The notes beneath the pieces were generated by a model. It was not told the origin of the DNA. It searched no databases and saw nothing but the letters and a program-made list of their open reading frames with translations. Position numbers and translations under genes: made by a program. Below, in pieces: positions 1 through 64,000 of a stretch of DNA of 64,000 nt. How positions within the stretch are numbered: the stretch's first letter is position 1; every line of letters begins with the position of its first letter. Origin of the DNA: Bordetella petrii (lineage in GTDB: Bacteria > Pseudomonadota > Gammaproteobacteria > Burkholderiales > Burkholderiaceae_B); contig WMBV01000005.1 in assembly GCA_017745595.1 (NCBI GenBank), positions 1 through 64,000 of the forward strand. Direction: 5' to 3'.

Positions 1-408
1 ACCCCCGCGCCCGTGCCCACGCCGCCGCGCGCGTCCGACGCCAGCCTCATCAGCTGGGGCTGGCCGTCCAGCGGTCCCGTGACGCAAACCTTCAACAGCA
101 GCACCAAGGGCATCGACATCGGCGGCGCCCTGGGCGATCCGATCACGGCCGCGGCCGACGGCAAGGTCATGTACAGCGGCAATGGCGTGCGCGGCCTGGG
201 CAACCTGATCATTATCAATCACCAGAACGGCTTCATCACCGCCTACGCGCACAATCAGACCCTGCTGGTCAAGACCGGCCAGACGGTCAAGCGCGGCGCC
301 AAGATCGCCCTGATGGGGCAAAGCGACACCACCTCGCCGCGCCTGCATTTCGAGATCCGCCGCCAGGGCACGCCGGTCGACCCGCTGCAATACCTGCCGC
401 CGCGATGA
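1..408 (+). CDS. nlpD: NlpD-like murein hydrolase activator, C-terminal part (5' truncated by window)
   Basis: Only the C-terminal LytM (peptidase M23 fold) domain is inside the window; the reading frame is open from base 1, so the signal peptide and LysM domain must lie upstream. The segment contains KGIDI, GNLIIINH, AYAHN, LHFEIR and a terminal YLPPR, closely matching the end of Escherichia coli NlpD. The first zinc-binding histidine of active LytM enzymes is missing (KGIDI instead of HxGxD). That is typical of NlpD/EnvC proteins, which activate amidases (AmiC for NlpD) rather than cut peptidoglycan themselves. It would act in the periplasm, probably as an outer-membrane lipoprotein, in daughter-cell separation. 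The stop overlaps the next start (ATGA). In many proteobacteria rpoS follows nlpD, but here it does not. Confidence 0.85.
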   Translation, partial: TPAPVPTPPRASDASLISWGWPSSGPVTQTFNSSTKGIDIGGALGDPITAAADGKVMYSGNGVRGLGNLIIINHQNGFITAYAHNQTLLVKTGQTVKRGAKIALMGQSDTTSPRLHFEIRRQGTPVDPLQYLPPR

Positions 409-1187
409 CGCCCACGCTGGTCTTCGACCTCGAAACCCTGCCCGACACCGACGGGCTGCGCAAGCTCAACGGCTGGGGCGCCGACGTGCCCGACGCCGAA
501 GTCGCCGAACGCGCTTTCCAGGCGCGCCGCGAGGCCGTCGGCCACGATTTCCTGCCGCTGCACCTGCAGCGCGTGGCGGTCATCGGCTGCGTGTTCCGCG
601 ACGACCAGGGCTTCCGCGTCAAGACGCTCGGGCAGCCCGACGATTCCGAAGCCACGCTGATCAGCCTGTTCTTCAAGACCATCGAGCGCTACACGCCGCG
701 GCTGGTCAGCTGGAACGGCTCGGGTTTCGACCTGCCCGTGCTGCATTACCGCAGCCTGATCCACGGCGTGCCGGCGCCGCGCTACTGGGATACCGGCGAA
801 GACGACCGCGAGTTCAAGTTCAACAACTATATCGGCCGTTACCACACCCGCCATATCGACCTGATGGATCTGCTGGCCAAGTACAACGGCCGCGCCAACG
901 CGCCGCTCGACGAACTGGCCAAGCTGTGCGGCTTTCCCGGCAAGCTGGGCATGGATGGCGGGCAGGTATGGCCGGCATGGCAGCAGGGCAAGGCCGACGA
1001 AGTCCGCGCCTATTGCGAAACCGACGTGGTCAATACCTGGCTGGTGTATTGCCGGTTCCGCTACCTGCGCGGCGAGCTCGACGCCGCTTCGTACCAGGCC
1101 GAAGTCGACCTGGTGCGCGATACTCTGTCCGCCAGTGACGGCGCGCACTGGCGCGATTACCTGGCCACCTGGGACGCGGGCGGCTGA
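405..1187 (+). CDS. PolB-like predicted 3'-5' exonuclease
   Basis: This 260-residue protein has the three exonuclease motifs of the DnaQ/PolB fold: FDLETLPD at residues 5-12 (Exo I, DxE), SWNGSGFDLPVL near residue 103 (Exo II) and YCETDVVNTW near residue 205 (Exo III, YxxxD). It matches the family of stand-alone proteins resembling only the proofreading domain of family B DNA polymerases. Metal-dependent 3'-5' exonuclease activity on DNA is inferred from the intact acidic residues; the biological substrate is not known to me. The start overlaps the nlpD stop by four bases, so translation is probably coupled. No polymerase domain is present. Confidence 0.8.
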   Translation: MTPTLVFDLETLPDTDGLRKLNGWGADVPDAEVAERAFQARREAVGHDFLPLHLQRVAVIGCVFRDDQGFRVKTLGQPDDSEATLISLFFKTIERYTPRLVSWNGSGFDLPVLHYRSLIHGVPAPRYWDTGEDDREFKFNNYIGRYHTRHIDLMDLLAKYNGRANAPLDELAKLCGFPGKLGMDGGQVWPAWQQGKADEVRAYCETDVVNTWLVYCRFRYLRGELDAASYQAEVDLVRDTLSASDGAHWRDYLATWDAGG

Positions 1188-1316
1188 ACGCCTGCGCGGG
1201 CCCGCCCCGGCGGCCCGCAATCGATTGAAATATCGCCCGCGCGGCAAGAAACCCGATCGTAACGGGTGGCGCTCCACAATGGTCTCGCGTTCTACTCTTT
1301 TCAGGAGACCACTACT

Positions 1317-1940
1317 ATGTCCCGTTACGCGATTCGTTCTTCCCTGGCAGCCCTGGGTTTCGTCGTGGCCGCCGCCGGCCTGTCCGCTACCGCGATCGCG
1401 GCACCCGGTGCCGACGGCCCGCGCTACGAGCAATGCGGCGGACACCATGGGTTCAAGCATGGCCGCCACCACATGGGCATGAAAATGCGCGATGGCTTCA
1501 TGGTTCCGGGCGTGGGCCCGCTGTCCCAGAAGCAGGTCGAGGCCCTCAAACTCGACGCCAAGCAACAGGCCGCTTTCGACGCGGCCAAGCAGGCGCAGGG
1601 CGACCTGCGAGTCTCGATGCGCGAGGCCGGCTCGAAGCGGCATGAATTGCTGAACAGCCAGTTGGCCAGCGGCAAGCTCGATCCGCGCGCGCTGAGCGCC
1701 GGCGACACCGCGGGCCGCGACCAGTTCCGCCAGCAGGCCGAGCAGGTGCGCGACAAGTGGCTGGCGGCCTGGGACACGCTGAACGACGGCCAGCGCCAAC
1801 AGGTCACCGATGCCGTCAAGGCGCGCCACGACCGCATGCAAGAGCGCTACGCCAAGATGCAAGAGCGCCGCGCGGGCAAGGCGCCCGCCACCCAAGCGAA
1901 GCAAGCGCCCGCCGACGCCCAGCAGGCACCGGCCAACTGA
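1317..1940 (+). CDS. Spy/CpxP-like periplasmic protein
   Basis: I start this 207-residue protein at ATG 1317 because AGGAGA at 1303-1308 is ideally placed and the first 30 residues form a signal peptide ending near AIAA. A longer GTG start at 1266 would bury that signal. The mature protein is rich in His, Lys, Gln and Ala: a HGFKHGRHHMGMKM stretch, then helical segments such as LKLDAKQQAAFDAAK recalling the LTxxQ helices of the Spy/CpxP family, and a low-complexity Ala/Gln/Lys tail. Family knowledge suggests a periplasmic chaperone or envelope-stress role. The His-rich stretch could bind metal, which is inference. Similarity is at the level of architecture, so the exact function is open. Confidence 0.65.
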   Translation: MSRYAIRSSLAALGFVVAAAGLSATAIAAPGADGPRYEQCGGHHGFKHGRHHMGMKMRDGFMVPGVGPLSQKQVEALKLDAKQQAAFDAAKQAQGDLRVSMREAGSKRHELLNSQLASGKLDPRALSAGDTAGRDQFRQQAEQVRDKWLAAWDTLNDGQRQQVTDAVKARHDRMQERYAKMQERRAGKAPATQAKQAPADAQQAPAN

Positions 1941-1959
1941 GCCCGGCGGCAAGCCAGCA

Positions 1960-2050
1960 GGTGTCTGGCTCCCGCAGGGTGTCAGACACCGAAATGCCAA
2001 GTCAGTGTCGGCACGTCTAAGTGTCTGGCACCCTGACGGGAGCCGGACAC
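1960..2050. repeat. Paired dispersed palindrome, locus 1
   Basis: Two copies of the about 30-bp palindrome found across the window, at 1960-1990 and 2021-2050, start to start 60 bp. Each has arms GTGTCTGG / GTCAGACAC or GTGTCTGG / CCGGACAC around a CCC...GGG core. A decayed third copy follows at about 2098-2125 (GTCCGCCCTTCGGGAGCC). The flanking genes run in the same direction. Confidence 0.85.
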
Positions 2051-2157
2051 CTTCCTGATACACCTGCAAGACACGCAATCAGCAAAGGGTTCCCCCCGGT
2101 GTCCGCCCTTCGGGAGCCGGGCATCTGGCGCACAGCCGCCATACGCCAGTTCGGGGC

Positions 2158-2190
2158 ACGCGACGCGCACCGCCATGGTGCGCGTCGCGT
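2158..2190. other. Perfect 14-bp inverted repeat (hairpin)
   Basis: ACGCGACGCGCACC at 2158-2171 is exactly complementary to 2177-2190 with a 5-base loop (GCCAT). No U-rich run follows on either strand, so it is not a classical intrinsic terminator. It lies 141 bp before the TorF-like gene and could be an RNA structure or a protein-binding site. It is unrelated in sequence to the dispersed palindrome. Confidence 0.75.
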
Positions 2191-2331
2191 ATCCGCCGCC
2201 GTCCGCGCCGGGCAGGGCGAGTTGGCATGAAAGGTGCTTGATGCAGAGCGAGCCGGCGGTTTTTCATCGCCACCGGCCGCTCCGGACCGGCGATCTGCCG
2301 GCATCCCGTCCTTACGCACAGGATCCGCATC

Positions 2332-3084
2332 ATGAAAAGCCCGTTGCTCGTCTTGCCCGCGGCGCTATGCGCCGCTTTCGCCACCGTCGTCCATGCCGGG
2401 CCCACCGACCTGGGCGCCGGCTTTTCCCTGAGCGGCAATGCCGCCATCGTCAGCGACTACCGGTTCCGCGGCTACTCGCAGACCGACTTCCGTCCCGCCG
2501 CGCAGGTGGGGGTCGACCTGGCCCACAGTTCGGGCTTCTACCTGGGCAACTGGAACTCGAACGTCTCCGACTACGTTTTTCCCGAAGGCAACCTGGAAAT
2601 GGATTTCTACGGCGGCTGGAAGGGCGAACTGGGCCGTGGCCTGGGCCTGGACCTGGGCGTGCTGTACTACTACTACCCGGGATCGTCGTCGCCCAAAGGC
2701 GGCAGCTACAACAACACCGACCTGTACGTGGGCCTGAGCTACGGCAGCTATACGCTGAAGTATTCGTACACGCCCAGCGATTTCTTCAGCACGCCCGACA
2801 GCAAGGGCACCTGGTACCTGGACGGCACCGCGAATTTCGACCTGGGCGACGGCTGGGGGCTGGTGGCGCACCTGGGCTACCAGAAGCTCAAGCAGCAGGT
2901 GGACATGGATGGCGATGCCATCGGCCATTATGTGGATTACAAGCTGGGGATCACCAAAGACCTGAGCGGCTGGGTGCTGGGCGTGGCGGCCGTGGGCGCC
3001 AGCCAGGACAACTGGCTGCCCACCAAGAACGGCCACCCGTCGGGGCGGCTGGGGGCCGTGTTCTCGGTGGCCCGGGCTTTCTAG
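2332..3084 (+). CDS. TorF family putative outer-membrane porin
   Basis: This 250-residue protein begins with a signal peptide (residues 1-22, cut after VHA). The mature chain is made of alternating aromatic/polar beta strands: SDYRFRGYSQTDFRPA near residue 38, SGFYLGNWNSNV, EMDFYGGWKG, YYYYPGSS, and a C-terminal aromatic residue (VARAF), as in outer-membrane beta barrels. The SDYRFRGxSQ motif is characteristic of the proteobacterial family called TorF or gcw_chp. Role in the outer membrane is inferred from the family; the transported substrate is unknown. AGGA at 2319-2322 supports ATG 2332. It stands alone, with a repeat-rich gap upstream and rlmD 88 bp downstream. Confidence 0.8.
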   Translation: MKSPLLVLPAALCAAFATVVHAGPTDLGAGFSLSGNAAIVSDYRFRGYSQTDFRPAAQVGVDLAHSSGFYLGNWNSNVSDYVFPEGNLEMDFYGGWKGELGRGLGLDLGVLYYYYPGSSSPKGGSYNNTDLYVGLSYGSYTLKYSYTPSDFFSTPDSKGTWYLDGTANFDLGDGWGLVAHLGYQKLKQQVDMDGDAIGHYVDYKLGITKDLSGWVLGVAAVGASQDNWLPTKNGHPSGRLGAVFSVARAF

Positions 3085-3171
3085 GCGGGGGCCTTTCAGG
3101 GCGCCGCGTCGCGCCGCGGCTTCCTCTTTTACAATGCCCGGTTGCCTGAATCAGCCTGGATTGCACAAGAG

Positions 3172-4566
3172 ATGGCCGAAGTACTGAATATCGAATCCCT
3201 GGACCTCGAAGCCCGGGGAATCGCCCGCCGCGACGGCAAGGTCGTGTTCGTCGAGGGCGCGCTGCCCGCCGAGCGGGTCACCGCAACGACGGTGCGGCGC
3301 AAGCCTTCCTACGAAATTGCGCGCGTGGAAGACATCCTGCGGCCGTCGGCCCTGCGGGTGGCGCCGCGCTGCCCGCATTTCGGCGTATGCGGCGGCTGCG
3401 CCATGCAGCACCTCGAGCCCAGCGCGCAGGTGGCCATCAAACAGCGCGCGCTCGAAGACACGTTCTGGCACGTCGGCAAGCTGCGGCCGCAGCGCATGTT
3501 GCCGCCGCTGCACGGCCCCACCTGGGGCTACCGCTACCGGGCCCGCCTGTCGGTGCGCGTGGTGCCCAAAAAGGGCGGCGTGCTGGTGGGGTTCCACGAA
3601 CGCAAAAGCAGCTACGTGGCCGACATGCGCGAATGCCATGTGTTGCCGCCGCATGTCAGCCGCATGCTGATGCCGCTGCGCGCCATGATCGCGGCCATGT
3701 CCGCGCCCACGCGCATGCCGCAGATCGAGGTGGCGCTGGGCGATGGCGTCACCGTGCTGGTGCTGCGCCATCTCGAGCCGCTTACCGACGGCGACCTGGC
3801 GGTACTGCGGCAGTTCGCCGCGCAGCACGGCGTGCAGTGGTGGCTGCAGCCCAAGGGCCCCGATACCGTGCACCCCCTGGACCCCGCGCATGCCGACACG
3901 CTGGCCTACACCATGCCCGAGTTCGGCCTGCGCATGCCGTACCGGCCCACCGATTTCACCCAGGTCAACCACGCCATCAACCGCACGATGGTATCGCGCG
4001 CGCTGATGCTGCTGGACGTGCAGCCCGAAGACCGCGTGGCCGACCTGTTCTGCGGGCTGGGCAATTTCACACTGCCATTGGCCACGCGCGGCCGCGTCGC
4101 CGTGGGCGTCGAAGGCAGCAAGGCACTGACCGACCGCGCCCTGGCCGCGGCCGCGCAACATGGCCTGGCCGGCCGCACCGACTTCGCCACGCTGAACCTG
4201 TTCGAGATCGATGTCGAATGGTTGCGCGGCCTGGGCTATTTCGACCGCATGCTCATCGACCCCCCGCGCGAAGGCGCGCAGGCGGTGGCGCAGGCGCTGG
4301 CGCTGCTCGCTCCCGAAGAGCGGCCGCGCCGCATCGTGTACGTGTCCTGTAATCCCGCCACGCTGGCGCGCGACGCCGCCATCATGGTCCACGAGGGCGG
4401 CTATGCGCTCAAGAGCGCGGGCGTCATCAATATGTTCCCGCATACCGGACACGTGGAATCGATCGCGGTGTTCGAATCGCTGCCGGCCGAAGACGTGCTG
4501 GCGGCACAGGAAAAGGCCCGCTGCAAAGACGAAGACGCGGCCGCCCAGGACCAGGCCGCCGCATAG
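3172..4566 (+). CDS. rlmD: 23S rRNA (uracil(1939)-C(5))-methyltransferase
   Basis: The 464-residue protein has an N-terminal TRAM-like segment followed by an iron-sulfur cluster motif (C67, C73, C76 in [10 protein letters not shown], with a later Cys in MRECHVLPP). The catalytic domain has the SAM-binding loop [14 protein letters not shown], the DPPREGA motif and the catalytic cysteine in [12 protein letters not shown]. This arrangement defines the RumA/RlmD group, which uses S-adenosylmethionine to methylate U1939 of 23S rRNA in the cytoplasm. ATG 3172 fits the conserved start (MAEVL); an in-frame extension to 3142 has no support. The gene ends 34 bp from the convergent cueR. Confidence 0.93.
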
Positions 4567-4600
4567 CGGCGCGGCCCGGGCCATCGCGTTCAAGTCGCGC

Positions 4601-4996
4601 TCAGGCCGCGCCGCCGCCCAGTTCTTCGATGATGGGGCATTCGGGGCGGCCGTCGCCATGGCAATGACGCGCCAGGTGCCGCAGCGTGTCCGCCATTTGC
4701 TGCAGTTCGGCGGCCTTGCGTTCCAGGCCGGCCACGTGGCTGAGCGCGATGCGCTTGACGTCCGCGCTGGCGCGGCCGCGGTCCTGCCACAACGCCAGCA
4801 GTTCATGCATCTGCTCCACCGAAAACCCCAGGTCGCGCGCGCGGCGCACGAAGCGCAGGGTGTGCAGGTCGTTGTCGCTGTACACGCGATAGCCGGCGCC
4901 GGTGCGCGTGGCCGGGCCGATCAGCCCGATGCTTTCGTAGTAGCGGATCATCTTGGCCGAAATGCCCGATGCTTGCGCGGCTTGTCCGATATTCAT
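4601..4996 (-). CDS. cueR: Cu(I)-responsive MerR-family regulator CueR
   Basis: This 131-residue protein opens with the MerR winged-helix DNA-binding domain ([20 protein letters not shown]), then a dimerisation helix, then the metal loop CHGDGRPEC with two cysteines seven residues apart, the CueR/HmrR signature for Cu(I), Ag(I) or Au(I). It would twist promoters with a 19-bp spacer and activate copper export. It overlaps the upstream copA by four bases and is co-transcribed with it, so it controls its own synthesis through the copA promoter. Two matching operators lie between copA and copZ. Confidence 0.92.
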
Positions 4997-7302
4997 GTCT
5001 GGGCTCCGGTGGCATGGGCGGCCGCCGCCGTGGCGGCCGGGCTGGCGGGACGATAAGCGCGCAGGCGCAGCGCGTTGCCCACCACGAATACGCTCGACAG
5101 CGCCATGGCGCCCGCCGCGAACACCGGCGACAGCTGCAATCCGAAGGCCGGATACAGCGCGCCGGCCGCCAGCGGAATCAGGGCGGCGTTGTAGGCAAAC
5201 GCCCAGAACAGGTTCTGCCGGATATTGGCCAGCGTGGCGCGGCTAAGCCCGATGGCATTGGGCACGCCCTGCAGGTCGTCGGCCATCAGCACGACCGATG
5301 CCGCTTCGATCGCCACGTCGGTGCCGGTGCCGATGGCAATGCCGATGTCGGCGGCGGCCAGCGCCGGGGCATCGTTGATGCCGTCGCCCACGAAGGCCAG
5401 GCGGCGTCCGCCCGCGCGCAGCTCGTCGATGGCCGCGACCTTGCCGTCGGGCAGCACCTCGGCGCGCACCTCGTCGATGCCCAATTGCCGCGCCACGGCG
5501 CGCGCCGTCAGGGCATTGTCGCCGGTGATCATGGCCGTCTGCACGCCCAGGGCATGCAGGGCCGCGATAGCGGCCGCGGCCGAGGGCTTGAGCGGATCGC
5601 TCACTGCCACCAGCGCGGCGGCGCGGCCGTCCACCGCCACGTATACCGGCGTCTTGCCCGCCGCGCCCCAGTCGGCGGCGAGGTCGCCGAACACGTCCAG
5701 GTCGACGCCTTCCTGGGCCATGAGCCGGGCGGCGCCCGCCACGATGCGGCGGCCCTCTACGCTGGCCCGCACTCCCGCGCCGGTAATGGCCTGGAAATCC
5801 GCGGCGCGCCCGGTAGGCAGCCCGCGCTCGCGCGCCGCCGCCACGATGGCCAGGGCAATGGGGTGTTCAGACCGCTCTTGCACCGCGGCCAGCCAGCCCA
5901 GCACCTGGTCGCCGTCGAAGCCCGGCGCGGCCCGCAGGTCGGTGAGCGTGGGCTTGCCCAGCGTCAGCGTGCCGGTCTTGTCGAACGCCACCACGTCCAC
6001 GTCGCGCAGCGATTGCAGGGCGTCGCCCTGGCGGAACAAGACCCCCAGGTCGGCGGCGCGGCCGGTGCCCACCATGATCGACGTCGGCGTGGCCAGGCCC
6101 ATGGCGCATGGGCAGGCGATGATCAGCACCGCCACGGCGTTGACCAGCGCGTGCGGCAGGGCCGGCGCGGGCCCCCAGGCCAGCCAGGCCGCGAAGGTCA
6201 GCAGCGCGATCGCCATGACGGCGGGCACGAACCAGGCCGTGACCTGGTCGACCACCGCCTGGATGGGCAGCTTCGCGCCCTGGGCCGCCTGCACCATGCG
6301 GATGATGCGGGCCAGCATGGTGTCGGCGCCAGTGTGCGTGACGCGCATCGTGAAGCTGCCCGACGTGTTCAGCGTGCCGCCGGTGGCGCGCATGCCGGCG
6401 CTTTTTTCCACCGGCATGGGTTCGCCCGTCAGCATCGATTCGTCGATATACGAGCTGCCCTCGATGATGTCGCCATCGATGGGAACCTTTTCGCCAGGGC
6501 GCACCAGCACCTGTTCGCCGCGCCGCACCTGTTCGATCGGCACGTCGAGCGCCTGCCCGTCGCGCAGCACGCGCGCGGTGCGCGGCTGCAGGCCGATCAG
6601 GCGCTTGATGGCGGCGCCCGTGCGGCCCTTGGCGCGCGCTTCCAGCATGCGCCCCAGCAGGATCAGCGTGACGATGACGGCGGCCGCCTCGTAATAGACG
6701 TGCCGCGCGTTCTCGGGCAGCCATTGCGGCGCGAAGGTGGCCACCGTCGAATAGGCCCAGGCCGCGCCGGCGCCCATGGCGACCAGCGAATTCATTTCGG
6801 GCGCGAACCGGGCCAGGGCCGCCAGCCCCTTGCTGAAAAACACCCGGCCCGGCCAGGCCAGCACCACCGTGGTCAGTGCAAATTGCAGCAGCCAGCTGTT
6901 GTGCGTGCCCAGGCGGCTGGCTACCCAGTGATGCACGGCCGGAAACGCGTGCGAGCCCATTTCCAGTGCGAAGACGGGCAGCGTCAGCAGCAGGGCGGTC
7001 AGGAAGGCGCGGCGCAGGTTGCGCGCTTCGTCGGCGCGGGCCTGTTCCTGGCGGGCCTCGTGGCCGTCCTGCGCGGCAATGGGTTGCGCCGCATAGCCGA
7101 CGCGGGCCACGGCCGCCACCAGCGCCTGGGCGTCGGCGCCCGGTTCGTGGTCGACCTGGGCCCGCTCGGTCGCGAGATTGACGCGGGCCGCGCCCACCCC
7201 GGGCACCGCCGCCAGGGCTTTTTCGACCCGCTTCACGCACGAGGCGCAGGTCATGCCTTCAATGGCGAGTTCTGTCTGGATGGAAGAAGAGGGGGCATGC
7301 AT
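4993..7302 (-). CDS. copA: Cu(I)-exporting P1B-type ATPase
   Basis: The 769-residue protein has one N-terminal heavy-metal-associated domain with GMTCASC (C19, C22), then membrane helices, the copper-conducting CPC motif (about residue 397, [12 protein letters not shown]), the phosphorylated aspartate in [11 protein letters not shown] (about residue 439), the HP motif (SEHPIA) and GDGINDAP. This is a complete P1B-1 ATPase that uses ATP to pump Cu(I) out of the cytoplasm. Many homologues carry two metal domains; this one has a single one. It is followed with overlap by cueR and sits opposite copZ. A CueR-type promoter lies just upstream (7332-7362). Confidence 0.95.
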
Positions 7303-7331
7303 GGGATTGCTCCGGCAAGGAATATGCGGGC

Positions 7332-7362
7332 AGTATCATCCTTCCCATGATGGGAAGATCAA
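7332..7362 (-). promoter_or_regulatory. CueR-type promoter of copA-cueR
   Basis: On the minus strand: -35 TTGATC (7357-7362), a 19-bp spacer holding the dyad CTTCCCATCATGGGAAG, and -10 GATACT (7332-7337). A 19-bp spacer with a central dyad is the hallmark of MerR-family activated promoters. CueR is encoded in the operon it would drive. Confidence 0.8.
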
Positions 7363-7376
7363 GGCCCATTATAGGC

Positions 7377-7407
7377 TTGACTTTGCCATCATGGGAAGGT
7401 TTAAGCT
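7377..7407 (+). promoter_or_regulatory. CueR-type promoter of copZ
   Basis: On the plus strand: -35 TTGACT (7377-7382), a 19-bp spacer TTGCCATCATGGGAAGGTT (7383-7401), and -10 TAAGCT (7402-7407). The dyad matches that of the copA promoter, so one regulator should switch on both divergent units. The copZ start is 42 bp downstream. Confidence 0.8.
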
Positions 7408-7448
7408 GGGTTCCAATGCGATTGCGCAGGTTTTCACAGGAGCCTTCC

Positions 7449-7652
7449 ATGACTTTCCAGTTCAACGTGCCCGACATGTCTTGCGGCCACTGCGTCAGCA
7501 CCATCACCCAGGCCGTGCAGCAGGCGGTGCCCGGGGCCAGCGTCAGCATCGACCTGGCCGCGCGCCGCGTCAGCGTCGATAACGCGGCGGCGGCCGAGCC
7601 GGTGCGCGCCGCCATTGCCGACGCGGGCTATGACGCCCAACTGGTGGCATAA
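7449..7652 (+). CDS. copZ: Copper chaperone CopZ (heavy-metal-associated domain)
   Basis: This 67-residue protein is a single heavy-metal-associated domain with the Cu(I) site MSCGHC near residue 10 and the beta-alpha-beta-beta-alpha-beta pattern. I use ATG 7449, which follows the CueR-type promoter; an in-frame extension upstream would read through that promoter. It would carry Cu(I) in the cytoplasm and hand it to CopA. It faces copA across 146 bp containing two CueR sites. An inverted repeat 17 bp past the stop probably ends the transcript. Confidence 0.9.
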   Translation: MTFQFNVPDMSCGHCVSTITQAVQQAVPGASVSIDLAARRVSVDNAAAAEPVRAAIADAGYDAQLVA

Positions 7653-7668
7653 CGCAGGCCAGGCCGGG

Positions 7669-7690
7669 GCCAGGGTCGATTGACCCTGGC
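7669..7690 (+). terminator. Hairpin after copZ
   Basis: GCCAGGGTC (7669-7677) and GACCCTGGC (7682-7690) form a perfect 9-bp stem with a 4-base loop, followed by an AT-rich stretch (TATCAATTAATTAA). It lacks a pure U run, so terminator function is likely but not certain. Confidence 0.55.
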
Positions 7691-7725
7691 TATCAATTAA
7701 TTAAAATAATTAAATTAGATTTATT

Positions 7726-7742
7726 GATAGGTATTGTTTATC
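7726..7742 (+). promoter_or_regulatory. Possible OxyR-like half site upstream of the peroxiredoxin-glutaredoxin gene
   Basis: GATAG-N7-TTATC (7726-7742) resembles the ATAG-N7-CTAT half element of OxyR sites and lies 48 bp before a peroxide-reducing enzyme gene, in an AT-rich stretch unusual for this DNA. One arm is imperfect and a second half element is not clear, so this is only suggestive. A wider inverted repeat CTATCAAT (7690-7697) / ATTGATAG (7723-7730) surrounds the AT-rich core. Confidence 0.3.
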
Positions 7743-7789
7743 ATTCTTCCATGGTCGCAAGGCCACTCAACCACTCTAGGAGATGATGA

Positions 7790-8518
7790 ATGCTGCAGAA
7801 CCGCGAAGGCCAACGGGTCCCCAACGTGACCTTCCCCGTCCGCGAGGGCAACGACTGGAAACAGGTCAGCACCGACGATCTGTTCAAGAACAAGACGGTG
7901 GTGGTTTTTTCGTTGCCGGGCGCGTTCACGCCCACCTGCTCGTCGACTCACCTGCCGCGCTACAACGAACTGGCGCCCGCGTTCCGCGCCGCCGGCGTGG
8001 ACGACATCGTGTGCGTATCCGTCAATGACACCTTCGTCATGAACGAATGGGCCAAAGACCAAGAATCGGCCAATATTACGCTGCTGCCGGACGGCAACGG
8101 CGATTTCACCGAAGGCATGGGCATGCTGGTCGACAAGCGCGACCTCGGTTTCGGCAAGCGCAGCTGGCGCTATTCGATGCTGGTGAAAGACGGCGTGGTG
8201 CAGAAGATGTTCATCGAGCCGCAGAAAGAAGGCGACCCGTTCGAAGTGTCGGATGCCGACACCATGCTGGCCCACATCGCTCCGCAGGCCAAGAAGCCCG
8301 ACCAGGTGGTGGTGTTTTCCAAGCCGGGTTGCCCGTTCTGCGTGGAAGCCAAGGCCCTGCTGGCCGACAAGGGCTACGACGCCATCGAAATCCCGCTCGA
8401 ACACAAAGTGCGCGGCCGGGTCATCGGCGCCGTGTCGGGCAAGGGCACCGCTCCGCAAGTCTTCATCAACGGCACCCTGATCGGCGGCCTGGAAGACCTG
8501 AAGGCGCACTTCGCCTGA
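7790..8518 (+). CDS. Peroxiredoxin-glutaredoxin fusion (Prx5-Grx hybrid)
   Basis: The 242-residue protein joins two thiol domains. Residues 1-160 are a Prx5/AhpE-type peroxiredoxin with the peroxidatic cysteine C50 in [12 protein letters not shown]. Residues 170-242 are a glutaredoxin with the dithiol site CPFC (C180, C183) in [14 protein letters not shown]. Such hybrids reduce hydrogen and alkyl peroxides with glutathione, the Grx domain recycling the Prx domain in the same chain; they are known from Haemophilus and other proteobacteria. AGGAGA at 7778-7783 supports ATG 7790. The gene is monocistronic, with an AT-rich upstream region that may hold an OxyR site. Confidence 0.92.
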
Positions 8519-8559
8519 TGTGCGTGTAAGGCGGCGGGTATTGCCGCCAGGTATTGGCA

Positions 8560-8758
8560 GGTGTCTGGCTCCCGCAAGGGTGCCTGAAGTGAAAGTCCCA
8601 CCCCCGAAGCGCTGCGCGCTTCCCCCTCAAGGGGGCGACGCTGGCGGACCGGCAGAGCCGGCTCCGCGGCGTCCCCGATCGGGCCGCATCTTTCATCCCG
8701 GGCGGGTCGCGCGGCCTGCGGTCGCCAGGTGTCTGACTCCCGCAGGGTGTCGGACACC
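8560..8758. repeat. Dispersed palindrome, locus 2 (half copy plus full copy)
   Basis: A half copy, GTGTCTGGCTCCCGCAAGGG, at 8560-8580 is joined directly to a different dispersed element. A full copy with arms GTGTCTGAC / GTCGGACAC is at 8728-8758. The two are about 168 bp apart, unlike the 58-61 bp seen elsewhere, consistent with another element having inserted in between. Confidence 0.75.
8581..8621 (+). repeat. Second dispersed repeat, copy A
   Basis: A 41-bp stretch starting TGCCTGAAGTGAAAGTCCC and ending AGCGCTGCGCGCTT recurs in inverted orientation at 55936-55976 with only a few differences. The 3' part contains the small hairpin GCGCTGCGCGC. Both copies directly adjoin the palindromic repeat. 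Confidence 0.75.
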
Positions 8759-8794
8759 GACTCCAACACGCATTTCATCAATCAATTACATCGT

Positions 8795-8836
8795 GCCCGC
8801 GCCGGCCGCCAGGCGGCTTGCGCGGGCGTTTTCTTT
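8795..8836 (+). terminator. Intrinsic terminator with no gene directly upstream
   Basis: GCCCGCGC (8795-8802) pairs with GCGCGGGC (8820-8827), with inner pairing GCCGCC / GGCGGC, followed by GTTTTCTTTCC. This is a convincing Rho-independent terminator on the plus strand. It sits 277 bp past the peroxiredoxin gene and 44 bp before the next start. It may end the peroxiredoxin mRNA or an unannotated small RNA. Confidence 0.7.
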
Positions 8837-8879
8837 CCGGCGCGGCCGCGTGCGCGGCGCCGGCCAGCATAGGACAGTC

Positions 8880-10298
8880 ATGGACATTCTGCACACCGAC
8901 ATCGCCGTCATCGGCGCCGGCACGGCCGGCCTGGCGGCCTATCGCGCGGCGCGCGCCGCCGGCAAGCGCGCCTTGCTCATCGAAGGCGGCCCCTATGGCA
9001 CGACTTGCGCCCGCGTGGGCTGCATGCCGTCCAAGCTGCTGATCGCCGCGGCCGAGGCGGCCCACGGCGCGGCGCAGGCCGCTGCATTCGGCGTGCACAT
9101 CGACGGCGCCGTGCGCGTGGATGGCCGCGAAGTCATGGCGCGGGTGCGGCGCGAGCGCGACCGTTTCGTCGGCTTCGTGCTGGAAGGGGTAGAGAACATC
9201 CCCGCCGAAGACAAGCTGGCCGGGTATGCGCGCTTCGTATCCGATACCGTGCTGCGCGTGGACGACCGCATCGAAGTGCGTGCCGGCAGCGTGGTCATCG
9301 CCACGGGCTCGCGGCCGTCGGTGCCGCCTGCGTTCGAGGCGCTGGGCGATCGCCTGGTCGTCAATGACGACGTATTCGCCTGGGATGACCTGCCGCGCAG
9401 CGTGGCGGTGTTCGGCCCCGGCGTCATCGGCCTGGAACTCGGCCAGGCGCTGGCCCGGCTGGGCGTGCGGGTGCGGGTCTTCGGCGTCAGCGGCAGCCTG
9501 GGCGGCCTGAGCGATCCCGAGGTGCGCCAGCGGGCCCGCCGCGGCTTCCAGGAAGAGTTCTACCTGGACCCGGACGCGCGCGTGTTGTCTACCGCGCGCG
9601 TCGGCGACGAGGTCGAGGTGCGCTATGTGGCGCTGGACAATACCGAACGCACCGAGCGTTTTGACTATGCGCTGGTGGCGACCGGCAGGCGGCCCAATGT
9701 AGACCGGCTCGACCTGCATCACACCAGCCTGGCGCGGGATGCGCGCGGGGTGCCGGAATTCGACCGCGCCACGATGCAGGCGGGCCAGGCGCCGATCTTC
9801 ATCGCGGGCGATGCCAATGCCGATGCGCCCTTGCTGCACGAGGCCGCCGACGAAGGACGGATTGCCGGCACCAACGCCGCGCATTTTCCGGATGTCCGCG
9901 CCGGCCTGCGCCGCGCCGGCCTGGCGGTGGTGTTTTCCGATCCGCAGATCGCGCTGGTCGGCACTTCGTACGCGCGCCTGCCGCAAGACAGTTTCGTGAC
10001 GGGCGAAGTCGATTTCGGCGACCAGGGGCGTTCCCGCGTGATGCTGAAGAACAAGGGCATGCTGCACGTGTACGCCGACATCGAAACGGGGCGCTTCCTG
10101 GGCGCCGAAATGGTCGGCCCGGCGGCCGAACACATCGGCCACCTGCTGGCCTGGGCCGTGCAGCAGGAATTGACCGTCGCGCAGATGCTCGACATGCCGT
10201 TCTACCACCCGGTGGTGGAAGAGGGCCTGCGCACCGCCCTGCGCGACGCCGCCGCCCGCCTGCGGCAGGCCCGCGAACAGCGCCTGCGCGCGGCATAG
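8880..10298 (+). CDS. Dihydrolipoyl dehydrogenase-like pyridine nucleotide-disulfide oxidoreductase
   Basis: The 472-residue protein has an N-terminal FAD-binding motif (GAGTAGLAAYRAAR), the redox disulfide in GTTCARVGCMPSK near residue 42, a central NAD-binding fold (FGPGVIGLELGQAL), the second FAD motif ending FIAGDANAD, and a C-terminal dimerisation domain with the His-Glu pair in FYHPVVEEG. These mark the class I disulfide oxidoreductases. It is not beside any 2-oxoacid dehydrogenase genes, and the C-terminal motif differs from the HxHPTxxE of classical E3, so it may act on a different disulfide. The start at ATG 8880 fits the conserved beginning. Confidence 0.82.
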   Translation: MDILHTDIAVIGAGTAGLAAYRAARAAGKRALLIEGGPYGTTCARVGCMPSKLLIAAAEAAHGAAQAAAFGVHIDGAVRVDGREVMARVRRERDRFVGFVLEGVENIPAEDKLAGYARFVSDTVLRVDDRIEVRAGSVVIATGSRPSVPPAFEALGDRLVVNDDVFAWDDLPRSVAVFGPGVIGLELGQALARLGVRVRVFGVSGSLGGLSDPEVRQRARRGFQEEFYLDPDARVLSTARVGDEVEVRYVALDNTERTERFDYALVATGRRPNVDRLDLHHTSLARDARGVPEFDRATMQAGQAPIFIAGDANADAPLLHEAADEGRIAGTNAAHFPDVRAGLRRAGLAVVFSDPQIALVGTSYARLPQDSFVTGEVDFGDQGRSRVMLKNKGMLHVYADIETGRFLGAEMVGPAAEHIGHLLAWAVQQELTVAQMLDMPFYHPVVEEGLRTALRDAAARLRQAREQRLRAA

Positions 10299-10302
10299 CC
10301 CT

Positions 10303-10393
10303 GGTGTCTGACTCCCGAAGGGTGTCAGACATCGCCACAGGCAGACAGCCGTCTCATTGGCCGGTGTCCGACACCCTTCGGGAGTCGGACACC
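10303..10393. repeat. Paired dispersed palindrome, locus 3
   Basis: Copies at 10303-10332 (arms GTGTCTGAC / GTCAGACA) and 10363-10393 (arms GTGTCCGAC / GTCGGACAC), starts 60 bp apart. They fill the tail-to-tail gap between the flavoprotein gene and glnD, where a bidirectional terminator would be expected. Confidence 0.88.
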
Positions 10394-10437
10394 TTGTTTG
10401 AACCACACCGGGTTCGAGCCGCCCCTGTTCGTCTTTT

Positions 10438-13050
10438 TCAGGCCGCCCGCTGCCGGGCGTCGTCGCCCGCCAGCGCGTCGAGCACGGCGCGCTCGAACTG
10501 CATCTGGGTGCGGGGCCGTTCGAGCGCCGAGCCGGTCAGGATGAACACGTCTTCGACCCGGTCGCCCAGGGTCATGATCTTGGCCATGCCCACGCTGACG
10601 CCGTGGTCGGCGAATACCCGCGTCAGGGCATGCAGCAGGCCCGGGCGGTCGGTGGCGGTTACCGACAGGCGCCACGATTGGCTGCGCTCGTCGGGCTGCA
10701 GTTCGGCCTGCGGCATGACCGGAAAAACCTTGGAAATACGCGATTGCCGCCGCCGTGCCGGCGCGCCGTAGGCCCCGCGCGCGCCGACGGCGTCTTGCGG
10801 ATCGCGCAGGCGCTGGGCAAGTTCGTGTTCGACCAGGGTCGCCTGGGCGCGCAGGTCGGTGCTGCCCTCGGGCAGCAGCACGATGAAACTGTCCAGCGCC
10901 CAGCCGTGCCGCGTGGTGTGGACCCGGGCGTCTTGGATGCTGAGCGACTTGGCGTCGAAATACGCGCAGATCGCCGCGAACAGCTCGGGCACGTCGCGCG
11001 TGTACACCATGATCTGCAGCCCTTCTCCATGCTCGATGGGGCGCGCGCGCACCACCGGGGCCGCGGGCGCCACCTGGTAGTACAGGTGGCGGGTATGCCA
11101 GGCGATGTCCGATGCGTCGTGGCGCAGGAAATACGCGACGTCGAGTTCGTTCCAGAAGGCCGCGCGCGCGTCGTCGCGCAGGCCCGCCAGGCGGATCAGG
11201 CGGGCGGCTTCTTCCTTGCGGGCGGTCAGCACGGTGGGCGTGTCGGCGGGCGAGCCGCCCAGCGCGGCCAGGGTCAGGCGGTACAGGTCTTCCAGCAGCT
11301 TGCCCTTCCAGGCGTTCCACACCTTCGGGCTGGTGCCGCGGATGTCGGCCACCGTCAGCAAATAAAGCGCCGTCAGGCGCCGCTCGTCGCGCACCGTGGC
11401 GGCGAAATCGGCGATGACGCCCGGGTCGGACAGGTCGCGCTTCTGCGCCACCGCCGACATCAGCAGGTGCTGGCGCACCAGGAATTCGACCAGTTCGGCG
11501 TCGTCGGGCTCCAGCCCGTGCTCGTGGGCAAAGCGCCTGACTTCGCGCGCGCCCAGTTCGGAATGGTCGCCGCCGCGGCCTTTCGCAATATCGTGGAACA
11601 GCGCCGCCACGTACAGCAGCCAGTGGCGTTCCAGGTTGGCGATCAACTGGCTGGCCAGCGGGTATTCCTGCGCATGCTCGGGCATGGTGAAGCGGCGGAT
11701 ATTGCGCACCACGGCCAGCGTGTGCTGATCGACCGTGTACACGTGGAACAGGTCGTGCTGCATCTGCCCGACGATGCGGCGAAACACCGGCAGGTAGCGC
11801 GGCAGGATGTTCAGCATGGTCATGCGGCGCAGTTCGTGCACGATGCCGCGCGGCTGCTGCAGGATCTGCAGGAACAGCTTGCGGTTGACCGGATTGCGCC
11901 TGAACTGCGCGTCGATGCGGTGGCGCGAATGCCAGATGGCGCGCAAGGTGCGGGGCGTCGGCCCGGTCAGTTCGGCATGCTGCTGCATCAGCAGGAAGGC
12001 GCGCAGCAGCAGGGTGGGCTTGCGTTCGAAACCGTCGTCGCGCACGATGTCGAGCCGGCCGCGCAGGTTGCGGAAATCGTCGTCGATTTCGCGCGCCTCG
12101 GTGTCGGGCCGCGGAAACAGCCTTTCTTCGATGCTGGGCACCAGAATCGCGTTCAGCTGCGTCACCAGCCGCGCGGCCCAGTAATAGCGCTGCATCAGCA
12201 ATTCGCTGCTGCGCCGGGTGGCGGTGGCCTGTATGCCGTAAACCCGGGCCAGGCCGGGCTGCAGGTCGAACAGCACGCGGTCTTCGCGGCGGCCGGTCAG
12301 CAGGTGCAGCTCGATGCGCAGGCGCTTGAACGCCTGCTCGGCGCGCCGCAGGTCGCGTGCCTCGGACGGCGTCAGCAGGCCGGCCTGGGCCACTTCGCGC
12401 CAGGTGCTGCCGAAGCCGGCGGCGCGCGCCATCCACAAAATGACCTGCAGGTCGCGCAGCCCGCCGGGCGACTCTTTGCAGTTGGGCTCGAGCGCGTAGG
12501 GGGTGTCCTGGTAGCGCGCGTGGCGTTGCTGCATTTCGACCCGCTTGGCCTGGAAAAACGCCGGGGCATCGAGCTGCGCCTGGATGACCGCCTCGAATTG
12601 CTTCATCAGGGCGCGGCTGCCGGCCAGCCAGCGCGACTCCAGCAGGGCGGTTTCAACGGTAATGTCGGCCTGCGCTTCGCGCTCGCAATCGGCCAGCGTG
12701 CGCACGCTGTGGCCGGGTTCCAGGCCCAGGTCCCACAGGGCCGCCACCAGGGCCTCGATGGCGCGCGCATCGGCCGGGTCGGGCGCGTGAGGCAGCAAGA
12801 TCAGCAGATCGACGTCAGAGTGCGGGTACAGCTCGCCACGCCCGTAGCCCCCCACCGCCGCCAGGGTGGCGCCGGCGGGCAGGGGATGCAGCTTGAGCAG
12901 GTCGCGCAGCGCCTGGTCGACGATGCGCCGCAGGTCGGACAGCAGCGTGTCCGGCCGCCCATGCTGGCGGAACTGGTCGATGACCGTGGCGCGGGCGGCT
13001 TGCAGCCGCCGGCGCAACTCGGGTAGCGAGGGCGGGGCGGCGGCGGTCAT
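10438..13050 (-). CDS. glnD: [Protein-PII] uridylyltransferase/uridylyl-removing enzyme
   Basis: The 870-residue protein has the full GlnD layout: nucleotidyltransferase domain with GGYGRGELYPHSDVD at about residues 67-81, a helical domain, an HD hydrolase domain near residue 480 (FHDIAKGRGGDHS), and two C-terminal ACT domains (about residues 690 and 800). It senses glutamine and adds or removes UMP on PII proteins, setting nitrogen assimilation. Length matches the family. It lies 10 bp after map on the same strand, so the two may be co-transcribed. Downstream is the paired palindrome shared with the convergent flavoprotein gene. Confidence 0.95.
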   Translation of the reverse strand: MTAAAPPSLPELRRRLQAARATVIDQFRQHGRPDTLLSDLRRIVDQALRDLLKLHPLPAGATLAAVGGYGRGELYPHSDVDLLILLPHAPDPADARAIEALVAALWDLGLEPGHSVRTLADCEREAQADITVETALLESRWLAGSRALMKQFEAVIQAQLDAPAFFQAKRVEMQQRHARYQDTPYALEPNCKESPGGLRDLQVILWMARAAGFGSTWREVAQAGLLTPSEARDLRRAEQAFKRLRIELHLLTGRREDRVLFDLQPGLARVYGIQATATRRSSELLMQRYYWAARLVTQLNAILVPSIEERLFPRPDTEAREIDDDFRNLRGRLDIVRDDGFERKPTLLLRAFLLMQQHAELTGPTPRTLRAIWHSRHRIDAQFRRNPVNRKLFLQILQQPRGIVHELRRMTMLNILPRYLPVFRRIVGQMQHDLFHVYTVDQHTLAVVRNIRRFTMPEHAQEYPLASQLIANLERHWLLYVAALFHDIAKGRGGDHSELGAREVRRFAHEHGLEPDDAELVEFLVRQHLLMSAVAQKRDLSDPGVIADFAATVRDERRLTALYLLTVADIRGTSPKVWNAWKGKLLEDLYRLTLAALGGSPADTPTVLTARKEEAARLIRLAGLRDDARAAFWNELDVAYFLRHDASDIAWHTRHLYYQVAPAAPVVRARPIEHGEGLQIMVYTRDVPELFAAICAYFDAKSLSIQDARVHTTRHGWALDSFIVLLPEGSTDLRAQATLVEHELAQRLRDPQDAVGARGAYGAPARRRQSRISKVFPVMPQAELQPDERSQSWRLSVTATDRPGLLHALTRVFADHGVSVGMAKIMTLGDRVEDVFILTGSALERPRTQMQFERAVLDALAGDDARQRAA

Positions 13051-13060
13051 GGCGGGGGCC

Positions 13061-13882
13061 TCAGGCGGCGGGCAGCACCAGGCGCTCGGCCACGAATTCG
13101 GGCGGCTGGCGCACGCCCGGCGACAGGGTCAGCACTTCGTAGCCGGTGTCGGTGACGCACACCGTGTGTTCCCACTGCGCCGACAGGCTGTGGTCGCGCG
13201 TCACCACCGTCCAGCCGTCGGCCAGCTGGCGGATTTCACGGCGGCCGGCGTTGATCATGGGTTCGATGGTGAAGATCAGGCCGGTGGTCAGGCGCACGCC
13301 GCTGCCCGGCTTGCCGTAGTGCAGCACCTGCGGGTCTTCGTGGAACTGCTGGCCGATGCCGTGGCCGCAGAACTCGCGCACCACCGAATAGCCGTTCGAT
13401 TCGGCATGTTTCTGGATGGCGCTGCCCACGTCGCCCAGCGTGGCGCCGTTGCGCACCTGCTGGATGCCTTTCCACATGCATTCGAAGGTGATTTCGGCCA
13501 GGCGGCGCGACTGGATCGACGGCTCGCCCACGTGGTACATGCGGCTGGTATCGCCGAACCAGCCGTCTTTGATGATGGTGACGTCGATATTGAGCGCATC
13601 GCCGTTCTTCAGCACCTTGTCGCCCGGAATGCCGTGGCACACCTGGTGGTTCACCGAGGTACAGATGGCGCCCGGAAAGGGCGGGTAACCCGGGGGCGCG
13701 TACCCCACCGTGGCCGATTTCACCTTGAGCTCGTCGGTCAGGTATTCCAGGCACAGGCGGTCGAGTTCGCCCGTGGTTACGCCGGGTTTGACGTAAGGAG
13801 TAATGAAATCAAGGATTTTCGCGGCGTCCTGGCAGGCGGCGCGCATTTTATCCAGGTCGGCGGGGTTGGTAACGATGCCCAT
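13061..13882 (-). CDS. map: Methionine aminopeptidase, type I
   Basis: This 273-residue enzyme removes the initiator methionine from new proteins. The metal ligands of the pita-bread fold are visible: the two aspartates in NIDVTIIKDGWFGDTSRMY, the histidine in CGHGIG, and the glutamates in TIEPM and WEHTV. Size and motifs are those of type I bacterial enzymes without an N-terminal extension. It faces rpsB, the usual arrangement in proteobacteria, across a 312-bp regulatory gap. It is followed by glnD. Confidence 0.95.
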   Translation of the reverse strand: MGIVTNPADLDKMRAACQDAAKILDFITPYVKPGVTTGELDRLCLEYLTDELKVKSATVGYAPPGYPPFPGAICTSVNHQVCHGIPGDKVLKNGDALNIDVTIIKDGWFGDTSRMYHVGEPSIQSRRLAEITFECMWKGIQQVRNGATLGDVGSAIQKHAESNGYSVVREFCGHGIGQQFHEDPQVLHYGKPGSGVRLTTGLIFTIEPMINAGRREIRQLADGWTVVTRDHSLSAQWEHTVCVTDTGYEVLTLSPGVRQPPEFVAERLVLPAA

Positions 13883-14194
13883 GTATCGGCTTGAGTATCC
13901 TGGTGGAAAAATAGTAGAATTATAGGCTTGCCTAAAAAACCGGCGCGGCGTTTGCTACAAAGTTCACTGCAAAATTCACTGCAAAACTTCATTGTAGGGC
14001 CTACGCTGCCACGGTCGTCTGGGTTTTCGCCGGCGGGGGTTCCCGCCGCGATCGGCCGACCGGTTTTCGGGCAGTTCATCCTGGTGTCACCTGATATCAG
14101 GAAATCGCGCGCTATGCCACCCAGGGTGCCGGCCGTGCCATGCATGCATGAGCCGGTACAGGCGTAGCGCAAGGACCAACCCTCGGAGAAATTC
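13883..14194. promoter_or_regulatory. Divergent map/rpsB control region
   Basis: The 312-bp gap has no gene. On the plus strand TTGAGT (13891-13896), 18 bp, TAGAAT (13915-13920) is a plausible rpsB promoter, giving a leader of about 270 bases. On the minus strand TATAAT (13919-13924) could serve map. The presumed leader contains a 12-bp tandem duplication (13963-13986) and a hairpin GGCGGG-GGTT-CCCGCC (14032-14047). Ribosomal protein S2 autoregulates through its leader in E. coli, so a structured leader is expected, but I cannot identify the S2 motif by eye. Confidence 0.45.
13963..13986. repeat. 12-bp tandem duplication in the rpsB leader
   Basis: TTCACTGCAAAA occurs twice back to back (13963-13974 and 13975-13986). 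It lies in the probable rpsB 5' leader, downstream of the candidate promoters. Confidence 0.85.
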
Positions 14195-14947
14195 ATGTCC
14201 CTCATGCGCGAAATGCTGGAAGCTGGCGTCCACTTCGGCCACCAGACCCGTTACTGGAATCCCAAGATGGCCCCGTATATCTTCGGCCATCGCAACAAGA
14301 TTCACATCATCAACCTCGAACAGACGGTCGGCAAGTACCAAGAAGCCACCAAGTTCGTCAAGCAGCTGGCCGCCCGCGGCGGCAATATCCTGTTCGTCGG
14401 CACCAAGCGCGCCGCGCGTGAGCTGGTCGCCGCCGAAGCCGCCCGCTGCGGCATGCCCTATGTCGACGCCCGCTGGCTGGGCGGCATGCTCACCAACTTC
14501 AAGACGGTCAAGACCTCGGTCAAGCGCCTGAAAGACATGGAAGCCGTCGTCGCCGAAGGCGGCGCCGAGCGCATGATCAAAAAAGAAGGCCTGCTGTTCC
14601 AGCGCGAGCTCGACAAGCTGAACAAGTCCATCGGCGGCATCAAAGACATGAACGGCCTGCCTGACGCGCTGTTCGTCATCGACGTCGGCTACCACAAGAT
14701 CGCCGTGGCCGAAGCCCGCACCCTGGGCATCCCGGTCGTGGCCGTGGTCGATACCAACCACTCGCCCGACGGCATCGACTACGTCATCCCCGGCAACGAC
14801 GACTCGGCCAAGGCCATCGCGCTGTACGCCAAGGGTATCGCCGACGCCGTGCTGGAAGGCCGCGAGCAAAGCCTGAACGGCGTGGTCGAAGAAGCCGGCG
14901 AAGGCTCGGAAGAGTTCGTCGAAGTGCAGGACAACAACCAGGCCTAA
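14195..14947 (+). CDS. rpsB: 30S ribosomal protein S2
   Basis: The 250-residue sequence begins [20 protein letters not shown], followed by [11 protein letters not shown] and [11 protein letters not shown], the signature N-terminus of S2. [10 protein letters not shown] and [19 protein letters not shown] are also diagnostic. S2 binds late to the small subunit near S1. It starts the translation/envelope gene block that runs to 29.8 kb. GGAG upstream of ATG 14195 fits ribosome binding. A short acidic tail ([12 protein letters not shown]) is typical of beta-proteobacteria. Confidence 0.98.
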
Positions 14948-15118
14948 GGCCCGGTCCGGCAGGCAAGGGCGCGGCGGCAGGCATCCGCCCCGCGGCCCGG
15001 CCGGCCGGAAACGCCGAGACGGATTCCCGTCTCATGGCCCGCCAGCGCGGGCGTCTTGTCGAATCAATTCATGTGCCACGGTACCGCCGGGGCATGTCTT
15101 AGCGAAACTGGAGCAATC

Positions 15119-16806
<1,688 letters not shown>

Positions 16807-16821
16807 GCAAAGGAAATCCTC

Positions 16822-17382
16822 ATGAGCGTCGCAGAAATCCGTAAATCCGCCGAAACCCGGATGGCCAAGTCGCTTGACACGCTGAAGGTCAACTTGTCCA
16901 AGATCCGTACCGGGCGTGCCCACACGGGCATCCTGGACCACGTCCAGGTCGAATACTACGGTTCGCCGGTGCCCGTGAGCCAGGTGGCCAACGTCAACCT
17001 GGTCGACGCGCGCACCATCAGCGTACAGCCCTACGAAAAGCCCATGGCCCAGGCCATCGAGAAAGCCATCCGCGAATCCGATCTCGGCCTGAATCCCATG
17101 AGCATGGGCGATACCATCCGCGTGCCGATGCCGGCCCTGACCGAAGAGCGCCGCCGCGACCTGACCAAAGTGGTCAAGGGCGAGGGCGAAGACGCCAAGA
17201 TCGCGGTGCGCAACCTGCGCCGCGAAGCCAACGAGACGCTCAAGAAGCTGGTCAAGGACAAAGAAATCTCCGAAGACGACGAGCGCCGCGCGCAAGACGA
17301 CGTCCAGAAGCTCACCGACCGCAACGTCGCCGAGATCGACAAGCTCATCACCCAGAAAGAAGCGGAAATCATGACCGTATAA
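16822..17382 (+). CDS. frr: Ribosome recycling factor
   Basis: This 186-residue protein shows the RRF features: basic N-terminal helix with [17 protein letters not shown], the short beta domain with [14 protein letters not shown], and the C-terminal helices [21 protein letters not shown]. With EF-G it splits post-termination ribosomes. AAAGGA before the start (about 16808-16813) is a good ribosome-binding site. It is the usual partner downstream of pyrH. Confidence 0.97.
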
Positions 17383-17518
17383 TCGGGGCCAGGTACCGAC
17401 TCCGCGCGCCGCCCATGCCGTACCGCTGCTTGCTTGTGCAGCGCGGTGGTGGCAAGGCGGCGCGGTTCTTTTGGTTCCCTGGCCCGCACGGCTACACCCG
17501 GCACGACGCTTTCTGCTC

Positions 17519-18283
17519 ATGGCTATCAGTTCTACCCAGGCAATTCCCGCCCCCCAGACCGTTCCCCGGCACGTCGCCATCATCATGGACGGCAACGGGC
17601 GCTGGGCCACGCGCCGGCACTTGCCGCGCACCGCGGGCCATGCCAAGGGCGTGCAGGCCGTGCGGCGCGTGGTCGAAGCCTGCGGCCGGCACGGCGTGCG
17701 CTACCTGACGCTGTTTGCGTTCAGTTCCGAAAACTGGCGGCGCCCGCCCGAAGAAGTCTCGCTGCTGATGCGCCTGTTCGTGCAGGCGCTCGAGCGCGAG
17801 GTCGACAAGCTCAACGAACAGGGCGTGCGCCTGCACGTGGTGGGCGACATGTCGCGCTTCGAACCGCGCCTGCAGGCCCTGATCGCCGACGCCCAGGCGC
17901 GCACCGCCCACAACGACCGCCTGCACCTGTCGGTGGCCGCCAACTACGGCGGGCGCTGGGACATCCTGCAGGCAACCCGCGCCATGCTCAGCCAGCGCCC
18001 CGAGCTGGCCCGCGATCCGCGGCGCATCGACGAAACCCACCTGGCCGAGCACCTGTCGATGGCCTGGGCGCCCGAGCCCGACCTGTTCATCCGCACCGGC
18101 GGGGAGCAGCGCATTTCCAATTTTCTGATCTGGCAACTGGCTTATACCGAGCTGTACTTCACCGACGACTACTGGCCCGATTTCGGCGCGGCCGAGCTCG
18201 ACGCCGCCTTCGAGTGGTACCGCACCCGTGAACGCCGCTTCGGGCGCACCAGCGCGCAACTGCGCGAGGACAACGCCCGCTGA
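17519..18283 (+). CDS. uppS: Isoprenyl transferase (undecaprenyl diphosphate synthase)
   Basis: The 254-residue protein holds the cis-prenyltransferase motifs: [13 protein letters not shown] near residue 21 with the diphosphate-binding Asp, [11 protein letters not shown], and the C-terminal [24 protein letters not shown] region. It makes the C55 carrier lipid for peptidoglycan and O-antigen synthesis. ATG 17519 is chosen because sequence conservation begins soon after. The gene is followed 17 bp later by cdsA. Confidence 0.95.
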
Positions 18284-18300
18284 GGCCGCAAAGGATCCCC

Positions 18301-19158
18301 ATGCTAGGCCAACGAGTTCTTACCGCTGTCGTCCTGCTGGCCGTACTGGCCGCCGCGCTGGCCGCCGGCAATCCGTGGTGGTTCGTGGCCCTGCTGGCCG
18401 CCGGGGCCGCCTGTGCCTGCTGGGAATGGCTGCGTCTCACCGTCTTGCAGCCGCCGTCGCGCGCGCTGTGCGTGGGCGTGGCGGCCGTGCTGCTGGCCGT
18501 CATGCTGTGGCTGGCCTGGGGGTGGCTCGCGGGCCAGCCCGCCGCCGTGCGCCTGGCGGCCGCCGTGGCGCGCGGGCTGGTACCGGCCGTGGCCCTGGTA
18601 TGGCTGCTGGCGGTGGTGCCCGCGGTGGTGCGGGGCCGCGCCGATGCCGCGCCGGCCAGCCTGGGCTGGTCGCTGTTCAGCGTGCCGGCCGTGCTGGCGG
18701 CCTGGTCGGCGCTGGCCCTGATGTTCATGGCGCGCGGCGGCTGGTTCGTGGTGTCGCTGCTGGCGCTGGTATGGGTGGCCGACATTTCCGCCTATTTCGC
18801 CGGCCGGGCCTTCGGCAAGCGTAAACTGGCTCCTCGGGTCAGTCCGGGCAAAACCATCGCGGGCGCGGTGGCGGGCATCGCGGGCGCGGTCATCTGGGTC
18901 TGGCTGTCCAGCCTGTGGGCGGGCAGCTTCGGCGCGGCGCTGGTGCAGCGCGGATCGCTGGCGCTGGCGCTGCCGGCCGCGGCCCTGCTGGGCGCCATAT
19001 CCATCGTGGGCGACCTGTTCGAATCCTTGCTCAAGCGCCGGGCCGGCCGCAAAGATTCCAGCGCGCTGCTGCCGGGGCACGGCGGGGTCTACGACCGCAT
19101 CGATGCCATCCTGCCGGTCGCGCCCTTCGCCATGCTGCTGTCTGGAGTGCTGTCTTGA
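18301..19158 (+). CDS. cdsA: Phosphatidate cytidylyltransferase
   Basis: This 285-residue membrane protein has about eight hydrophobic helices and ends with the family signature around [20 protein letters not shown], including the DRxD motif that binds CTP and metal. [28 protein letters not shown] is also typical. It converts phosphatidic acid and CTP to CDP-diacylglycerol, the branch point of phospholipid synthesis, in the inner membrane. Its stop codon overlaps the TTG start of dxr. Confidence 0.95.
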
Positions 19159-20354
19159 GTCGTTTCCAACGCGTTGCTGTCCTGGGCTCCACCGGTTCCA
19201 TCGGTGAAAGCACGCTGGACGTCATCGCCCGCCATCCCGAGCGGCTGGCCGTGTTCGCCTTGTCGGCCCACAGCCGCATCGAACGCCTGGCCGAGCAGGC
19301 CGCCGCCAGCGGCGCCCCGGTCGTGGTGGTGCCCGACACGGCCGCCCGCGAGCGTTTCCGGGCCGCCTGGCCGGCCGGACGGCCCTTGCCCGAAATCCGG
19401 GTCGGCGCCCAGGCGCTGGCCGACACGGCCGCCGATGCCGCCTGCGACACCGTCATGGCCGCCATCGTGGGCGCCGCGGGCCTGCCGGCCGCCCTGGCGG
19501 CGGCGCGCGCCGGCAAGCGCGTGCTGCTGGCCAACAAAGAGGCGCTGGTGGCCGCCGGGGCATTATTCATGCGCGCCGTACGCGAGCATGGCGCCGAACT
19601 GCTGCCCATCGACAGCGAGCACAACGCCATTTTCCAGTGTCTGCCGCGCGGCGAGCGCGCCGGCGCGCCCAGCGAGCCCGCGCGCGGTGTGCGCCGGCTG
19701 CTGCTCACGGCCTCGGGCGGCCCGTTCCGCCGCCACGACCCGCTCGACCTGCACGATGTCACCCCAGAACAGGCCTGCGCCCATCCCAACTGGAGCATGG
19801 GGCGCAAGATCTCGGTCGATTCGGCCACCATGCTGAACAAGGGGCTCGAAGTCATCGAGGCGCACTGGCTGTTCGCCATGCCGCCCGAACGCATCGACGT
19901 GCTGATCCACCCGCAAAGCGTGGTCCACTCCATGGTCGAATACGAAGACGGCTCGGTCCTGGCCCAGTTGGGCCAGCCGGACATGCGCACGCCCATTTCT
20001 TACGGGCTGGGGTTCCCCGAACGCCTGGACAGCGGGGTAGGGCCGCTCGACCTGGCGCGCTGGGGCAAGCTCGAGTTCGAAACCCCCGACATGCAGCGCT
20101 TTCCGTGCCTGCAACTGGCCTTCGATGCCCTGCGCGCCGGGCAGGCCGCCTGCGTGGCCCTGAATGCCGCCAACGAGGTGGCGGTCGAGGCCTTCCTGTC
20201 CGGCCGCCTGCGCTACACCTGGATTCCCCGGGTAATCACCGCCGCGCTCGAATGGCAGCAGCGCCAGTCTTCTGTTACGCTCGATAGCCTCGCCGACGTG
20301 CTGGCGCTGGACGCCGCCACGCGCGCCTACGCGGGCAACCTCGGCCTGGCCTGA
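19155..20354 (+). CDS. dxr: 1-deoxy-D-xylulose 5-phosphate reductoisomerase
   Basis: The 399-residue enzyme carries the NADPH motif [10 protein letters not shown] (residues 9-18), [10 protein letters not shown], the metal/substrate segment [38 protein letters not shown] and the C-terminal LNAANEVAV. It catalyses the first committed step of the MEP isoprenoid pathway, feeding uppS. The only start that fits is TTG at 19155, which overlaps the cdsA stop (TTGA), giving [14 protein letters not shown] rare start coupled to the upstream stop implies translation by the same ribosomes. Confidence 0.95.
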
Positions 20355-20380
20355 TCCGCCACGCCCCCGGACCTCGATCC

Positions 20381-21712
20381 ATGCTTTTCACCCTGCTTGC
20401 CTTCATCGTTGCCCTGGGCATACTCATCACGTTCCATGAACTGGGCCACTATTGGGTGGCGCGCCTGTGCGGCGTGCGGGTGCTGCGTTTTTCGGTGGGC
20501 TTCGGCAAGGTGCTGGCGCGCCGCACCGACCGTCACGGCACCGAATGGGCCATCTCGGCCATTCCGCTGGGCGGCTATGTCAAGATGCAAGACGACCCGC
20601 CCGCCGGCGCCTCGCGGGCCGTGGCGGCGCAGTCGTTCAATACCCAGCCGGTGGGGCGGCGCATCGCCATCGTGGCGGCCGGGCCGCTGTTCAACCTGGT
20701 GCTGGCCATCGTGCTTTATGCCGGCCTGAACCTGGCCGGCACCCAGGAACCCGCGCCCGTGCTGGGTCCGCCGGCCGCCGGTACACCGGCCGCGCAGGCC
20801 GGCTTTCATGGCGGCGACCGCATCCTGGCCATCGATGGCCGCCAGGTGGCGTCCTGGAATGACGCCCGCTGGCGCCTGCTCGACGTCTTGTCGGCCGGCG
20901 GCCAGGCCCAGGTCCAGGTGCGCGCGGCCGATGGCGCCACGGCGCAGCGGGCGCTGCAGGTGCCCGGCAATCGCATGGACCCCGCCCAGGGCGACCCCCT
21001 GGCCGATACCGGCCTGCGGCTGGCCGCCGCCAAGCCCGTCGTGCGCGAGGTCATCGCGGGCGCGGAAGGCGAGCGCGCGGGGCTGCGCAGCGGCGATCGC
21101 ATCATCCGCGCCGGCGACACGCCCGAGCCGGACACGGCCCAGCTGGTGGGCATCATCCAGCAGCACGCGGGGCAGCCGCTGGCCCTGACGCTGCTGCGCG
21201 ACGGCGCGCAAGTGTCGCTGACCGTGGTGCCGCGCGCCGAAACCGTGCAGGGCCAGACCATCGGCCGCATCGGCGTGCAGCTGGGCGGCGATCTTCCCAT
21301 GGTGACGGTACGTTACGGACTGTTCGAGAGTATAGGGCGCGCCGCCGCCCGCACATGGGATACCGCGTGGCTGTCGCTGCGCATGATGGGGCGCATGGTG
21401 ACCGGCGAGGTTTCGTGGCGCAACATCAGCGGCCCCGTCACCATCGCCGACTACGCGGGCCAGACCGCGCGCCTGGGAATCGCCGCCTACGTGGCCTACC
21501 TGGCGCTCATCAGCATCAGCTTGGGGGTACTCAACCTGTTGCCGATTCCGATGTTGGACGGCGGGCATCTGCTGTACTATCTCGTCGAAATTGTGCGCGG
21601 CAGTCCGCCGCCCGACCGCTGGATCGACATCGGGCAGCGCGCCGGCATCGGCCTTCTGGCCGGGCTCATGGGGCTGGCGTTGTTCAATGATTTCGCGCGT
21701 CTATTCACTTGA
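20381..21712 (+). CDS. rseP: Site-2 zinc metalloprotease RseP
   Basis: The 443-residue inner-membrane protease has the zinc site HELGH near residue 22 in the first helix, two PDZ domains in the middle (GRIxxAxxxxP-like segments around residues 125-290), and the second active-site motif LPIPMLDGGHLLYY near the C-terminus. It performs intramembrane cleavage of anti-sigma factor RseA after DegS and so activates the sigma-E envelope stress response. The position between dxr and bamA is conserved in gamma- and beta-proteobacteria. Confidence 0.95.
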   Translation: MLFTLLAFIVALGILITFHELGHYWVARLCGVRVLRFSVGFGKVLARRTDRHGTEWAISAIPLGGYVKMQDDPPAGASRAVAAQSFNTQPVGRRIAIVAAGPLFNLVLAIVLYAGLNLAGTQEPAPVLGPPAAGTPAAQAGFHGGDRILAIDGRQVASWNDARWRLLDVLSAGGQAQVQVRAADGATAQRALQVPGNRMDPAQGDPLADTGLRLAAAKPVVREVIAGAEGERAGLRSGDRIIRAGDTPEPDTAQLVGIIQQHAGQPLALTLLRDGAQVSLTVVPRAETVQGQTIGRIGVQLGGDLPMVTVRYGLFESIGRAAARTWDTAWLSLRMMGRMVTGEVSWRNISGPVTIADYAGQTARLGIAAYVAYLALISISLGVLNLLPIPMLDGGHLLYYLVEIVRGSPPPDRWIDIGQRAGIGLLAGLMGLALFNDFARLFT

Positions 21713-21766
21713 TCGGCGATCGAATAAAATCGTCCGCCACTTGCTCGACCTAGGATAGCCAAGGAC

Positions 21767-24097
21767 ATGTCTTTTCGGATGTTTCATCACAAGAAGGGCG
21801 TCATGCCGAGCCTGCTCGCCGCGCTGCTCATGCCGGCCCTGGCTCACGCGTTCGACCCTTTTGTCGTGCGGGATATCCGCGTAGAAGGCATACAGCGCAC
21901 CGACGCGGGCACGGTGTTCGGGTACCTGCCGGTCAAGGTCGGCGAAGAATTCACCGAAGCCGAGGCTACCGAGGCCGTGCGCCGGCTGTACGGCACGGGC
22001 TTCTTCAGCGACGTCCGCATCCAGACCGACAACGACGTGGTGGTGGTCGTGGTGCAAGAACGCCCCACCATCGCGTCCGTCACGTTCAACGGCATGCGCG
22101 AGTTCGACTCGAAAGCCATCACCACCTCGCTGATGCAGGTGGGCTTCGGCGAAGGGCGCATCTTCGACCAGTCCATGCTCGAGCGCGCCGAATACGAACT
22201 CAAAGAGCAATACCTGGGCAAGGGCAAGTACGGCGTCGAGGTCACCTCCACGGTCACGCCGCTGCCGCGCAACCGCGTCGGCGTCAGCTTCGACGTGTTC
22301 GAAGGCGAGGTCGCCAAGATCCGCGAGATCAGCGTGGTGGGCAACAAGGCCTTTTCCGAAAGCGAACTGCTCGACCTGTTCGATCTCACCACGCCCGGCT
22401 GGCTGACCTGGTACACCAACGCCGACAAGTACTCGCGCGAAAAGCTCGAAGGCGACATCGAACGGCTGCGGTCGTTCTACCTCGACCAGGGCTATCTGGA
22501 ATTCTCGGTCGAACCGCCGCAGGTCACGATCTCGCCCGACCGCAAAGACATCTACATCACCATCACGCTGCACGAAGGCGAGCCCTACAAGGTGCGCAGC
22601 GTCAAGCTGGCCGGCAACCTGCTGGGCCTCGACAAGGAAATCAACGACCTGGTGCAGGTCAAGGCGGGCGAAACCTTCTCGGCGGCCCAGGCCAACGATT
22701 CCGCCAAGGCCATCACCGACTACCTGGGCGAGCTGGGCTATGCGTTCGCCAACGTCAACCCCAACCCGTCGCTCGACCGCGCCAAGCACGAGGCCGACGT
22801 CACGTTCTACGTCGACCCCAGCCGCCGCGTCTACGTGCGCCGCATACAAATCGGCGGCAACACGCGCACCCGCGATGAAGTGGTGCGCCGCGAAATGCGC
22901 CAGGAGGAAGCCGCCTGGTACGACTCGGGCGACCTGAAAATCTCGCGCGACCGCATCGACCGCCTGGGCTATTTCAGCGAAGTCAACGTGTCCACCGACC
23001 CGGTGCCGGGCTCGCCCGACCAGGTCGACGTCAACGTCGACGTCAAAGAAAAACCCACTGGCATGATCAACCTGGGGGTGGGCTATGGCTCGTCCGAAAA
23101 GGCCATCCTGTCGGCCGGCATCAGCGAAGACAACGTGTTCGGCAGCGGCACCAACCTGACGCTGCAGTTCAACACCAGCAAGACCAACCGCGCGGCCGTG
23201 CTGTCGCACACCGACCCATACTTCACCAAAGACGGCATCAGCCGCACCACGTCGGCCTACTATCGCGTCACCGAGCCCTGGGACAACAACGACGGCGACT
23301 ACCGCGTCAAGGCCATGGGCCTGGGCATGAACTTCGGCGTGCCCATTTCCGAGTACGACCGCATATTCCTGGGCGCCACGTTCGAACGCAACCAGATCGA
23401 CCTGTACAACAATTCGCCGCTGGCCTACCGCGACTTCGTCGACCAGTACGGCGACAGCACCAACGCCCTCATCTTCAACGCGGGCTGGTCCAAAGACACG
23501 CGCGACAGCGCCCTGGCGCCGACCAAGGGCTCGTACACCCGCTTGAAGGGCGATTTTTCCACCATGGACCTGAAGTACTACCTGCTGACCGCGCAGCAGC
23601 AGTACTACATTCCGCTGGGCCGCAGCTATACGCTGGCGCTCAACGGCATGGTCGATTACGGCCGCAGCTATGGCAGCCTGGATTACCCGGTCATCAAGAA
23701 CGTCTACGCGGGCGGCATCGGCACGGTGCGCGGCTACGATGGCGCATCGCTCGGTCCGCGCGACACGCTCACCGGCGACTACCTGGGCGGTTCGCGGCGT
23801 ATCGTCGCCAACGCGCAGTTGTACCTGCCGTTCCCGGGCGCCTCGAAAGACCGCACGCTGCGCTGGTTCGTGTTCGCCGACGCCGGCCAGGTGGCCGCCG
23901 GCAGCGGCATGAAGTGCACGGCCGGCGAGCCGGGCAACGAGGTCGAAGACCCCTGCGGCTGGCGGTATTCGGCCGGTATCGGGCTGTCGTGGCAATCGCC
24001 GCTGGGCCCGCTACAGCTTTCGTATGCGCGTCCCCTCAATGCCAAATCGGGCGACGACCGGCAGAGCTTCCAGTTCCAGATCGGAACGGGTTTCTGA
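21767..24097 (+). CDS. bamA: Outer-membrane protein assembly factor BamA
   Basis: The 776-residue protein has an N-terminal signal peptide, five POTRA domains (about residues 28-425) beginning FVVRDIRVEGIQRTDAGTVF, and a C-terminal 16-strand barrel with the conserved loop motif VRGYDGASLGPRD (about residue 655) and a terminal Phe (QIGTGF) that serves as the sorting signal. It folds and inserts outer-membrane proteins as the core of the BAM complex. ATG 21767 is used; ATG 21779 or 21803 are in-frame alternatives that leave a shorter signal peptide. The skp chaperone follows. Confidence 0.96.
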   Translation: MSFRMFHHKKGVMPSLLAALLMPALAHAFDPFVVRDIRVEGIQRTDAGTVFGYLPVKVGEEFTEAEATEAVRRLYGTGFFSDVRIQTDNDVVVVVVQERPTIASVTFNGMREFDSKAITTSLMQVGFGEGRIFDQSMLERAEYELKEQYLGKGKYGVEVTSTVTPLPRNRVGVSFDVFEGEVAKIREISVVGNKAFSESELLDLFDLTTPGWLTWYTNADKYSREKLEGDIERLRSFYLDQGYLEFSVEPPQVTISPDRKDIYITITLHEGEPYKVRSVKLAGNLLGLDKEINDLVQVKAGETFSAAQANDSAKAITDYLGELGYAFANVNPNPSLDRAKHEADVTFYVDPSRRVYVRRIQIGGNTRTRDEVVRREMRQEEAAWYDSGDLKISRDRIDRLGYFSEVNVSTDPVPGSPDQVDVNVDVKEKPTGMINLGVGYGSSEKAILSAGISEDNVFGSGTNLTLQFNTSKTNRAAVLSHTDPYFTKDGISRTTSAYYRVTEPWDNNDGDYRVKAMGLGMNFGVPISEYDRIFLGATFERNQIDLYNNSPLAYRDFVDQYGDSTNALIFNAGWSKDTRDSALAPTKGSYTRLKGDFSTMDLKYYLLTAQQQYYIPLGRSYTLALNGMVDYGRSYGSLDYPVIKNVYAGGIGTVRGYDGASLGPRDTLTGDYLGGSRRIVANAQLYLPFPGASKDRTLRWFVFADAGQVAAGSGMKCTAGEPGNEVEDPCGWRYSAGIGLSWQSPLGPLQLSYARPLNAKSGDDRQSFQFQIGTGF

Positions 24098-24105
24098 TCC
24101 CCGCC

Positions 24106-24146
24106 GGTTACGCCTGATCACATCTGATGGTTACGCCTGATCACAT
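24106..24146. repeat. 18-bp direct repeat between bamA and skp
   Basis: GGTTACGCCTGATCACAT is present at 24106-24123 and again at 24129-24146, a period of 23 bp. The 132-bp bamA-skp gap otherwise shows only the skp ribosome-binding site. The unit contains the palindrome TGATCA. It may be a local duplication or a two-site operator. Confidence 0.85.
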
Positions 24147-24229
24147 GGCAAAGCGCCGCGCCCCGGCGTTTTGCCCGTTTAGTGGCACAATATTGCCTTT
24201 GCTTTACCTCATTGGAAGGTGAGATTTTC

Positions 24230-24790
24230 ATGATGTCTGATTTCGCACTCAACACCTCGAGCCCGGCGCGTGCCCAACGTGTCGGCAAACTGCGCGGTAC
24301 GCTGGCCCTGGCGGCCGCGCTGCTGCTGGGTTCCGCGGTGGCGCTGCCCGCCCAGGCACAAGGCACCAAGATCGGCTTCGTGAACACCGAGCGCATCTTG
24401 CGCGAGTCGGCGCCGGCCAAGACCGCGCAAAGCAAGATCGAATCCGAGTTCAAGAAGCGCGACGACGAGCTCCAGCGCCTGAGCAGCAACCTGCGCTCGC
24501 AGGCCGAGAAATTCGACAAAGACGCGCCGGTGCTGTCCGAATCCGATCGCACCAACCGCCAGCGCGAGCTGTCGCGCCTGGATACCGAACTGCAGCGCAA
24601 GCGCCGCGAGTTCCAGGAAGACTTCAACCGCCGCCGCAACGAAGAATTCTCGGCCATCGTGACCAAGGCCAACCAGGCCATCAAGCGCATCGCCGAACAA
24701 GAAAACTACGACCTGATCGTCCAGGACGCGGTTACGGTCAATCCGCGCGTCGACATCACCGACAAGGTGATCCAGGCCCTCGGCAAATAA
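24230..24790 (+). CDS. skp: OmpH/Skp-family periplasmic chaperone
   Basis: The 186-residue protein has a long signal peptide (about 45 residues, ending near LPAQAQ) followed by GTKIGFVNTERILRESAPAK, the conserved beta-strand/helix start of the Skp/OmpH family, and then long charged helices (SKIESEFKKRDDELQRLSSN region) that form the chaperone tentacles. It holds unfolded outer-membrane proteins in the periplasm on the way to BamA. GGAAGGTGAG upstream supports ATG 24230; ATG 24233 is an alternative. The order bamA-skp-lpxD is conserved. Confidence 0.93.
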   Translation: MMSDFALNTSSPARAQRVGKLRGTLALAAALLLGSAVALPAQAQGTKIGFVNTERILRESAPAKTAQSKIESEFKKRDDELQRLSSNLRSQAEKFDKDAPVLSESDRTNRQRELSRLDTELQRKRREFQEDFNRRRNEEFSAIVTKANQAIKRIAEQENYDLIVQDAVTVNPRVDITDKVIQALGK

Positions 24791-24807
24791 GCGGCGGCGC
24801 CGAACGC

Positions 24808-25902
24808 ATGCCGATCCTCCTGGATCCCGCCCGCGCGCCTGCCCTCGACGCACTGCTGGCCGCCGCCAATACCCAGGGGCTCGACTGGCGCATCGAAGCG
24901 GCGGCGGATGTTCCGATGCCGCGCATCCGCGGCATCGGAACCCTGGCCTCGGCCGGGCCCGAAGAAATCAGCTTTCTTACCAACCCGCGCTACCAGAGCC
25001 AGCTGGCCGGTACGCGGGCGGCCGCCATCATCGTCACCCCCGACGCCGCCCAGGCACTGGCGGACAGCCCCGGCGCCCCCGCGTGCGCCCGGGTGGTCTG
25101 CCCCCATCCGTATCTGCTGTATGCCCGCCTGGCGCAATGGTTCGACGCCGCGCGCCGGCCCAAGCTGCCGGCCAGCGTGCATCCGCTGGCCGTCGTGGCT
25201 GCGGACGCCGTCATCGACGACGACGTGCGCATCGGGCCGCATTGCGTGGTGGAATCCGGTGCGCGCGTCGGCCGGGGCAGCACGTTGGGCCCGGGCTGCG
25301 TGATCGGCGCGGGCTCCACGCTGGGCCCCGACTGCCTGCTGCATGCACGGGTTACCCTGTATCCCAACGTGCGCATCGGCGCGCGCGCCATCCTGCATAG
25401 CGGCGTGGTGCTGGGCGCCGACGGCTTCGGCTTCGCGCCCGACCCCATGTTGGGGCAGGGCGCCTGGGGCAAGATTGCCCAATTGGGCGGGGTGCGCATC
25501 GGCGATGACGTCGAAATCGGCGCCAACACCACGATCGACCGCGGGGCGCTCGAAGACACCGACATCGGCGACGGCGTCAAGCTCGACAACCAGATCATGC
25601 TGGGCCACAACGTGCGCGTGGGGGCTCATACCGCCATGGCGGCCTGCGTGGGGGTGGCCGGGTCCACCGTCATCGGGGCGCGCTGCACCATCGGCGGCGC
25701 GGCCATGCTGTCGGGCCACCTGACACTGGCCGACGACGTCCATATTTCGGGCGGCACGGCCGTCACGTCCAGCATTTCGCAGCCGGGCCGCTATACGGGC
25801 GTGTATCCTTACGCCGAACACGGCCAATGGCAGCGCAACGCCGCGGTCATCCAGCAACTGTCACACCTGCGCCGCCGCCTGCGGACGCTGGAAAAAGCCT
25901 GA
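24808..25902 (+). CDS. lpxD: UDP-3-O-(3-hydroxyacyl)glucosamine N-acyltransferase
   Basis: The 364-residue protein has an N-terminal uridine-binding domain (ISFLTNPRYQSQLAGTRAAA region) and a left-handed beta helix of hexapeptide repeats from about residue 115 (VHPLAVVAADAVIDDDVRIG). The likely catalytic histidine is in NQIMLGHNVRVGAHT, about residue 267. It adds the second 3-hydroxyacyl chain in lipid A synthesis. It sits with fabZ, lpxA and lpxB, so most of the early lipid A pathway is made from one operon. Confidence 0.95.
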   Translation: MPILLDPARAPALDALLAAANTQGLDWRIEAAADVPMPRIRGIGTLASAGPEEISFLTNPRYQSQLAGTRAAAIIVTPDAAQALADSPGAPACARVVCPHPYLLYARLAQWFDAARRPKLPASVHPLAVVAADAVIDDDVRIGPHCVVESGARVGRGSTLGPGCVIGAGSTLGPDCLLHARVTLYPNVRIGARAILHSGVVLGADGFGFAPDPMLGQGAWGKIAQLGGVRIGDDVEIGANTTIDRGALEDTDIGDGVKLDNQIMLGHNVRVGAHTAMAACVGVAGSTVIGARCTIGGAAMLSGHLTLADDVHISGGTAVTSSISQPGRYTGVYPYAEHGQWQRNAAVIQQLSHLRRRLRTLEKA

Positions 25903-25962
25903 TCCGCCGCCTGCGGGCGGCGGGGCGGCAGCATAATTCAAAACGGTAGGAAATTTTACGAA

Positions 25963-26418
25963 ATGGAACTCGACATCAAGGCGATCATGGAGCGCTTGCC
26001 GCATCGGTACCCGATGCTGCTCATCGATCGTGTGCTGGATATCGTGCCCGGCAAATCCATTGTCGCCATCAAGAACGTCACCATCAACGAACCGTTCTTC
26101 GAAGGCCATTTCCCGCATCACCCCGTCATGCCCGGCGTGCTCATCACCGAAGCCATGGCCCAGGCGGCGGCGCTGTTCTCGTTCACCGACGACGACGGCG
26201 GCCTGAAGTGCGACAGCGCCAAGACGGCTTATTATCTGGTGGGTATCGACGAGGCGCGCTTTCGCCGCCCGGTGGTGCCGGGCGACCAGCTGCGCTTCGA
26301 AGTGCAGGCCGAGCGCCTGAGCCGCGCCATCTGCAAATACCAGGGGCGCGCCCTGGTCGACGGCCAGATCGTGGCCGAGGCCAAGCTGATGTGCGCCATT
26401 CGCAGCCTGGAAGCCTAA
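25963..26418 (+). CDS. fabZ: 3-hydroxyacyl-[acyl-carrier-protein] dehydratase
   Basis: This 151-residue hot-dog-fold enzyme has [13 protein letters not shown] near residue 12 and the catalytic segment [22 protein letters not shown], which holds the His and Glu that dehydrate 3-hydroxyacyl-ACP. It competes with LpxA for the same substrate, balancing fatty acids and lipid A. The stop TAA directly abuts the ATG of lpxA. Confidence 0.97.
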
Positions 26419-27213
26419 ATGTCCGGAAACATCCATCCCACCGCCCTGATCGACCCCGCCGCGCAGATCGACGATAGCGTGCGCATCGGGCCCTATTGTG
26501 TCGTGGGGCCCGGCGTCACGATCGGCGCGGGGACGGAAATCGGCCCGCATTGCGTGCTGGACGGCATCACCACCATCGGCCGCGACAACCGCTTCTACCG
26601 GTTCTGCTCGATCGGCGGCATGCCGCAAGACAAGAAATATGCGGGCGAGCCCACGCGCCTGGTCATCGGCGACCGCAACACCGTGCGCGAGTTCACCACC
26701 TTCAATACCGGCACCGTGCAAGACGGCGGCGCCACCACGGTGGGCGACGACAACTGGATCATGGCCTACGTGCATATCGCACACGATTGCCATATCGGCA
26801 ACAACACTATCCTGGCCAATTCGGTGCAGCTGGGCGGCCACGTGTACGTGGACGACTGGGCCATCATAGGCGGGCTGACCGGCGTGCACCAGTTCAGCAA
26901 GATCGGCGCGCACAGCATGACCGGCGGCAACAGCTCGCTGATGCAAGACATGCCGCCCTATGTGCTGGGCGCCGGCAATCCGTGCCGGCCGGTGGGCGTC
27001 AACGTCGAAGGCCTGCGCCGGCGGGGCTTCAGCGCGCCGGTCATCGCGAGCCTGCGCGAAGCCTACAAAATCGTCTTCCGGCGCGGCCTGTCGCTCGACG
27101 AAGCGCGCGCCGAGCTGCGCGCCCGCCAGCAGTCGCATCCCGACGCCGCCGAGGCGCTGCAGGTGTGGCTGGATTTCCTCGATGCCTCCAACCGGGGCAT
27201 CATCCGGCCATGA
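26419..27213 (+). CDS. lpxA: UDP-N-acetylglucosamine O-acyltransferase
   Basis: The 264-residue protein is a hexapeptide-repeat beta helix with [20 protein letters not shown] at the start, the catalytic histidine in [13 protein letters not shown], and a C-terminal helical domain. It performs the first step of lipid A synthesis, transferring a 3-hydroxyacyl chain to UDP-GlcNAc. It abuts fabZ and overlaps lpxB by four bases (ATGA). Confidence 0.97.
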
Positions 27214-28397
27214 GCCTGTCCATCGGCATGGTGGCGGGCGAGCCCTCGGGCGACCTGCTGGCCAGCCGCGTCATTGCCGGCCTGCGCCAGCAGCATCCCG
27301 GCCTGCTGTGCCAGGGCATCGGCGGGCCGGCCATGCAGGCCGCCGGCTTCGAGGCCTGGCACCCCATGCACGCCTTGACCGTGTTCGGCTATGTCGACGC
27401 GCTCAAGCGCCTGCCCGGCCTGCTGCGCACTTACGGCGACGTCAAGCGGCGCTGGCTGGCCCGGCCACCCTCGGTGTTCGTGGGCGTCGACGCCCCCGAT
27501 TTCAACCTGAAGCTCGAACTCCAGCTGCGCCAGGCCGGCACGCCCACGGTGCATTTCGTCGGGCCCTCGATCTGGGCCTGGCGCTACGAGCGCATCCACA
27601 AGATCCGCGCCGCCGTATCGCACATGCTGGTGCTGTTCCCGTTCGAAGAAGACCTGTATCGCAAGGAAGGCATACCGGTCACCTATGTGGGGCACCCGCT
27701 GGCCGACGCCATCCCGCTGCAGCCCGACCGGCAGGCGGCGCGCCGCCGGCTGGGCCTGGACGAAAACGCCCGCGTGCTGGCCATTCTGCCGGGCAGCCGC
27801 TCGTCGGAAATCCGCATCCTGGCGCCGCGTTTCCTGCAGGCGGCGCAGCAGTTGCAGCGCCGCGATCCCGGCCTGGTCTGCGTCGTGCCCATGGTCAACG
27901 CGCAACGCCGCCAGGAATTCGACGCCGTGCTGGCGCAGTATCCGGTGCCCGGGCTGCGCTGCCTCACCGCCGACGACCTGCCGGCCGACGCGGGCCAGCC
28001 CGTCGCCTGGAGCGCTCTCGAGGCCAGCGACGCCGTGCTGGTGGCCAGCGGCACCGCTACGCTCGAAACCGCGCTGTTCAAGCGGCCGATGGTCATCTCG
28101 TATTATTTGTCGCCCTGGATGCGCCGCATCATGGCCTGGAAATCCGGCCAGCAGCGTCCCTACCTGCCGTGGGTGGGGCTGCCCAATGTGCTGCTGCGCG
28201 ACATGGTCGTGCCCGAACTGCTGCAAGACGACGCCACGCCCGACAAGCTGGCCGAGGCCACTTGGGCGGCCCTGACCGACGATGCGCACGCCGCCCGCGT
28301 CGAAACGCGCTTTACTGCGCTGCATCGCGACCTGACGCGCGATACGGCCCGCCTGGCCGCGCAGGCCATCATCGAGGTGGCTCATGGCGCAGCATGA
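27210..28397 (+). CDS. lpxB: Lipid-A-disaccharide synthase
   Basis: The 395-residue glycosyltransferase (family GT19) begins [20 protein letters not shown] and contains [47 protein letters not shown] and LPGSRSSEI, all family signatures. It joins UDP-2,3-diacylglucosamine and lipid X into the lipid A disaccharide at the inner membrane. Start ATG 27210 overlaps the lpxA stop, and the 3' end overlaps rnhB by 14 bp, so translation is tightly coupled. Confidence 0.96.
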
Positions 28398-28998
28398 CCT
28401 GTTCGCGGCCACCCCCGATTTCGCCGGCATCCTGATGGCCGGCGTGGACGAGGCCGGGCGCGGGCCGCTGGCCGGCGGCGTGTACGCGGCCGCCGTCATT
28501 CTCGATCCCGGTCGGCCCGTCGACGGCCTGGCGGACTCCAAGGTGCTTACCGCCGAACGGCGCGTCGAGCTCGCGGCGTATATCCAGGAACGCGCGCTGG
28601 CCTGGTGCGTGGCCAGCGCCACGGTGGGCGAGATCGACACGCTGAACATCCTGCGTGCCACGCTGCTCGCGATGCAGCGCGCGGTCGAGGGCCTGGCGCA
28701 TGTGCCGCAGGTGGCGATGGTCGACGGCAACCAGGCGCCCGCGCTGCGCTGCACCGTGCAAACCGTCATCAAGGGCGACGCGCTGGTGCCGGCCATCTCG
28801 GCGGCCTCGATTCTGGCCAAGACGGCGCGCGACGCCGACCTGCTGCGCCTGCACGCGCTATACCCGCAATACGGCTTCGACCAGCACAAGGGCTATGGCA
28901 CGCCCATGCACATGGAAAGGCTGCGCGAGCACGGCCCGTGCCCCGAACACCGGCGCAGCTTCGCGCCCGTGCGCGAGCGGCTGGCCGTGCTGCCATGA
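28384..28998 (+). CDS. rnhB: Ribonuclease HII
   Basis: The 204-residue enzyme has the active-site segment [19 protein letters not shown] near residue 20 (Asp-Glu), [18 protein letters not shown] and [10 protein letters not shown] with the remaining acidic residues. It nicks RNA-DNA hybrids, including single ribonucleotides in DNA. It overlaps lpxB at the start and the next methyltransferase at the end (ATGA), the conserved lpxB-rnhB tail of this operon. Confidence 0.95.
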
Positions 28999-29771
28999 AG
29001 CAGATCACCTCGCGCGACAATCCGGCGTTCAAGCAATTGCAGCGCCAGGCCCGGCATGCGGGGCGCCGCGGCGAGCCCGCCATCCTGGAAGGCGTGCACC
29101 TGTGCCAGGCCTGGCTGGCCCACGCCGGCGCGCCGGCATGGGCCGTATTCGACGCCGACCGGCTGCCGCATCCCGAACTGGCGGCCCTGCTGGCGGCCGT
29201 GCCGCCGCGGCAGGTGCTGCTGCTGCCCGAGCGGCTGCTGCGCCTGCTCGAAACGGTCGAGACCGGGCAGGGGGTGCTGTTCGTGGTGGACCCGCCGGCG
29301 GTCGACTTGCCGGCGCGGCTGGATGAGCCCATGGTGTGGCTGGACCGCGTGCAAGACCCCGGCAACGTCGGCACCATTCTGCGCATTTGCGCGGCGGCGG
29401 GCATCGGCCGCGTATTGCTTTCGGCCGGCTGCGCGGCGGCGTGGTCGCCCAAGGTGCTGCGCGGCGGCCAGGGCGCCCATTTCGCGCTGACGCTGCATGA
29501 ACACGCCGACCTGCAGGCCTGCGCCGGGCGGCTCGAGGTGCCGCTGGCCGTGACCACCCTGGACGGCGCGCAAGACCTGTACGCGACGCCGTTGCCGCCC
29601 GCCTGCGCCTGGGTGTTCGGCCACGAAGGGCAGGGCGTCGCGCCCGCCCTGCAGCAGGCGGCCGCCCTGCGCGTACGCATCGACCACGCGGCCGCGGTGG
29701 AATCCTTGAACGTCGCGGTGGCCGCGGCCCTGTGCCTGTTCGAGCAGCGCCGGCAGGCCCGGCAGATGTAG
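28995..29771 (+). CDS. SpoU/TrmH-family RNA methyltransferase
   Basis: This 258-residue protein has a short N-terminal substrate-binding domain ([16 protein letters not shown]) and the SPOUT methyltransferase motifs: [21 protein letters not shown] (motif 1), VFGHEGQGV (motif 2) and [12 protein letters not shown] (motif 3), which form the knotted SAM site. It probably methylates a ribose 2'-OH in rRNA or tRNA; the exact nucleotide cannot be told from sequence. It is coupled to rnhB by a four-base overlap and is the last gene of the long operon. Confidence 0.88.
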
Positions 29772-29790
29772 ACCCGGCAGATATCCGGCG

Positions 29791-29826
29791 GGTGTCAGAC
29801 ACCTGACATCGCGGGTGGCAGACACC
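29791..29826. repeat. Dispersed palindrome, locus 4 (rearranged copy)
   Basis: A 36-bp variant with GGTGTCAGACACCTGACATC followed by GGTGGCAGACACC. It looks like two half copies fused. It occupies the 60-bp tail-to-tail gap between the RNA methyltransferase gene and ppsR. Confidence 0.7.
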
Positions 29827-29831
29827 TGGCC

Positions 29832-30662
29832 TCAGTTCGACCGGTCCAGCCCCACCTCTTGCATCACCGTCGTGGCGATTTCTTCGATGGACTTGGTGGT
29901 GGTCGACAGCCAGGAAATACCTTCACGGCGCATCATGCGCTCGGCCTCGGCGACTTCGTAGCGGCACTGTTCCAGCTTGGCATATTTGCTGTTGGGACGG
30001 CGTTCGTTGCGCACCTCGGCCAAGCGCTCGGGCTGGATCGACAGGCCGAACAGCTTGGCGCGGTGCGGCGCCACGGTCGAAGGCAGGGTGCCACGCTCGA
30101 AGTCGTCGGGGGTCAGCGGAAAATTGGCCGCCTTGATGGCGTATTGCATGGCCAGATACAGGCTGGTCGGCGTCTTGCCGCAGCGCGATACCCCCACCAG
30201 AATGACGTCGGCCTGGTCGAGCTGGGTGATGAACTGCCCGTCGTCGTGCGCCAGGCTGAAATTGATGGCGTCGATGCGGTTGCGGTATTGCTCGGAGTTG
30301 GCGGCCATGTGCGAACGGCCCACCGAATGGCTGGATTTCAGCCCCAGGGCCTGCTCGATGTGGCCCACGAAGGTGCCGAACAAGTCCAGGAAAATACCGT
30401 TGGCCGAGCGCACGCATTTCATGCTGGCCGGGTCGACCAGGGTGCTGAACACAATGGGCGGTACACCCGTTTCGTGCGCGTTGCGGTCGATGCGCGCGGC
30501 CACCTCGCGGGCCTTGTCCAGGGTGTCGATGAAGGGCAGGCGCACCGGCCTGAACCGCACTTCTTCGAATTGCGAAAGTACCGAGTGGCTGAAGGTCTCG
30601 GCGGTGATGCCGGTACTGTCTGAAACAATGTAGACAGTGCGTTCGATAAGGGGCGAAGCCAT
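29832..30662 (-). CDS. ppsR: Phosphoenolpyruvate synthase regulatory protein (kinase/pyrophosphorylase)
   Basis: The 276-residue protein starts RTVYIVSDSTGITAETFSHS and has the P-loop GVSRCGKTPTSLYLA near residue 155, the signatures of the DUF299 bifunctional enzymes. It inactivates PEP synthase by ADP-dependent threonine phosphorylation and reactivates it by phosphate-dependent pyrophosphorolysis. ATG 30662 (MASPLIERTVY) is preferred over a GTG 33 bases upstream. It is divergent from ppsA, its target, so the shared 160-bp gap probably carries both promoters. Confidence 0.93.
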   Translation of the reverse strand: MASPLIERTVYIVSDSTGITAETFSHSVLSQFEEVRFRPVRLPFIDTLDKAREVAARIDRNAHETGVPPIVFSTLVDPASMKCVRSANGIFLDLFGTFVGHIEQALGLKSSHSVGRSHMAANSEQYRNRIDAINFSLAHDDGQFITQLDQADVILVGVSRCGKTPTSLYLAMQYAIKAANFPLTPDDFERGTLPSTVAPHRAKLFGLSIQPERLAEVRNERRPNSKYAKLEQCRYEVAEAERMMRREGISWLSTTTKSIEEIATTVMQEVGLDRSN

Positions 30663-30822
30663 ATGTAAAATATTCCAACCAAAGGGGAAAGCCACGGTGC
30701 CCGACCGGGTACAATCTGACCCCGATATAAGTCACCCCAAGAGCGGTCCAAGGCCAGTTTGGTCAGCGCATCCGGATGCATTGACCAAACTCGCTTTCTC
30801 TCCATTGTAAAAGGTGACTTCA

Positions 30823-33186
30823 ATGTCGTATGTCGTTTTGTTCGAGCAGCTCCGCATGACGGATGTGGACTCGGTAGGAGGCAAGAACGCATCGCTAGGT
30901 GAAATGATCAGCCAGCTGTCCGGCGCGGGTGTCCGCGTACCGGGCGGCTTCGCCACGACCGCCGAAGCCTTCCGCGACTTCCTCAAGGCGTCGGGTCTGG
31001 ATCAGCGCATCGCCACCCGCCTCAGCACCCTCAATCCCGAAGACGTGCGCGAACTGGCTTCAGCCGGCGCCGAGATCCGCCAATGGATCGTCGAGGCTCC
31101 GTTCTCGCCCGAGTTCGAACAGCAGATCCGCACCGCCTTTGCCGCGCTCGATGCCGACGGCAAGGGCTCGTTCGCCGTGCGCTCGTCGGCCACCGCCGAA
31201 GACCTGCCCGACGCATCGTTCGCCGGACAGCAGGAAACCTTCCTGAACGTCGTGGGCATCGACGATGTGCTCGACAAGATCCGCCACGTGTTCGCGTCGC
31301 TGTACAACGATCGCGCCATTTCTTACCGCGTGCACAAGGGTTACGCGCACGCCGAAGTGGCCCTGTCGGCCGGTGTGCAGCGCATGGTGCGCTCCGACAA
31401 GGGCAGCGCCGGCGTGATGTTCACCATCGACACCGAATCCGGCTTCCAGGACGTGGTGTTCATCACCTCGTCGTACGGGCTGGGCGAAACCGTGGTGCAG
31501 GGCGCCGTCAACCCCGACGAGTTCTACGTCTTCAAGCCCACGCTGGAAAAAGGCCTGTACCCCATCGTCAGCCGCCGCATCGGCTCGAAGCTGATCAAGA
31601 TGGAATTCGACCCCGAGCGTCCCGAAGGCCGGGCCGTGCGCACGGTCGACGTGCCGGTGTCCGAGCGCAACCGCTATTCGCTCAATGATGACGAAGTCGC
31701 CGAACTGGCGCGCTACGCGGTCATCATCGAAAAGCACTATGGCCGCCCCATGGACATCGAATGGGGCCGCGACGGCGTCGACGGCAAAATCTACATCCTG
31801 CAGGCACGGCCCGAAACCGTGAAGTCGCAGCAGGGCGCCAACGACGTGCAGCAGCGCTATCGCCTCAAGGCCACCGGCCAGGTGCTGGTCACGGGCCGCG
31901 CCATCGGCCAGAAGATCGGCGCCGGCCCGGTGCGCGTGGTGGCCGATATTTCCGAAATGGACAAGGTCCAGGCCGGCGACGTGCTGGTCACCGACATGAC
32001 CGACCCCAACTGGGAACCGGTCATGAAGCGCGCCTCGGCCATCGTCACCAACCGGGGCGGGCGCACGTGCCACGCCGCCATCATCGCCCGCGAACTGGGC
32101 ATCCCGGCGGTGGTGGGTTGCGGCGAGGCCACCGATCTGCTGAAAGAAGGCCAGGCGGTCACGGTGTCGTGCGCCGAAGGCGACGAAGGCCGCATTTACG
32201 ACGGCCTGATCGAAACCGAAGTCGAAGAAGTCCGCCGCGGCGACATGCCGCCCATCGACGTCAAGATCATGATGAACGTGGGCAACCCGCAGCTGGCGTT
32301 CGATTTCGCCCAGATCCCCAACGCGGGGGTGGGCTTGGCGCGCCTGGAATTCATCATCAACAACAATATCGGCATTCATCCCAAGGCGGTGCTCGACTAC
32401 CCCAACGTCGATGCCGAGCTGAAAAAGGCGGTGGAATCGGCGGCCCGCGGCTACGCCAGCCCGCGCGCTTTCTTCGTCGAAAAACTGGCCGAAGGCATTG
32501 CCACCATCGCGGCGGCGTTCTGGCCCAAGTCGGTCATCGTGCGCATGTCCGACTTCAAGTCGAACGAATACCGCAAGCTGGTGGGCGGGTCGCGCTACGA
32601 GCCCGAAGAAGAAAACCCCATGCTGGGCTTCCGCGGCGCCTCGCGCTACATCGCGGCGGAATTCGCCGAATGCTTCCGCATGGAATGCGAAGCGCTGAAG
32701 AAAGTGCGCGATGAAATGGGCCTGACCAACGTCGAGATCATGGTGCCGTTCGTGCGCACCGTGGGCCAGGCGTCCCGGGTGGTCGACCTGCTGGCCGCCC
32801 ACGGCCTGGCGCGCGGCGAAAACGGCCTGAAGCTGATCATGATGTGCGAAGTACCGTCCAACGCGCTGCTGGCCGACGAGTTCCTGCAGTATTTCGACGG
32901 CTTCTCTATCGGTTCGAACGACATGACCCAGCTGACCCTGGGCCTGGACCGCGATTCGGGCATGGAGCTGCTGGCGGCCGATTTCGACGAGCGCGACGAT
33001 GCCGTGAAATTCATGCTGCGCCGGGCCATCAAGGCCTGCCTGGCTGCCAACAAGTACGTCGGCATCTGCGGCCAGGGCCCCAGCGACCACCCCGATTTCG
33101 CCCAGTGGCTCAAAGACGAGGGCATCCTGTCCATGTCGCTGAACCCCGATACCGTGGTCGACACCTGGCAGCGCCTGGCCAAGTAA
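30823..33186 (+). CDS. ppsA: Phosphoenolpyruvate synthase
   Basis: The 787-residue enzyme has an N-terminal ATP-grasp domain ([32 protein letters not shown]), the phosphohistidine domain with [17 protein letters not shown] near residue 410, and the C-terminal PEP/pyruvate barrel ([26 protein letters not shown]). It converts pyruvate, ATP and water to PEP, AMP and phosphate for gluconeogenesis. AAGGTGA at 30811-30817 supports ATG 30823. The regulatory threonine lies beside the catalytic His (RTCH), the site targeted by PpsR in the family. Confidence 0.96.
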
Positions 33187-33232
33187 GCCCACGCGAGGCA
33201 ACTCGCGGGGCAGGTCGAGGTGTCTCGGGGCA

Positions 33233-33352
33233 GGTGTCTGACTCCCGCAGGGTGTCAGACGCCGATGTGCGCAACGGATATTGCCTATTTCGGGGTCTGA
33301 CACCCTGCGGGAGTCAGACCCTGGCCGAGGCACCCTGCGAAGCCAGACACCG
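33233..33352. repeat. Paired dispersed palindrome, locus 5, with a fragment
   Basis: Copies at 33233-33263 (arms GTGTCTGAC / GTCAGACGC) and 33292-33321 (arms GGTCTGAC / GTCAGACC), starts 59 bp apart, then a fragment at 33333-33352 (CCCTGCGAAGCCAGACACC). They lie between convergent ppsA and the amidotransferase gene. Confidence 0.87.
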
Positions 33353-33373
33353 GGCCTGTGCCCGTGCCGCGGC

Positions 33374-34126
33374 CTATGGCTGCGCGGTGGCGGCCGCCTG
33401 GCGCAGGCTCAGGAAGCGGCGCAGCAGGCTGGCCGCGGTGGGAGTGGGCTTGAGCTGGGCCGCCAGGGCGGCGGCGTCGAGGCCTTCGCGCGCATAAGCG
33501 GCCTGGTAGCGCAGCAGATGCGCATGCATGAACTCGGGGCCGAATTCCGGGTGGAACTGGGCCGAATAAATACCGGGCGCCAGGCGCACCAGCTGGTGCG
33601 CGTCGAGCGCCGACCGGGCCAGGGCCACCGCGCCCTGGGGCAGGCGCGTGACGCTTTGCGCATGCAGCAGCTGCGCCGGAAAACTGACCGGCAGGCCCGC
33701 CATGAGCGGGTCTCCCGCCGCCGCCGGCAGGCATTCGATGGTTTGCGTGCCCAATTCGCGCCCTTGCGGGTTGTAGTCGACCGCGCCGCCCAGCGCATGC
33801 GCCAGCAACTGGTGTCCATAGCAGACGCCGAACATAGGCAGGCCGGCGGCCGCCGCTTGCCGCAACCACTCGGCCGCCTGTTCGCTCCAGGGCTCGCGAT
33901 CGGTGACCATGGCGGGCGAGCCCGTGATCAGCGCGGCGCGGTAGGCCGCCGGGGCCAGCGGCTGTTCGCCTTCGTGCGCCCGTACGATGTGCACCGAGCC
34001 GGGCCCCAGGCCGGCGGCATGGCGCAGCATTTGCGCGTAGTCGCCATGGCTGCGGCGCAAGGCGTCGTCGGGGTCGCCGGTATGCAGGATGAGCACCGGC
34101 AATTGAGAGGCGGCGGAAGCGTTCAT
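33374..34126 (-). CDS. Class I glutamine amidotransferase-like protein
   Basis: About 250 residues. The nucleophilic elbow GVCYGHQLLAHALGG holds the catalytic cysteine (about residue 98) and FHPEFGPEF holds the His-Glu pair, so the triad of class I glutamine amidotransferases is complete. No synthetase domain is attached. Proteins of this type (GMP-synthase-like or gamma-glutamyl hydrolase-like) often act on gamma-glutamyl compounds, but the substrate is not evident. ATG 34126 is used; ATGs at 34135 and 34138 are equally possible. It is divergent from the NfeD gene. Confidence 0.82.
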   Translation of the reverse strand: MNASAASQLPVLILHTGDPDDALRRSHGDYAQMLRHAAGLGPGSVHIVRAHEGEQPLAPAAYRAALITGSPAMVTDREPWSEQAAEWLRQAAAAGLPMFGVCYGHQLLAHALGGAVDYNPQGRELGTQTIECLPAAAGDPLMAGLPVSFPAQLLHAQSVTRLPQGAVALARSALDAHQLVRLAPGIYSAQFHPEFGPEFMHAHLLRYQAAYAREGLDAAALAAQLKPTPTAASLLRRFLSLRQAAATAQP

Positions 34127-34216
34127 GGACACCATCATAGCGCCGTGGCGCGATTTCGCACCGGGGCAGGGCGGAAATCCGTACAATCGACGCGGTACTC
34201 GACGTGGACAAGGCAT

Positions 34217-34675
34217 ATGACGATGTGGATCTGGTTCGGATTGGCCGCGGTCGCGCTGATCGGCGAAGTATCCAGCGGCACGTTCTACCTGCTGCTGGTG
34301 GCGCTGGGCCTGGTCGCCGGCGGCATCGCCGCCTGGCTGGCGGCCGGCTTCGAGTGGCAACTGGTGGCCTGCGCGGTCGTGGCGCTGGGAGGGCTGCTGG
34401 TCTTGCGCCGCACGGGCGTCCTGAAAAAGCGCGGCGTCGAAGTGGGGCGCAATGCCGACGTCAACATGGACATCGGCCGGACGGTGCAGGTCGATGCGTG
34501 GTCCGAAGCCGGCGCGGCGCGGGTGTGGTACCGCGGCGCGCACTGGCAGGCCGAACTCGCCGCCGGCCAGCCGCGGGCGCCGGGCCTGCATGTCATTGCC
34601 GAGGTACGGGGCGCTTGCCTGGTGCTGGCCCCGAAAGAAACCGCAAAACACGCCGAAACCGCCGGCCGCGCCTGA
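34217..34675 (+). CDS. NfeD-family membrane protein
   Basis: This 152-residue protein has two or three membrane helices in the first 70 residues and a C-terminal OB-fold beta domain (DIGRTVQVDAWSEAGAARVWYRGAHWQAEL). This is the short NfeD form without a protease domain. It is paired with an SPFH/stomatin gene 31 bp downstream, and such pairs work together at inner-membrane microdomains. ACAAGG before ATG 34217 serves as ribosome-binding site. Confidence 0.87.
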   Translation: MTMWIWFGLAAVALIGEVSSGTFYLLLVALGLVAGGIAAWLAAGFEWQLVACAVVALGGLLVLRRTGVLKKRGVEVGRNADVNMDIGRTVQVDAWSEAGAARVWYRGAHWQAELAAGQPRAPGLHVIAEVRGACLVLAPKETAKHAETAGRA

Positions 34676-34706
34676 GCCGGCTTACTGTCCTACCAGGGAT
34701 TCTTCC

Positions 34707-35636
34707 ATGATGCTCGATACTTCCACCATTGTCCTGATCGTAGTGGTCGTCCTGGCCCTGCTGATCATCATCAAGGCCATCGCCATCGTTCCCCAGCAGC
34801 ACGCCTGGGTAGTCGAGCGGCTGGGCAAGTTCGACCGCGTGCTGTCGCCGGGCGCGGGCTTCGTCATTCCCTTCATCGAGCGGGTGGCGTACAAGCATTC
34901 GCTGAAAGAAATCCCGCTGGACGTGCCCAGCCAGGTCTGCATCACGCGCGACAACACCCAGCTGCAGGTCGACGGAGTGCTGTACTTCCAGGTCACCGAC
35001 GCGATGCGCGCTTCGTATGGCTCGTCGAACTACATTTCGGCGATCACGCAGTTGTCGCAGACCACGCTGCGGTCGGTCATCGGCAAGCTCGAACTCGATC
35101 GCACGTTCGAAGAGCGCGAATTCATCAACAGCACCATCGTGAGCTCGCTGGACGAGGCCGCCCTGAACTGGGGCGTGAAGGTGCTGCGCTACGAAATCAA
35201 AGATCTTACCCCGCCCAATGAAATCCTGCGCGCCATGCAGGCGCAGATTACCGCCGAACGCGAAAAGCGGGCGCTGATCGCCGCTTCGGAAGGCCGCCGC
35301 CAGGAACAGATCAACATCGCCACCGGCGAGCGCGAAGCCGCCATTGCCCGCTCGGAAGGCGAGAAGCAGGCGCAGATCAACCAGGCGCAGGGCGAGGCCG
35401 CGGCCGTGCTGGCCATCGCCGACGCCACCGCCCAGGCCATCACGCAGGTGGGCGCGGCCGTGCGCCAGCCCGGCGGCATGGAAGCGGTGAACCTGCAAGT
35501 GGCCGAGCGCTATGTCGATGCCTTCGGCAAGGTCGCCAAAGAAGGCAATACGCTGATCCTGCCGTCGAACCTGGCGGACGTGGGCGGGCTGATTGCATCG
35601 GCCATGGCCATCGTGAAGTCCGGCAAGGCCGCCTGA
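34707..35636 (+). CDS. SPFH/band-7 domain protein (stomatin/QmcA-like)
   Basis: The 309-residue protein has one N-terminal membrane helix (IVLIVVVVLALLIIIKAIAI), the SPFH domain (VPQQHAWVVERLGKFDRVLSPG and onward to about residue 190), then a long charged coiled-coil rich in Glu, Arg and Ala (EREKRALIAASEGRRQEQ). It matches bacterial paraslipins such as E. coli QmcA, which form ring-like oligomers at the membrane and can restrain FtsH. Together with the upstream NfeD gene it is a conserved two-gene unit. ATG 34707 is used; the next codon is also ATG. Confidence 0.9.
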   Translation: MMLDTSTIVLIVVVVLALLIIIKAIAIVPQQHAWVVERLGKFDRVLSPGAGFVIPFIERVAYKHSLKEIPLDVPSQVCITRDNTQLQVDGVLYFQVTDAMRASYGSSNYISAITQLSQTTLRSVIGKLELDRTFEEREFINSTIVSSLDEAALNWGVKVLRYEIKDLTPPNEILRAMQAQITAEREKRALIAASEGRRQEQINIATGEREAAIARSEGEKQAQINQAQGEAAAVLAIADATAQAITQVGAAVRQPGGMEAVNLQVAERYVDAFGKVAKEGNTLILPSNLADVGGLIASAMAIVKSGKAA

Positions 35637-35667
35637 AGCGAAGCCCGCGCTGCGCCGGGCTTTGCCA

Positions 35668-35754
35668 GGTGTCAGGCTCCGCAGGTGCCTGACACCGTAC
35701 GATTGGAACAGCCGAGGCACACAGCGGTATCAGGCACCTGCGGAGCCTGACACC
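35668..35754. repeat. Paired dispersed palindrome (short form), locus 6
   Basis: Copies at 35668-35696 and 35726-35754, starts 58 bp apart. These are the 29-bp form with arms GTGTCAGGC / GCCTGACAC and the core TCCGCAGGT. The gap lies between convergent SPFH and smpB genes. Confidence 0.9.
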
Positions 35755-35831
35755 TGACAGACCTGGCAGCCCGCATCAGGCAGACACTTGGCGATACGCC
35801 AAGCGGCCGGCCTTGCCGCGCGCCCGGCCGG

Positions 35832-36299
35832 TCAGCTGTCCTTGCGGGAATTGCGTGTATCGTGCTTCATCATGCGCTCTTTTTCGCGCTGCCAGTCTTT
35901 TTCGCGCGCCGTATCGCGCTTGTCGTACAGCTTCTTGCCGCGCCCCAGGGCAAAATCGAGCTTGATACGCCCATTCTTGTAGTGCAAATTCAGGGGTACC
36001 AGCGTGTAGCCGCGTTGTTCGACCTTGCCGATCAGCTTGCTGATTTCCTCGGCCTTGAGCAGCAGCTTGCGCGTGCGCATGGCGTCGGGGTGGATGTGGG
36101 TGGACGCGGTGGGCAAGGGGCTGATGTGCATGCCCAGCAAGAACAGCTCGCCATCGCGCACGATGACGTAGCTTTCTTTCAGTTGCACGCGGCCCTCGCG
36201 GATCGCCTTGACCTCCCAGCCTTGCAGGACCAGGCCGGCTTCGTAGCGGTCTTCGATGAAATAGTCGTGCGAGGCCTTGCGGTTGTCGATGATGCTCAT
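35832..36299 (-). CDS. smpB: SsrA-binding protein
   Basis: The 155-residue protein begins with [35 protein letters not shown], contains [11 protein letters not shown] and ends in the basic helix [19 protein letters not shown] that inserts in the decoding centre. SmpB carries tmRNA to stalled ribosomes for trans-translation. Divergent from ratA, the usual arrangement in beta- and gamma-proteobacteria. No ssrA RNA gene is seen nearby. Confidence 0.96.
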
Positions 36300-36379
36300 A
36301 AGGCGGGTATGCGGCGGGAAATCCGGGGGTAGCGGCGCTACCGGTAAAATCTGAACATTCTAGCCATTTGCGATAGCCG

Positions 36380-36814
36380 ATGCACAAAGTACAGCGATCC
36401 GTCTTGGTTCCCTACAGCGCCGCGCAGATGTTCGATCTGGTAGCCGACGTAGAAAAGTATCCCGAATTCATGCCCTGGTGCGGCGGCACCGAGGTGCAGT
36501 CGCGCACCGAACACGGCATGCAGGCGTCGATACTGATCAGCTTCGCCGGCATGAAGCAGCGCTTTACCACCCGCAATACGCACAATTATCCCGAGCGCAT
36601 CGAGCTCGAATTGGTCGACGGGCCGTTCTCGATGCTGGTGGGCCATTGGCAGTTCCAGGCCCTGGCCGACGATGCGTGCAAGGTGCTGTTCACCCTGGAA
36701 TACGCCTTTTCCAATCGGGCCCTCGAAATGGTGGTGGGGCCGGTGTTCAACCGCATCGCCAGCAGTTTCATCGATTCGTTCACCAAGCGCGCGCAGGCGG
36801 TATATGGCGAATAG
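36380..36814 (+). CDS. ratA: RatA/COQ10-like START-domain protein
   Basis: The 144-residue protein is a single polyketide-cyclase/START-type domain: VQRSVLVPYSAAQMFDLVADVEKYPEFMPWC at the start, then ALEMVVGPVFNRIASSFIDSF at the end. Homologues are named RatA (reported to block 70S assembly in E. coli) but are also orthologous to COQ10, a ubiquinone-binding protein of respiration. The conserved location beside smpB fits either label; I favour the lipid/quinone-binding role. It overlaps ratB by 11 bp. Confidence 0.88.
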   Translation: MHKVQRSVLVPYSAAQMFDLVADVEKYPEFMPWCGGTEVQSRTEHGMQASILISFAGMKQRFTTRNTHNYPERIELELVDGPFSMLVGHWQFQALADDACKVLFTLEYAFSNRALEMVVGPVFNRIASSFIDSFTKRAQAVYGE

Positions 36815-37139
36815 CGTGCTTCGGGTGTGCGTGTGCCATGCCGAATCCGCGTCGTCGGTCTGGCAGCGCGCGCTGGATCTGCCCTCGGGAGCCACGGTGG
36901 CCGACGCCGTGCGCGCCAGCGGGTTCGCGGCACAGTTTCCTGGCCGCGATGCCTGGCAATTGGGGGTAGGGGTATACGGCAAGCAATGCCAGCCCGATAC
37001 GCCCCTGGCCGACGGCGACCGCGTGGAAATTTACCGGCCGCTGGCATTCGACCCCAAGGTGTCGCGCCGGCGCCGCGCCGAGCACCGCCGGGCCAAGGCG
37101 GCCCGCCAGGGGCGCGAGCGGCCGGCCGGGCTGCTTTAA
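36804..37139 (+). CDS. ratB: RnfH-family ubiquitin-like protein (RatB)
   Basis: This 111-residue protein is a beta-grasp domain (VCVCHAESASSVWQRALDLP, GVGVYGKQC, DGDRVEIYRPLAFDPKVSRRRRAEH) of the RnfH/UPF0125 family, with a very basic C-terminal tail. The DGDRVEIYRPL motif is diagnostic. Function is unsettled; it was proposed as the antitoxin partner of RatA without clear proof. The start lies within the end of ratA, so translation is coupled. The next 60 bases form an imperfect GC-rich stem that may end the transcript. Confidence 0.85.
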   Translation: MANSVLRVCVCHAESASSVWQRALDLPSGATVADAVRASGFAAQFPGRDAWQLGVGVYGKQCQPDTPLADGDRVEIYRPLAFDPKVSRRRRAEHRRAKAARQGRERPAGLL

Positions 37140-37264
37140 AACCTGAGGGGCCGGACCGGCCAGGCCCTCCGCCGGCCGGCCTGGCCCCCGATCCCGGCGC
37201 ATTGTCGCTGGCGGGACAAAATCCCGCGATGAATCCGGCGTAAGATGGCAGGCATAGGTTTACG

Positions 37265-37280
37265 TTTACGTTAACGTCAT
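37265..37280 (+). promoter_or_regulatory. LiuR-like operator upstream of the valine-catabolism operon
   Basis: TTTACGTTAACGTCAT matches the LiuR (MerR family) consensus TTTACGTWAACGTAAA at 14 of 16 positions and is preceded by an extra TTTACG. LiuR controls branched-chain amino acid degradation in many proteobacteria. It lies 76 bp before the first gene of a matching pathway. No liuR gene is in the window, so the link is inferred. Confidence 0.6.
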
Positions 37281-37355
37281 GCAAAATCGGCGCTGCAAGC
37301 GGCGGCTCACAAGGCGGCCGCGGCGCCATCAAGAAGGCCAATAGGAGACAACACC

Positions 37356-38510
37356 GTGGATCTGGAACTGACCGACGAGCAGCGCGCCTTCGCCCAGGCC
37401 GCGCGCGATTTCGCCCAGGGCGAGCTGGCGCCCCACGCCGCGCACTGGGACGCGGAAGGCATTTTTCCGCGCGATACGTTCGCACGCGCGGGGGAACTGG
37501 GCTTCTGCGCCATTTATGCCCCCGAAGACATCGGCGGGCTGGGCCTGCCCCGGCTGGACGCCACCCTGGTGTTCGAGGAAATGGCCGCAGTCGATCCATC
37601 CACGACCGCGTTCCTTACCATCCACAACATGGCCACCTGGATGGTCGGCCAATGGGGGCTGCCGGCGCTGCGCGAGGCCTGGGGGCCGCAACTGGCCAGC
37701 GGCCAGAAACTGGCGTCGTACTGCCTGACCGAACCCGGCGCGGGCTCCGACGCGGGCGCGCTGGCCACGCGCGCCCAGCGCGACGGCGACCATTACGTGC
37801 TGAACGGCGCCAAGGCCTTCATTTCCGGCGGCGGCGATACCGACCTGCTGGTGGTCATGGCGCGCACGGGCGGCGCCGGCCCGGGCGGGGTCAGCGCCTT
37901 CGCGGTGCCGGCCGACAGCGCGGGCATCAGCTACGGCCGCAAAGAAGAAAAAATGGGCTGGAACAGCCAGTCCACCCGTCCGATCACGTTCGAGAACGTG
38001 CGCGTGCCGGCGGCCAATCTGCTGGGCAGCGAGGGCGAGGGCTTCAAGATCGCCATGAAGGGCCTGGACGGCGGGCGCATCAATATCGGCACATGTTCGG
38101 TGGGTGCTGCCCAGGGAGCCCTGGACACGGCGCGGCGCTACATGGACGAACGGCGCCAGTTCGGCCGCCGGCTGGCCGAGTTCCAGGCCCTGCAGTTCAA
38201 GCTGGCCGACATGGCCACCCACCTGGTGGCGGCGCGCCAGATGGTGCGGCTGGCCGCCTGCAAGCTCGATGCCGGCTCGCCCGACGCGGGCACCTATTGC
38301 GCGATGGCCAAGCGCTTTGCCACCGATATGGGATTCCAGATCTGCCTTGACGCGCAGCAGATTCACGGCGGGTATGGGTATTTGCGCGACTATCCGCTCG
38401 AGCGCCTGGTGCGCGATACTCGGGTTCACCAGATACTCGAGGGTACCAACGAAATCATGCGCGTCATTGTCGCCCGCCAACTGCTCGAAAAAGGAGCCGA
38501 CATCCGATGA
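37356..38510 (+). CDS. Acyl-CoA dehydrogenase, isobutyryl-CoA dehydrogenase type
   Basis: The 384-residue flavoprotein has the three acyl-CoA dehydrogenase domains, with YCLTEPGAGSDAGA near residue 128, KEEKMGWNSQSTRPITFENVRVP near 190 and the catalytic glutamate in ILEGTNEIMRV near the C-terminus. The sequence and neighbours (3-hydroxyisobutyryl-CoA hydrolase, 3-hydroxyisobutyrate dehydrogenase) point to oxidation of isobutyryl-CoA to methacrylyl-CoA in valine breakdown. AGGAGA at 37343-37348 supports the GTG start. Overlap of four bases couples it to the next gene. Confidence 0.88.
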   Translation: MDLELTDEQRAFAQAARDFAQGELAPHAAHWDAEGIFPRDTFARAGELGFCAIYAPEDIGGLGLPRLDATLVFEEMAAVDPSTTAFLTIHNMATWMVGQWGLPALREAWGPQLASGQKLASYCLTEPGAGSDAGALATRAQRDGDHYVLNGAKAFISGGGDTDLLVVMARTGGAGPGGVSAFAVPADSAGISYGRKEEKMGWNSQSTRPITFENVRVPAANLLGSEGEGFKIAMKGLDGGRINIGTCSVGAAQGALDTARRYMDERRQFGRRLAEFQALQFKLADMATHLVAARQMVRLAACKLDAGSPDAGTYCAMAKRFATDMGFQICLDAQQIHGGYGYLRDYPLERLVRDTRVHQILEGTNEIMRVIVARQLLEKGADIR

Positions 38511-39682
38511 ACGCCCCTGTGCTGTTCGAAGAAAAAACCGCCGCCAACGGCATGCGGCTGGGTTACGCCACGCTCAACGCGCCGCAAACGCTCAATGGCC
38601 TGTCGCTCGAAATGGTCGACCTGCTGGCCGAACGCCTGGACGCCTGGGCGCACGACGCCGGGCTGGCCCTGGTGGTATTGCAGGGCGCCGGCGGCAAGGC
38701 CTTCAGCGCGGGCGGCGACCTGCACGGCCTGTATCGCAGCATGCAGCAACACCAGGGGCAGGGCGCCTGGGCCAACCAGCACGCGCGCGACTTCTTCGAA
38801 CGCGAATACCGGCTCGACTACCGCATCCACACCTATCCCAAGCCCCTGCTGTGCTGGGGCAGCGGCATCGTCATGGGCGGCGGGGTCGGCCTGATGATGG
38901 GCGCCAGCCATCGCGTGGTCAGCGAAACCACGCGCATCGCCATGCCCGAAATCTCCATCGGCCTGTTTCCCGATGTCGGCGGAAGCTGGCTGCTGAACCG
39001 CATGCCCGGCCGCACCGGCTTGTTCCTGGCCCTGACCGGCGCGCAAATCAACGCCTCCGACGCCTTCTATGCCGGCGTCGCCGACTTCCGCCTCGACTCC
39101 GCCGACTGGGCCCGCTTCACCGAAACCCTGCTCGACACCCCATGGGCCGGGCAGGCCGGCGGGCCGGGCAACGGTTCCGCGCCGCCGCGCGCCATCAACG
39201 ACGGCCTGCTGCGCCGCGCGCTGCTGGCCCACGAGCCAGCCGCGCCGTTGCAGCCCGGGCCGCTGCGCCAGCACGCGTTCCAGATCAACAGCCTGTGCAG
39301 CGGCAACGATCTCGCCGAAATCCACCAGGCCATCGCCGCCCTGAAAGACCACGCCGATCCCTGGCTGGCGCGGGCCGCCGCCACCATGCTGGCGGGCTCG
39401 CCCGGCTCGGCGCGGCTGGCCTTCGCCTTGCAGCAATACACGCGGCTGCGCTCGCTGGCCGACGTGTTCCGCACCGAATACGTGGCGGCGCTGGCCTGCA
39501 CGGTACAGGGCGACTTCGCCGAAGGCATACGGGCGCTGCTCATCGACAAAGACAAGCAGCCCAAATGGAACCCCGCCACGCTCGAGCAGGCATCCGATGC
39601 CTGGGTACGGCGCTTTTTCGAAGCCCCGTGGCCCGCCGGCCAGCCGCACCCGCTGGCCGACCTCGCGCCCGCCGAGCCATGA
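38507..39682 (+). CDS. 3-hydroxyisobutyryl-CoA hydrolase (enoyl-CoA hydratase/isomerase family)
   Basis: The 391-residue crotonase-fold protein has the oxyanion-hole segments GGKAFSAGGDLHGLYRS near residue 63 and GSGIVMGGGVGLMMGASHRV near residue 120, then MPEISIGLFPDVGGSWLLNR. The length and the ECH_2-type C-terminal region mark the hydrolase group rather than hydratases. It would release 3-hydroxyisobutyrate from its CoA ester in valine degradation. The start overlaps the dehydrogenase stop by four bases. Confidence 0.85.
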   Translation: MNAPVLFEEKTAANGMRLGYATLNAPQTLNGLSLEMVDLLAERLDAWAHDAGLALVVLQGAGGKAFSAGGDLHGLYRSMQQHQGQGAWANQHARDFFEREYRLDYRIHTYPKPLLCWGSGIVMGGGVGLMMGASHRVVSETTRIAMPEISIGLFPDVGGSWLLNRMPGRTGLFLALTGAQINASDAFYAGVADFRLDSADWARFTETLLDTPWAGQAGGPGNGSAPPRAINDGLLRRALLAHEPAAPLQPGPLRQHAFQINSLCSGNDLAEIHQAIAALKDHADPWLARAAATMLAGSPGSARLAFALQQYTRLRSLADVFRTEYVAALACTVQGDFAEGIRALLIDKDKQPKWNPATLEQASDAWVRRFFEAPWPAGQPHPLADLAPAEP

Positions 39683-39759
39683 CGCGGGCGCGGGCCGGCC
39701 GGCCATGCCGCATGGGTGTCCGGCACCGTCCTCCCCCTACAACAATCAGGAGACCCCCC

Positions 39760-40650
39760 ATGAGCAGTATCGCGTTTATCGGCCTGGGCAACATGGGCGC
39801 CCCCATGGCGCAGAACCTGGTCAAGGCCGGCCATCAACTCACCGTGTTCGACCTGGTGCCCGCCGCCGTCAAGGGCCTGACCGACGCCGGCGCGCGCGCG
39901 GCCAGTTCGGCGGCCGAGGCAGTGCGCGGCGCCGAGATCGTCGTGTCCATGTTGCCCGCCAGCAAGCACGTCGAAGGGCTGTACCTGGGCGACGACCTGC
40001 TGTCCAGCATCGATTCCAGCGCCCTGGTCATCGAATGCAGCACCATTTCGCCCGACTCGGCGCGCAAGGTGGCGGCCGCCGCCCAGGCGCGCGGCCTGGC
40101 CATGATCGACGCGCCGGTCTCGGGCGGCACGGGCGGCGCGGTGGCCGGCACGCTGACCTTCATCGTGGGCGGCGAACAGGCGGCACTGCAGCGCGCCATG
40201 CCGGTGCTGCAGAACATGGGCAAGAACATCTTCCACGCGGGTGCCGCCGGCGCGGGGCAGGTCGCCAAGATCTGCAACAACATGCTGCTGGGCATCCTGA
40301 TGGCCGGCACTTCCGAAGCCCTGGCGCTGGGCGTGGCCAACGGCCTGGATCCGCAGGTGCTGTCGGACATCATCGCCAAGAGCTCGGGCCGCAACTGGGC
40401 CACCGAGCTCTACAATCCGTGGCCCGGGGTCATGGACCACGCGCCCGCGTCGAAGGGCTACGCGGGCGGCTTCGGCGTCGACCTCATGCTCAAAGACCTG
40501 GGCCTGGCCGCCGAATCGGCGTTGTCGTCGCGGGCCACCATTCCCCTGGGCGAGCTGGCGCGCAACCTGTACGCGCTGCACAGCAGCGGCGGCAGCGGCA
40601 AGCTCGACTTCTCCAGCATCGTCAATCTCTACACGCAAAAGGCCACATGA
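39760..40650 (+). CDS. mmsB: 3-hydroxyisobutyrate dehydrogenase
   Basis: The 296-residue enzyme has the NAD-binding start IAFIGLGNMGAPMAQNLVKAGH, the substrate loop DAPVSGGTGGAVAGTLTF near residue 120 and the catalytic lysine in GAGQVAKICNNMLLGI near residue 170. It oxidises 3-hydroxyisobutyrate to methylmalonate semialdehyde, the next step of valine catabolism. CAGGAGAC upstream supports ATG 39760. The final enzyme (MmsA) is not in the window. It overlaps the thioesterase gene by four bases. Confidence 0.93.
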   Translation: MSSIAFIGLGNMGAPMAQNLVKAGHQLTVFDLVPAAVKGLTDAGARAASSAAEAVRGAEIVVSMLPASKHVEGLYLGDDLLSSIDSSALVIECSTISPDSARKVAAAAQARGLAMIDAPVSGGTGGAVAGTLTFIVGGEQAALQRAMPVLQNMGKNIFHAGAAGAGQVAKICNNMLLGILMAGTSEALALGVANGLDPQVLSDIIAKSSGRNWATELYNPWPGVMDHAPASKGYAGGFGVDLMLKDLGLAAESALSSRATIPLGELARNLYALHSSGGSGKLDFSSIVNLYTQKAT

Positions 40651-41114
40651 ACGCTCCCGGCGCGCCTGCCGCCTCGTCGGTCCAAAGCGCGGCGGCCGGC
40701 CAGGCCGCGCAGCGGGTCCACGCCAGCTTCGGCCGCCAGACGGTCATGGCCGCCTTCGGCGCCAGGCTGGCGCGGGTCGAACCCGGGCAGGTCGATATCG
40801 AACTGCCGTTCCGTGCCGACCTGTGCCAGCAAAACGGCTACCTGCATGCCGGCATCTCCACGGCCATTGCCGACAGCGCGGGCGGCTACGCCGCGCTTTC
40901 CCTGTTCGAGGCGGGCGAAGACGTCCTGACCTCGGAATTCAAGATGAATTTCCTGGCCCCCGCCGACGGCGAGCGTTTCCTGGCGACCGGGCGGGTCGTC
41001 AAGCCGGGCCGGCGCCTGTCGGTCTGCCAGGTCGAGGTCCATGCTTACCGCGGCGCGCAAGCCACGCTGTGTCTGGTAGGCTTGATGACCGCCGTGCGGG
41101 TGACGCCGCGCTAG
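40647..41114 (+). CDS. PaaI-family hot-dog thioesterase
   Basis: This 155-residue protein has a flexible Ala-rich N-terminus followed by one hot-dog domain with NGYLHAGISTAIADSAGGYAALS near residue 65, the PaaI-type active-site segment, and FLAPADGERFLATGRVVKPGRRL. It would hydrolyse acyl-CoA thioesters in the cytoplasm. Being translationally coupled to mmsB, it may rescue CoA from stalled intermediates of valine catabolism, which is inference. Confidence 0.83.
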   Translation: MNAPGAPAASSVQSAAAGQAAQRVHASFGRQTVMAAFGARLARVEPGQVDIELPFRADLCQQNGYLHAGISTAIADSAGGYAALSLFEAGEDVLTSEFKMNFLAPADGERFLATGRVVKPGRRLSVCQVEVHAYRGAQATLCLVGLMTAVRVTPR

Positions 41115-41170
41115 CGGTCTTCACCCGCCACGGTTTCCCCACAAGTTCTCTTATTACGCAGCAACGAAGC

Positions 41171-41860
41171 ATGCCCGCCAAAGAACACCATCGAATTTTC
41201 CGTGCGGGCTGGTTGCGTGCCGCCGTACTGGGCGCCAATGACGGCATCGTCTCCACGGCCAGCCTGATCGCGGGCGTGGCCGCGGCCAGCGCCTCGCACG
41301 AGGCCGTCCTGACCTCCGGCCTGGCCGGCCTGGTGGCGGGCTCGCTGTCGATGGCCGCCGGAGAATACGTTTCCGTGCGTTCCCAGGCCGATACCGAGGC
41401 CGCCGACTTGCGGCTCGAGCAGCACGCGCTGACCGGCAATTCGGCCCAGGAACTGCAGGAGCTCACCGACATCTACGTCGGCCGGGGCGTCGCGCCGCCG
41501 CTGGCCCGGCAGGTGGCCGAACAACTGACGCGCCACGACGCGCTGGATGCCCATGCGCGCGACGAGCTGGGCATTTCGGTGCACAACCGGGCGCGGCCGG
41601 TGCAGGCGGCGCTGGCATCGGCGGTATCGTTCGCCAGCGGCGCGGCATTGCCCCTGCTAACCGCGGCGCTGACCCCGGTAAGCCATATCGTGGCGGTGGT
41701 CACGGCCTCGTCGATGGTGTGGCTGGCGGTGCTGGGCGCCATGGCGGCGCAGGCGGGCGGCGCCCCGGTCGGGCCCGCGGCCCTGCGGGTTACCGTGCTG
41801 GGCGGCCTGGCAATGCTGCTGACGGCCGGTGTGGGCGCGCTGTTCGGCGTGGCCGTATAG
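41171..41860 (+). CDS. VIT1/CCC1-family iron/manganese transporter
   Basis: The 229-residue protein has the family start AAVLGANDGIVSTASLIAGV, the paired GLAGLVAGSLSMAAGEYVSVRSQ helix near residue 60, a cytoplasmic helical metal-binding region rich in Glu and His, and three C-terminal membrane helices. VIT/CCC1 proteins move Fe(II) or Mn(II) across membranes in exchange for protons. ATG 41171 is used, with no strong ribosome-binding site visible. The gene ends only 12 bp from convergent ygfZ. Confidence 0.85.
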   Translation: MPAKEHHRIFRAGWLRAAVLGANDGIVSTASLIAGVAAASASHEAVLTSGLAGLVAGSLSMAAGEYVSVRSQADTEAADLRLEQHALTGNSAQELQELTDIYVGRGVAPPLARQVAEQLTRHDALDAHARDELGISVHNRARPVQAALASAVSFASGAALPLLTAALTPVSHIVAVVTASSMVWLAVLGAMAAQAGGAPVGPAALRVTVLGGLAMLLTAGVGALFGVAV

Positions 41861-41871
41861 CGCCGCGCGGG

Positions 41872-42876
41872 TCAGTCGCCGGGGCCTTCAACCAGGGCAT
41901 AGGGCAGCGGCGCCACCGCGATGTGCGGGCCGTCGGGCGCGCCCACGCGCAGTTCGCCGCTGGCCAGGGCGGCCAGGGCAATCTCGAACAGCACGCCATC
42001 GCGCGAGGCATCGATGACGCGCCCGCACGGCTCTTGTGGCTGGGTGGCATCGTAGATATCGGTGCCGGGCGCGGGGGCCTCGGATTTGCCGTCCAGGCGG
42101 CCATAGGCCGCGCGGCGCTTCACGGTGCCGCGGTAGTGGCTGCGCGCCACGACCTCTTGCCCGGGATAACAGCCCTTGGTGAAACTGACGCCGCCCAGCA
42201 GGTCGAGGTTCAGGGTTTGCGGAATGAAAAGATCTTGCGTGGCCGCGCCCACCCAGGGCAGCCCGGCGGCCAGGTCGGCGCCGCGCCACAGGTCGGCGCT
42301 GCCTTGCGCCAGGTGCGGCGCCAGGGCGCCGGCCCGCGCGAGCTGCGCATCGCTGGCGATCCACCACCAGCGCAGGGCGGTACCCGCCGACGGCGCGGCA
42401 ATCCAGGTGCCGCAGTCCAGGTCGACGCGCTGCCAGGCCACGGCCGGCAGCGTGCCGCCCGCGGCGCCCTGCAGCGCGGGCAGGGCGTCGGGCTCGCACC
42501 AGACGCCGGCCACCTGCAACGGCGCCGGCGCCAGCTTGGCCTTGGCGCGCAGCACGAACATCGACAGGCGCTTGATCAGCGCATCGGCCAGGTCGCGCCG
42601 GGCCAGCGCGTACACCTGCGCGGCATCGGCCTGCGAGTCGGCCGGCGCCGCGGGTTTCCAGAGCACCAGGGTGGCCAGCAAGCGGCCCTTGGCGGTGCAG
42701 TATCCTGCCAGCCGGGCGCCATCGGCGGGCAACCCGGTGACGTCCTGGGTCAGTTGGCCGTGCAGGAATGTCAGCGCGTCGGAGCCGGATGCCGCCACCA
42801 CGGCGTAATCGGGCAGGGCGACACAGCGCGCCGAACCATCGGCCTGGGCCGGAATCGAATCAAAAAAAGCATGCAT
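41872..42876 (-). CDS. ygfZ: Folate-binding protein YgfZ (iron-sulfur cluster maintenance)
   Basis: The 334-residue protein resembles the T-domain of aminomethyltransferase and carries the YgfZ signature KGCYPGQEVVARSHYRG near residue 228, with the conserved cysteine, plus FLHGQLTQDVTGL near residue 39. YgfZ/IBA57 proteins use tetrahydrofolate and help repair or assemble certain iron-sulfur enzymes such as MiaB. It is divergent from mltG, with which it forms a conserved neighbourhood. Confidence 0.92.
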   Translation of the reverse strand: MHAFFDSIPAQADGSARCVALPDYAVVAASGSDALTFLHGQLTQDVTGLPADGARLAGYCTAKGRLLATLVLWKPAAPADSQADAAQVYALARRDLADALIKRLSMFVLRAKAKLAPAPLQVAGVWCEPDALPALQGAAGGTLPAVAWQRVDLDCGTWIAAPSAGTALRWWWIASDAQLARAGALAPHLAQGSADLWRGADLAAGLPWVGAATQDLFIPQTLNLDLLGGVSFTKGCYPGQEVVARSHYRGTVKRRAAYGRLDGKSEAPAPGTDIYDATQPQEPCGRVIDASRDGVLFEIALAALASGELRVGAPDGPHIAVAPLPYALVEGPGD

Positions 42877-43043
42877 GGCAAGAGCAGGCGACAAAAAACG
42901 GGCAACCGGGAAGGGCGCCGCCAGGGCGCCCGCGTATACAGCCATGATACCCGGCCACGCGCGCCGCCGCAGGCAAGCCCTTGTCCCCGGCAGGGGCGGC
43001 GCGGCGGCTCGATCGGCCATCATCTATTAAACTTCGCAGTCTT

Positions 43044-44054
43044 ATGAAAAAGCTTTGCCTTTATTTCCTGCTCGCCTGCCTGTCGGCCGCATTGCTGGCG
43101 GCCGCGGCGGCCGGCGGCGCCTGGTTCTGGGTGAACCGGGCCCTGGACCTGCCCGCCGAGAAGGTCGAATTCATCGTGGCGCCTGGCAGTACGCCGCGCG
43201 CGGTGGCGCGCGCCATGAAAGAAGCCGGCATTCCCATCTGGGAAGACGGCTTCGCGTGGCTGGCCCGGCTGTCCGAGCGCGACAAGCTGATCAAGGCCGG
43301 CGGCTACGAGGCGCGCGCCGGCGATTCCCCGTGGCGGCTGCTCGACCGCCTGGCGCGCGGCGACATGGTCCAGCGCCAGATCACTTTTCTCGAGGGCTGG
43401 ACCTACGCCCAGTTCCGCCAGGCGCTGCGAGCCAATCCCGACATCAAGCAGACCCTGGGCGACATCGGCGACGCCGCCCTGATGGCCCGGCTCGATTCGC
43501 CCATAAAAGAACCCGAAGGGCTGTTCTTTCCGGACACCTATGTGTTCACGCCGGGCACTTCCGACTTCGACCTGCTGCGCCGGGCCTACCAGCAGCAGCA
43601 GCAGGTGCTGGCCGAGATCTGGGCCGAACGCCAGCCCGATTTGCCGCTGGACACGCCCTACGAGGCGCTGATATTGGCCTCGATCATCGAAAAAGAAACA
43701 GGCCACGGCCCCGAGCGCACGCGCGTGGCCGGCGTATTCGTCAACCGGCTGCGGCTGGGCATGATGCTGCAGACCGATCCTTCTGTCATCTACGGGATGG
43801 GCGAACGCTATCAGGGGCGCATCCGGCGCGCCGACCTGCAGGCCGACACACCCTGGAATACCTACACGCGCGCGGGGCTGCCGCCCACGCCCATCGCCGC
43901 CGCGGGGCGCGCCTCGCTGCTGGCCGCGGTCCAGCCCGAGCGCCACAAATACCTGTACTTTGTTTCGCGCGGCAATGGCACCAGCGAGTTTTCGGCTAAC
44001 CTGTCCGAACACAATCGCAACGTGACGCGCTATATCCTGGGCCGTGACCGATGA
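43044..44054 (+). CDS. mltG: Endolytic murein transglycosylase
   Basis: The 336-residue protein has one N-terminal membrane helix (residues 5-28), a LysM-like region and the YceG-like catalytic domain with [16 protein letters not shown], whose glutamate is the catalytic residue, followed by [16 protein letters not shown] and [19 protein letters not shown]. It cuts nascent glycan strands in the periplasm and so sets strand length. It overlaps tmk by four bases; the order ygfZ / mltG-tmk-holB is conserved in proteobacteria. Confidence 0.95.
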
Positions 44055-44671
44055 CTGCACGCGGACGTTTCATTACCCTCGAAGGCGTCGACGGCGCCGG
44101 CAAAAGCACCCATGCCGCATGGCTGGCCGACACGCTGCGGGCCTGGGGGCATAGCGTGGTCGCTACCCGCGAACCCGGCGGCACGCCGCTGGGCGAAACC
44201 CTGCGCAAGCTGGTGCTGTCCGAGTCCATGAGCCTCGATACCGAAACCCTGCTGATGTTCGCGGCGCGCTGCGAGCATCTGTCGCAGGTCATCGAACCCG
44301 CCCTGGCGCGTGGCGACTGGGTGGTGTGCGACCGCTACACCGACGCCACGTATGCCTATCAGGGGGGCGGACGGCAGTTGGGCGCCGACCGTGTCGCCGT
44401 GCTCGAACACTGGATGCGGCCGGCGCTGCAGCCCGATCGCACGTGGCTGTTCGATGTGCCCCTCGAGCTGGCCCGCGCCCGGCTGGCCGATTCCCGCCAG
44501 CCCGATCGTTTCGAACGCGAAGAAGCGGCGTTTTTCGAGCGCACGCGCGCCGCCTACCACGCGCGCGCCGCCGCCCATCCGGACCGCATCCGCATTGTCG
44601 ACTCGAGCCGGCCCGTCGAACAGGTGCGCGCCCAGTTGCAGGCCGAGCTCCGGGCGCTGGAGGCCGCATGA
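44051..44671 (+). CDS. tmk: Thymidylate kinase
   Basis: The 206-residue kinase has the P-loop [20 protein letters not shown], the DRY-like motif [16 protein letters not shown] and the lid region [21 protein letters not shown]. It phosphorylates dTMP to dTDP. Overlaps of four bases with both mltG and holB show a compact, coupled operon. Confidence 0.96.
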
Positions 44672-45777
44672 GTCCGCCGGGCCGCTCCAAAAAACAGTCG
44701 CCCACCGCGCAAGACGGCGCGTCCGCGCCCGCGGCGGGTTTTCTGCCCTGGCAGCGCGATATCGCCCGCGCCTGGCTGGCCGAACGCGAACGCTTCGCCC
44801 ACGCCTGGCTGGTGCATGGCATGGCGGGCATCGGCAAGCTGGATTTCGCCTCGGCCGCCGCGGCCAGCCTGTTGTGCGAATCGCCGCGCGATCACCTGGC
44901 GTGCGGCCAGTGTCCGGCCTGTGCCTGGGTAGCCAGCGGCAATCATCCCGATTTGCGCCGCATCCGGCCCGAGGCCATCGCCCTGCAAGAAGGAGCCGAC
45001 GCGGCCGAAGACGGCGAAGCGGCCGAGCCGGCCACCGGCACGGCCGCCAAGCGCGCCCCCTCGAAAGAAATCCGCATCGACCAGATCCGCGCGCTGGAAT
45101 CCTGGTTCAACACGGCCACTCATCGCGGCGGCTGGCGCGTGGCGCTGCTGTATCCCGCGCAGGCCTTGAACGTCATCTCGGCCAACGCCTTGCTCAAGGT
45201 GCTGGAAGAGCCGCCGCCGCACACCGTGTTCTTGCTGGTGGCCGATGCTCCCGACCGCCTGCTGCCCACGCTGGTGTCGCGTTGCCGCCGCTTGCCGTTG
45301 CCGGCGCCCGGCCCGGCGCAAGCGCTGCAGTGGCTGCAGGCGCAGGGCATCGATTCGGCCGCGGATTGGCTGGCCGCGGCGGGCGGCGCGCCGCTGGCCG
45401 CCTTGCGCCTGGCGCAAGGCGGTGAGCAGGCCTGCCCCGAATGGCTGTCGCAATTGGTCGCGCCCCTGGCCCAGGGGCAGGCGCCCGATATCGGGGCGCT
45501 GTCCGAGCGGCTGGAGAAAATCGCCGCGCTCGACTGGATCGACGCCTTGCAGCGGCTGTGCGCCGACCTGGTCCTGGCGGGCGTGGGGGCGCCGGTGCGT
45601 TATTTCCCGTCGCTGGCCAAGGCGGTAGGGCAGGCGGCGGCGCGTGCCGACGCGGTGCGCCTGGCCGACGGCGCGCGCTGGCTGACGCAGCAGCGGCGCC
45701 TGGCCACCCATCCGCTGAATGCCAAGCTGTTCGCGCACGCGACCCTGCAGCGCGTGGTGCTATCCTGCCAAAAATAG
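44668..45777 (+). CDS. holB: DNA polymerase III subunit delta prime
   Basis: The 369-residue protein has a clamp-loader AAA+ domain with the degenerate P-loop [11 protein letters not shown] typical of delta prime, a zinc module ([16 protein letters not shown]) near residue 70, [19 protein letters not shown] and the SRC motif ([10 protein letters not shown]). Delta prime is the stator of the clamp loader and does not hydrolyse ATP. Residues 105-133 form an Ala/Glu-rich insert. It starts inside the tmk stop. Confidence 0.93.
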
Positions 45778-45836
45778 GCCCGCACCCGACCGCCCGCGCG
45801 CGGCGCCGGGCCGCCCCGATCACTGAGTAGCCTTTC

Positions 45837-46607
45837 ATGTACGTCGATTCACACTGCCATCTGAATTTTCCCGAGCTGGCGCAAGAACTTCCCGATATCC
45901 TGCAGCGCATGGCCGCCAACCAGGTCACGCATGCGCTGGTGGTCAGCGTCGACATGCCCGACTGGCCCGGCCTGATCGAGCTGGTCGAGCCGCATCGCAA
46001 CCTGTGGGCCTCGGTGGGGGTGCATCCCGACTACGAAGCCACCTCCGATCCCAGCGAGGCCGAACTGCTGCGGTTGTCGCGCCATCCCAAGGTGGTGGCC
46101 ATCGGCGAGACGGGGCTCGACTACTACCGGCTGAGCGAGCCGCTGGACTGGCAGCGCGAACGCTTCCGGCGCCATATCCGCGTGGCGCGGCAGGCGAATC
46201 TGCCGCTCATCATCCATACCCGGGAATCGGTGGCCGATACCCTGCGCATTCTGCGCGAAGAGAACGCGGCCGAAGTCGGCGGCGTCATGCACTGTTTTAC
46301 CGAGTCGTGGGACATGGCGCGGGCCGCCATGGATCTGAATTTCCATATCTCGCTGTCCGGCATTGTCACCTTCAAGAACGCCGCCATCGTGCACGAGGTC
46401 GCGGCCAAGATGCCGCTGGAGCGCCTGCTGATCGAGACCGATTCGCCCTATCTGGCGCCCGTGCCGTTCCGGGGCAAGCGCAACGACCCTTCGAAGGTCA
46501 TCCACGTGGCCGAGAAAATCGCCGAACTGCGGGAGGTCGACGTGGCGCAGGTGGCACGGGCGTCGACAGAGAATTTTTTCAATCTATTCAGTAAGATAGA
46601 TCGATAA
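45837..46607 (+). CDS. TatD-family metal-dependent hydrolase
   Basis: The 256-residue TIM-barrel protein has the metal ligands DSHCHLNF (residues 4-11), the glutamate in AIGETGLDYYR, HTRES, the histidine in VMHCFTESWD and DSPYLAPVP. Members of this group (YcfH-like) are DNases or D-aminoacyl-tRNA deacylases. Its place after holB is conserved. Directly after its stop begins an AT-rich 14-bp tandem array. Confidence 0.9.
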   Translation: MYVDSHCHLNFPELAQELPDILQRMAANQVTHALVVSVDMPDWPGLIELVEPHRNLWASVGVHPDYEATSDPSEAELLRLSRHPKVVAIGETGLDYYRLSEPLDWQRERFRRHIRVARQANLPLIIHTRESVADTLRILREENAAEVGGVMHCFTESWDMARAAMDLNFHISLSGIVTFKNAAIVHEVAAKMPLERLLIETDSPYLAPVPFRGKRNDPSKVIHVAEKIAELREVDVAQVARASTENFFNLFSKIDR

Positions 46608-46609
46608 TC

Positions 46610-46707
46610 TAAGCTATTTTATTTAAAGTAAATTATCTGGAGTGATTTCTTTAAAGTGAAATATCTAAAGCTGAATATCTGAAGTCAAATAGTTAAAGTA
46701 TTACTTT
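46610..46707. repeat. AT-rich 14-bp tandem repeat array (6-7 units)
   Basis: Six exact-length 14-bp units run from 46624 to 46707 without gaps: 46624, 46638, 46652, 46666, 46680 and 46694, with a decayed seventh at 46610. The consensus is about TAAAGTGAAATATC; units at 46652 and 46666 differ at only three positions. The array starts three bases after the tatD-like stop and ends 13 bases before the ankyrin gene, so it fills the promoter region. The base composition is strikingly AT-rich against a GC-rich background. Confidence 0.88.
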
Positions 46708-46720
46708 AAGAGTGCACGCG

Positions 46721-47578
46721 ATGAATCTCTCTCTGTTGATGCCCGCGGCCCTGCGCCAGACCTTGATAGCCTGCACGCTGGCGGTGGCGGCCGCCTACGC
46801 CGCGCCGGCTGCCCAAGCCGCCGCCGCCCCCGGTAACTGGTGGGTGTATGTGCATAACGACAACGCCCCCGAGATCCGCGAACTGCTGGCCGGCGGGGCC
46901 GATCCCAACGTGCGCTACAAGAATGGCCAGCCCGCGCTGATGCGCGCGGTCGTGGATGGCGCCTGGGGGGTCTTCGACGTACTGGCGGCCGATCCGCGCA
47001 CCGATCTCGAGGCCGTGAACCCGGCCAATGAAACCGCCCTGATGTACCTGGCGGTGGCGGGCCAGACCGACCGCGCCCGCGCCCTGATCGCACGCGGGGC
47101 GAAGGTCAATCGCCTGGGCTGGACGCCGCTGCACTATGCGGCCTCGAAAGGCCACGTGGACACGGCCAAGCTGCTGCTGGCGCACCAGGCCATGGTGAAT
47201 GCGCCGTCGCCCGACGGCACGACCCCCCTGATGATGGCGGGCTTGTCCGGCAGCCGCGACATGGTGCAATTACTGCTGAACGCCGGCGCCGATCCCACCA
47301 CGCGCAATCTCAAGGGCCAGAACGCCGCCGATTGGGCCTATCAGGGCAAGGCGGGAAAACTGGGCGCCGAACTCACCGCGCTGATCGCCGCGGCGCAGCA
47401 GCGCCGCGATGCGCAGCGCCAGGGGCAGGGGGCGGCGCCCGCGCCGGCATCATCGGCCGCGCAGTCGCCGTCGCAAACGCCCGCGCCGTCACAGCCGCCG
47501 CCGGCGGCCCAGGCTCCCGCCGAACCGGAATCGCCGGCGCTGTCCGGGGTGTCGGGCGTGAAGCTGAACAAGTACTGA
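46721..47578 (+). CDS. Exported ankyrin-repeat protein
   Basis: The 285-residue protein has a signal peptide (about residues 1-34, ending PAAQA), then four to five ankyrin repeats: EIRELLAGGADPNVRYKNGQPALMRAV, the segments ending in ETALMYLAVAGQTDRARAL, GWTPLHYAASKGHVDTAKLLL and GTTPLMMAGLSGSRDMVQLLL. A Pro/Ala/Gln-rich tail of about 60 residues follows. Periplasmic ankyrin proteins are often linked to stress resistance, but the partner here is unknown. ATG 46721 keeps the signal peptide intact; GTG 46712 is an alternative. Its promoter region is the 14-bp array. Confidence 0.85.
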   Translation: MNLSLLMPAALRQTLIACTLAVAAAYAAPAAQAAAAPGNWWVYVHNDNAPEIRELLAGGADPNVRYKNGQPALMRAVVDGAWGVFDVLAADPRTDLEAVNPANETALMYLAVAGQTDRARALIARGAKVNRLGWTPLHYAASKGHVDTAKLLLAHQAMVNAPSPDGTTPLMMAGLSGSRDMVQLLLNAGADPTTRNLKGQNAADWAYQGKAGKLGAELTALIAAAQQRRDAQRQGQGAAPAPASSAAQSPSQTPAPSQPPPAAQAPAEPESPALSGVSGVKLNKY

Positions 47579-47605
47579 AGAGAAAGCCGCCACTTCAGGT
47601 CTTCA

Positions 47606-47636
47606 GGTGCCTGACACCCTGCGGGAGTCAGACACC
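47606..47636. repeat. Dispersed palindrome, locus 7 (single copy)
   Basis: One 31-bp copy with arms GTGCCTGAC / GTCAGACAC and the core ACCCTGCGGGA, between convergent ankyrin and TPR-like genes. No second copy follows at the usual distance. Confidence 0.85.
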
Positions 47637-47676
47637 TGGGTCGCCTGGATCGGTCCTGCATCGGCGGCTGCATGCG

Positions 47677-48303
47677 TCACGGCAACACCGCGCGCAAGTA
47701 CCGTGTCCGGTCGAAGTCCTGGAAAAGCAGGGTGTTGACCTCGCGCTGCGGCCCGGCCGGCGTGGCGGCCAGCAGGTCGGCGGCCAGGCGTGGCCCGCGC
47801 GGATCGCGCGCCAGCAATTGCGTCATGACGTAGTTCGGATCGTGCGCGGGGGCCGGCAGGGCGCTCGCGTAGCGCCGTCCGGCGTCGGCGTAGCAATCCA
47901 GCGGCAGGGGCGCGGGCTGCACCCGTTCGCGCAGCATGCATTGCAGCATCTTGCGTTCGGCGGACAGGCCCGCATCGGGCAATTGCGCGTAATCCGCCAG
48001 CGCCTCGGTGTAGCGGCGCAAGGCCGTGCGCAAGTCCGCCCGCAGCAGGCGCAGGGTGTCGTCGTCCGGCGCTTGCCGCAACGCCTCATCGGCCAGTGCC
48101 AGGGCCTGGCACTGGCGGGCCGGGTCGCCTTGGGCGGCCTGGTACAGGGCCCGGGCCTGGGCGCCGGCGGCGGCCCGGGATGCGCCGGCCGCGAGTGGGG
48201 TTTCGTCCGGCGCCGCGGCCCCGGGTGAAACCGGGCCGGCCCAGGCCGGCAGCAGCGCGGCCCAGGCCAGGGCCGCACCCGCCAGAAAGCGCGCCGCCGC
48301 CAT
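47677..48303 (-). CDS. Exported hypothetical protein with TPR-like helices
   Basis: I do not recognise this 208-residue protein. It starts with a signal peptide (residues 1-22, ending PAWAG). The middle has helix pairs such as QGDPARQCQALALADEALRQ, DDDTLRLLRADLRTALRRYTEA and QLPDAGLSAERKMLQCML that resemble tetratricopeptide repeats. It is four bases downstream of the next unknown gene on the same strand, so both are likely one operon. Two to three cysteines could form a disulfide in the periplasm. Confidence 0.65.
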   Translation of the reverse strand: MAAARFLAGAALAWAALLPAWAGPVSPGAAAPDETPLAAGASRAAAGAQARALYQAAQGDPARQCQALALADEALRQAPDDDTLRLLRADLRTALRRYTEALADYAQLPDAGLSAERKMLQCMLRERVQPAPLPLDCYADAGRRYASALPAPAHDPNYVMTQLLARDPRGPRLAADLLAATPAGPQREVNTLLFQDFDRTRYLRAVLP

Positions 48304-48307
48304 GCGC

Positions 48308-49042
48308 TCAGGCCAGCGCCAGCGGCAGCTCGCGCTCGGTGGTGGCGGGCATGGGAGTAGCGCGGCCGGCCGCGGTCTCGAAGATATAGCCGGCCGAGAT
48401 CACGAGCGCGACGGCCTGGCCGTGGCGCACCTCGGGCAGCTCCCATTCGGCCGCGCCGATCGGGACGTATTCGTCGGTGGGCCAGTAGCCGGGCTCGCCC
48501 AGCGCCAGCGGATGCGACTGGCCCGGCTGCCCGTCGAGCGACAGGCGCGCCGACGCGAAAAACCGGACCGAGCCGGCCTGCATCGCCGAGGTATAGCCCA
48601 TCGCCGATACCGAGACGACGCCGTCTTTCACCGTGTAGTGCCCGCGCGCGAAATACGAGCCGTTGACGCCCGTGCCGCGGGCCGGCAGGTAGGCCAGCTG
48701 CCGCAGGGTGAACGGAAACTGGCCCTCGACATACTGGGCGACTTCGCCGCTGCGCGCGGCCAGTACCTTGCCGGTGGCAATCAGGCCCGCCATGTGGCGG
48801 GCCGCCCCGGCGGCGGACTGCGAGCCGGCCAGCGTATAGCCGGGCTCTACGGCATGGCACAGGCGCATGACGGCCAGCCGGTTGCCATCGTCATTCATGA
48901 AGCGGCGCAGCATGGATTCGGCGCCGGCCCGGTCGGCGGGCCGGCCGGTGCCGCGGTGGGGGTTGGTATGCCAGGGCGTGAGCGTCAACACGTCATTGGC
49001 ATGGCGCAGCACGACCGGCGTAGATTGAAATCCAATAGACAT
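48308..49042 (-). CDS. Hypothetical protein, family not recognised
   Basis: A 244-residue soluble protein with no signal peptide or membrane helix. Visible features are SMLRRFMNDDGNRLAVMRLCH near residue 43, FTLRQLAYLPARGTGVNGSYFARGHYTVKDG near the middle and a beta-rich second half (VSVSAMGYTSAMQAGSVRFFASARLSL, VALVISAGYIFETAAG). Nothing in it names an enzyme class. It is translated just ahead of the TPR-like exported protein, so the two may act together. Coding is supported by typical codon-position GC bias and clean spacing to neighbours. Confidence 0.6.
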   Translation of the reverse strand: MSIGFQSTPVVLRHANDVLTLTPWHTNPHRGTGRPADRAGAESMLRRFMNDDGNRLAVMRLCHAVEPGYTLAGSQSAAGAARHMAGLIATGKVLAARSGEVAQYVEGQFPFTLRQLAYLPARGTGVNGSYFARGHYTVKDGVVSVSAMGYTSAMQAGSVRFFASARLSLDGQPGQSHPLALGEPGYWPTDEYVPIGAAEWELPEVRHGQAVALVISAGYIFETAAGRATPMPATTERELPLALA

Positions 49043-49323
49043 ATCAGGCCTCGCGCAAGATAAGGTTGCCGCGATGCGTACCTTCGCATACGCGCAGAGA
49101 ACCCAGAAATTCTATCGGCCGCCCTATTGCAGCCTCGCCTCGGACGGCAACACGATGTAAGCCCGGCGCTTCCTTTACCGGCCCTTGCGTTGCGCCGGGG
49201 GCGCGGGCTGGCGCGGCCGGGGCGGCGCCCAGGTCGCGCGCGACGCGGCAATGCTTTGCAAGAAGTGAAACCGGGAAATTGCGGGGCAGGGCAATCCAGT
49301 GGGGCCAGGCAGTCCGCGGCTAC

Positions 49324-49414
49324 GGGGTCAGGCACCCTGCGGGAGCCTGACCCCAGGCCTGAAATCTGCCGGGTGCTGCCAGGTGTCTGACTCCCCGCAG
49401 GGGTGTCAGACACC
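49324..49414. repeat. Paired dispersed palindrome, locus 8
   Basis: Copies at 49324-49354 (arms GGGGTCAGGC / GCCTGACCCC) and 49382-49414 (arms GTGTCTGAC / GTCAGACAC with core TCCCCGCAGGGG), starts 58 bp apart. This is the only pair lying between divergent genes. Confidence 0.88.
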
Positions 49415-49542
49415 GGCGTCCGCCATCCCGATATTCGCGAGGTCTCAGCACTCGTGGCCGCCTGGCGGCGGCTCCTAGGCAGCGCGCCCGGCCCGCCGTA
49501 AGATGGATTCTGCGCCCCGAAAGGCTGGCCTGCAAATGCATT

Positions 49543-49577
49543 GTCCCCATTTAATATTTTTCCTTTTTAATGGGGAC
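49543..49577. promoter_or_regulatory. Inverted repeat upstream of glutamate dehydrogenase
   Basis: GTCCCCATT (49543-49551) and AATGGGGAC (49569-49577) form a 9-bp dyad with an AT-rich 17-base interior, 54 bp before the start codon. It could be an operator or an mRNA hairpin. The interior T run on the plus strand lies inside the loop, so it is not a normal terminator. Confidence 0.5.
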
Positions 49578-49631
49578 GACACAAATTTTGCTCGCTACAA
49601 TGACGTCAGTCCTAGCCTGGAGATTCTTCTC

Positions 49632-50921
49632 ATGTCCGATAGCCCCACCCATGCCTTGCCGTCGTACCTGGATTCCTCCCATCTTGGCCCTTGGGGGAAT
49701 TACCTGCAGCAAGTCGACCGGGTCACGCCTTACCTGGGCCCGCTGGCACGATGGGTGGAAACGCTGAAGCGGCCCAAGCGCTCCCTGATCGTCGACGTGC
49801 CCATCGAGCTCGACAACGGCAGCGTGGCCCACTTCGAGGGCTATCGCGTGCAGCACAACACCTCGCGCGGCCCGGGCAAGGGCGGCGTGCGCTTTCACCA
49901 AGACGTCACGCTGTCCGAAGTGATGGCCCTGGCGGCCTGGATGTCGGTGAAGAATGCCGCGGTGAACTTGCCGTATGGCGGGGCCAAGGGCGGCATACGG
50001 GTCGACCCGCGCACCCTGTCGCAGTCCGAGCTCGAACGCATGACCCGCCGCTATACGTCGGAAATCGGCGTCATCATCGGCCCGGCCAAAGACATTCCGG
50101 CCCCCGACGTGAACACCAACGCGCAAACAATGGCGTGGATGATGGACACGTATTCCATGAACGAAGGCGCCACCGCCACCGGGGTCGTCACCGGCAAGCC
50201 CATCGCCCTGGGCGGCAGCCTGGGCCGGGTCGAGGCCACCGGCCGCGGCGTATTCGTCACCGCGTGCGAAGCGGCGCGCGACTGCAATATCGACGTTGCG
50301 CAGGCGCGCGTCATCGTGCAGGGGTTCGGCAACGTGGGCGGCACGGCCGCTCGCCTGTTCCATGAAACCGGCGCCAAGGTCATCGCCGTGCAAGACCACA
50401 CGGGCACCTTGTACAACCCGGCCGGCCTGGACGTGCACAAGCTGCTGTCGCACGTCTCGCAAAAGGGCGGGGTGGCCGGCTTCAGCGGCGGCGAAGCGCT
50501 GGACAACGCCCAGTTCTGGGAACTCGAGACCGATTTCCTGATCCCGGCCGCCCTGGAAAGCCAGATCAACGAATCGAACGCGCACAAGGTGCGCGCCAAG
50601 ATCGTGGTCGAGGGCGCCAACGGCCCCACCACGCCCGAGGCCGACGACGTGCTGCGCGAAAACGGCGTCTACGTGGTGCCCGACGTACTGGCCAACGCGG
50701 GCGGCGTCACGGTCAGCTACTTCGAGTGGGTGCAGGATTTCTCCAGCTTTTTCTGGAGCGAAGAAGAAATCAACCATCGCCTCGAGCGCCTGATGCGCGA
50801 GGCTTATGCGGCCGTGTCGCAAATGGCCAGGGAACACAAGGTGACCCTGCGCACCGCGGCCTTCATCGTGGCGTGCACGCGCATTCTGCAAGCGCGCCAG
50901 GTGCGCGGCCTGTACCCCTGA
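49632..50921 (+). CDS. gdhA: Glu/Leu/Phe/Val-type glutamate dehydrogenase
   Basis: The 429-residue enzyme has the catalytic lysine segment [20 protein letters not shown] near residue 110, [19 protein letters not shown], and the NAD(P) fold [23 protein letters not shown] near residue 223. It interconverts glutamate and 2-oxoglutarate plus ammonia. The sequence resembles the NAD-linked catabolic type of beta-proteobacteria, but cofactor choice is not certain. GGAG at 49619-49622 supports ATG 49632 over an earlier in-frame ATG at 49503. Confidence 0.93.
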
Positions 50922-50971
50922 AGAAAGGGGGGGTCTTCACGACCGCCAGGTGCGTGGCTCTGTGTCGCCCA

Positions 50972-51060
50972 GGTGTCTGGCTCCGCAGGTGCCAGACACC
51001 GGTCCAGGCAGCGGCCGTTTTAGCGGTACGGTGTCTGACACCCTTCGGGAGTCAGACACC
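50972..51060. repeat. Paired dispersed palindrome, locus 9
   Basis: Copies at 50972-51000 (29-bp form, arms GTGTCTGGC / GCCAGACAC) and 51030-51060 (31-bp form, arms GTGTCTGAC / GTCAGACAC, core ACCCTTCGGGA), starts 58 bp apart. The pair lies between convergent gdhA and the RsiV-like gene and mixes the two forms. Confidence 0.9.
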
Positions 51061-51078
51061 TGGCTATCTGGCGGCTTT

Positions 51079-51906
51079 TCATGCGGGCGGCAGGAATTCC
51101 GGCCGCAGGATGCCCCGCAATTCCGCGTAGGGAATCAGCAGTTCGGGCTCGCCGTGCGAATACGGCGCGATCGAGTATGCGTCGTACTTGATCACCATGC
51201 CCTCGGCCGTCAAGGCAAAATTATTGCTTTCCTGGAACGGCCACATGCGGTCGTAGGCCTGGGGATCGCGCTGCGCGTCCGGATTGTGCGTAAGCCAGGC
51301 GGCGTGGGCGCGGCGCAGGGCCTCGACAAACGCCGGCCGCGCGCCGGGTTGCAGCGCTTCGTCCAGCGCCAGCACGCGCGACTGGTCGCGCTGCCAGTTC
51401 AGATATTGCGTGGCGGGAATGCCGTGGGCGGCGCCCGTCAGGTACTGGCCGGTGTGCAGCTCGACCGCCACGATATTGCCGACGACGGCTTTGACGCTGG
51501 CCTTGAATACCGTGCTGTCGCGCGATTGCGCGGTTTGCCAGAAATACTGCGTGTACTCGGACAGGGTGCGGTACGGGCGGGGCCGATTGGGATCCACGCC
51601 GGTCATGTAGGCCAGCACGTGGTCGACCAGTTCGCTCAGCTTCGGGATGTCGGGGAAGGCCACGCTGTCGATCTCGATGCGCGGACATTGGCCCTCGCAG
51701 CCGGGCTTGGTGCCTTGCCATTGGATTTTCTCGACGGCCAGCCCGCCGACTTGCGTGTCGGTAGAGGTGGGCTGCGGCGTCGACGAGGGCAGGCTGATGG
51801 TGTCGGACGGGCCGCTGGCGCAGCCGGCCAGCGCGGCCAGCGCGGCGCCCGCCAGGGCCGCGCGGATGCGCCGCGGCGTGTGGGAAAAGGCAGAGTGGAT
51901 TCGCAT
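51079..51906 (-). CDS. RsiV-family (DUF3298) lipoprotein
   Basis: The 275-residue protein has a lipoprotein signal with ALAALAGC (lipidated Cys at about residue 29). The C-terminal half matches the DUF3298/RsiV domain: HTGQYLTGAAHGIPATQYLNWQ near residue 160 and a final AEGMVIKYDAYSIAPYSHGEPELLIPYAELRG. In Bacillus, RsiV is a lysozyme-sensing anti-sigma factor, but this protein has no sigma partner and is outer- or inner-membrane anchored, so it is probably a free envelope protein. Start ATG 51906 overlaps the ligase stop (TGATG), supporting this choice. Confidence 0.82.
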   Translation of the reverse strand: MRIHSAFSHTPRRIRAALAGAALAALAGCASGPSDTISLPSSTPQPTSTDTQVGGLAVEKIQWQGTKPGCEGQCPRIEIDSVAFPDIPKLSELVDHVLAYMTGVDPNRPRPYRTLSEYTQYFWQTAQSRDSTVFKASVKAVVGNIVAVELHTGQYLTGAAHGIPATQYLNWQRDQSRVLALDEALQPGARPAFVEALRRAHAAWLTHNPDAQRDPQAYDRMWPFQESNNFALTAEGMVIKYDAYSIAPYSHGEPELLIPYAELRGILRPEFLPPA

Positions 51907-52685
51907 CAAGGTACCAGGGCTGTCCATTCGGGGCTGGAGAATTTGTCGTGGGCCTGCCGCCGCGCCAGTTCCAGCGTGGCGTCGGCCAGCTGCACCGGCG
52001 CCAGCGGAGCCAGGCTGCGGAACGTCTGCAGCATGCGTTCGATGATGGTGTCGCGCGCCAGGCCGGTCTGGCTGCGCAGCGGGTCGACGCGCTTTTTGGC
52101 GCTGGTCGTGCCTTTGTCAGACAGCTTTTCGCGGCCGATGCGCAAGACTTCCACCATTTTATCGGCGTCGATGTCGTACGACATAGTGACATGGTGCAGT
52201 ACCGCGCCGGCGCGGCGCGCCTGGGCGGCGCCGCCGATCTTGCCGCCTTCCGAGGCAATGTCGTTCAGGGGCTGGTACCAGGCCTTGATGCCCAGGTCGT
52301 GCAGCGCGCGCACGACCCAGCCGTCCAGGAATTCGTACGACTGCTGGAAGGTCATGCCCTGCACCAGGGCCTGCGGCACGCTGAGCGAGTAGGTGATGGT
52401 ATTGCCGGGCTCGACGAACATCGCGCCGCCGCCGCTGACCCGGCGCACCACGGTGACGCCGTGGCGCTGCGCGCCGGCCGGATCGACCTCGTTTTTCAGC
52501 GACTGGAAGCGGCCGATGATGACGGCGGGCTCGGACCATTCCCAGATGCGCAGCGTGGGCGGGCGCAGCCCCGCGCCGACCTCGTCGGTGATGACGGCAT
52601 CCAGCGCCATGTGCAGCGCGGGCGGCTGCGGGCCTTCGTGGATGAGCTGCCACGAATAGTCGTTCCAATGGGTGCGCGTGCTCAT
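51906..52685 (-). CDS. Lipoate-protein ligase A, catalytic domain
   Basis: The 259-residue protein belongs to the biotin/lipoate ligase fold: RIWEWSEPAVIIGRFQSLKNEVD near residue 47, the conserved RRVSGGGAMFVEPGNTITYSL and the lysine of KIGGAAQARRAGAVLHHVTM, which attacks lipoyl-AMP. It would activate and attach lipoate or octanoate to 2-oxoacid dehydrogenases and GcvH. It lacks the small C-terminal domain found in E. coli LplA; that domain is encoded by the overlapping upstream gene (ATGA overlap). The two together look like a split ligase. Confidence 0.85.
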   Translation of the reverse strand: MSTRTHWNDYSWQLIHEGPQPPALHMALDAVITDEVGAGLRPPTLRIWEWSEPAVIIGRFQSLKNEVDPAGAQRHGVTVVRRVSGGGAMFVEPGNTITYSLSVPQALVQGMTFQQSYEFLDGWVVRALHDLGIKAWYQPLNDIASEGGKIGGAAQARRAGAVLHHVTMSYDIDADKMVEVLRIGREKLSDKGTTSAKKRVDPLRSQTGLARDTIIERMLQTFRSLAPLAPVQLADATLELARRQAHDKFSSPEWTALVP

Positions 52686-52957
52686 GCCAGGGCCCTGCGG
52701 ATAGTGATGGCCACTGACTCGGGCGTAAAACCGAACAGCTCGGCTTCGCGCGGCAGCCCCGCCTGGACGGCCTGGGCCAGGCGTGTTTCGTCGGCGTCGG
52801 CCGGCAGGCCGCACAGGGCGCGGTTGATGCTTTCCAGCGCCTCGGGGGGTTCAAGAAAGAAATCGCCGCTGAGGCAGACGTTGGCCAGCTTGCCGTTTTC
52901 GACATCGAGATCGATCACGACCAGCTTTCCGCCGGGGACTTTGTATTCGCCATGCAT
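52682..52957 (-). CDS. Lipoate ligase accessory domain protein (LplB-like)
   Basis: This 91-residue protein begins MHGEYKVPGGKLVVIDLDVENGKLANV and continues CLSGDFFLEPPEALESINRAL, matching the C-terminal accessory domain of lipoate ligases. In Thermoplasma acidophilum a separate LplB of this type is needed by LplA to make the lipoyl-AMP intermediate. Here it directly precedes and overlaps the catalytic subunit gene, so the pair is expected to form a two-subunit ligase. Confidence 0.82.
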   Translation of the reverse strand: MHGEYKVPGGKLVVIDLDVENGKLANVCLSGDFFLEPPEALESINRALCGLPADADETRLAQAVQAGLPREAELFGFTPESVAITIRRALA

Positions 52958-52974
52958 GGGTATGGGACTCCGGA

Positions 52975-53445
52975 TCAGGCGGCCAGTTCCTGCTTCATGC
53001 CTTCATGCGTGGCCGTGAAACCCAATGATTCATAAAAACGCCGGGCATCGCCCCGGGCCTTGTCGGTAGTCAGCTGTACCAGGCCGCAGCCGCGCGCGCG
53101 GCACTGGCCGATGGCCCATTCGAACATGGCGCGGCCGGTGCCGGCGCCGCGCTCGCCGGCGGCCACGCGCACGCTTTCGATCTGCCCGCGCCACAATCCG
53201 CGGCGCGACAGGCCGGGAATGAAGCTGAGCTGCAGGCAGCCCACCACCACGCCCTGGCGCACGGCCACGGCCAGCAATTGGTTGGGGTCGCGGTCGATGG
53301 CCTCGAACGCGCGCACGTAGCACGCGCTGGCGGGCACCGACGGGTCTTCGCGCGTGCTGCCCAATACGTCGTCGGCCAGCAGGGCCACGATGGCATCCAG
53401 GTCGCCTGCGCCGGCGCGGCGATACTGCAATGAGGTGTCGGGCAT
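52975..53445 (-). CDS. GNAT-family N-acetyltransferase
   Basis: The 156-residue protein is a single acetyltransferase domain: YRRAGAGDLDAIVALLADDV at the start, GCLQLSFIPGLSRRGLWRGQIESVRV in the middle, and the acetyl-CoA pyrophosphate loop RGAGTGRAMFEWAIGQ near residue 105, then LTTDKARGDARRFYESLGF. The acceptor substrate cannot be told. It lies 17 bp upstream of the ligase accessory gene on the same strand. Confidence 0.85.
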   Translation of the reverse strand: MPDTSLQYRRAGAGDLDAIVALLADDVLGSTREDPSVPASACYVRAFEAIDRDPNQLLAVAVRQGVVVGCLQLSFIPGLSRRGLWRGQIESVRVAAGERGAGTGRAMFEWAIGQCRARGCGLVQLTTDKARGDARRFYESLGFTATHEGMKQELAA

Positions 53446-53452
53446 GGGCGGC

Positions 53453-54151
53453 TCAGCGTACCTGCTGGGCGGTCTGGCCGAACAGGATGCGGCGCGATTC
53501 ATCGGTGTGCACCGACGGCGTGCTGTTAATTTCCTGGGCCTTGGCGTAGGCACTCTGGGTGGCGGGGCGGTTCTGGATGGCGTGGAACCAGCGCTGCAGG
53601 TGCGGGAAATCGTTCAGGTCTTGGCCCTGCCGTTCGTGCGGCACGATCCAGGGGTACGCCGCCATGTCGGCGATCGAATATTCGCCCGCCACATATTCGC
53701 GGTCGGCCAGGCGCTTGTTCAGAACGCCGTACAGGCGATTGGTTTCGTTGACATAGCGGTCGATGGCATAGGGAATGCGTTCTTGCGCATAGGCCGAGAA
53801 ATGGTGGTTCTGGCCGGCCATGGGCCCCAGGCCGCCCATCTGCCAGAACAGCCATTGCAGGGTTTCGGCGCGGCCGCGCAAGTCTTGCGCGATGAACCGG
53901 CCGGTTTTTTCCGCCAGGTACAGCAAGATGGCGCCCGACTCGAACAGCGAAACCGGCGTGCCGCCGTCGGCGGGCGCCTGGTCGACGATGGCGGGGATGC
54001 GGTTGTTCGGCGCAATGGCCAGGAAGTCGGGCTGGAACTGTTCGCCTTTGCTGATATTGATGGGAACGATCCGGTACGGCAGGCCGGCTTCCTCGAGGAA
54101 CATCGTGATCTTGTGGCCGTTGGGCGTGGTCCAGTAATAAAGATCGATCAT
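53453..54151 (-). CDS. Glutathione S-transferase, YfcG-like disulfide-bond oxidoreductase
   Basis: The 232-residue protein starts MIDLYYWTTPNGHKITMFLEE, the Nu-class GST motif of YfcG and YghU, whose TPNG threonine and asparagine hold glutathione in place of a catalytic Tyr/Ser/Cys. PNNRIPAIVD and FESGAILLYLAEKTGRF form the thioredoxin-fold G-site, and a helical domain follows. Enzymes of this type reduce disulfides with glutathione. It precedes the GNAT gene by seven bases. Confidence 0.9.
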   Translation of the reverse strand: MIDLYYWTTPNGHKITMFLEEAGLPYRIVPINISKGEQFQPDFLAIAPNNRIPAIVDQAPADGGTPVSLFESGAILLYLAEKTGRFIAQDLRGRAETLQWLFWQMGGLGPMAGQNHHFSAYAQERIPYAIDRYVNETNRLYGVLNKRLADREYVAGEYSIADMAAYPWIVPHERQGQDLNDFPHLQRWFHAIQNRPATQSAYAKAQEINSTPSVHTDESRRILFGQTAQQVR

Positions 54152-54280
54152 GGCGCGGGTCCTTGGGCAGTGGCGCCGCGGCACAGGCGGCGACGGAATG
54201 TCCATGATAGCGGGTCGCCGCGGCGGATGGCCCCCAAGCCCCGGCCGGCAAGGGGGATTTCGCGGCGGCGGCGCGGGCGG

Positions 54281-55210
54281 TCAGCTCGAGCGGGCCCGGC
54301 CGGCACAGGCTTGCCCGCACGGTGCGCCGCGGCGCGCGGGCAGCCGCCAGTTCAGGCTGACGCCCGCCGCGGCCAGCAGTATCAGCCCGACACCGGCCAC
54401 CTGCGAACCCGCCAGGCGCTGCCCATAGACCAGGTAATCCAGCATGATGGCGACCGCCGGATAGATGAACGCCAGCGCCGCCACCGACGTGGTGGGCAGC
54501 TTCTGGATGGCCGAGTACAGCAGAATGTAGGTCAGGCTGGTATGCAGCAAGCCGATGGCCACCAGCATGCCCCATTGGGCCGGCGCATGGGGCAGGGCGC
54601 CGAAATCCACCATGGGCAGCAGCAGCAGGGCTCCCAGGCTGACCTGCACCAGCGCCAGGACGTGCGGCGCGATGTGCCTGAGCCGTTTCACGATGATCGA
54701 GGTCACCGCGTACAGCCCGCCGGCGCCCAGCGCCAGCGCCAGGCCATGCAGGTAGCCGCCCGCCTGCGCCAGCTCGGCCGGCTCGATGCGCAACACCAGC
54801 AGCAGCCCGCCGAACGCCATCACCGACCAGCCCAGTTTGCCCAGGGTAGGGCGTTCGCCCAGGAACACCGCGCCCAGCGCGATCAGGAAAAACGGCTGGA
54901 AGTTGTAGACCGCCGTGGCCAGCGAGATGGACGCCAGCCGGTAGGCCGAGAACAGCAATACCCAGTTCAGCACGATGGCCACCCCGGCCATCAGGGTCCA
55001 GCCCAGCGTGGCGCGAGTGAAGATGCCCGGGCGCAGCAGGCCACGCGCCAGGCAATAGGCCAGCAGGCCCAGCGCGCCGAAGACACAGCGGAAGAACACG
55101 ACATTCCAGGCGCTTTGCCCGGACTCGAGCACGAACACGCCCACCGTGCCCGAAATCGTCATGGCGGCGGCCATTTGCGCCAGGCCGCCGCGCTCGCTTG
55201 CGGTTTTCAT
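54281..55210 (-). CDS. EamA/DMT-family transporter
   Basis: The 309-residue protein has ten predicted membrane helices in two EamA repeats (first about residues 10-135, second about 150-290) with AVYNFQPFFLIALGAVFLGERPT and VAALAFIYPAVAIMLDYLVYGQRL, the paired repeat signatures. DMT proteins of this kind usually export amino acids or metabolites. AGGAG before ATG 55210 supports the start. It is divergent from an Lrp-type regulator gene, which suggests control by an amino acid. Confidence 0.87.
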   Translation of the reverse strand: MKTASERGGLAQMAAAMTISGTVGVFVLESGQSAWNVVFFRCVFGALGLLAYCLARGLLRPGIFTRATLGWTLMAGVAIVLNWVLLFSAYRLASISLATAVYNFQPFFLIALGAVFLGERPTLGKLGWSVMAFGGLLLVLRIEPAELAQAGGYLHGLALALGAGGLYAVTSIIVKRLRHIAPHVLALVQVSLGALLLLPMVDFGALPHAPAQWGMLVAIGLLHTSLTYILLYSAIQKLPTTSVAALAFIYPAVAIMLDYLVYGQRLAGSQVAGVGLILLAAAGVSLNWRLPARRGAPCGQACAGRARSS

Positions 55211-55289
55211 GGATGACTCCTGCGATCCGCACCGGCCATCGGTGCGCATGGAGAAATTATCCCAGGCGATTCTTTGCCATAATATATTT

Positions 55290-55300
55290 CACCAATGGTG
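55290..55300. promoter_or_regulatory. Palindrome in the transporter/Lrp intergenic region
   Basis: CACCAATGGTG is an 11-bp palindrome around a central base, in an AT-rich 124-bp gap between the EamA gene and the divergent Lrp gene. It is a candidate Lrp-type operator, but the match to known sites is weak. Confidence 0.35.
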
Positions 55301-55334
55301 TTTTTATTATTTTGCCTTTGTTTGGTGGGCTTTT

Positions 55335-55814
55335 GTGGCAACTAACCTAAGTATCGAAAATAGCGTGCTGGATGGCATCGACCGGCGCCTGGTGCTGGCG
55401 CTGACGGCCAACGCGCGCACGACCACGGCCGACCTGGCGCGCCAGGTCGGCATGTCGGCGCCCAGCGTGGCCGACCGCCTGCGGCGGCTGGAAGAATCGG
55501 GCGTGGTGCGCGGCTATACGCTGGATGTAGACCCGGCGGCGCTGGGATACACGCTGACGGCCATCGTGCGCATCCGGCCGTTGCCGGGGCAACTGCGCAA
55601 GGTCGAAAAGCTGATCGCAAGCATCGGCGAGTTCGTCGAATGCGACAAGGTCACCGGCGACGACTGCTTCATTGCGCGGCTGCTGCTGAAATCCATTGCC
55701 GATCTCGACGGCGTGCTGGACCGCGTTACCGAATATGCGGAAACCAATACCGCCATCGTGAAATCGAGCCCCGTGCGGCGCCGCTTGCCGCCCTTGCAGG
55801 CGGCGCGAAGCTAG
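55335..55814 (+). CDS. Lrp/AsnC-family transcriptional regulator
   Basis: The protein of about 159 residues has an N-terminal helix-turn-helix (LDGIDRRLVLALTANARTTTADLARQVGMSAPSVADRLRRLEESGVV) and a C-terminal RAM ligand-binding domain (AIVRIRPLPGQLRKVEKLIASI, VTGDDCFIARLLLKSIADLDGVLD). No ATG fits; GTG 55335 gives a normal length, with GTG 55365 as a shorter alternative. Divergent from an amino-acid-type exporter, its likely target. Confidence 0.85.
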   Translation: MATNLSIENSVLDGIDRRLVLALTANARTTTADLARQVGMSAPSVADRLRRLEESGVVRGYTLDVDPAALGYTLTAIVRIRPLPGQLRKVEKLIASIGEFVECDKVTGDDCFIARLLLKSIADLDGVLDRVTEYAETNTAIVKSSPVRRRLPPLQAARS

Positions 55815-55837
55815 ATCGCGAAGCTAGGTCGGAGCTA

Positions 55838-55927
55838 GGTGTCCGACTCCCGACAGGGTGTCGGACACCGAAGTGGGCTGGATGCCTTTCATACAGGCGG
55901 TGTCAGGCACCTGCGGAGCCTGACACC
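55838..55927. repeat. Paired dispersed palindrome, locus 10
   Basis: Copies at 55838-55869 (arms GTGTCCGAC / GTCGGACAC) and 55899-55927 (short form, arms GTGTCAGGC / GCCTGACAC), starts 61 bp apart, between convergent Lrp and glutathione peroxidase genes. The second dispersed repeat follows nine bases later. Confidence 0.88.
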
Positions 55928-55935
55928 AGTCGTCC

Positions 55936-55976
55936 AAGCGCGCAGCGCTTCGGGGGCGGGACTTTCACTTCAGCCA
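55936..55976 (-). repeat. Second dispersed repeat, copy B
   Basis: On the minus strand this 41-bp element reads TGGCTGAAGTGAAAGTCCC then CCCCGAAGCGCTGCGCGCTT, nearly identical to 8581-8621. Its first seven bases supply the final glycine bases and the TGA stop of the glutathione peroxidase gene. Confidence 0.78.
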
Positions 55977-56470
55977 CCAGGGTCTTGCTGCTCGCAGGCG
56001 CGCAAAATGTCGTCCTTCAGCGCCGACGGTTTGTCGGTGGGCGCGAAACGCTTGATCACCTGGCCATCGCGGCCCACCAGGAACTTGGTGAAGTTCCACT
56101 TGATGGCCTCGGTGCCCAGCACGCCCGGCTTTTCGCCCTTGAGCCAGCGATACAGCGGATGCGCGTCCGGGCCATTGACCTCGACCTTGGCGTACATGGG
56201 AAACGTGACGCCATAATGGGTGGCGCAAAACTGGCGGATGGCGGCTTCGTCGCCCGGCTCTTGGTGCCCGAACTGGTTGCACGGGAAGCCCAGCACCGTC
56301 AGCCCGGCCGCATGGTAATCGCGGTACAGCGCCTCGAGCCCGGCATACTGCGGCGTGAACCCGCATTGCGATGCCACGTTCACCACCAGCAATACCTGGC
56401 CGCGAAAGGTGTCCAGCGACTGCTCGTCGCCGTTCAGGTCCCGGGCGGAAAAATCGTAGATTGCGGTCAT
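55970..56470 (-). CDS. Glutathione peroxidase family protein
   Basis: The 166-residue protein has the catalytic tetrad of the family: Cys36 in NVASQCGFTPQY, Gln in FPCNQFGHQEPG, and Trp-Asn in KWNFTKFLV. It is the cysteine (not selenocysteine) form, which in bacteria and plants often uses thioredoxin. It would reduce lipid or hydrogen peroxides. ATG 56470 gives the usual family length. Its stop codon lies within a dispersed repeat. Confidence 0.92.
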   Translation of the reverse strand: MTAIYDFSARDLNGDEQSLDTFRGQVLLVVNVASQCGFTPQYAGLEALYRDYHAAGLTVLGFPCNQFGHQEPGDEAAIRQFCATHYGVTFPMYAKVEVNGPDAHPLYRWLKGEKPGVLGTEAIKWNFTKFLVGRDGQVIKRFAPTDKPSALKDDILRACEQQDPGG

Positions 56471-56634
56471 GGCAAAACCCTTATGTAGCGGGCCGCCGGA
56501 ATGCACGCGCGGCCCCTGGGGCCGAGTGTACCGCCGCGCGTTGGCAATGCCCCTTGCGCCGGCGCTGGCTAGGCGGGCGCGTGGTTTGTCTGCGTCTATG
56601 ATGTCTCGATGGCGACGCATATCCGGAGCACACG

Positions 56635-56961
56635 ATGGACGGCTTGATCGAACGGCTGGAGGCCATGCTGGCCAAAGGGCAAGATAACCTGCTGCTGCGC
56701 TTTTCGCTGGGCAAGGCCTATGTCGAACGCGAAGACTACGCCACGGCGGTGCCGCATTTGCAGGCGGCGCTGGATTTCGACCGCGGCTACTCGGTCGCCT
56801 GGAAGTGGCTGGGCAAGGCGCTGCAGGGGCAGGGCGACCTGGCCGGCGCCCGGGCCGCCTGGCAGTCCGGCATCGAGGCCGCCCAGGCGCGCGGCGACCA
56901 GCAGGTCATCAAAGAGTTGCAGGTGTTCCTGCGACGGCTGGACCGGGCCCAGCACTTGTAA
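56635..56961 (+). CDS. Small TPR protein
   Basis: The 108-residue protein is built of tetratricopeptide repeats: LIERLEAMLAKGQDNLLLRFSLGKAYVE, DYATAVPHLQAALDFDRGYSVAWKWLGKAL and GDLAGARAAWQSGIEAAQARG. No signal peptide or other domain is present. It probably mediates protein contacts in the cytoplasm; partners are not evident. It is divergent from the glutathione peroxidase gene. Confidence 0.83.
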   Translation: MDGLIERLEAMLAKGQDNLLLRFSLGKAYVEREDYATAVPHLQAALDFDRGYSVAWKWLGKALQGQGDLAGARAAWQSGIEAAQARGDQQVIKELQVFLRRLDRAQHL

Positions 56962-57057
56962 AACCTACAAGTAGATGTGTCCGAGCCGCCGATGCGCATA
57001 TTGACGGATCCGGCAGGCCGCCCTGTAATCAGATAGATACGGAATTACCCGCCTCAG

Positions 57058-58512
57058 ATGGAAAACTTGATGGAATCCCGCCCGCTGTATCCCGACGGGC
57101 AGACGCGTGCCGCCACGACGGCGCGCGCGGCATTGCTGGGCCTGTGGCGCGCGCTGGATATGCCGGACGAAGCCATGGACTACGTGGATCTGTCGGGCCG
57201 CGAGCCGGCGTTGCCGTCGTCGTTTCCCGTCGGTACCGCGGCACAGGCCAGCATGGCGGCGGCGGCGCTGGCGGCGGCCGAATTGTGGCATTTGCGCGGT
57301 GGCGCCCGGCAGCGCGTGGCGGTCGACATGCTGCACGCGGCCCAGGAATGCCGCAGCTATTTCACGCTGGACGGCGTCGCGCCCGACGTGCACGACAAGA
57401 TCACCGGCGTTTATCGCTGCGGCGACGGCGGGTGGGTGCGCATCCATGCCAACTTCGCCCACCACCGCGACGGCGCGCTGGCCTTGCTGGGCTGTCCGGC
57501 AGGCGGGGCCACCACGCGCCAGCAGGTCGAACAGGCCTTGTCCCGCTGGCGCGCGCTCGAATTCGAGCAGCAGGCCGCCGATGCGGGGCTGGTCGTCGCG
57601 GCGATGCGCAGCTTCGACGAATGGGACCGCCATCCGCAGGGCCTGGCCCTGGCCGGCCAGCCGGTACTGACCGTCGAGCGCATCGGCGAAGCCGATTCCC
57701 GGCCCTTGCCGCGCTATGGCCAGGGCGCGCGGCCCCTGAAAGACATCCGCGTGCTGGACCTGACGCGCATCATCGCCGGCCCGGTATGCGGGCGCGCGCT
57801 GGCGGCCTACGGCGCCGACGTGATGCTGATCAATTCCCCGCAGTTGCCCAATATCGAAACCATCGCCGAAACCAGCCGGGGCAAGCTGTCGGTGCATGCC
57901 GATCTGGAAACCGCCGATGGGCGTATCGCGCTGGCGAACCTGTTGCGCAGCGCCCACGTATTCGTGCAGGGCTACCGGCCGGGCGCATTGCAGGCGCTGG
58001 GGTTCGGGCCTCACGAGGCGGCCGGCATGCGCCCCGGCATCGTTTATGTATCGCTCTCGGCCTATGGCGACAGCGGCCCCTGGGCACAGCGGCGCGGTTT
58101 CGATTCGCTGGTGCAGACCGCCACCGGCTTCAACCACGCCGAGGCGCACGCTGCCGGCTCGCCCGCGCCCAAGCCGCTGCCCATGCAGATACTCGACCAT
58201 GCCTCGGGGTACCTGATGGCATATGGCGCGCAGGTGGCACTGGCGCGCCAGGCCACCGAGGGCGGTTCGTGGCATGTACGCGTATCGCTGGCCCAGACGG
58301 CACGCTGGCTGCGCTCGCTGGGCCGCGTACCGGGCGGCCTGCAGTGTCCCATGCCGCCCATTGCGGGGTTCCTGGAAAGCACTCCGTCGGGCTTCGGGCT
58401 ATTGGCGGCGGTGCGGCATGCGGCGCAGTTCTCGCTGACGCCGGCGCGCTGGGTACGGCCGTCGATGCCGCCCGGCACGCATCCCACGGTATGGCCGTTC
58501 GACCCGCGCTAG
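57058..58512 (+). CDS. Family III CoA-transferase (CaiB/BaiF) with rearranged domain order
   Basis: The 484-residue protein has two unequal parts. The C-terminal part (from about residue 225) is the classical start of the family: KDIRVLDLTRIIAGPVCGRA, NIETIAETSRGKLSVHADLE and VQGYRPGALQALGFG, with the candidate catalytic aspartate D380 in ILDHASG. The N-terminal part (residues 15-220) resembles the later half of a CoA-transferase: VGTAAQASMAAAALAAAELW, RVAVDMLHAAQECRSY, YRCGDGGWVRIHANFAHHRD and FDEWDRHPQGL. So the order looks permuted or partly duplicated. Its CoA substrates are unknown, and no pathway genes flank it. Confidence 0.82.
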   Translation: MENLMESRPLYPDGQTRAATTARAALLGLWRALDMPDEAMDYVDLSGREPALPSSFPVGTAAQASMAAAALAAAELWHLRGGARQRVAVDMLHAAQECRSYFTLDGVAPDVHDKITGVYRCGDGGWVRIHANFAHHRDGALALLGCPAGGATTRQQVEQALSRWRALEFEQQAADAGLVVAAMRSFDEWDRHPQGLALAGQPVLTVERIGEADSRPLPRYGQGARPLKDIRVLDLTRIIAGPVCGRALAAYGADVMLINSPQLPNIETIAETSRGKLSVHADLETADGRIALANLLRSAHVFVQGYRPGALQALGFGPHEAAGMRPGIVYVSLSAYGDSGPWAQRRGFDSLVQTATGFNHAEAHAAGSPAPKPLPMQILDHASGYLMAYGAQVALARQATEGGSWHVRVSLAQTARWLRSLGRVPGGLQCPMPPIAGFLESTPSGFGLLAAVRHAAQFSLTPARWVRPSMPPGTHPTVWPFDPR

Positions 58513-58578
58513 CGCGGCAAGCTTGCGGCGCGCCGCGACGCGCCCCGATTGAGTAGACTGTCGGTTTAAGGAGCTCGC

Positions 58579-58941
58579 ATGTCTGCCACCATTTATCACA
58601 ATCCGCGCTGCAGCACGTCGCGCAACGTGCTGCAGATGATCCGCGACGCCGGAATCGAACCCACGGTGATCGAATACCTGAAATCGCCGCCGTCGCGCCA
58701 GACGCTGGCCGGCCTGATCCAGCAGTCGGGCCTGGCCGTGCGCGATGCCGTGCGCACCAAAGAAGCCGTGTATCAAGAACTGGGGCTGGACGCCGCCGGG
58801 GTGTCCGACGACGAACTGCTCGATGCCATGGTCGACAACCCCATTCTGATCAACCGCCCGTTCGTGGTCACCGAGCAGGGCGCGCGCCTGTGCCGCCCGG
58901 CCGAACGCGTGCTGGAAATATTGCCCGGCGCCACCCGCTGA
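58579..58941 (+). CDS. ArsC-like thioredoxin-fold reductase
   Basis: The 120-residue protein starts TIYHNPRCSTSRNVLQMI with the nucleophilic C11, and has ILINRPFVVTEQGARLCRPAE near the end, the signature of glutathione/glutaredoxin-linked ArsC and its YfgD relatives. It may reduce arsenate to arsenite, but no arsR, arsB or acr3 gene is nearby, so it may be a YfgD-type protein with another role. AAGGAG at 58568-58573 is a strong ribosome-binding site. Confidence 0.85.
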   Translation: MSATIYHNPRCSTSRNVLQMIRDAGIEPTVIEYLKSPPSRQTLAGLIQQSGLAVRDAVRTKEAVYQELGLDAAGVSDDELLDAMVDNPILINRPFVVTEQGARLCRPAERVLEILPGATR

Positions 58942-58968
58942 GGCCGGCGCGCCGCGGTCGGATCAGGC

Positions 58969-59523
58969 CTAGGGCTGGGCGCGCGGCTGCCGGGCGCGCC
59001 ACTCGCGCAGCGCCTGCAAGGTATTGGCCACGTGCCGGTCGGGGTTCATGTCGGTGTACGAATACAACACCTTGCCGTCCGGCGCAATCACGTATGACAC
59101 GCGCTTGGCGTATTCGGGCCGCTTGTCGTGCACCGCGTCGTACGCTTTCATGATCGACTGGTCGCCATCGGCGGCCACCGCGAACTTGCTGCGGCATTCG
59201 CTGACCGAGAATTTCTTCAAGGTCTCGATATCGTCGGCCGACACGCCGATCACCGTGGCGCCCAAGGCCTTGTAGTCGTCGGTGGCTTCCGCGAAATTGC
59301 GCGCTTCGATGGTGCAGCCCTGCGTGAATGCGGCCGGATAAAAATACAACACTACCGGGCCCTGGGCCAGCGCCTGGGCCAGCTTGAAAGTGAACACCTG
59401 GCCGCCCAGCGAGGCGGGCGCCGAAAAATCCGGGGCCGGCGCCCCGGCCGGCAGTTCGGCGCGGCCGGCCAGCGGTGCGCATAACGCCGCGGCCAATGCC
59501 AATAGCGCAACAGGATGCTTCAT
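58969..59523 (-). CDS. Exported peroxiredoxin (Bcp/AhpC family)
   Basis: The 184-residue protein has a signal peptide (residues 1-22, ending AGRA) and a peroxiredoxin domain with the peroxidatic cysteine C70 in YPAAFTQGCTIEARNF and a second cysteine in SVSECRSKF. KRVSYVIAPDGKVLYSYTDMNP is typical of the Bcp group. It would reduce peroxides in the periplasm. GAGGAGA upstream supports ATG 59523. It follows the DoxX gene on the same strand across a GC hairpin. Confidence 0.87.
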   Translation of the reverse strand: MKHPVALLALAAALCAPLAGRAELPAGAPAPDFSAPASLGGQVFTFKLAQALAQGPVVLYFYPAAFTQGCTIEARNFAEATDDYKALGATVIGVSADDIETLKKFSVSECRSKFAVAADGDQSIMKAYDAVHDKRPEYAKRVSYVIAPDGKVLYSYTDMNPDRHVANTLQALREWRARQPRAQP

Positions 59524-59544
59524 GATGCGTCTCCTCAAGTAACA

Positions 59545-59564
59545 GGGGCCGCTTGCGCGGCCCC
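59545..59564 (-). terminator. GC-rich hairpin between doxX-like and peroxiredoxin genes
   Basis: GGGGCCGC (59545-59552) pairs perfectly with GCGGCCCC (59557-59564). On the minus strand the loop is GCAA, a GNRA tetraloop that makes it very stable. Only a weak U stretch follows, so it may attenuate rather than stop transcription or protect the mRNA end. Confidence 0.5.
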
Positions 59565-59601
59565 GTTTGCATGGCGTGGCGGCAACGCCGCCTTTCAGGC
59601 T

Positions 59602-60006
59602 CTAGTTCCAGCGGCCGCCGGAACCGCCCAGGCCGAAGCGGCCCGCGCCCAGGAAGGCCACGGCCAGCGCGCCGAACAAGAACATGCCCTGCAGTTCCAG
59701 CGCCCAGCCGCCTTGCTGGTTAAGACCGAACACCTGGCCCGTGTGGACCAGCAGGATCGCCACGAGCATGTTGATCACGATGAACAACGCGCCCAGGCGG
59801 GTATAGAGCCCCACAATGACCAGCAGCGGGCCGATGACTTCACCCACGTAGGCGCCATAGGCCAGGAAGCCGGGCAGGCCGTGCGACGACAGCATTCCCG
59901 ATATGCCGCCGACGCCGCCCGACAGTTTCGCCAGGCCGTGCATCAACACCAGAATACCCAAAGCCAAACGCAGAATCAGCTTGCCGGTATCGTCAGATTT
60001 CATCAT
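59602..60006 (-). CDS. DoxX-family membrane protein
   Basis: This 134-residue protein has four membrane helices: KLILRLALGILVLMHGLAKL, YVGEVIGPLLVIVGLYTRLGAL, FIVINMLVAILLVHTG and LQGMFLFGALAVAFLGAG. The pattern and the glycine-rich end are those of the DoxX/DUF4166-like family, reported to take part in thiosulfate or oxidative-stress reactions. The role here is not clear. Adjacent ATGs at 60006 and 60003 are possible starts. Confidence 0.84.
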   Translation of the reverse strand: MMKSDDTGKLILRLALGILVLMHGLAKLSGGVGGISGMLSSHGLPGFLAYGAYVGEVIGPLLVIVGLYTRLGALFIVINMLVAILLVHTGQVFGLNQQGGWALELQGMFLFGALAVAFLGAGRFGLGGSGGRWN

Positions 60007-60227
60007 GGTAATTCTCTTATGCTTGTTAATGGAGGGCTGTGTCGGAGCCTGCCGAGCCGGGCCAGGTCTACCACGCCGCGAGCGCATCCATTATTGCAAA
60101 TCTTTTGTGAATGGCAAGGACTTGCTCGGCCGTTGCGCAAAGGGCGGGGCGGGGCAAAAACGGCGTCCTGCTTTTCTGCTAACGTCCACATATGGCCGGC
60201 CCGTTCCGGCCCGTAAGAGGCCCGTTC

Positions 60228-61286
60228 ATGTCCCGTGTCATGTCCGACCCCTGGTGCTCAGGCGTAATCCCGCCCTACATGCTAGACCGCCTGGCCCGCC
60301 ATGCCAGCCCGCGCGTGCGCCAGCGGGCCCTGGCCACGCTGCGCATCGAGCAGCAAGAGCGTAGCCTGCGCGCCACGCGGGGCGTGTCCCCGGCCGCCCC
60401 GGCACTGCCGGCCGCCCAGGCCCTGCCGCCCGGACAGGTGCAGCGCGCCGTGCACAGCGCCGGCCAGGACACCCGCCTGCCGGGCGTATTGGTGCGCGCC
60501 GAAGGCCAGCCGCCCAGCGGCGATGCGGCCGTCGACGAGGCTTACACCTACCTGGGCGCCACCTACGATCTGTTCTGGCAGGTATATCGCCGGCATTCCA
60601 TCGATAACGCCGGGCTGCCGCTGGTGGGCACGGTGCACTACGGCGAAGACTACGACAACGCCTTCTGGAATGGCGCGCAAATGGTGTTCGGCGACGGCGA
60701 CGGCGAGGTATTCAACCGCTTCACGCTGGCTGTCGACGTGGTGGGGCACGAGCTTTGCCATGGCGTCATCGACCACGAAGCCGGCTTGCGCTATCAGGGG
60801 CAGGCCGGCGCCTTGAACGAATCGTTGTCCGACGTGTTCGGGTCGCTGGTCAAGCAGCATCACGCGGGCCAGAGCGCCGCGCAGGCAGACTGGCTGATCG
60901 GCGCGGGCCTGTTCACCGAGACGGTCAACGCGCGGGCGCTGCGCTCGATGGCGCAGCCCGGCACGGCCTATGACGATCCGGCGCTGGGCAAGGATCCACA
61001 GCCCGGCCATATGCGCGACTATGTCGACACCACGGACGACAACGGCGGCGTGCATATCAATTCGGGCATCCCCAACCGCGCTTTCTATCTGGCCGCCACC
61101 GCGTTGGGCGGGCCGGCCTGGGAGCGCGCCGGGCGGGTCTGGTACGACACCCTGCGCGACAGGCGGCTGGGGGCGCACGCCGATTTCGCCAGCTTCGCGC
61201 AACTGACCATCGAGGCCGCGGGCGCCGACGCGGCTACCCAGCAGGCGGTGCGCCAGGCTTGGCGCCAAGTGGGAGTCCTGCCGTGA
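60228..61286 (+). CDS. Protealysin-like M4 metallopeptidase
   Basis: The 352-residue protein has no signal peptide. It begins with the short protealysin-type propeptide containing VIPPYMLDRLARHAS (PPxx motif, residues 13-20), then the thermolysin-fold catalytic domain: zinc site VVGHELCHGVIDHE (about residues 173-186), third ligand in GALNESLSDVFG and the active-site histidine in GGVHINSGIPNRAF. Protealysins are short M4 enzymes, some with intracellular or invasion-related roles in Serratia. AAGAGG supports ATG 60228. The downstream gene overlaps by four bases and encodes an emfourin-like protein, the known inhibitor type for this family. Confidence 0.9.
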   Translation: MSRVMSDPWCSGVIPPYMLDRLARHASPRVRQRALATLRIEQQERSLRATRGVSPAAPALPAAQALPPGQVQRAVHSAGQDTRLPGVLVRAEGQPPSGDAAVDEAYTYLGATYDLFWQVYRRHSIDNAGLPLVGTVHYGEDYDNAFWNGAQMVFGDGDGEVFNRFTLAVDVVGHELCHGVIDHEAGLRYQGQAGALNESLSDVFGSLVKQHHAGQSAAQADWLIGAGLFTETVNARALRSMAQPGTAYDDPALGKDPQPGHMRDYVDTTDDNGGVHINSGIPNRAFYLAATALGGPAWERAGRVWYDTLRDRRLGAHADFASFAQLTIEAAGADAATQQAVRQAWRQVGVLP

Positions 61287-61594
61287 TCGATCTGCCTTCG
61301 TTGTCGGAAGCCACGCTGGTGCGGTTGTCGCGCCAAGGCGGCATCGCGTACCTGCCGGCCCGCGCGGCGCCCCGCGACATCGACCTGCGCTCGTGCGCCG
61401 AAGATACGCGGCGCGAGGTCTGCCAGGCCTTGCGCCAGGCCGCGCCGCTGGCCATGGACGCCGACGCGCCGGGCGCCGACCAGCGCTATTTCCGCATTGA
61501 AATCTGGTTCGTGGACGACGCCGCCAGCGTGCGGTTTCAAGTGCCCGAAGAGCGGGCACCCGAAACCCTGCGGCGGCTGTGGCAAGACGGCTAG
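61283..61594 (+). CDS. Emfourin-like inhibitor of the adjacent protealysin
   Basis: The 103-residue protein begins at GTG 61283, overlapping the protease stop (GTGA). It has LVRLSRQGGIAYLPAR near residue 13, a central helix and a beta strand FRIEIWFVDDAASVRFQVPE, matching the small emfourin family (the RxGG motif and beta-alpha-beta layout). Emfourin of Serratia binds and blocks protealysin in the cytoplasm and is encoded beside it. The same coupling here points to a protease-inhibitor pair. Confidence 0.75.
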   Translation: MIDLPSLSEATLVRLSRQGGIAYLPARAAPRDIDLRSCAEDTRREVCQALRQAAPLAMDADAPGADQRYFRIEIWFVDDAASVRFQVPEERAPETLRRLWQDG

Positions 61595-61616
61595 CCGCGC
61601 GGGACGCGGCCGCGGG

Positions 61617-62042
61617 TCATTTCACCAGGGTGACCGGCACGTCGGCCAGCGCGATGACCTTGTTGGCCACCGAACCCAGCAGCATGCCGGGCAGGGCGCT
61701 CAGCCCGCGCGTGCCCATGACGATATGGTTGCATTGATGGGTGCGGGCATACGTGGTGATGGTTTGCGCGGACTGGCCCGCCTGCACCGCGCTGACGAAG
61801 GGCACGCCGGACTGTTCGGCCGCCTGCCGGGCGTCGGCCAGCGCCTTGTTGCCTTCGTCGTTGTAGTAATCCTGGATTTCCTGCTTGTTCAGGAACATGC
61901 GCGCGTGGCCGGACAAAATGGGCACGGGGGCGTTCAGCAGGTGCAGTTCGGCTTCGCCGGCCTGTTTGGCCATGGCGATAGCCGCTTGTAGCGCGCGCAT
62001 GGCGCATTCGGAACCGTCGATGGGGATGAGAATCTTGAACAT
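61617..62042 (-). CDS. Universal stress protein (UspA family)
   Basis: The 141-residue protein starts MFKILIPIDGSECAMRALQAAI and ends with VMGTRGLSALPGMLLGSVANKVIALADVPVTLVK, holding the ATP-binding GxxG-9-G(S/T) motif of ATP-binding USPs (GTRGLSALPGMLLGSVA). It may bind ATP and act in survival under stress. An FNR/ANR box with matching -10 lies upstream, so it is probably induced when oxygen is low, as are several Pseudomonas usp genes. Confidence 0.92.
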   Translation of the reverse strand: MFKILIPIDGSECAMRALQAAIAMAKQAGEAELHLLNAPVPILSGHARMFLNKQEIQDYYNDEGNKALADARQAAEQSGVPFVSAVQAGQSAQTITTYARTHQCNHIVMGTRGLSALPGMLLGSVANKVIALADVPVTLVK

Positions 62043-62082
62043 GGCTGCTCCGTCAGTAAATGCGAGTGAGAACCTCTATTTG

Positions 62083-62123
62083 AGGATAGCGGATCAGGCG
62101 GGGTGACGGTTGATGTATATCAA
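62083..62123 (-). promoter_or_regulatory. FNR/ANR-dependent promoter of the universal stress protein gene
   Basis: A perfect FNR/ANR box TTGATATACATCAA (minus strand, 62110-62123) lies upstream of a -10 TATCCT (62083-62088). If transcription starts near 62076, the box is centred about -41.5, the position of class II FNR activation. No -35 is needed or seen. Confidence 0.7.
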
Positions 62124-62138
62124 ATCTAACAAAGGCTT

Positions 62139-63383
62139 TCACTGCCGCAGCGCCCGCACCGATTCGGCGGCAAGGCCGGGCGCGTGTCCGCCCCAGCGGG
62201 CCCGCAGATAGTTGGCCAGATCGGCCAATTGCGCATCGGTCAAGGTGTCGGCAAAGCCCGGCATGGCCTGCATGGCGGCGGTGCCCGGGAAATCCTGGGC
62301 CTGGATGCCGTCGAGCAGCACCGCGATCAGGTTGTGCGCATTGGTGTCGCGCAGGGCAGCGCTGCCTTGCATGGCCACCGCCACGCCGGGCTTGCCTTCG
62401 CCCTCGAAGCCATGGCAGCCCGCGCACAGCGCGGTATACAGGCCTAGGCCGCTGTCGCGCAGCCCGGGTTCGAGCGCGGCCGGTTGTATCGCCTTGGGCG
62501 CGGGCGGCGCATCGCCCAACAGGTAGGTCGTCAGCGCGGCGATATCCTGCCTGGCCAGGTGCTGGGTGCTCAGGTGCACCACGGGGAACATCTCGTCGAA
62601 TACGGCGCCTTGGGGCGCGATGCCGGTAGCGAACAAGGTATTCAGGTCGTCGGCGGTCCAGCCGCGCGCGGCCAGGCCCGCGGGCGAGATATCGGGCGCC
62701 TGGATGCGGCTCAGCGCGCCGCCCTGCAGCGGCCGGTCGGCGTCCATCTCGCCCAGCATGCCGCGCGGGGAGTGGCATTCGGCGCAATGGCCCAGCGCGC
62801 CCGCCAGGTAGCGGCCGCGCAGCCAGGCCGGCGAATCGCCCTGCGAGGCGTCGGGCAGGCTGTCTTCCAGGAACAGCCAGTTCCAGAACCGCACGCCGAA
62901 CCGCAGGTTGTACGGAAAGCCCAGTTCGTGTTCGCGGTTGGGTACGGCGGCCGGCGCGATGCTGCGCAGGTATGCGTACATGGCGTCGCTGTCGGCGCGC
63001 GTGAGCTGCCGGTACGAGGTGTACGGCATGGCCGGGTACAAGTGCCCATCGGGCGCCACGCCGTCGTGCAGCGCGGCGTAGAACTCGTCGGCGCTCCAGT
63101 TGCCGATTCCGTGCTCGGGATCGGGCGTGATGTTGGTGCCGTAGAACTTGCCGAACGGCGAGGCCAGCGGCACGCCGCCGGCAAAGGGCGCGCCGCTTTC
63201 CACGGTATGGCAGGCGGCGCAATCGGCCGCCTGCACCAGATAGCGTCCCCGCAGCAGCTGGTCCTGGCCGGCGGCGATCGGCGGGTCGGGCGGCGCGGGC
63301 GCGTCGTCTCCCTGGCCGCATGCGGCCAGGGCCGACAACCCGGTGGCGGCCAGCAGGACGCGCAAGGCAAGAAAATGGGCCAT
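62139..63383 (-). CDS. Triheme cytochrome c, membrane-anchored electron acceptor of a dehydrogenase
   Basis: The 414-residue protein has a lipoprotein-type signal (LSALAAC, lipid Cys at residue 22) and three heme c sites: CAACH (55-59), CAECH (about 203) and CAGCH (about 325). The fold and MPYTSYRQLTRADSDAMYAYLR match the cytochrome subunits of alcohol, gluconate and molybdenum hydroxylase-type dehydrogenases. It would pass electrons from the adjacent iron-sulfur subunit to the respiratory chain in the periplasm. It starts three bases after the iron-sulfur gene stop. Confidence 0.9.
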   Translation of the reverse strand: MAHFLALRVLLAATGLSALAACGQGDDAPAPPDPPIAAGQDQLLRGRYLVQAADCAACHTVESGAPFAGGVPLASPFGKFYGTNITPDPEHGIGNWSADEFYAALHDGVAPDGHLYPAMPYTSYRQLTRADSDAMYAYLRSIAPAAVPNREHELGFPYNLRFGVRFWNWLFLEDSLPDASQGDSPAWLRGRYLAGALGHCAECHSPRGMLGEMDADRPLQGGALSRIQAPDISPAGLAARGWTADDLNTLFATGIAPQGAVFDEMFPVVHLSTQHLARQDIAALTTYLLGDAPPAPKAIQPAALEPGLRDSGLGLYTALCAGCHGFEGEGKPGVAVAMQGSAALRDTNAHNLIAVLLDGIQAQDFPGTAAMQAMPGFADTLTDAQLADLANYLRARWGGHAPGLAAESVRALRQ

Positions 63384-63385
63384 GG

Positions 63386-63934
63386 TCAGACTCCGGTGGT
63401 CAGTCCGGGTGTATTCAGCACCACGTCCTTGACCGCCTGGTGATAGCGCACATAGCCAGTGCACCGGCAGATGTGGTGGTCCAGCGCCTGCGTCACCGCC
63501 TGCTCGACCTGCGCCCGCTCGATGGGCTGGCGCTGCAGCCGTTCGACCAGGACGGTGGCGGCATTGACGAACCCCGGCGTGCAATAGCCGCACTGGAAGC
63601 TGTAGTGGTCCAGAAACTTCTGCTGGATGGGCGACAGGGCCACCACTTCGCCCTGCACGTTGCGCCGCCCATGCGCCTCGACCGTGCGCACCCGCTTGCC
63701 TTGAAAGAAATGGGCGCCGGTAATACAGGTGCGGATCTCGGTGCTGGTGCCGTCGGGCTGGTCCAGGATCACCACGCACGCATGGCAGATTCCCTGGCCG
63801 CAGCCCAGCCGCGCACCGGTGAGCCCGGCGTATTCGTGCAGGAAATCGATCATCATCAGGTTGGCCGGCACCTGCAGCGGGCCGATCGCCTGGCCGTTGA
63901 TGGTCAGGCTGAGAGGTTCGGTGGGGATGCTCAT
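63386..63934 (-). CDS. [2Fe-2S] subunit of a molybdenum hydroxylase (xanthine dehydrogenase family)
   Basis: The 182-residue protein has two [2Fe-2S] domains. The plant-type motif is C45, C50, C53 (GCGQGICHAC) and C70, and the second is in QCGYCTPGFVNAATVL with HHICRCTGYVRYHQAV. This is the small subunit of the two-subunit type seen in isoquinoline 1-oxidoreductase, nicotinate dehydrogenase and aldehyde dehydrogenases. It overlaps the large-subunit stop (ATGA) and is followed by a triheme cytochrome c, so electrons go to the respiratory chain rather than NAD. Confidence 0.92.
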   Translation of the reverse strand: MSIPTEPLSLTINGQAIGPLQVPANLMMIDFLHEYAGLTGARLGCGQGICHACVVILDQPDGTSTEIRTCITGAHFFQGKRVRTVEAHGRRNVQGEVVALSPIQQKFLDHYSFQCGYCTPGFVNAATVLVERLQRQPIERAQVEQAVTQALDHHICRCTGYVRYHQAVKDVVLNTPGLTTGV

Positions 63935-64000
63935 GCCAGGGCCTCCAGTATCTGCCCGGGCGTGACGGGCAAGGCGTTAAACCGGTGATCGATGGCGTGC
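63931..64000 (-). CDS. Molybdenum hydroxylase large subunit, C-terminal end (truncated by window)
   Basis: Only the last 22 residues are present: HAIDHRFNALPVTPGQILEA followed by LA and TGA at 63931-63933. The NALPVTPxxIL pattern is the usual end of xanthine-dehydrogenase-family molybdopterin subunits. The stop overlaps the start of the iron-sulfur subunit gene by four bases. The substrate site lies outside the window. Confidence 0.7.
   Translation of the reverse strand, partial: HAIDHRFNALPVTPGQILEALA

Follow-up and report, generated by a model that had tools for sequence, protein, structure and literature searches.

REP palindromes, often in REPIN-like inverted doublets, and the RAYT transposase that they flank in Bordetella petrii

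The 64,000-nucleotide stretch of Bordetella petrii DNA analysed here (contig WMBV01000005.1; hereafter the window) carries short palindromes in its intergenic gaps, many of them paired and many located where two genes converge. This raises the question of what these elements are, why their pairs keep so regular a distance, and what accounts for their position. The earlier note on this DNA had counted about 18 copies at ten loci, and this number was confirmed: a pattern scan found 17 copies within 6 mismatches, and a repeat search added a relic at 29773. The start distances of its seven pairs (60, 60, 59, 58, 58, 58 and 61 bp) were reproduced exactly, as was the mixing of two forms, short and long partners being joined at 50972/51030 and 55838/55899. 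All copies are listed below; the relic comes from the repeat search, all others from the pattern scan.

1960..1990, plus: REP, long form, T orientation, left half of doublet, spacer 29
2020..2051, minus: REP, long form (12-base core), right half of the 1960 doublet; co-directional gap
8560..8591, plus: degenerate REP, 4 mismatches
8728..8758, plus: single REP, long form; gap shared with 8560
10303..10333, plus: REP, long form; doublet, convergent gap, spacer 29
10363..10393, minus: REP, long form; partner of 10303
29773..29806, no strand: REP relic; 60 bp convergent gap (29772-29831)
33233..33263, plus: REP, long form; doublet, convergent gap, spacer 28
33292..33322, minus: REP, long form; partner of 33233
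35668..35696, plus: REP, short form; doublet, spacer 29
35726..35754, minus: REP, short form; partner of 35668
47606..47636, minus: single REP, long form; convergent gap
49324..49354, minus: REP, long form; first of reversed (-+) pair, divergent gap, spacer 27
49382..49414, plus: REP, 13-base-core form; partner of 49324
50972..51000, plus: REP, short form; mixed doublet, spacer 29
51030..51060, minus: REP, long form; partner of 50972
55838..55869, plus: REP, 12-base-core long form; mixed doublet, convergent gap, spacer 29
55899..55927, minus: REP, short form; partner of 55838

REP elements and their doublets

The palindromes are REP elements, often arranged in REPIN-like doublets. With 29–33 bp and many intergenic copies they fall within the size range of REPs (20–40 bp). 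A genome-wide search returned 601 long-form matches in 6.1 Mb and none for the reversed pattern, and a pattern scan of an 864 kb sample found 116 copies against two, each with 6 mismatches, for the reversed control, which rules out an origin by chance. All but one of the 116 sampled copies lie within gaps (25 bp tolerance). A T.T mismatch in the stem, an irregularity of the E. coli REP type that makes the two strands unequal, is kept in 105 of 109 copies, and the arms within one element covary: stem pairs 7 and 9 are Watson-Crick in 50 and 54 of 57 distinct elements, where 26.5 and 30.7 are expected. The hairpin is preceded by (G)CCA (C 0.81, A 0.86 in 106 copies; C 0.88, A 0.89 in 95 copies of the relative G141) and followed by a conserved G. 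CCA thus stands where REPs, by the standard of the literature, have a GTAG or GTGG guide, which this family lacks. The flank and the mismatch vary among relatives, as elements of G053 have no clear CA flank and, in G081, those on either side of the RAYT are paired along the whole stem. Rfam gave no match within the window. A replication-strand bias, suggested by a plus excess among the G141 matches listed, disappeared on direct count (43 plus and 49 minus in 480 kb).

What is constant in the pairs is the spacer of 28–30 bp rather than the start-to-start distance, which varies because the form of the element varies between 29 and 33 bp while the spacer does not. The usual order is a T-core element followed by its inverse, with the reversed pair 49324/49382 as the exception in the window. 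The 864 kb sample contains 26 inverted pairs with a 28–30 bp spacer, and 0.1 are expected (mean of 1000 independent random placements, maximum 3); an over-represented inverted doublet at a preferred distance is the hallmark of a REPIN. The peaked spacing thus holds beyond the window, in this sample and in those of two relatives, where 23 of 29 (G141) and three of three (G123) +- pairs have such spacers. The G053 sample holds only three +- pairs, one with a 29 bp spacer.

Thirty-six spacers fit one asymmetric consensus at 14.0 bits, whereas none of 40 shuffled sets exceeded 6.8 (orientation-free fit; 20 restarts on the data and 6 on every shuffled set). Judged by sequence, the spacers go back to a single asymmetric stretch from which they have diverged. 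The earlier note had read the spacing as a sign of a two-site protein or a cruciform unit. On such a reading, the structure would demand the exact distance, which would be selected for a host function, and the tight length of spacers whose sequence varies would agree with this. A two-site protein is not needed, however, because common descent of the spacers from one sequence is explained by a replicating unit; moreover, the palindromes of G053 are similar and yet mostly lack the spacing. We disfavour, but do not reject, a cruciform made of the two partners: their arms agree about as often as expected at random (identical in 15 of 34, 13.9 expected), though RNA folding predicts a joined long hairpin as the preferred structure in three of four doublets. 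Mirror complementarity of the spacers exceeded the null slightly and at only one of ten positions, and the compensatory spacer changes that mark the long hairpin of REPINs were not found despite these predicted folds. Taken together, we regard selection for an exact distance as very unlikely. Contrary to what is predicted for REPINs, singlets were not more degenerate than doublets; the opposite was seen in these small numbers (mean 0.30 mismatches, n=10, versus 0.65, n=66).

The RAYT and the spread of the family

The kinship with REP/BIME elements proposed in the earlier note is supported, and the genome has one REP-associated tyrosine transposase (RAYT), whose gene is flanked by the elements. 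It is the only Y1 transposase match of the genome, scores 86.4 bits against NCBIfam NF047646 REP_Tyr_transpos (cut-off 80), and has 4er8 both as its only PDB sequence match at E <= 0.001 and as the top match of its predicted fold (E 4.3e-10). Two histidines, which we take to be those of the HUH motif, and Tyr 121 are invariant in 12 of 12 aligned sequences. The 202-aa protein therefore combines the equivalog model, the HUH and Tyr motifs and the predicted TnpA-REP fold of a RAYT. Six of nine genomes of the genus bear a RAYT, in all six with family elements on both sides of the gene, as in a REPtron, and the flanking variants differ from genome to genome. Family matches number 14–601 in these six genomes; two of the three RAYT-less genomes have none, and the third, G123, has 153. 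A TGA lies inside three of the six RAYT matches; in L075, whose flanking elements are common to G053, it is among the first 150 codons. Some of the RAYTs may therefore be broken.

Comparison of orthologous gaps at the nine non-relic window loci found the element (<=5 mismatches) missing in 40 of 48 resolved cases, a hand count to which the two REP-free genomes contribute ten comparisons. The 47606 site is element-free in all three resolved relatives, and in all six relatives resolved at 55838 the gap measures -6 to 37 bp and holds no element. Conversely, G123 and G141 hold intact doublets in the 29773 gap where the window has the relic, and common descent may account for some sites, as G123 also has elements in the gaps at 1940 and 35636.

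These REP palindromes, often arranged as REPIN-like inverted doublets of about 90 bp with a 28–30 bp spacer, very probably spread in the form of single-stranded DNA that is copied and inserted by the RAYT whose gene they flank. The RAYT would bind the folded hairpin of the T strand, telling the strands apart by the T.T mismatch and the 5' flank, and would move the doublet as one unit, so that the length of the spacer would be kept while its sequence drifts. Passive spread by recombination or replication slippage, with the RAYT a bystander inserted among palindromes, could account for the tandem arrays of G141 (L125, period 181 or 204), the head-to-tail copies of G053 and the copies of G123, which lacks a RAYT. 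It appears highly improbable given that both sides of the RAYT are flanked in every RAYT-bearing genome and that doublets occupy convergent gaps which in relatives are near 0 bp and empty.

Several observations run against RAYT-driven copying. G123 has its 153 matches without a RAYT match and carries elements at two window sites; half of the six RAYT matches contain TGA; G053 has few +- pairs and no clear CA flank. Likewise, the GT[AG]G guide is missing, singlets are not the more degenerate class, and three of four predicted folds are joined, yet partner arms are unmatched.

Gene ends and the terminator question

By our own gene calls, made with a home-made hexamer caller rather than taken from an annotation, seven of the ten window loci lie in convergent gaps as the earlier note had it, two in co-directional gaps and one in a divergent gap. 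The rule that every longer convergent gap has a copy stood in the window, where all seven convergent gaps of at least 60 bp are occupied (one of them by a relic only) and none of the four of 34, 27, 22 and 11 bp; it failed in the 864 kb sample, where a copy occurs in 27 of 66 convergent gaps of at least 35 bp. Gaps on contig C2 are inflated, as the caller assigned only 63% of this contig as coding; its first 60 kb are low in GC. The enrichment itself was upheld in this sample: 28 convergent gaps are occupied versus 8.8 expected, as compared with 24 versus 30.1 co-directional and 2 versus 15.1 divergent ones (random placement, gaps >=20 bp).

These positions agree with an alternative in which the elements are host-encoded bidirectional transcript ends, i.e., terminators or exonuclease blocks kept by selection, whose mobility lies in the past. 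In convergent gaps the median distance between element and stop codon is 30.5 bp; in co-directional ones it is 33.5 bp to the upstream stop as opposed to 112.5 bp to the next start. Even when the 100 bp before starts are excluded, density in G000 is higher in convergent than in co-directional gaps (3.11 versus 1.32 per kb, gaps >=1500 bp left out). Predicted folds of two single elements, on both strands each, reach about -16 to -24 kcal/mol. At two gaps, 1940-2331 and 33186-33373, U-tract terminators are present in all resolved relatives (five of five and six of six) and absent from the window, which has REPs instead. By contrast, the bidirectional terminator function that the earlier note assigned to the family found no support as worded: a U-tract follows only 5 of 218 hairpin ends, compared with 52 of 1191 random intergenic places, and intrinsic terminators were rejected for the family as a class. 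Where relatives conserve a terminator, it persists here in two of five REP gaps versus two of three REP-free gaps, numbers too small to have power (tally over 107 gaps of 20–1500 bp with at least one resolved relative, divergent gaps left out), and REP-rich genomes have no clear deficit of canonical terminators relative to REP-free ones. Since 40 of the 48 orthologous comparisons are element-free, transcript-end elements are not a conserved need, and we hold this alternative to be unlikely.

For the preferred reading, RAYT-driven copying, the same positions would arise if selection purges insertions near promoters and within genes, leaving surviving copies at gene ends and above all between convergent genes. 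There, a hairpin transcribed from both sides may block 3' exonucleases or help termination. Three gaps suggest that canonical terminators have been replaced there. Replacement genome-wide was discarded, as REP-rich species show no clear terminator deficit and the ortholog tally, with eight gaps whose relatives conserve a terminator, lacks power. It is rather doubtful, though conceivable, that CCA-tagged, transposase-driven doublets seed convergent gene ends, serve there as mobile transcript-end modules in both directions and, once inserted, supplant ancestral U-tract terminators, as at 1940-2331 and 33186-33373.

Relation to known repeat families

Bor and Bor-1 repeats of Bordetella are 26- and 30-bp stem-loops near coding regions, and the Bor-1 model of B. 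pertussis spans 93 bp with 128 copies, 78 of them full (Petrillo 2006, PMC1590033; PMC2267715; available excerpts). Host, stem-loop type and the closeness of 93 bp to our 91 bp doublet make the two families alike by description. The excerpts of both papers mention neither a RAYT nor a doublet, and our literature search found no publication connecting Bor repeats with a RAYT. Di Nocera 2013 (PMC3733652), as excerpted, places Bordetellae among REP-like families lacking conserved terminal motifs, with no transposase assigned there; by contrast, the present family has a RAYT and a conserved CCA/G flank. A Bordetella palindrome family is thereby tied to a named transposase family, where the literature, as far as excerpted, lists untagged Bordetella repeats without one. 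With species that naturally carry or lack a RAYT, the genus lends itself to testing whether gene-end doublets are merely tolerated or become working terminators.

According to the excerpts of Bertels and Rainey 2011 (PMC3116915), REPINs of Pseudomonas fluorescens SBW25, with a GI distance of 71 bp, likewise consist of inverted REPs at a preferred distance with a variable spacer, form a replicative doublet and are linked to a RAYT. There, however, the two sides of the spacer form a single long hairpin by pairing, and compensatory changes are common, whereas here neither partner arms nor spacer ends match more often than expected at random, and covariation is seen within each REP. With E. coli REP/BIME elements and TnpA-REP (PMC8266576, as excerpted; structure 4er8) the family shares the imperfect palindrome with a conserved stem mismatch, the Y1 HUH transposase and the pairing of differing REPs; a GTAG guide and an AA/GC bulge there correspond to a CCA flank and a T.T mismatch here. 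In the excerpts of PMC6006769, class 3 TnpA-Y1 is likewise a Y1 transposase with hairpins of many copies on its flanks whose foot is not GT[AG]G; that foot, CnGA, differs from ours. The present family provides a RAYT/REP pair with a non-GTAG flank as a subject for biochemical study.

Palindromes and their pairing

The repeats form a REP family of the Bordetella group: short imperfect palindromes (REPs), arranged as inverted, REPIN-like pairs (doublets) and linked to a REP-associated tyrosine transposase (RAYT). Scanning the window with the pattern GGTGYCNGRC-core-GYCNGRCACC at up to 6 mismatches returned 17 copies which, together with one further relic found at 29773 by repeat search, make up the ten loci reported in an earlier note; its seven pair distances were likewise reproduced. 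The core is either long (TCCCGNAGGGT, with variants 1 or 2 bases longer) or short (TCCGCAGGT). In both classes a T faces a T immediately outside the core, which makes the palindrome imperfect and gives it a direction, and the prevailing pair is '+-', i.e. a T-core followed by an inverted T-core. The T.T mismatch was present in 105 of 109 copies found with a scan pattern that itself favours it (up to 3 mismatches allowed). The mixing of long and short forms seen by the note occurs in 15 of 34 pairs. Its claim of a fixed start-to-start spacing holds for the distances, but the constant quantity is a spacer of 28–30 bp, whatever the core forms.

The own genome (G000; 6.1 Mb, 68 contigs) contains 601 long-form matches with up to 3 mismatches, and the reversed pattern gave none in the same search. 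An 864-kb sample (800 kb of this genome plus the window) held 116 copies, 71 of them with zero mismatch to the degenerate pattern, vs just two matches of the reversed control, both at 6 mismatches. Neighbouring elements at most 300 bp apart were oriented '+-' in 38 cases, '-+' in 12, '--' in seven and '++' in four. The 28–30 bp spacer occurred in 26 '+-' pairs; 1000 independent random placements averaged 0.1 such pairs and never gave more than 3. The same spacing peak was also found in samples of two other genomes of the genus, G141 (23 of 29 '+-' pairs) and G123 (3/3). It was absent from the G053 sample (1/3), where head-to-tail copies predominate; the REP variant of that genome (L154–L165, L105) often carries an additional T.T mismatch in the arm. 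A tandem array in G141 (L125:8127–9651) consists of units of 181 or 204 bp with one doublet each, the final unit showing a single element.

Stem pair 7 was Watson-Crick in 50 of 57 distinct elements (T-A, A-T and C-G all present) and stem pair 9 in 54 of 57, whereas 26.5 and 30.7, respectively, were expected with independent sides. Pairs 7 and 9 thus covary within elements, and each REP therefore acts as a separate hairpin. Partners had the same arm type in 15 of 34 cases, where 13.9 would be expected. Contrary to the reading of separate hairpins, predicted RNA folding favoured the joined long hairpin in three of four doublets. Flanks in G000 and G141 are 5' (G)CCA and 3' G, and are less marked in G053. 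Spacers look diverse until each is oriented; 36 oriented spacers from three species, with near-duplicates removed, then yielded one asymmetric consensus of 14.0 bits, whereas 40 shuffled sets reached 6.8 at most (the data were fitted with 20 restarts, each null set with 6). Constant spacer length combined with drifting sequence would be the trace expected of a unit of some 90 bp that replicates as a whole.

Several other features were noticed. A second intergenic repeat of about 90 bp with CCCCCTCAAGGGGGCGACGCTGGCGGACCGGCAGAGCCGGCTCCGCGGCGTCCCC (window ~8592–8700, also gaps in G123 and G171) is by eye unrelated to the palindrome. Strong inverted repeats with 14-bp arms, also unrelated to REP, lie at 2158–2190 and, within a called gene, at 24910–24941. 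Positions 1–60000 of contig C2 of the own genome (L059–L061) look like a horizontally acquired region; GC content is 53–59% in five of six 10-kb stretches and 64% in the sixth, vs 67% in the window, and the coding signal is weak in our home-made caller.

The transposase and its distribution

The RAYT search proposed in the note uncovered a single Y1 transposase match in the own genome (L031:1261–1869, minus strand, 202 aa), immediately adjoined by palindromes on both sides. It scored 86.4 bits with the NCBIfam REP-associated tyrosine transposase model (cut-off 80) and stayed under the cut-off of the IS200 model. In the PDB, only 4er8 matches its sequence at E ≤ 0.001, and the same entry is the first structure match of its AlphaFold model (mean pLDDT 80.9).

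Six of nine genus genomes possess a RAYT, with 601, 321, 178, 56, 54 and 14 pattern matches (both strands summed; pattern built on the long form of the own genome). Members of the REP family flank the gene on either side in each of the six, with variants differing between genomes. Three of the six RAYT matches each have one TGA, among them that of G053 (66% identity to the own RAYT); in L075, whose flanking elements are those of G053, the TGA lies inside the first 150 codons. Two of the three genomes without a RAYT have no pattern match. The third, G123, shows 153 yet no RAYT match at E ≤ 1e-10, possibly representing an orphaned REP population. RAYTs of Bordetella sp. BOR01, B. petrii MY10 and B. 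genomosp. 2 and 7 have the same flanking elements as those of G171, G156, G081 and G053. They are probably the same four genomes, which places the genus and makes them no independent evidence.

Among 200 genomes of the family, the repeat is numerous only in this genus; one other contained a lone match with 3 mismatches. Three Achromobacter RAYTs (65–67% identical) are not flanked by it, with just two weak matches at 5–6 mismatches. Other genera of this family contain RAYT relatives (L196, 41% identical; L199, 39%) with flanking palindromes of the GGGGTCAGACCCC and GGTCAGACAC types, which have GTCAGAC in common.

Gene context, terminators and turnover

Relative to genes called with the home-made caller, elements in the 864-kb sample occupied 28 convergent gaps (of 101; 8.8 expected under random placement by gap length), 24 co-directional ones (of 565; 30.1 expected) and 2 divergent ones (of 98; 15.1 expected). 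This bears out the enrichment in convergent gaps; the rule that a copy is present whenever such a gap exceeds 35 bp broke down in the sample (27/66). Median distance to stop codons was 30.5 bp in convergent gaps. For co-directional gaps the median was 33.5 bp to the upstream stop vs 112.5 bp to the next start. With the 100 bp before starts excluded, element density remained higher in convergent gaps (3.11 vs 1.32 per kb in G000, 3.00 vs 0.99 in G141, 2.43 vs 1.17 in G053), an excess that operon-internal gaps may explain.

A function as bidirectional terminator or mRNA end, as the note had suggested, is not borne out by U-tracts, which followed just 5 of 218 REP ends vs 52 of 1191 random intergenic places. 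A replacement of ancestral terminators by REPs is possible. A U-tract stem is present in 5/5 resolved relatives at gap 1940 and in 6/6 at gap 33186, and in the window at neither; contig C11 (215641) is similar, with two of three relatives. Among 107 resolved gaps, a terminator was taken as conserved if found in a minimum of two relatives and in at least 60% of them; such terminators are retained in 2/5 REP gaps and 2/3 other gaps. Shares of canonical terminators in convergent gaps of at least 35 bp are similar in REP-rich (G000 9/66, G141 14/44, G053 3/22) and REP-free species (G015 5/23, G103 4/26).

For the nine non-relic window loci, the element was absent (within 5 mismatches) from 40 of 48 resolved orthologous gaps counted by hand; ten of the 48 belong to the two REP-free genomes. 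Gap 55814–55970 is −6 to 37 bp long and empty in 6/6 resolved relatives. Relatives also have elements in the same gaps at 1940, 8518, 10298, 33186, 35636 and 50921, by shared descent or separate insertion, and gap 29771 holds doublets in G123 and G141 and the relic in the window. The overall pattern across relatives is one of turnover, not of a conserved feature.

Relation to known REP families

No further paper on Bordetella palindromes with RAYT or REPIN was found by title or abstract opening among the open-licence papers listed. The family shows most hallmarks of REPs and REPINs; the GT[AG]G guide and, of the REPIN features, the matched long hairpin and singlet divergence were not found. 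A guide tetranucleotide is described as a common REP feature and CnGA as the foot of class 3 (PMC6006769), mismatch and GTAG are assigned roles in E. coli REPs (PMC8266576), and REPIN spacing in SBW25 is 71 bp (PMC3116915). Bordetellae appear among untagged REP-like families (Di Nocera 2013; PMC3733652), the Bor-1 models of 2008 measure 117 bp in B. bronchiseptica and 93 bp in B. pertussis (PMC2267715), and Bor stem-loops of 26 and 30 bp, here set beside the present family by description rather than consensus, have been known in Bordetellae since 2006 (PMC1590033).
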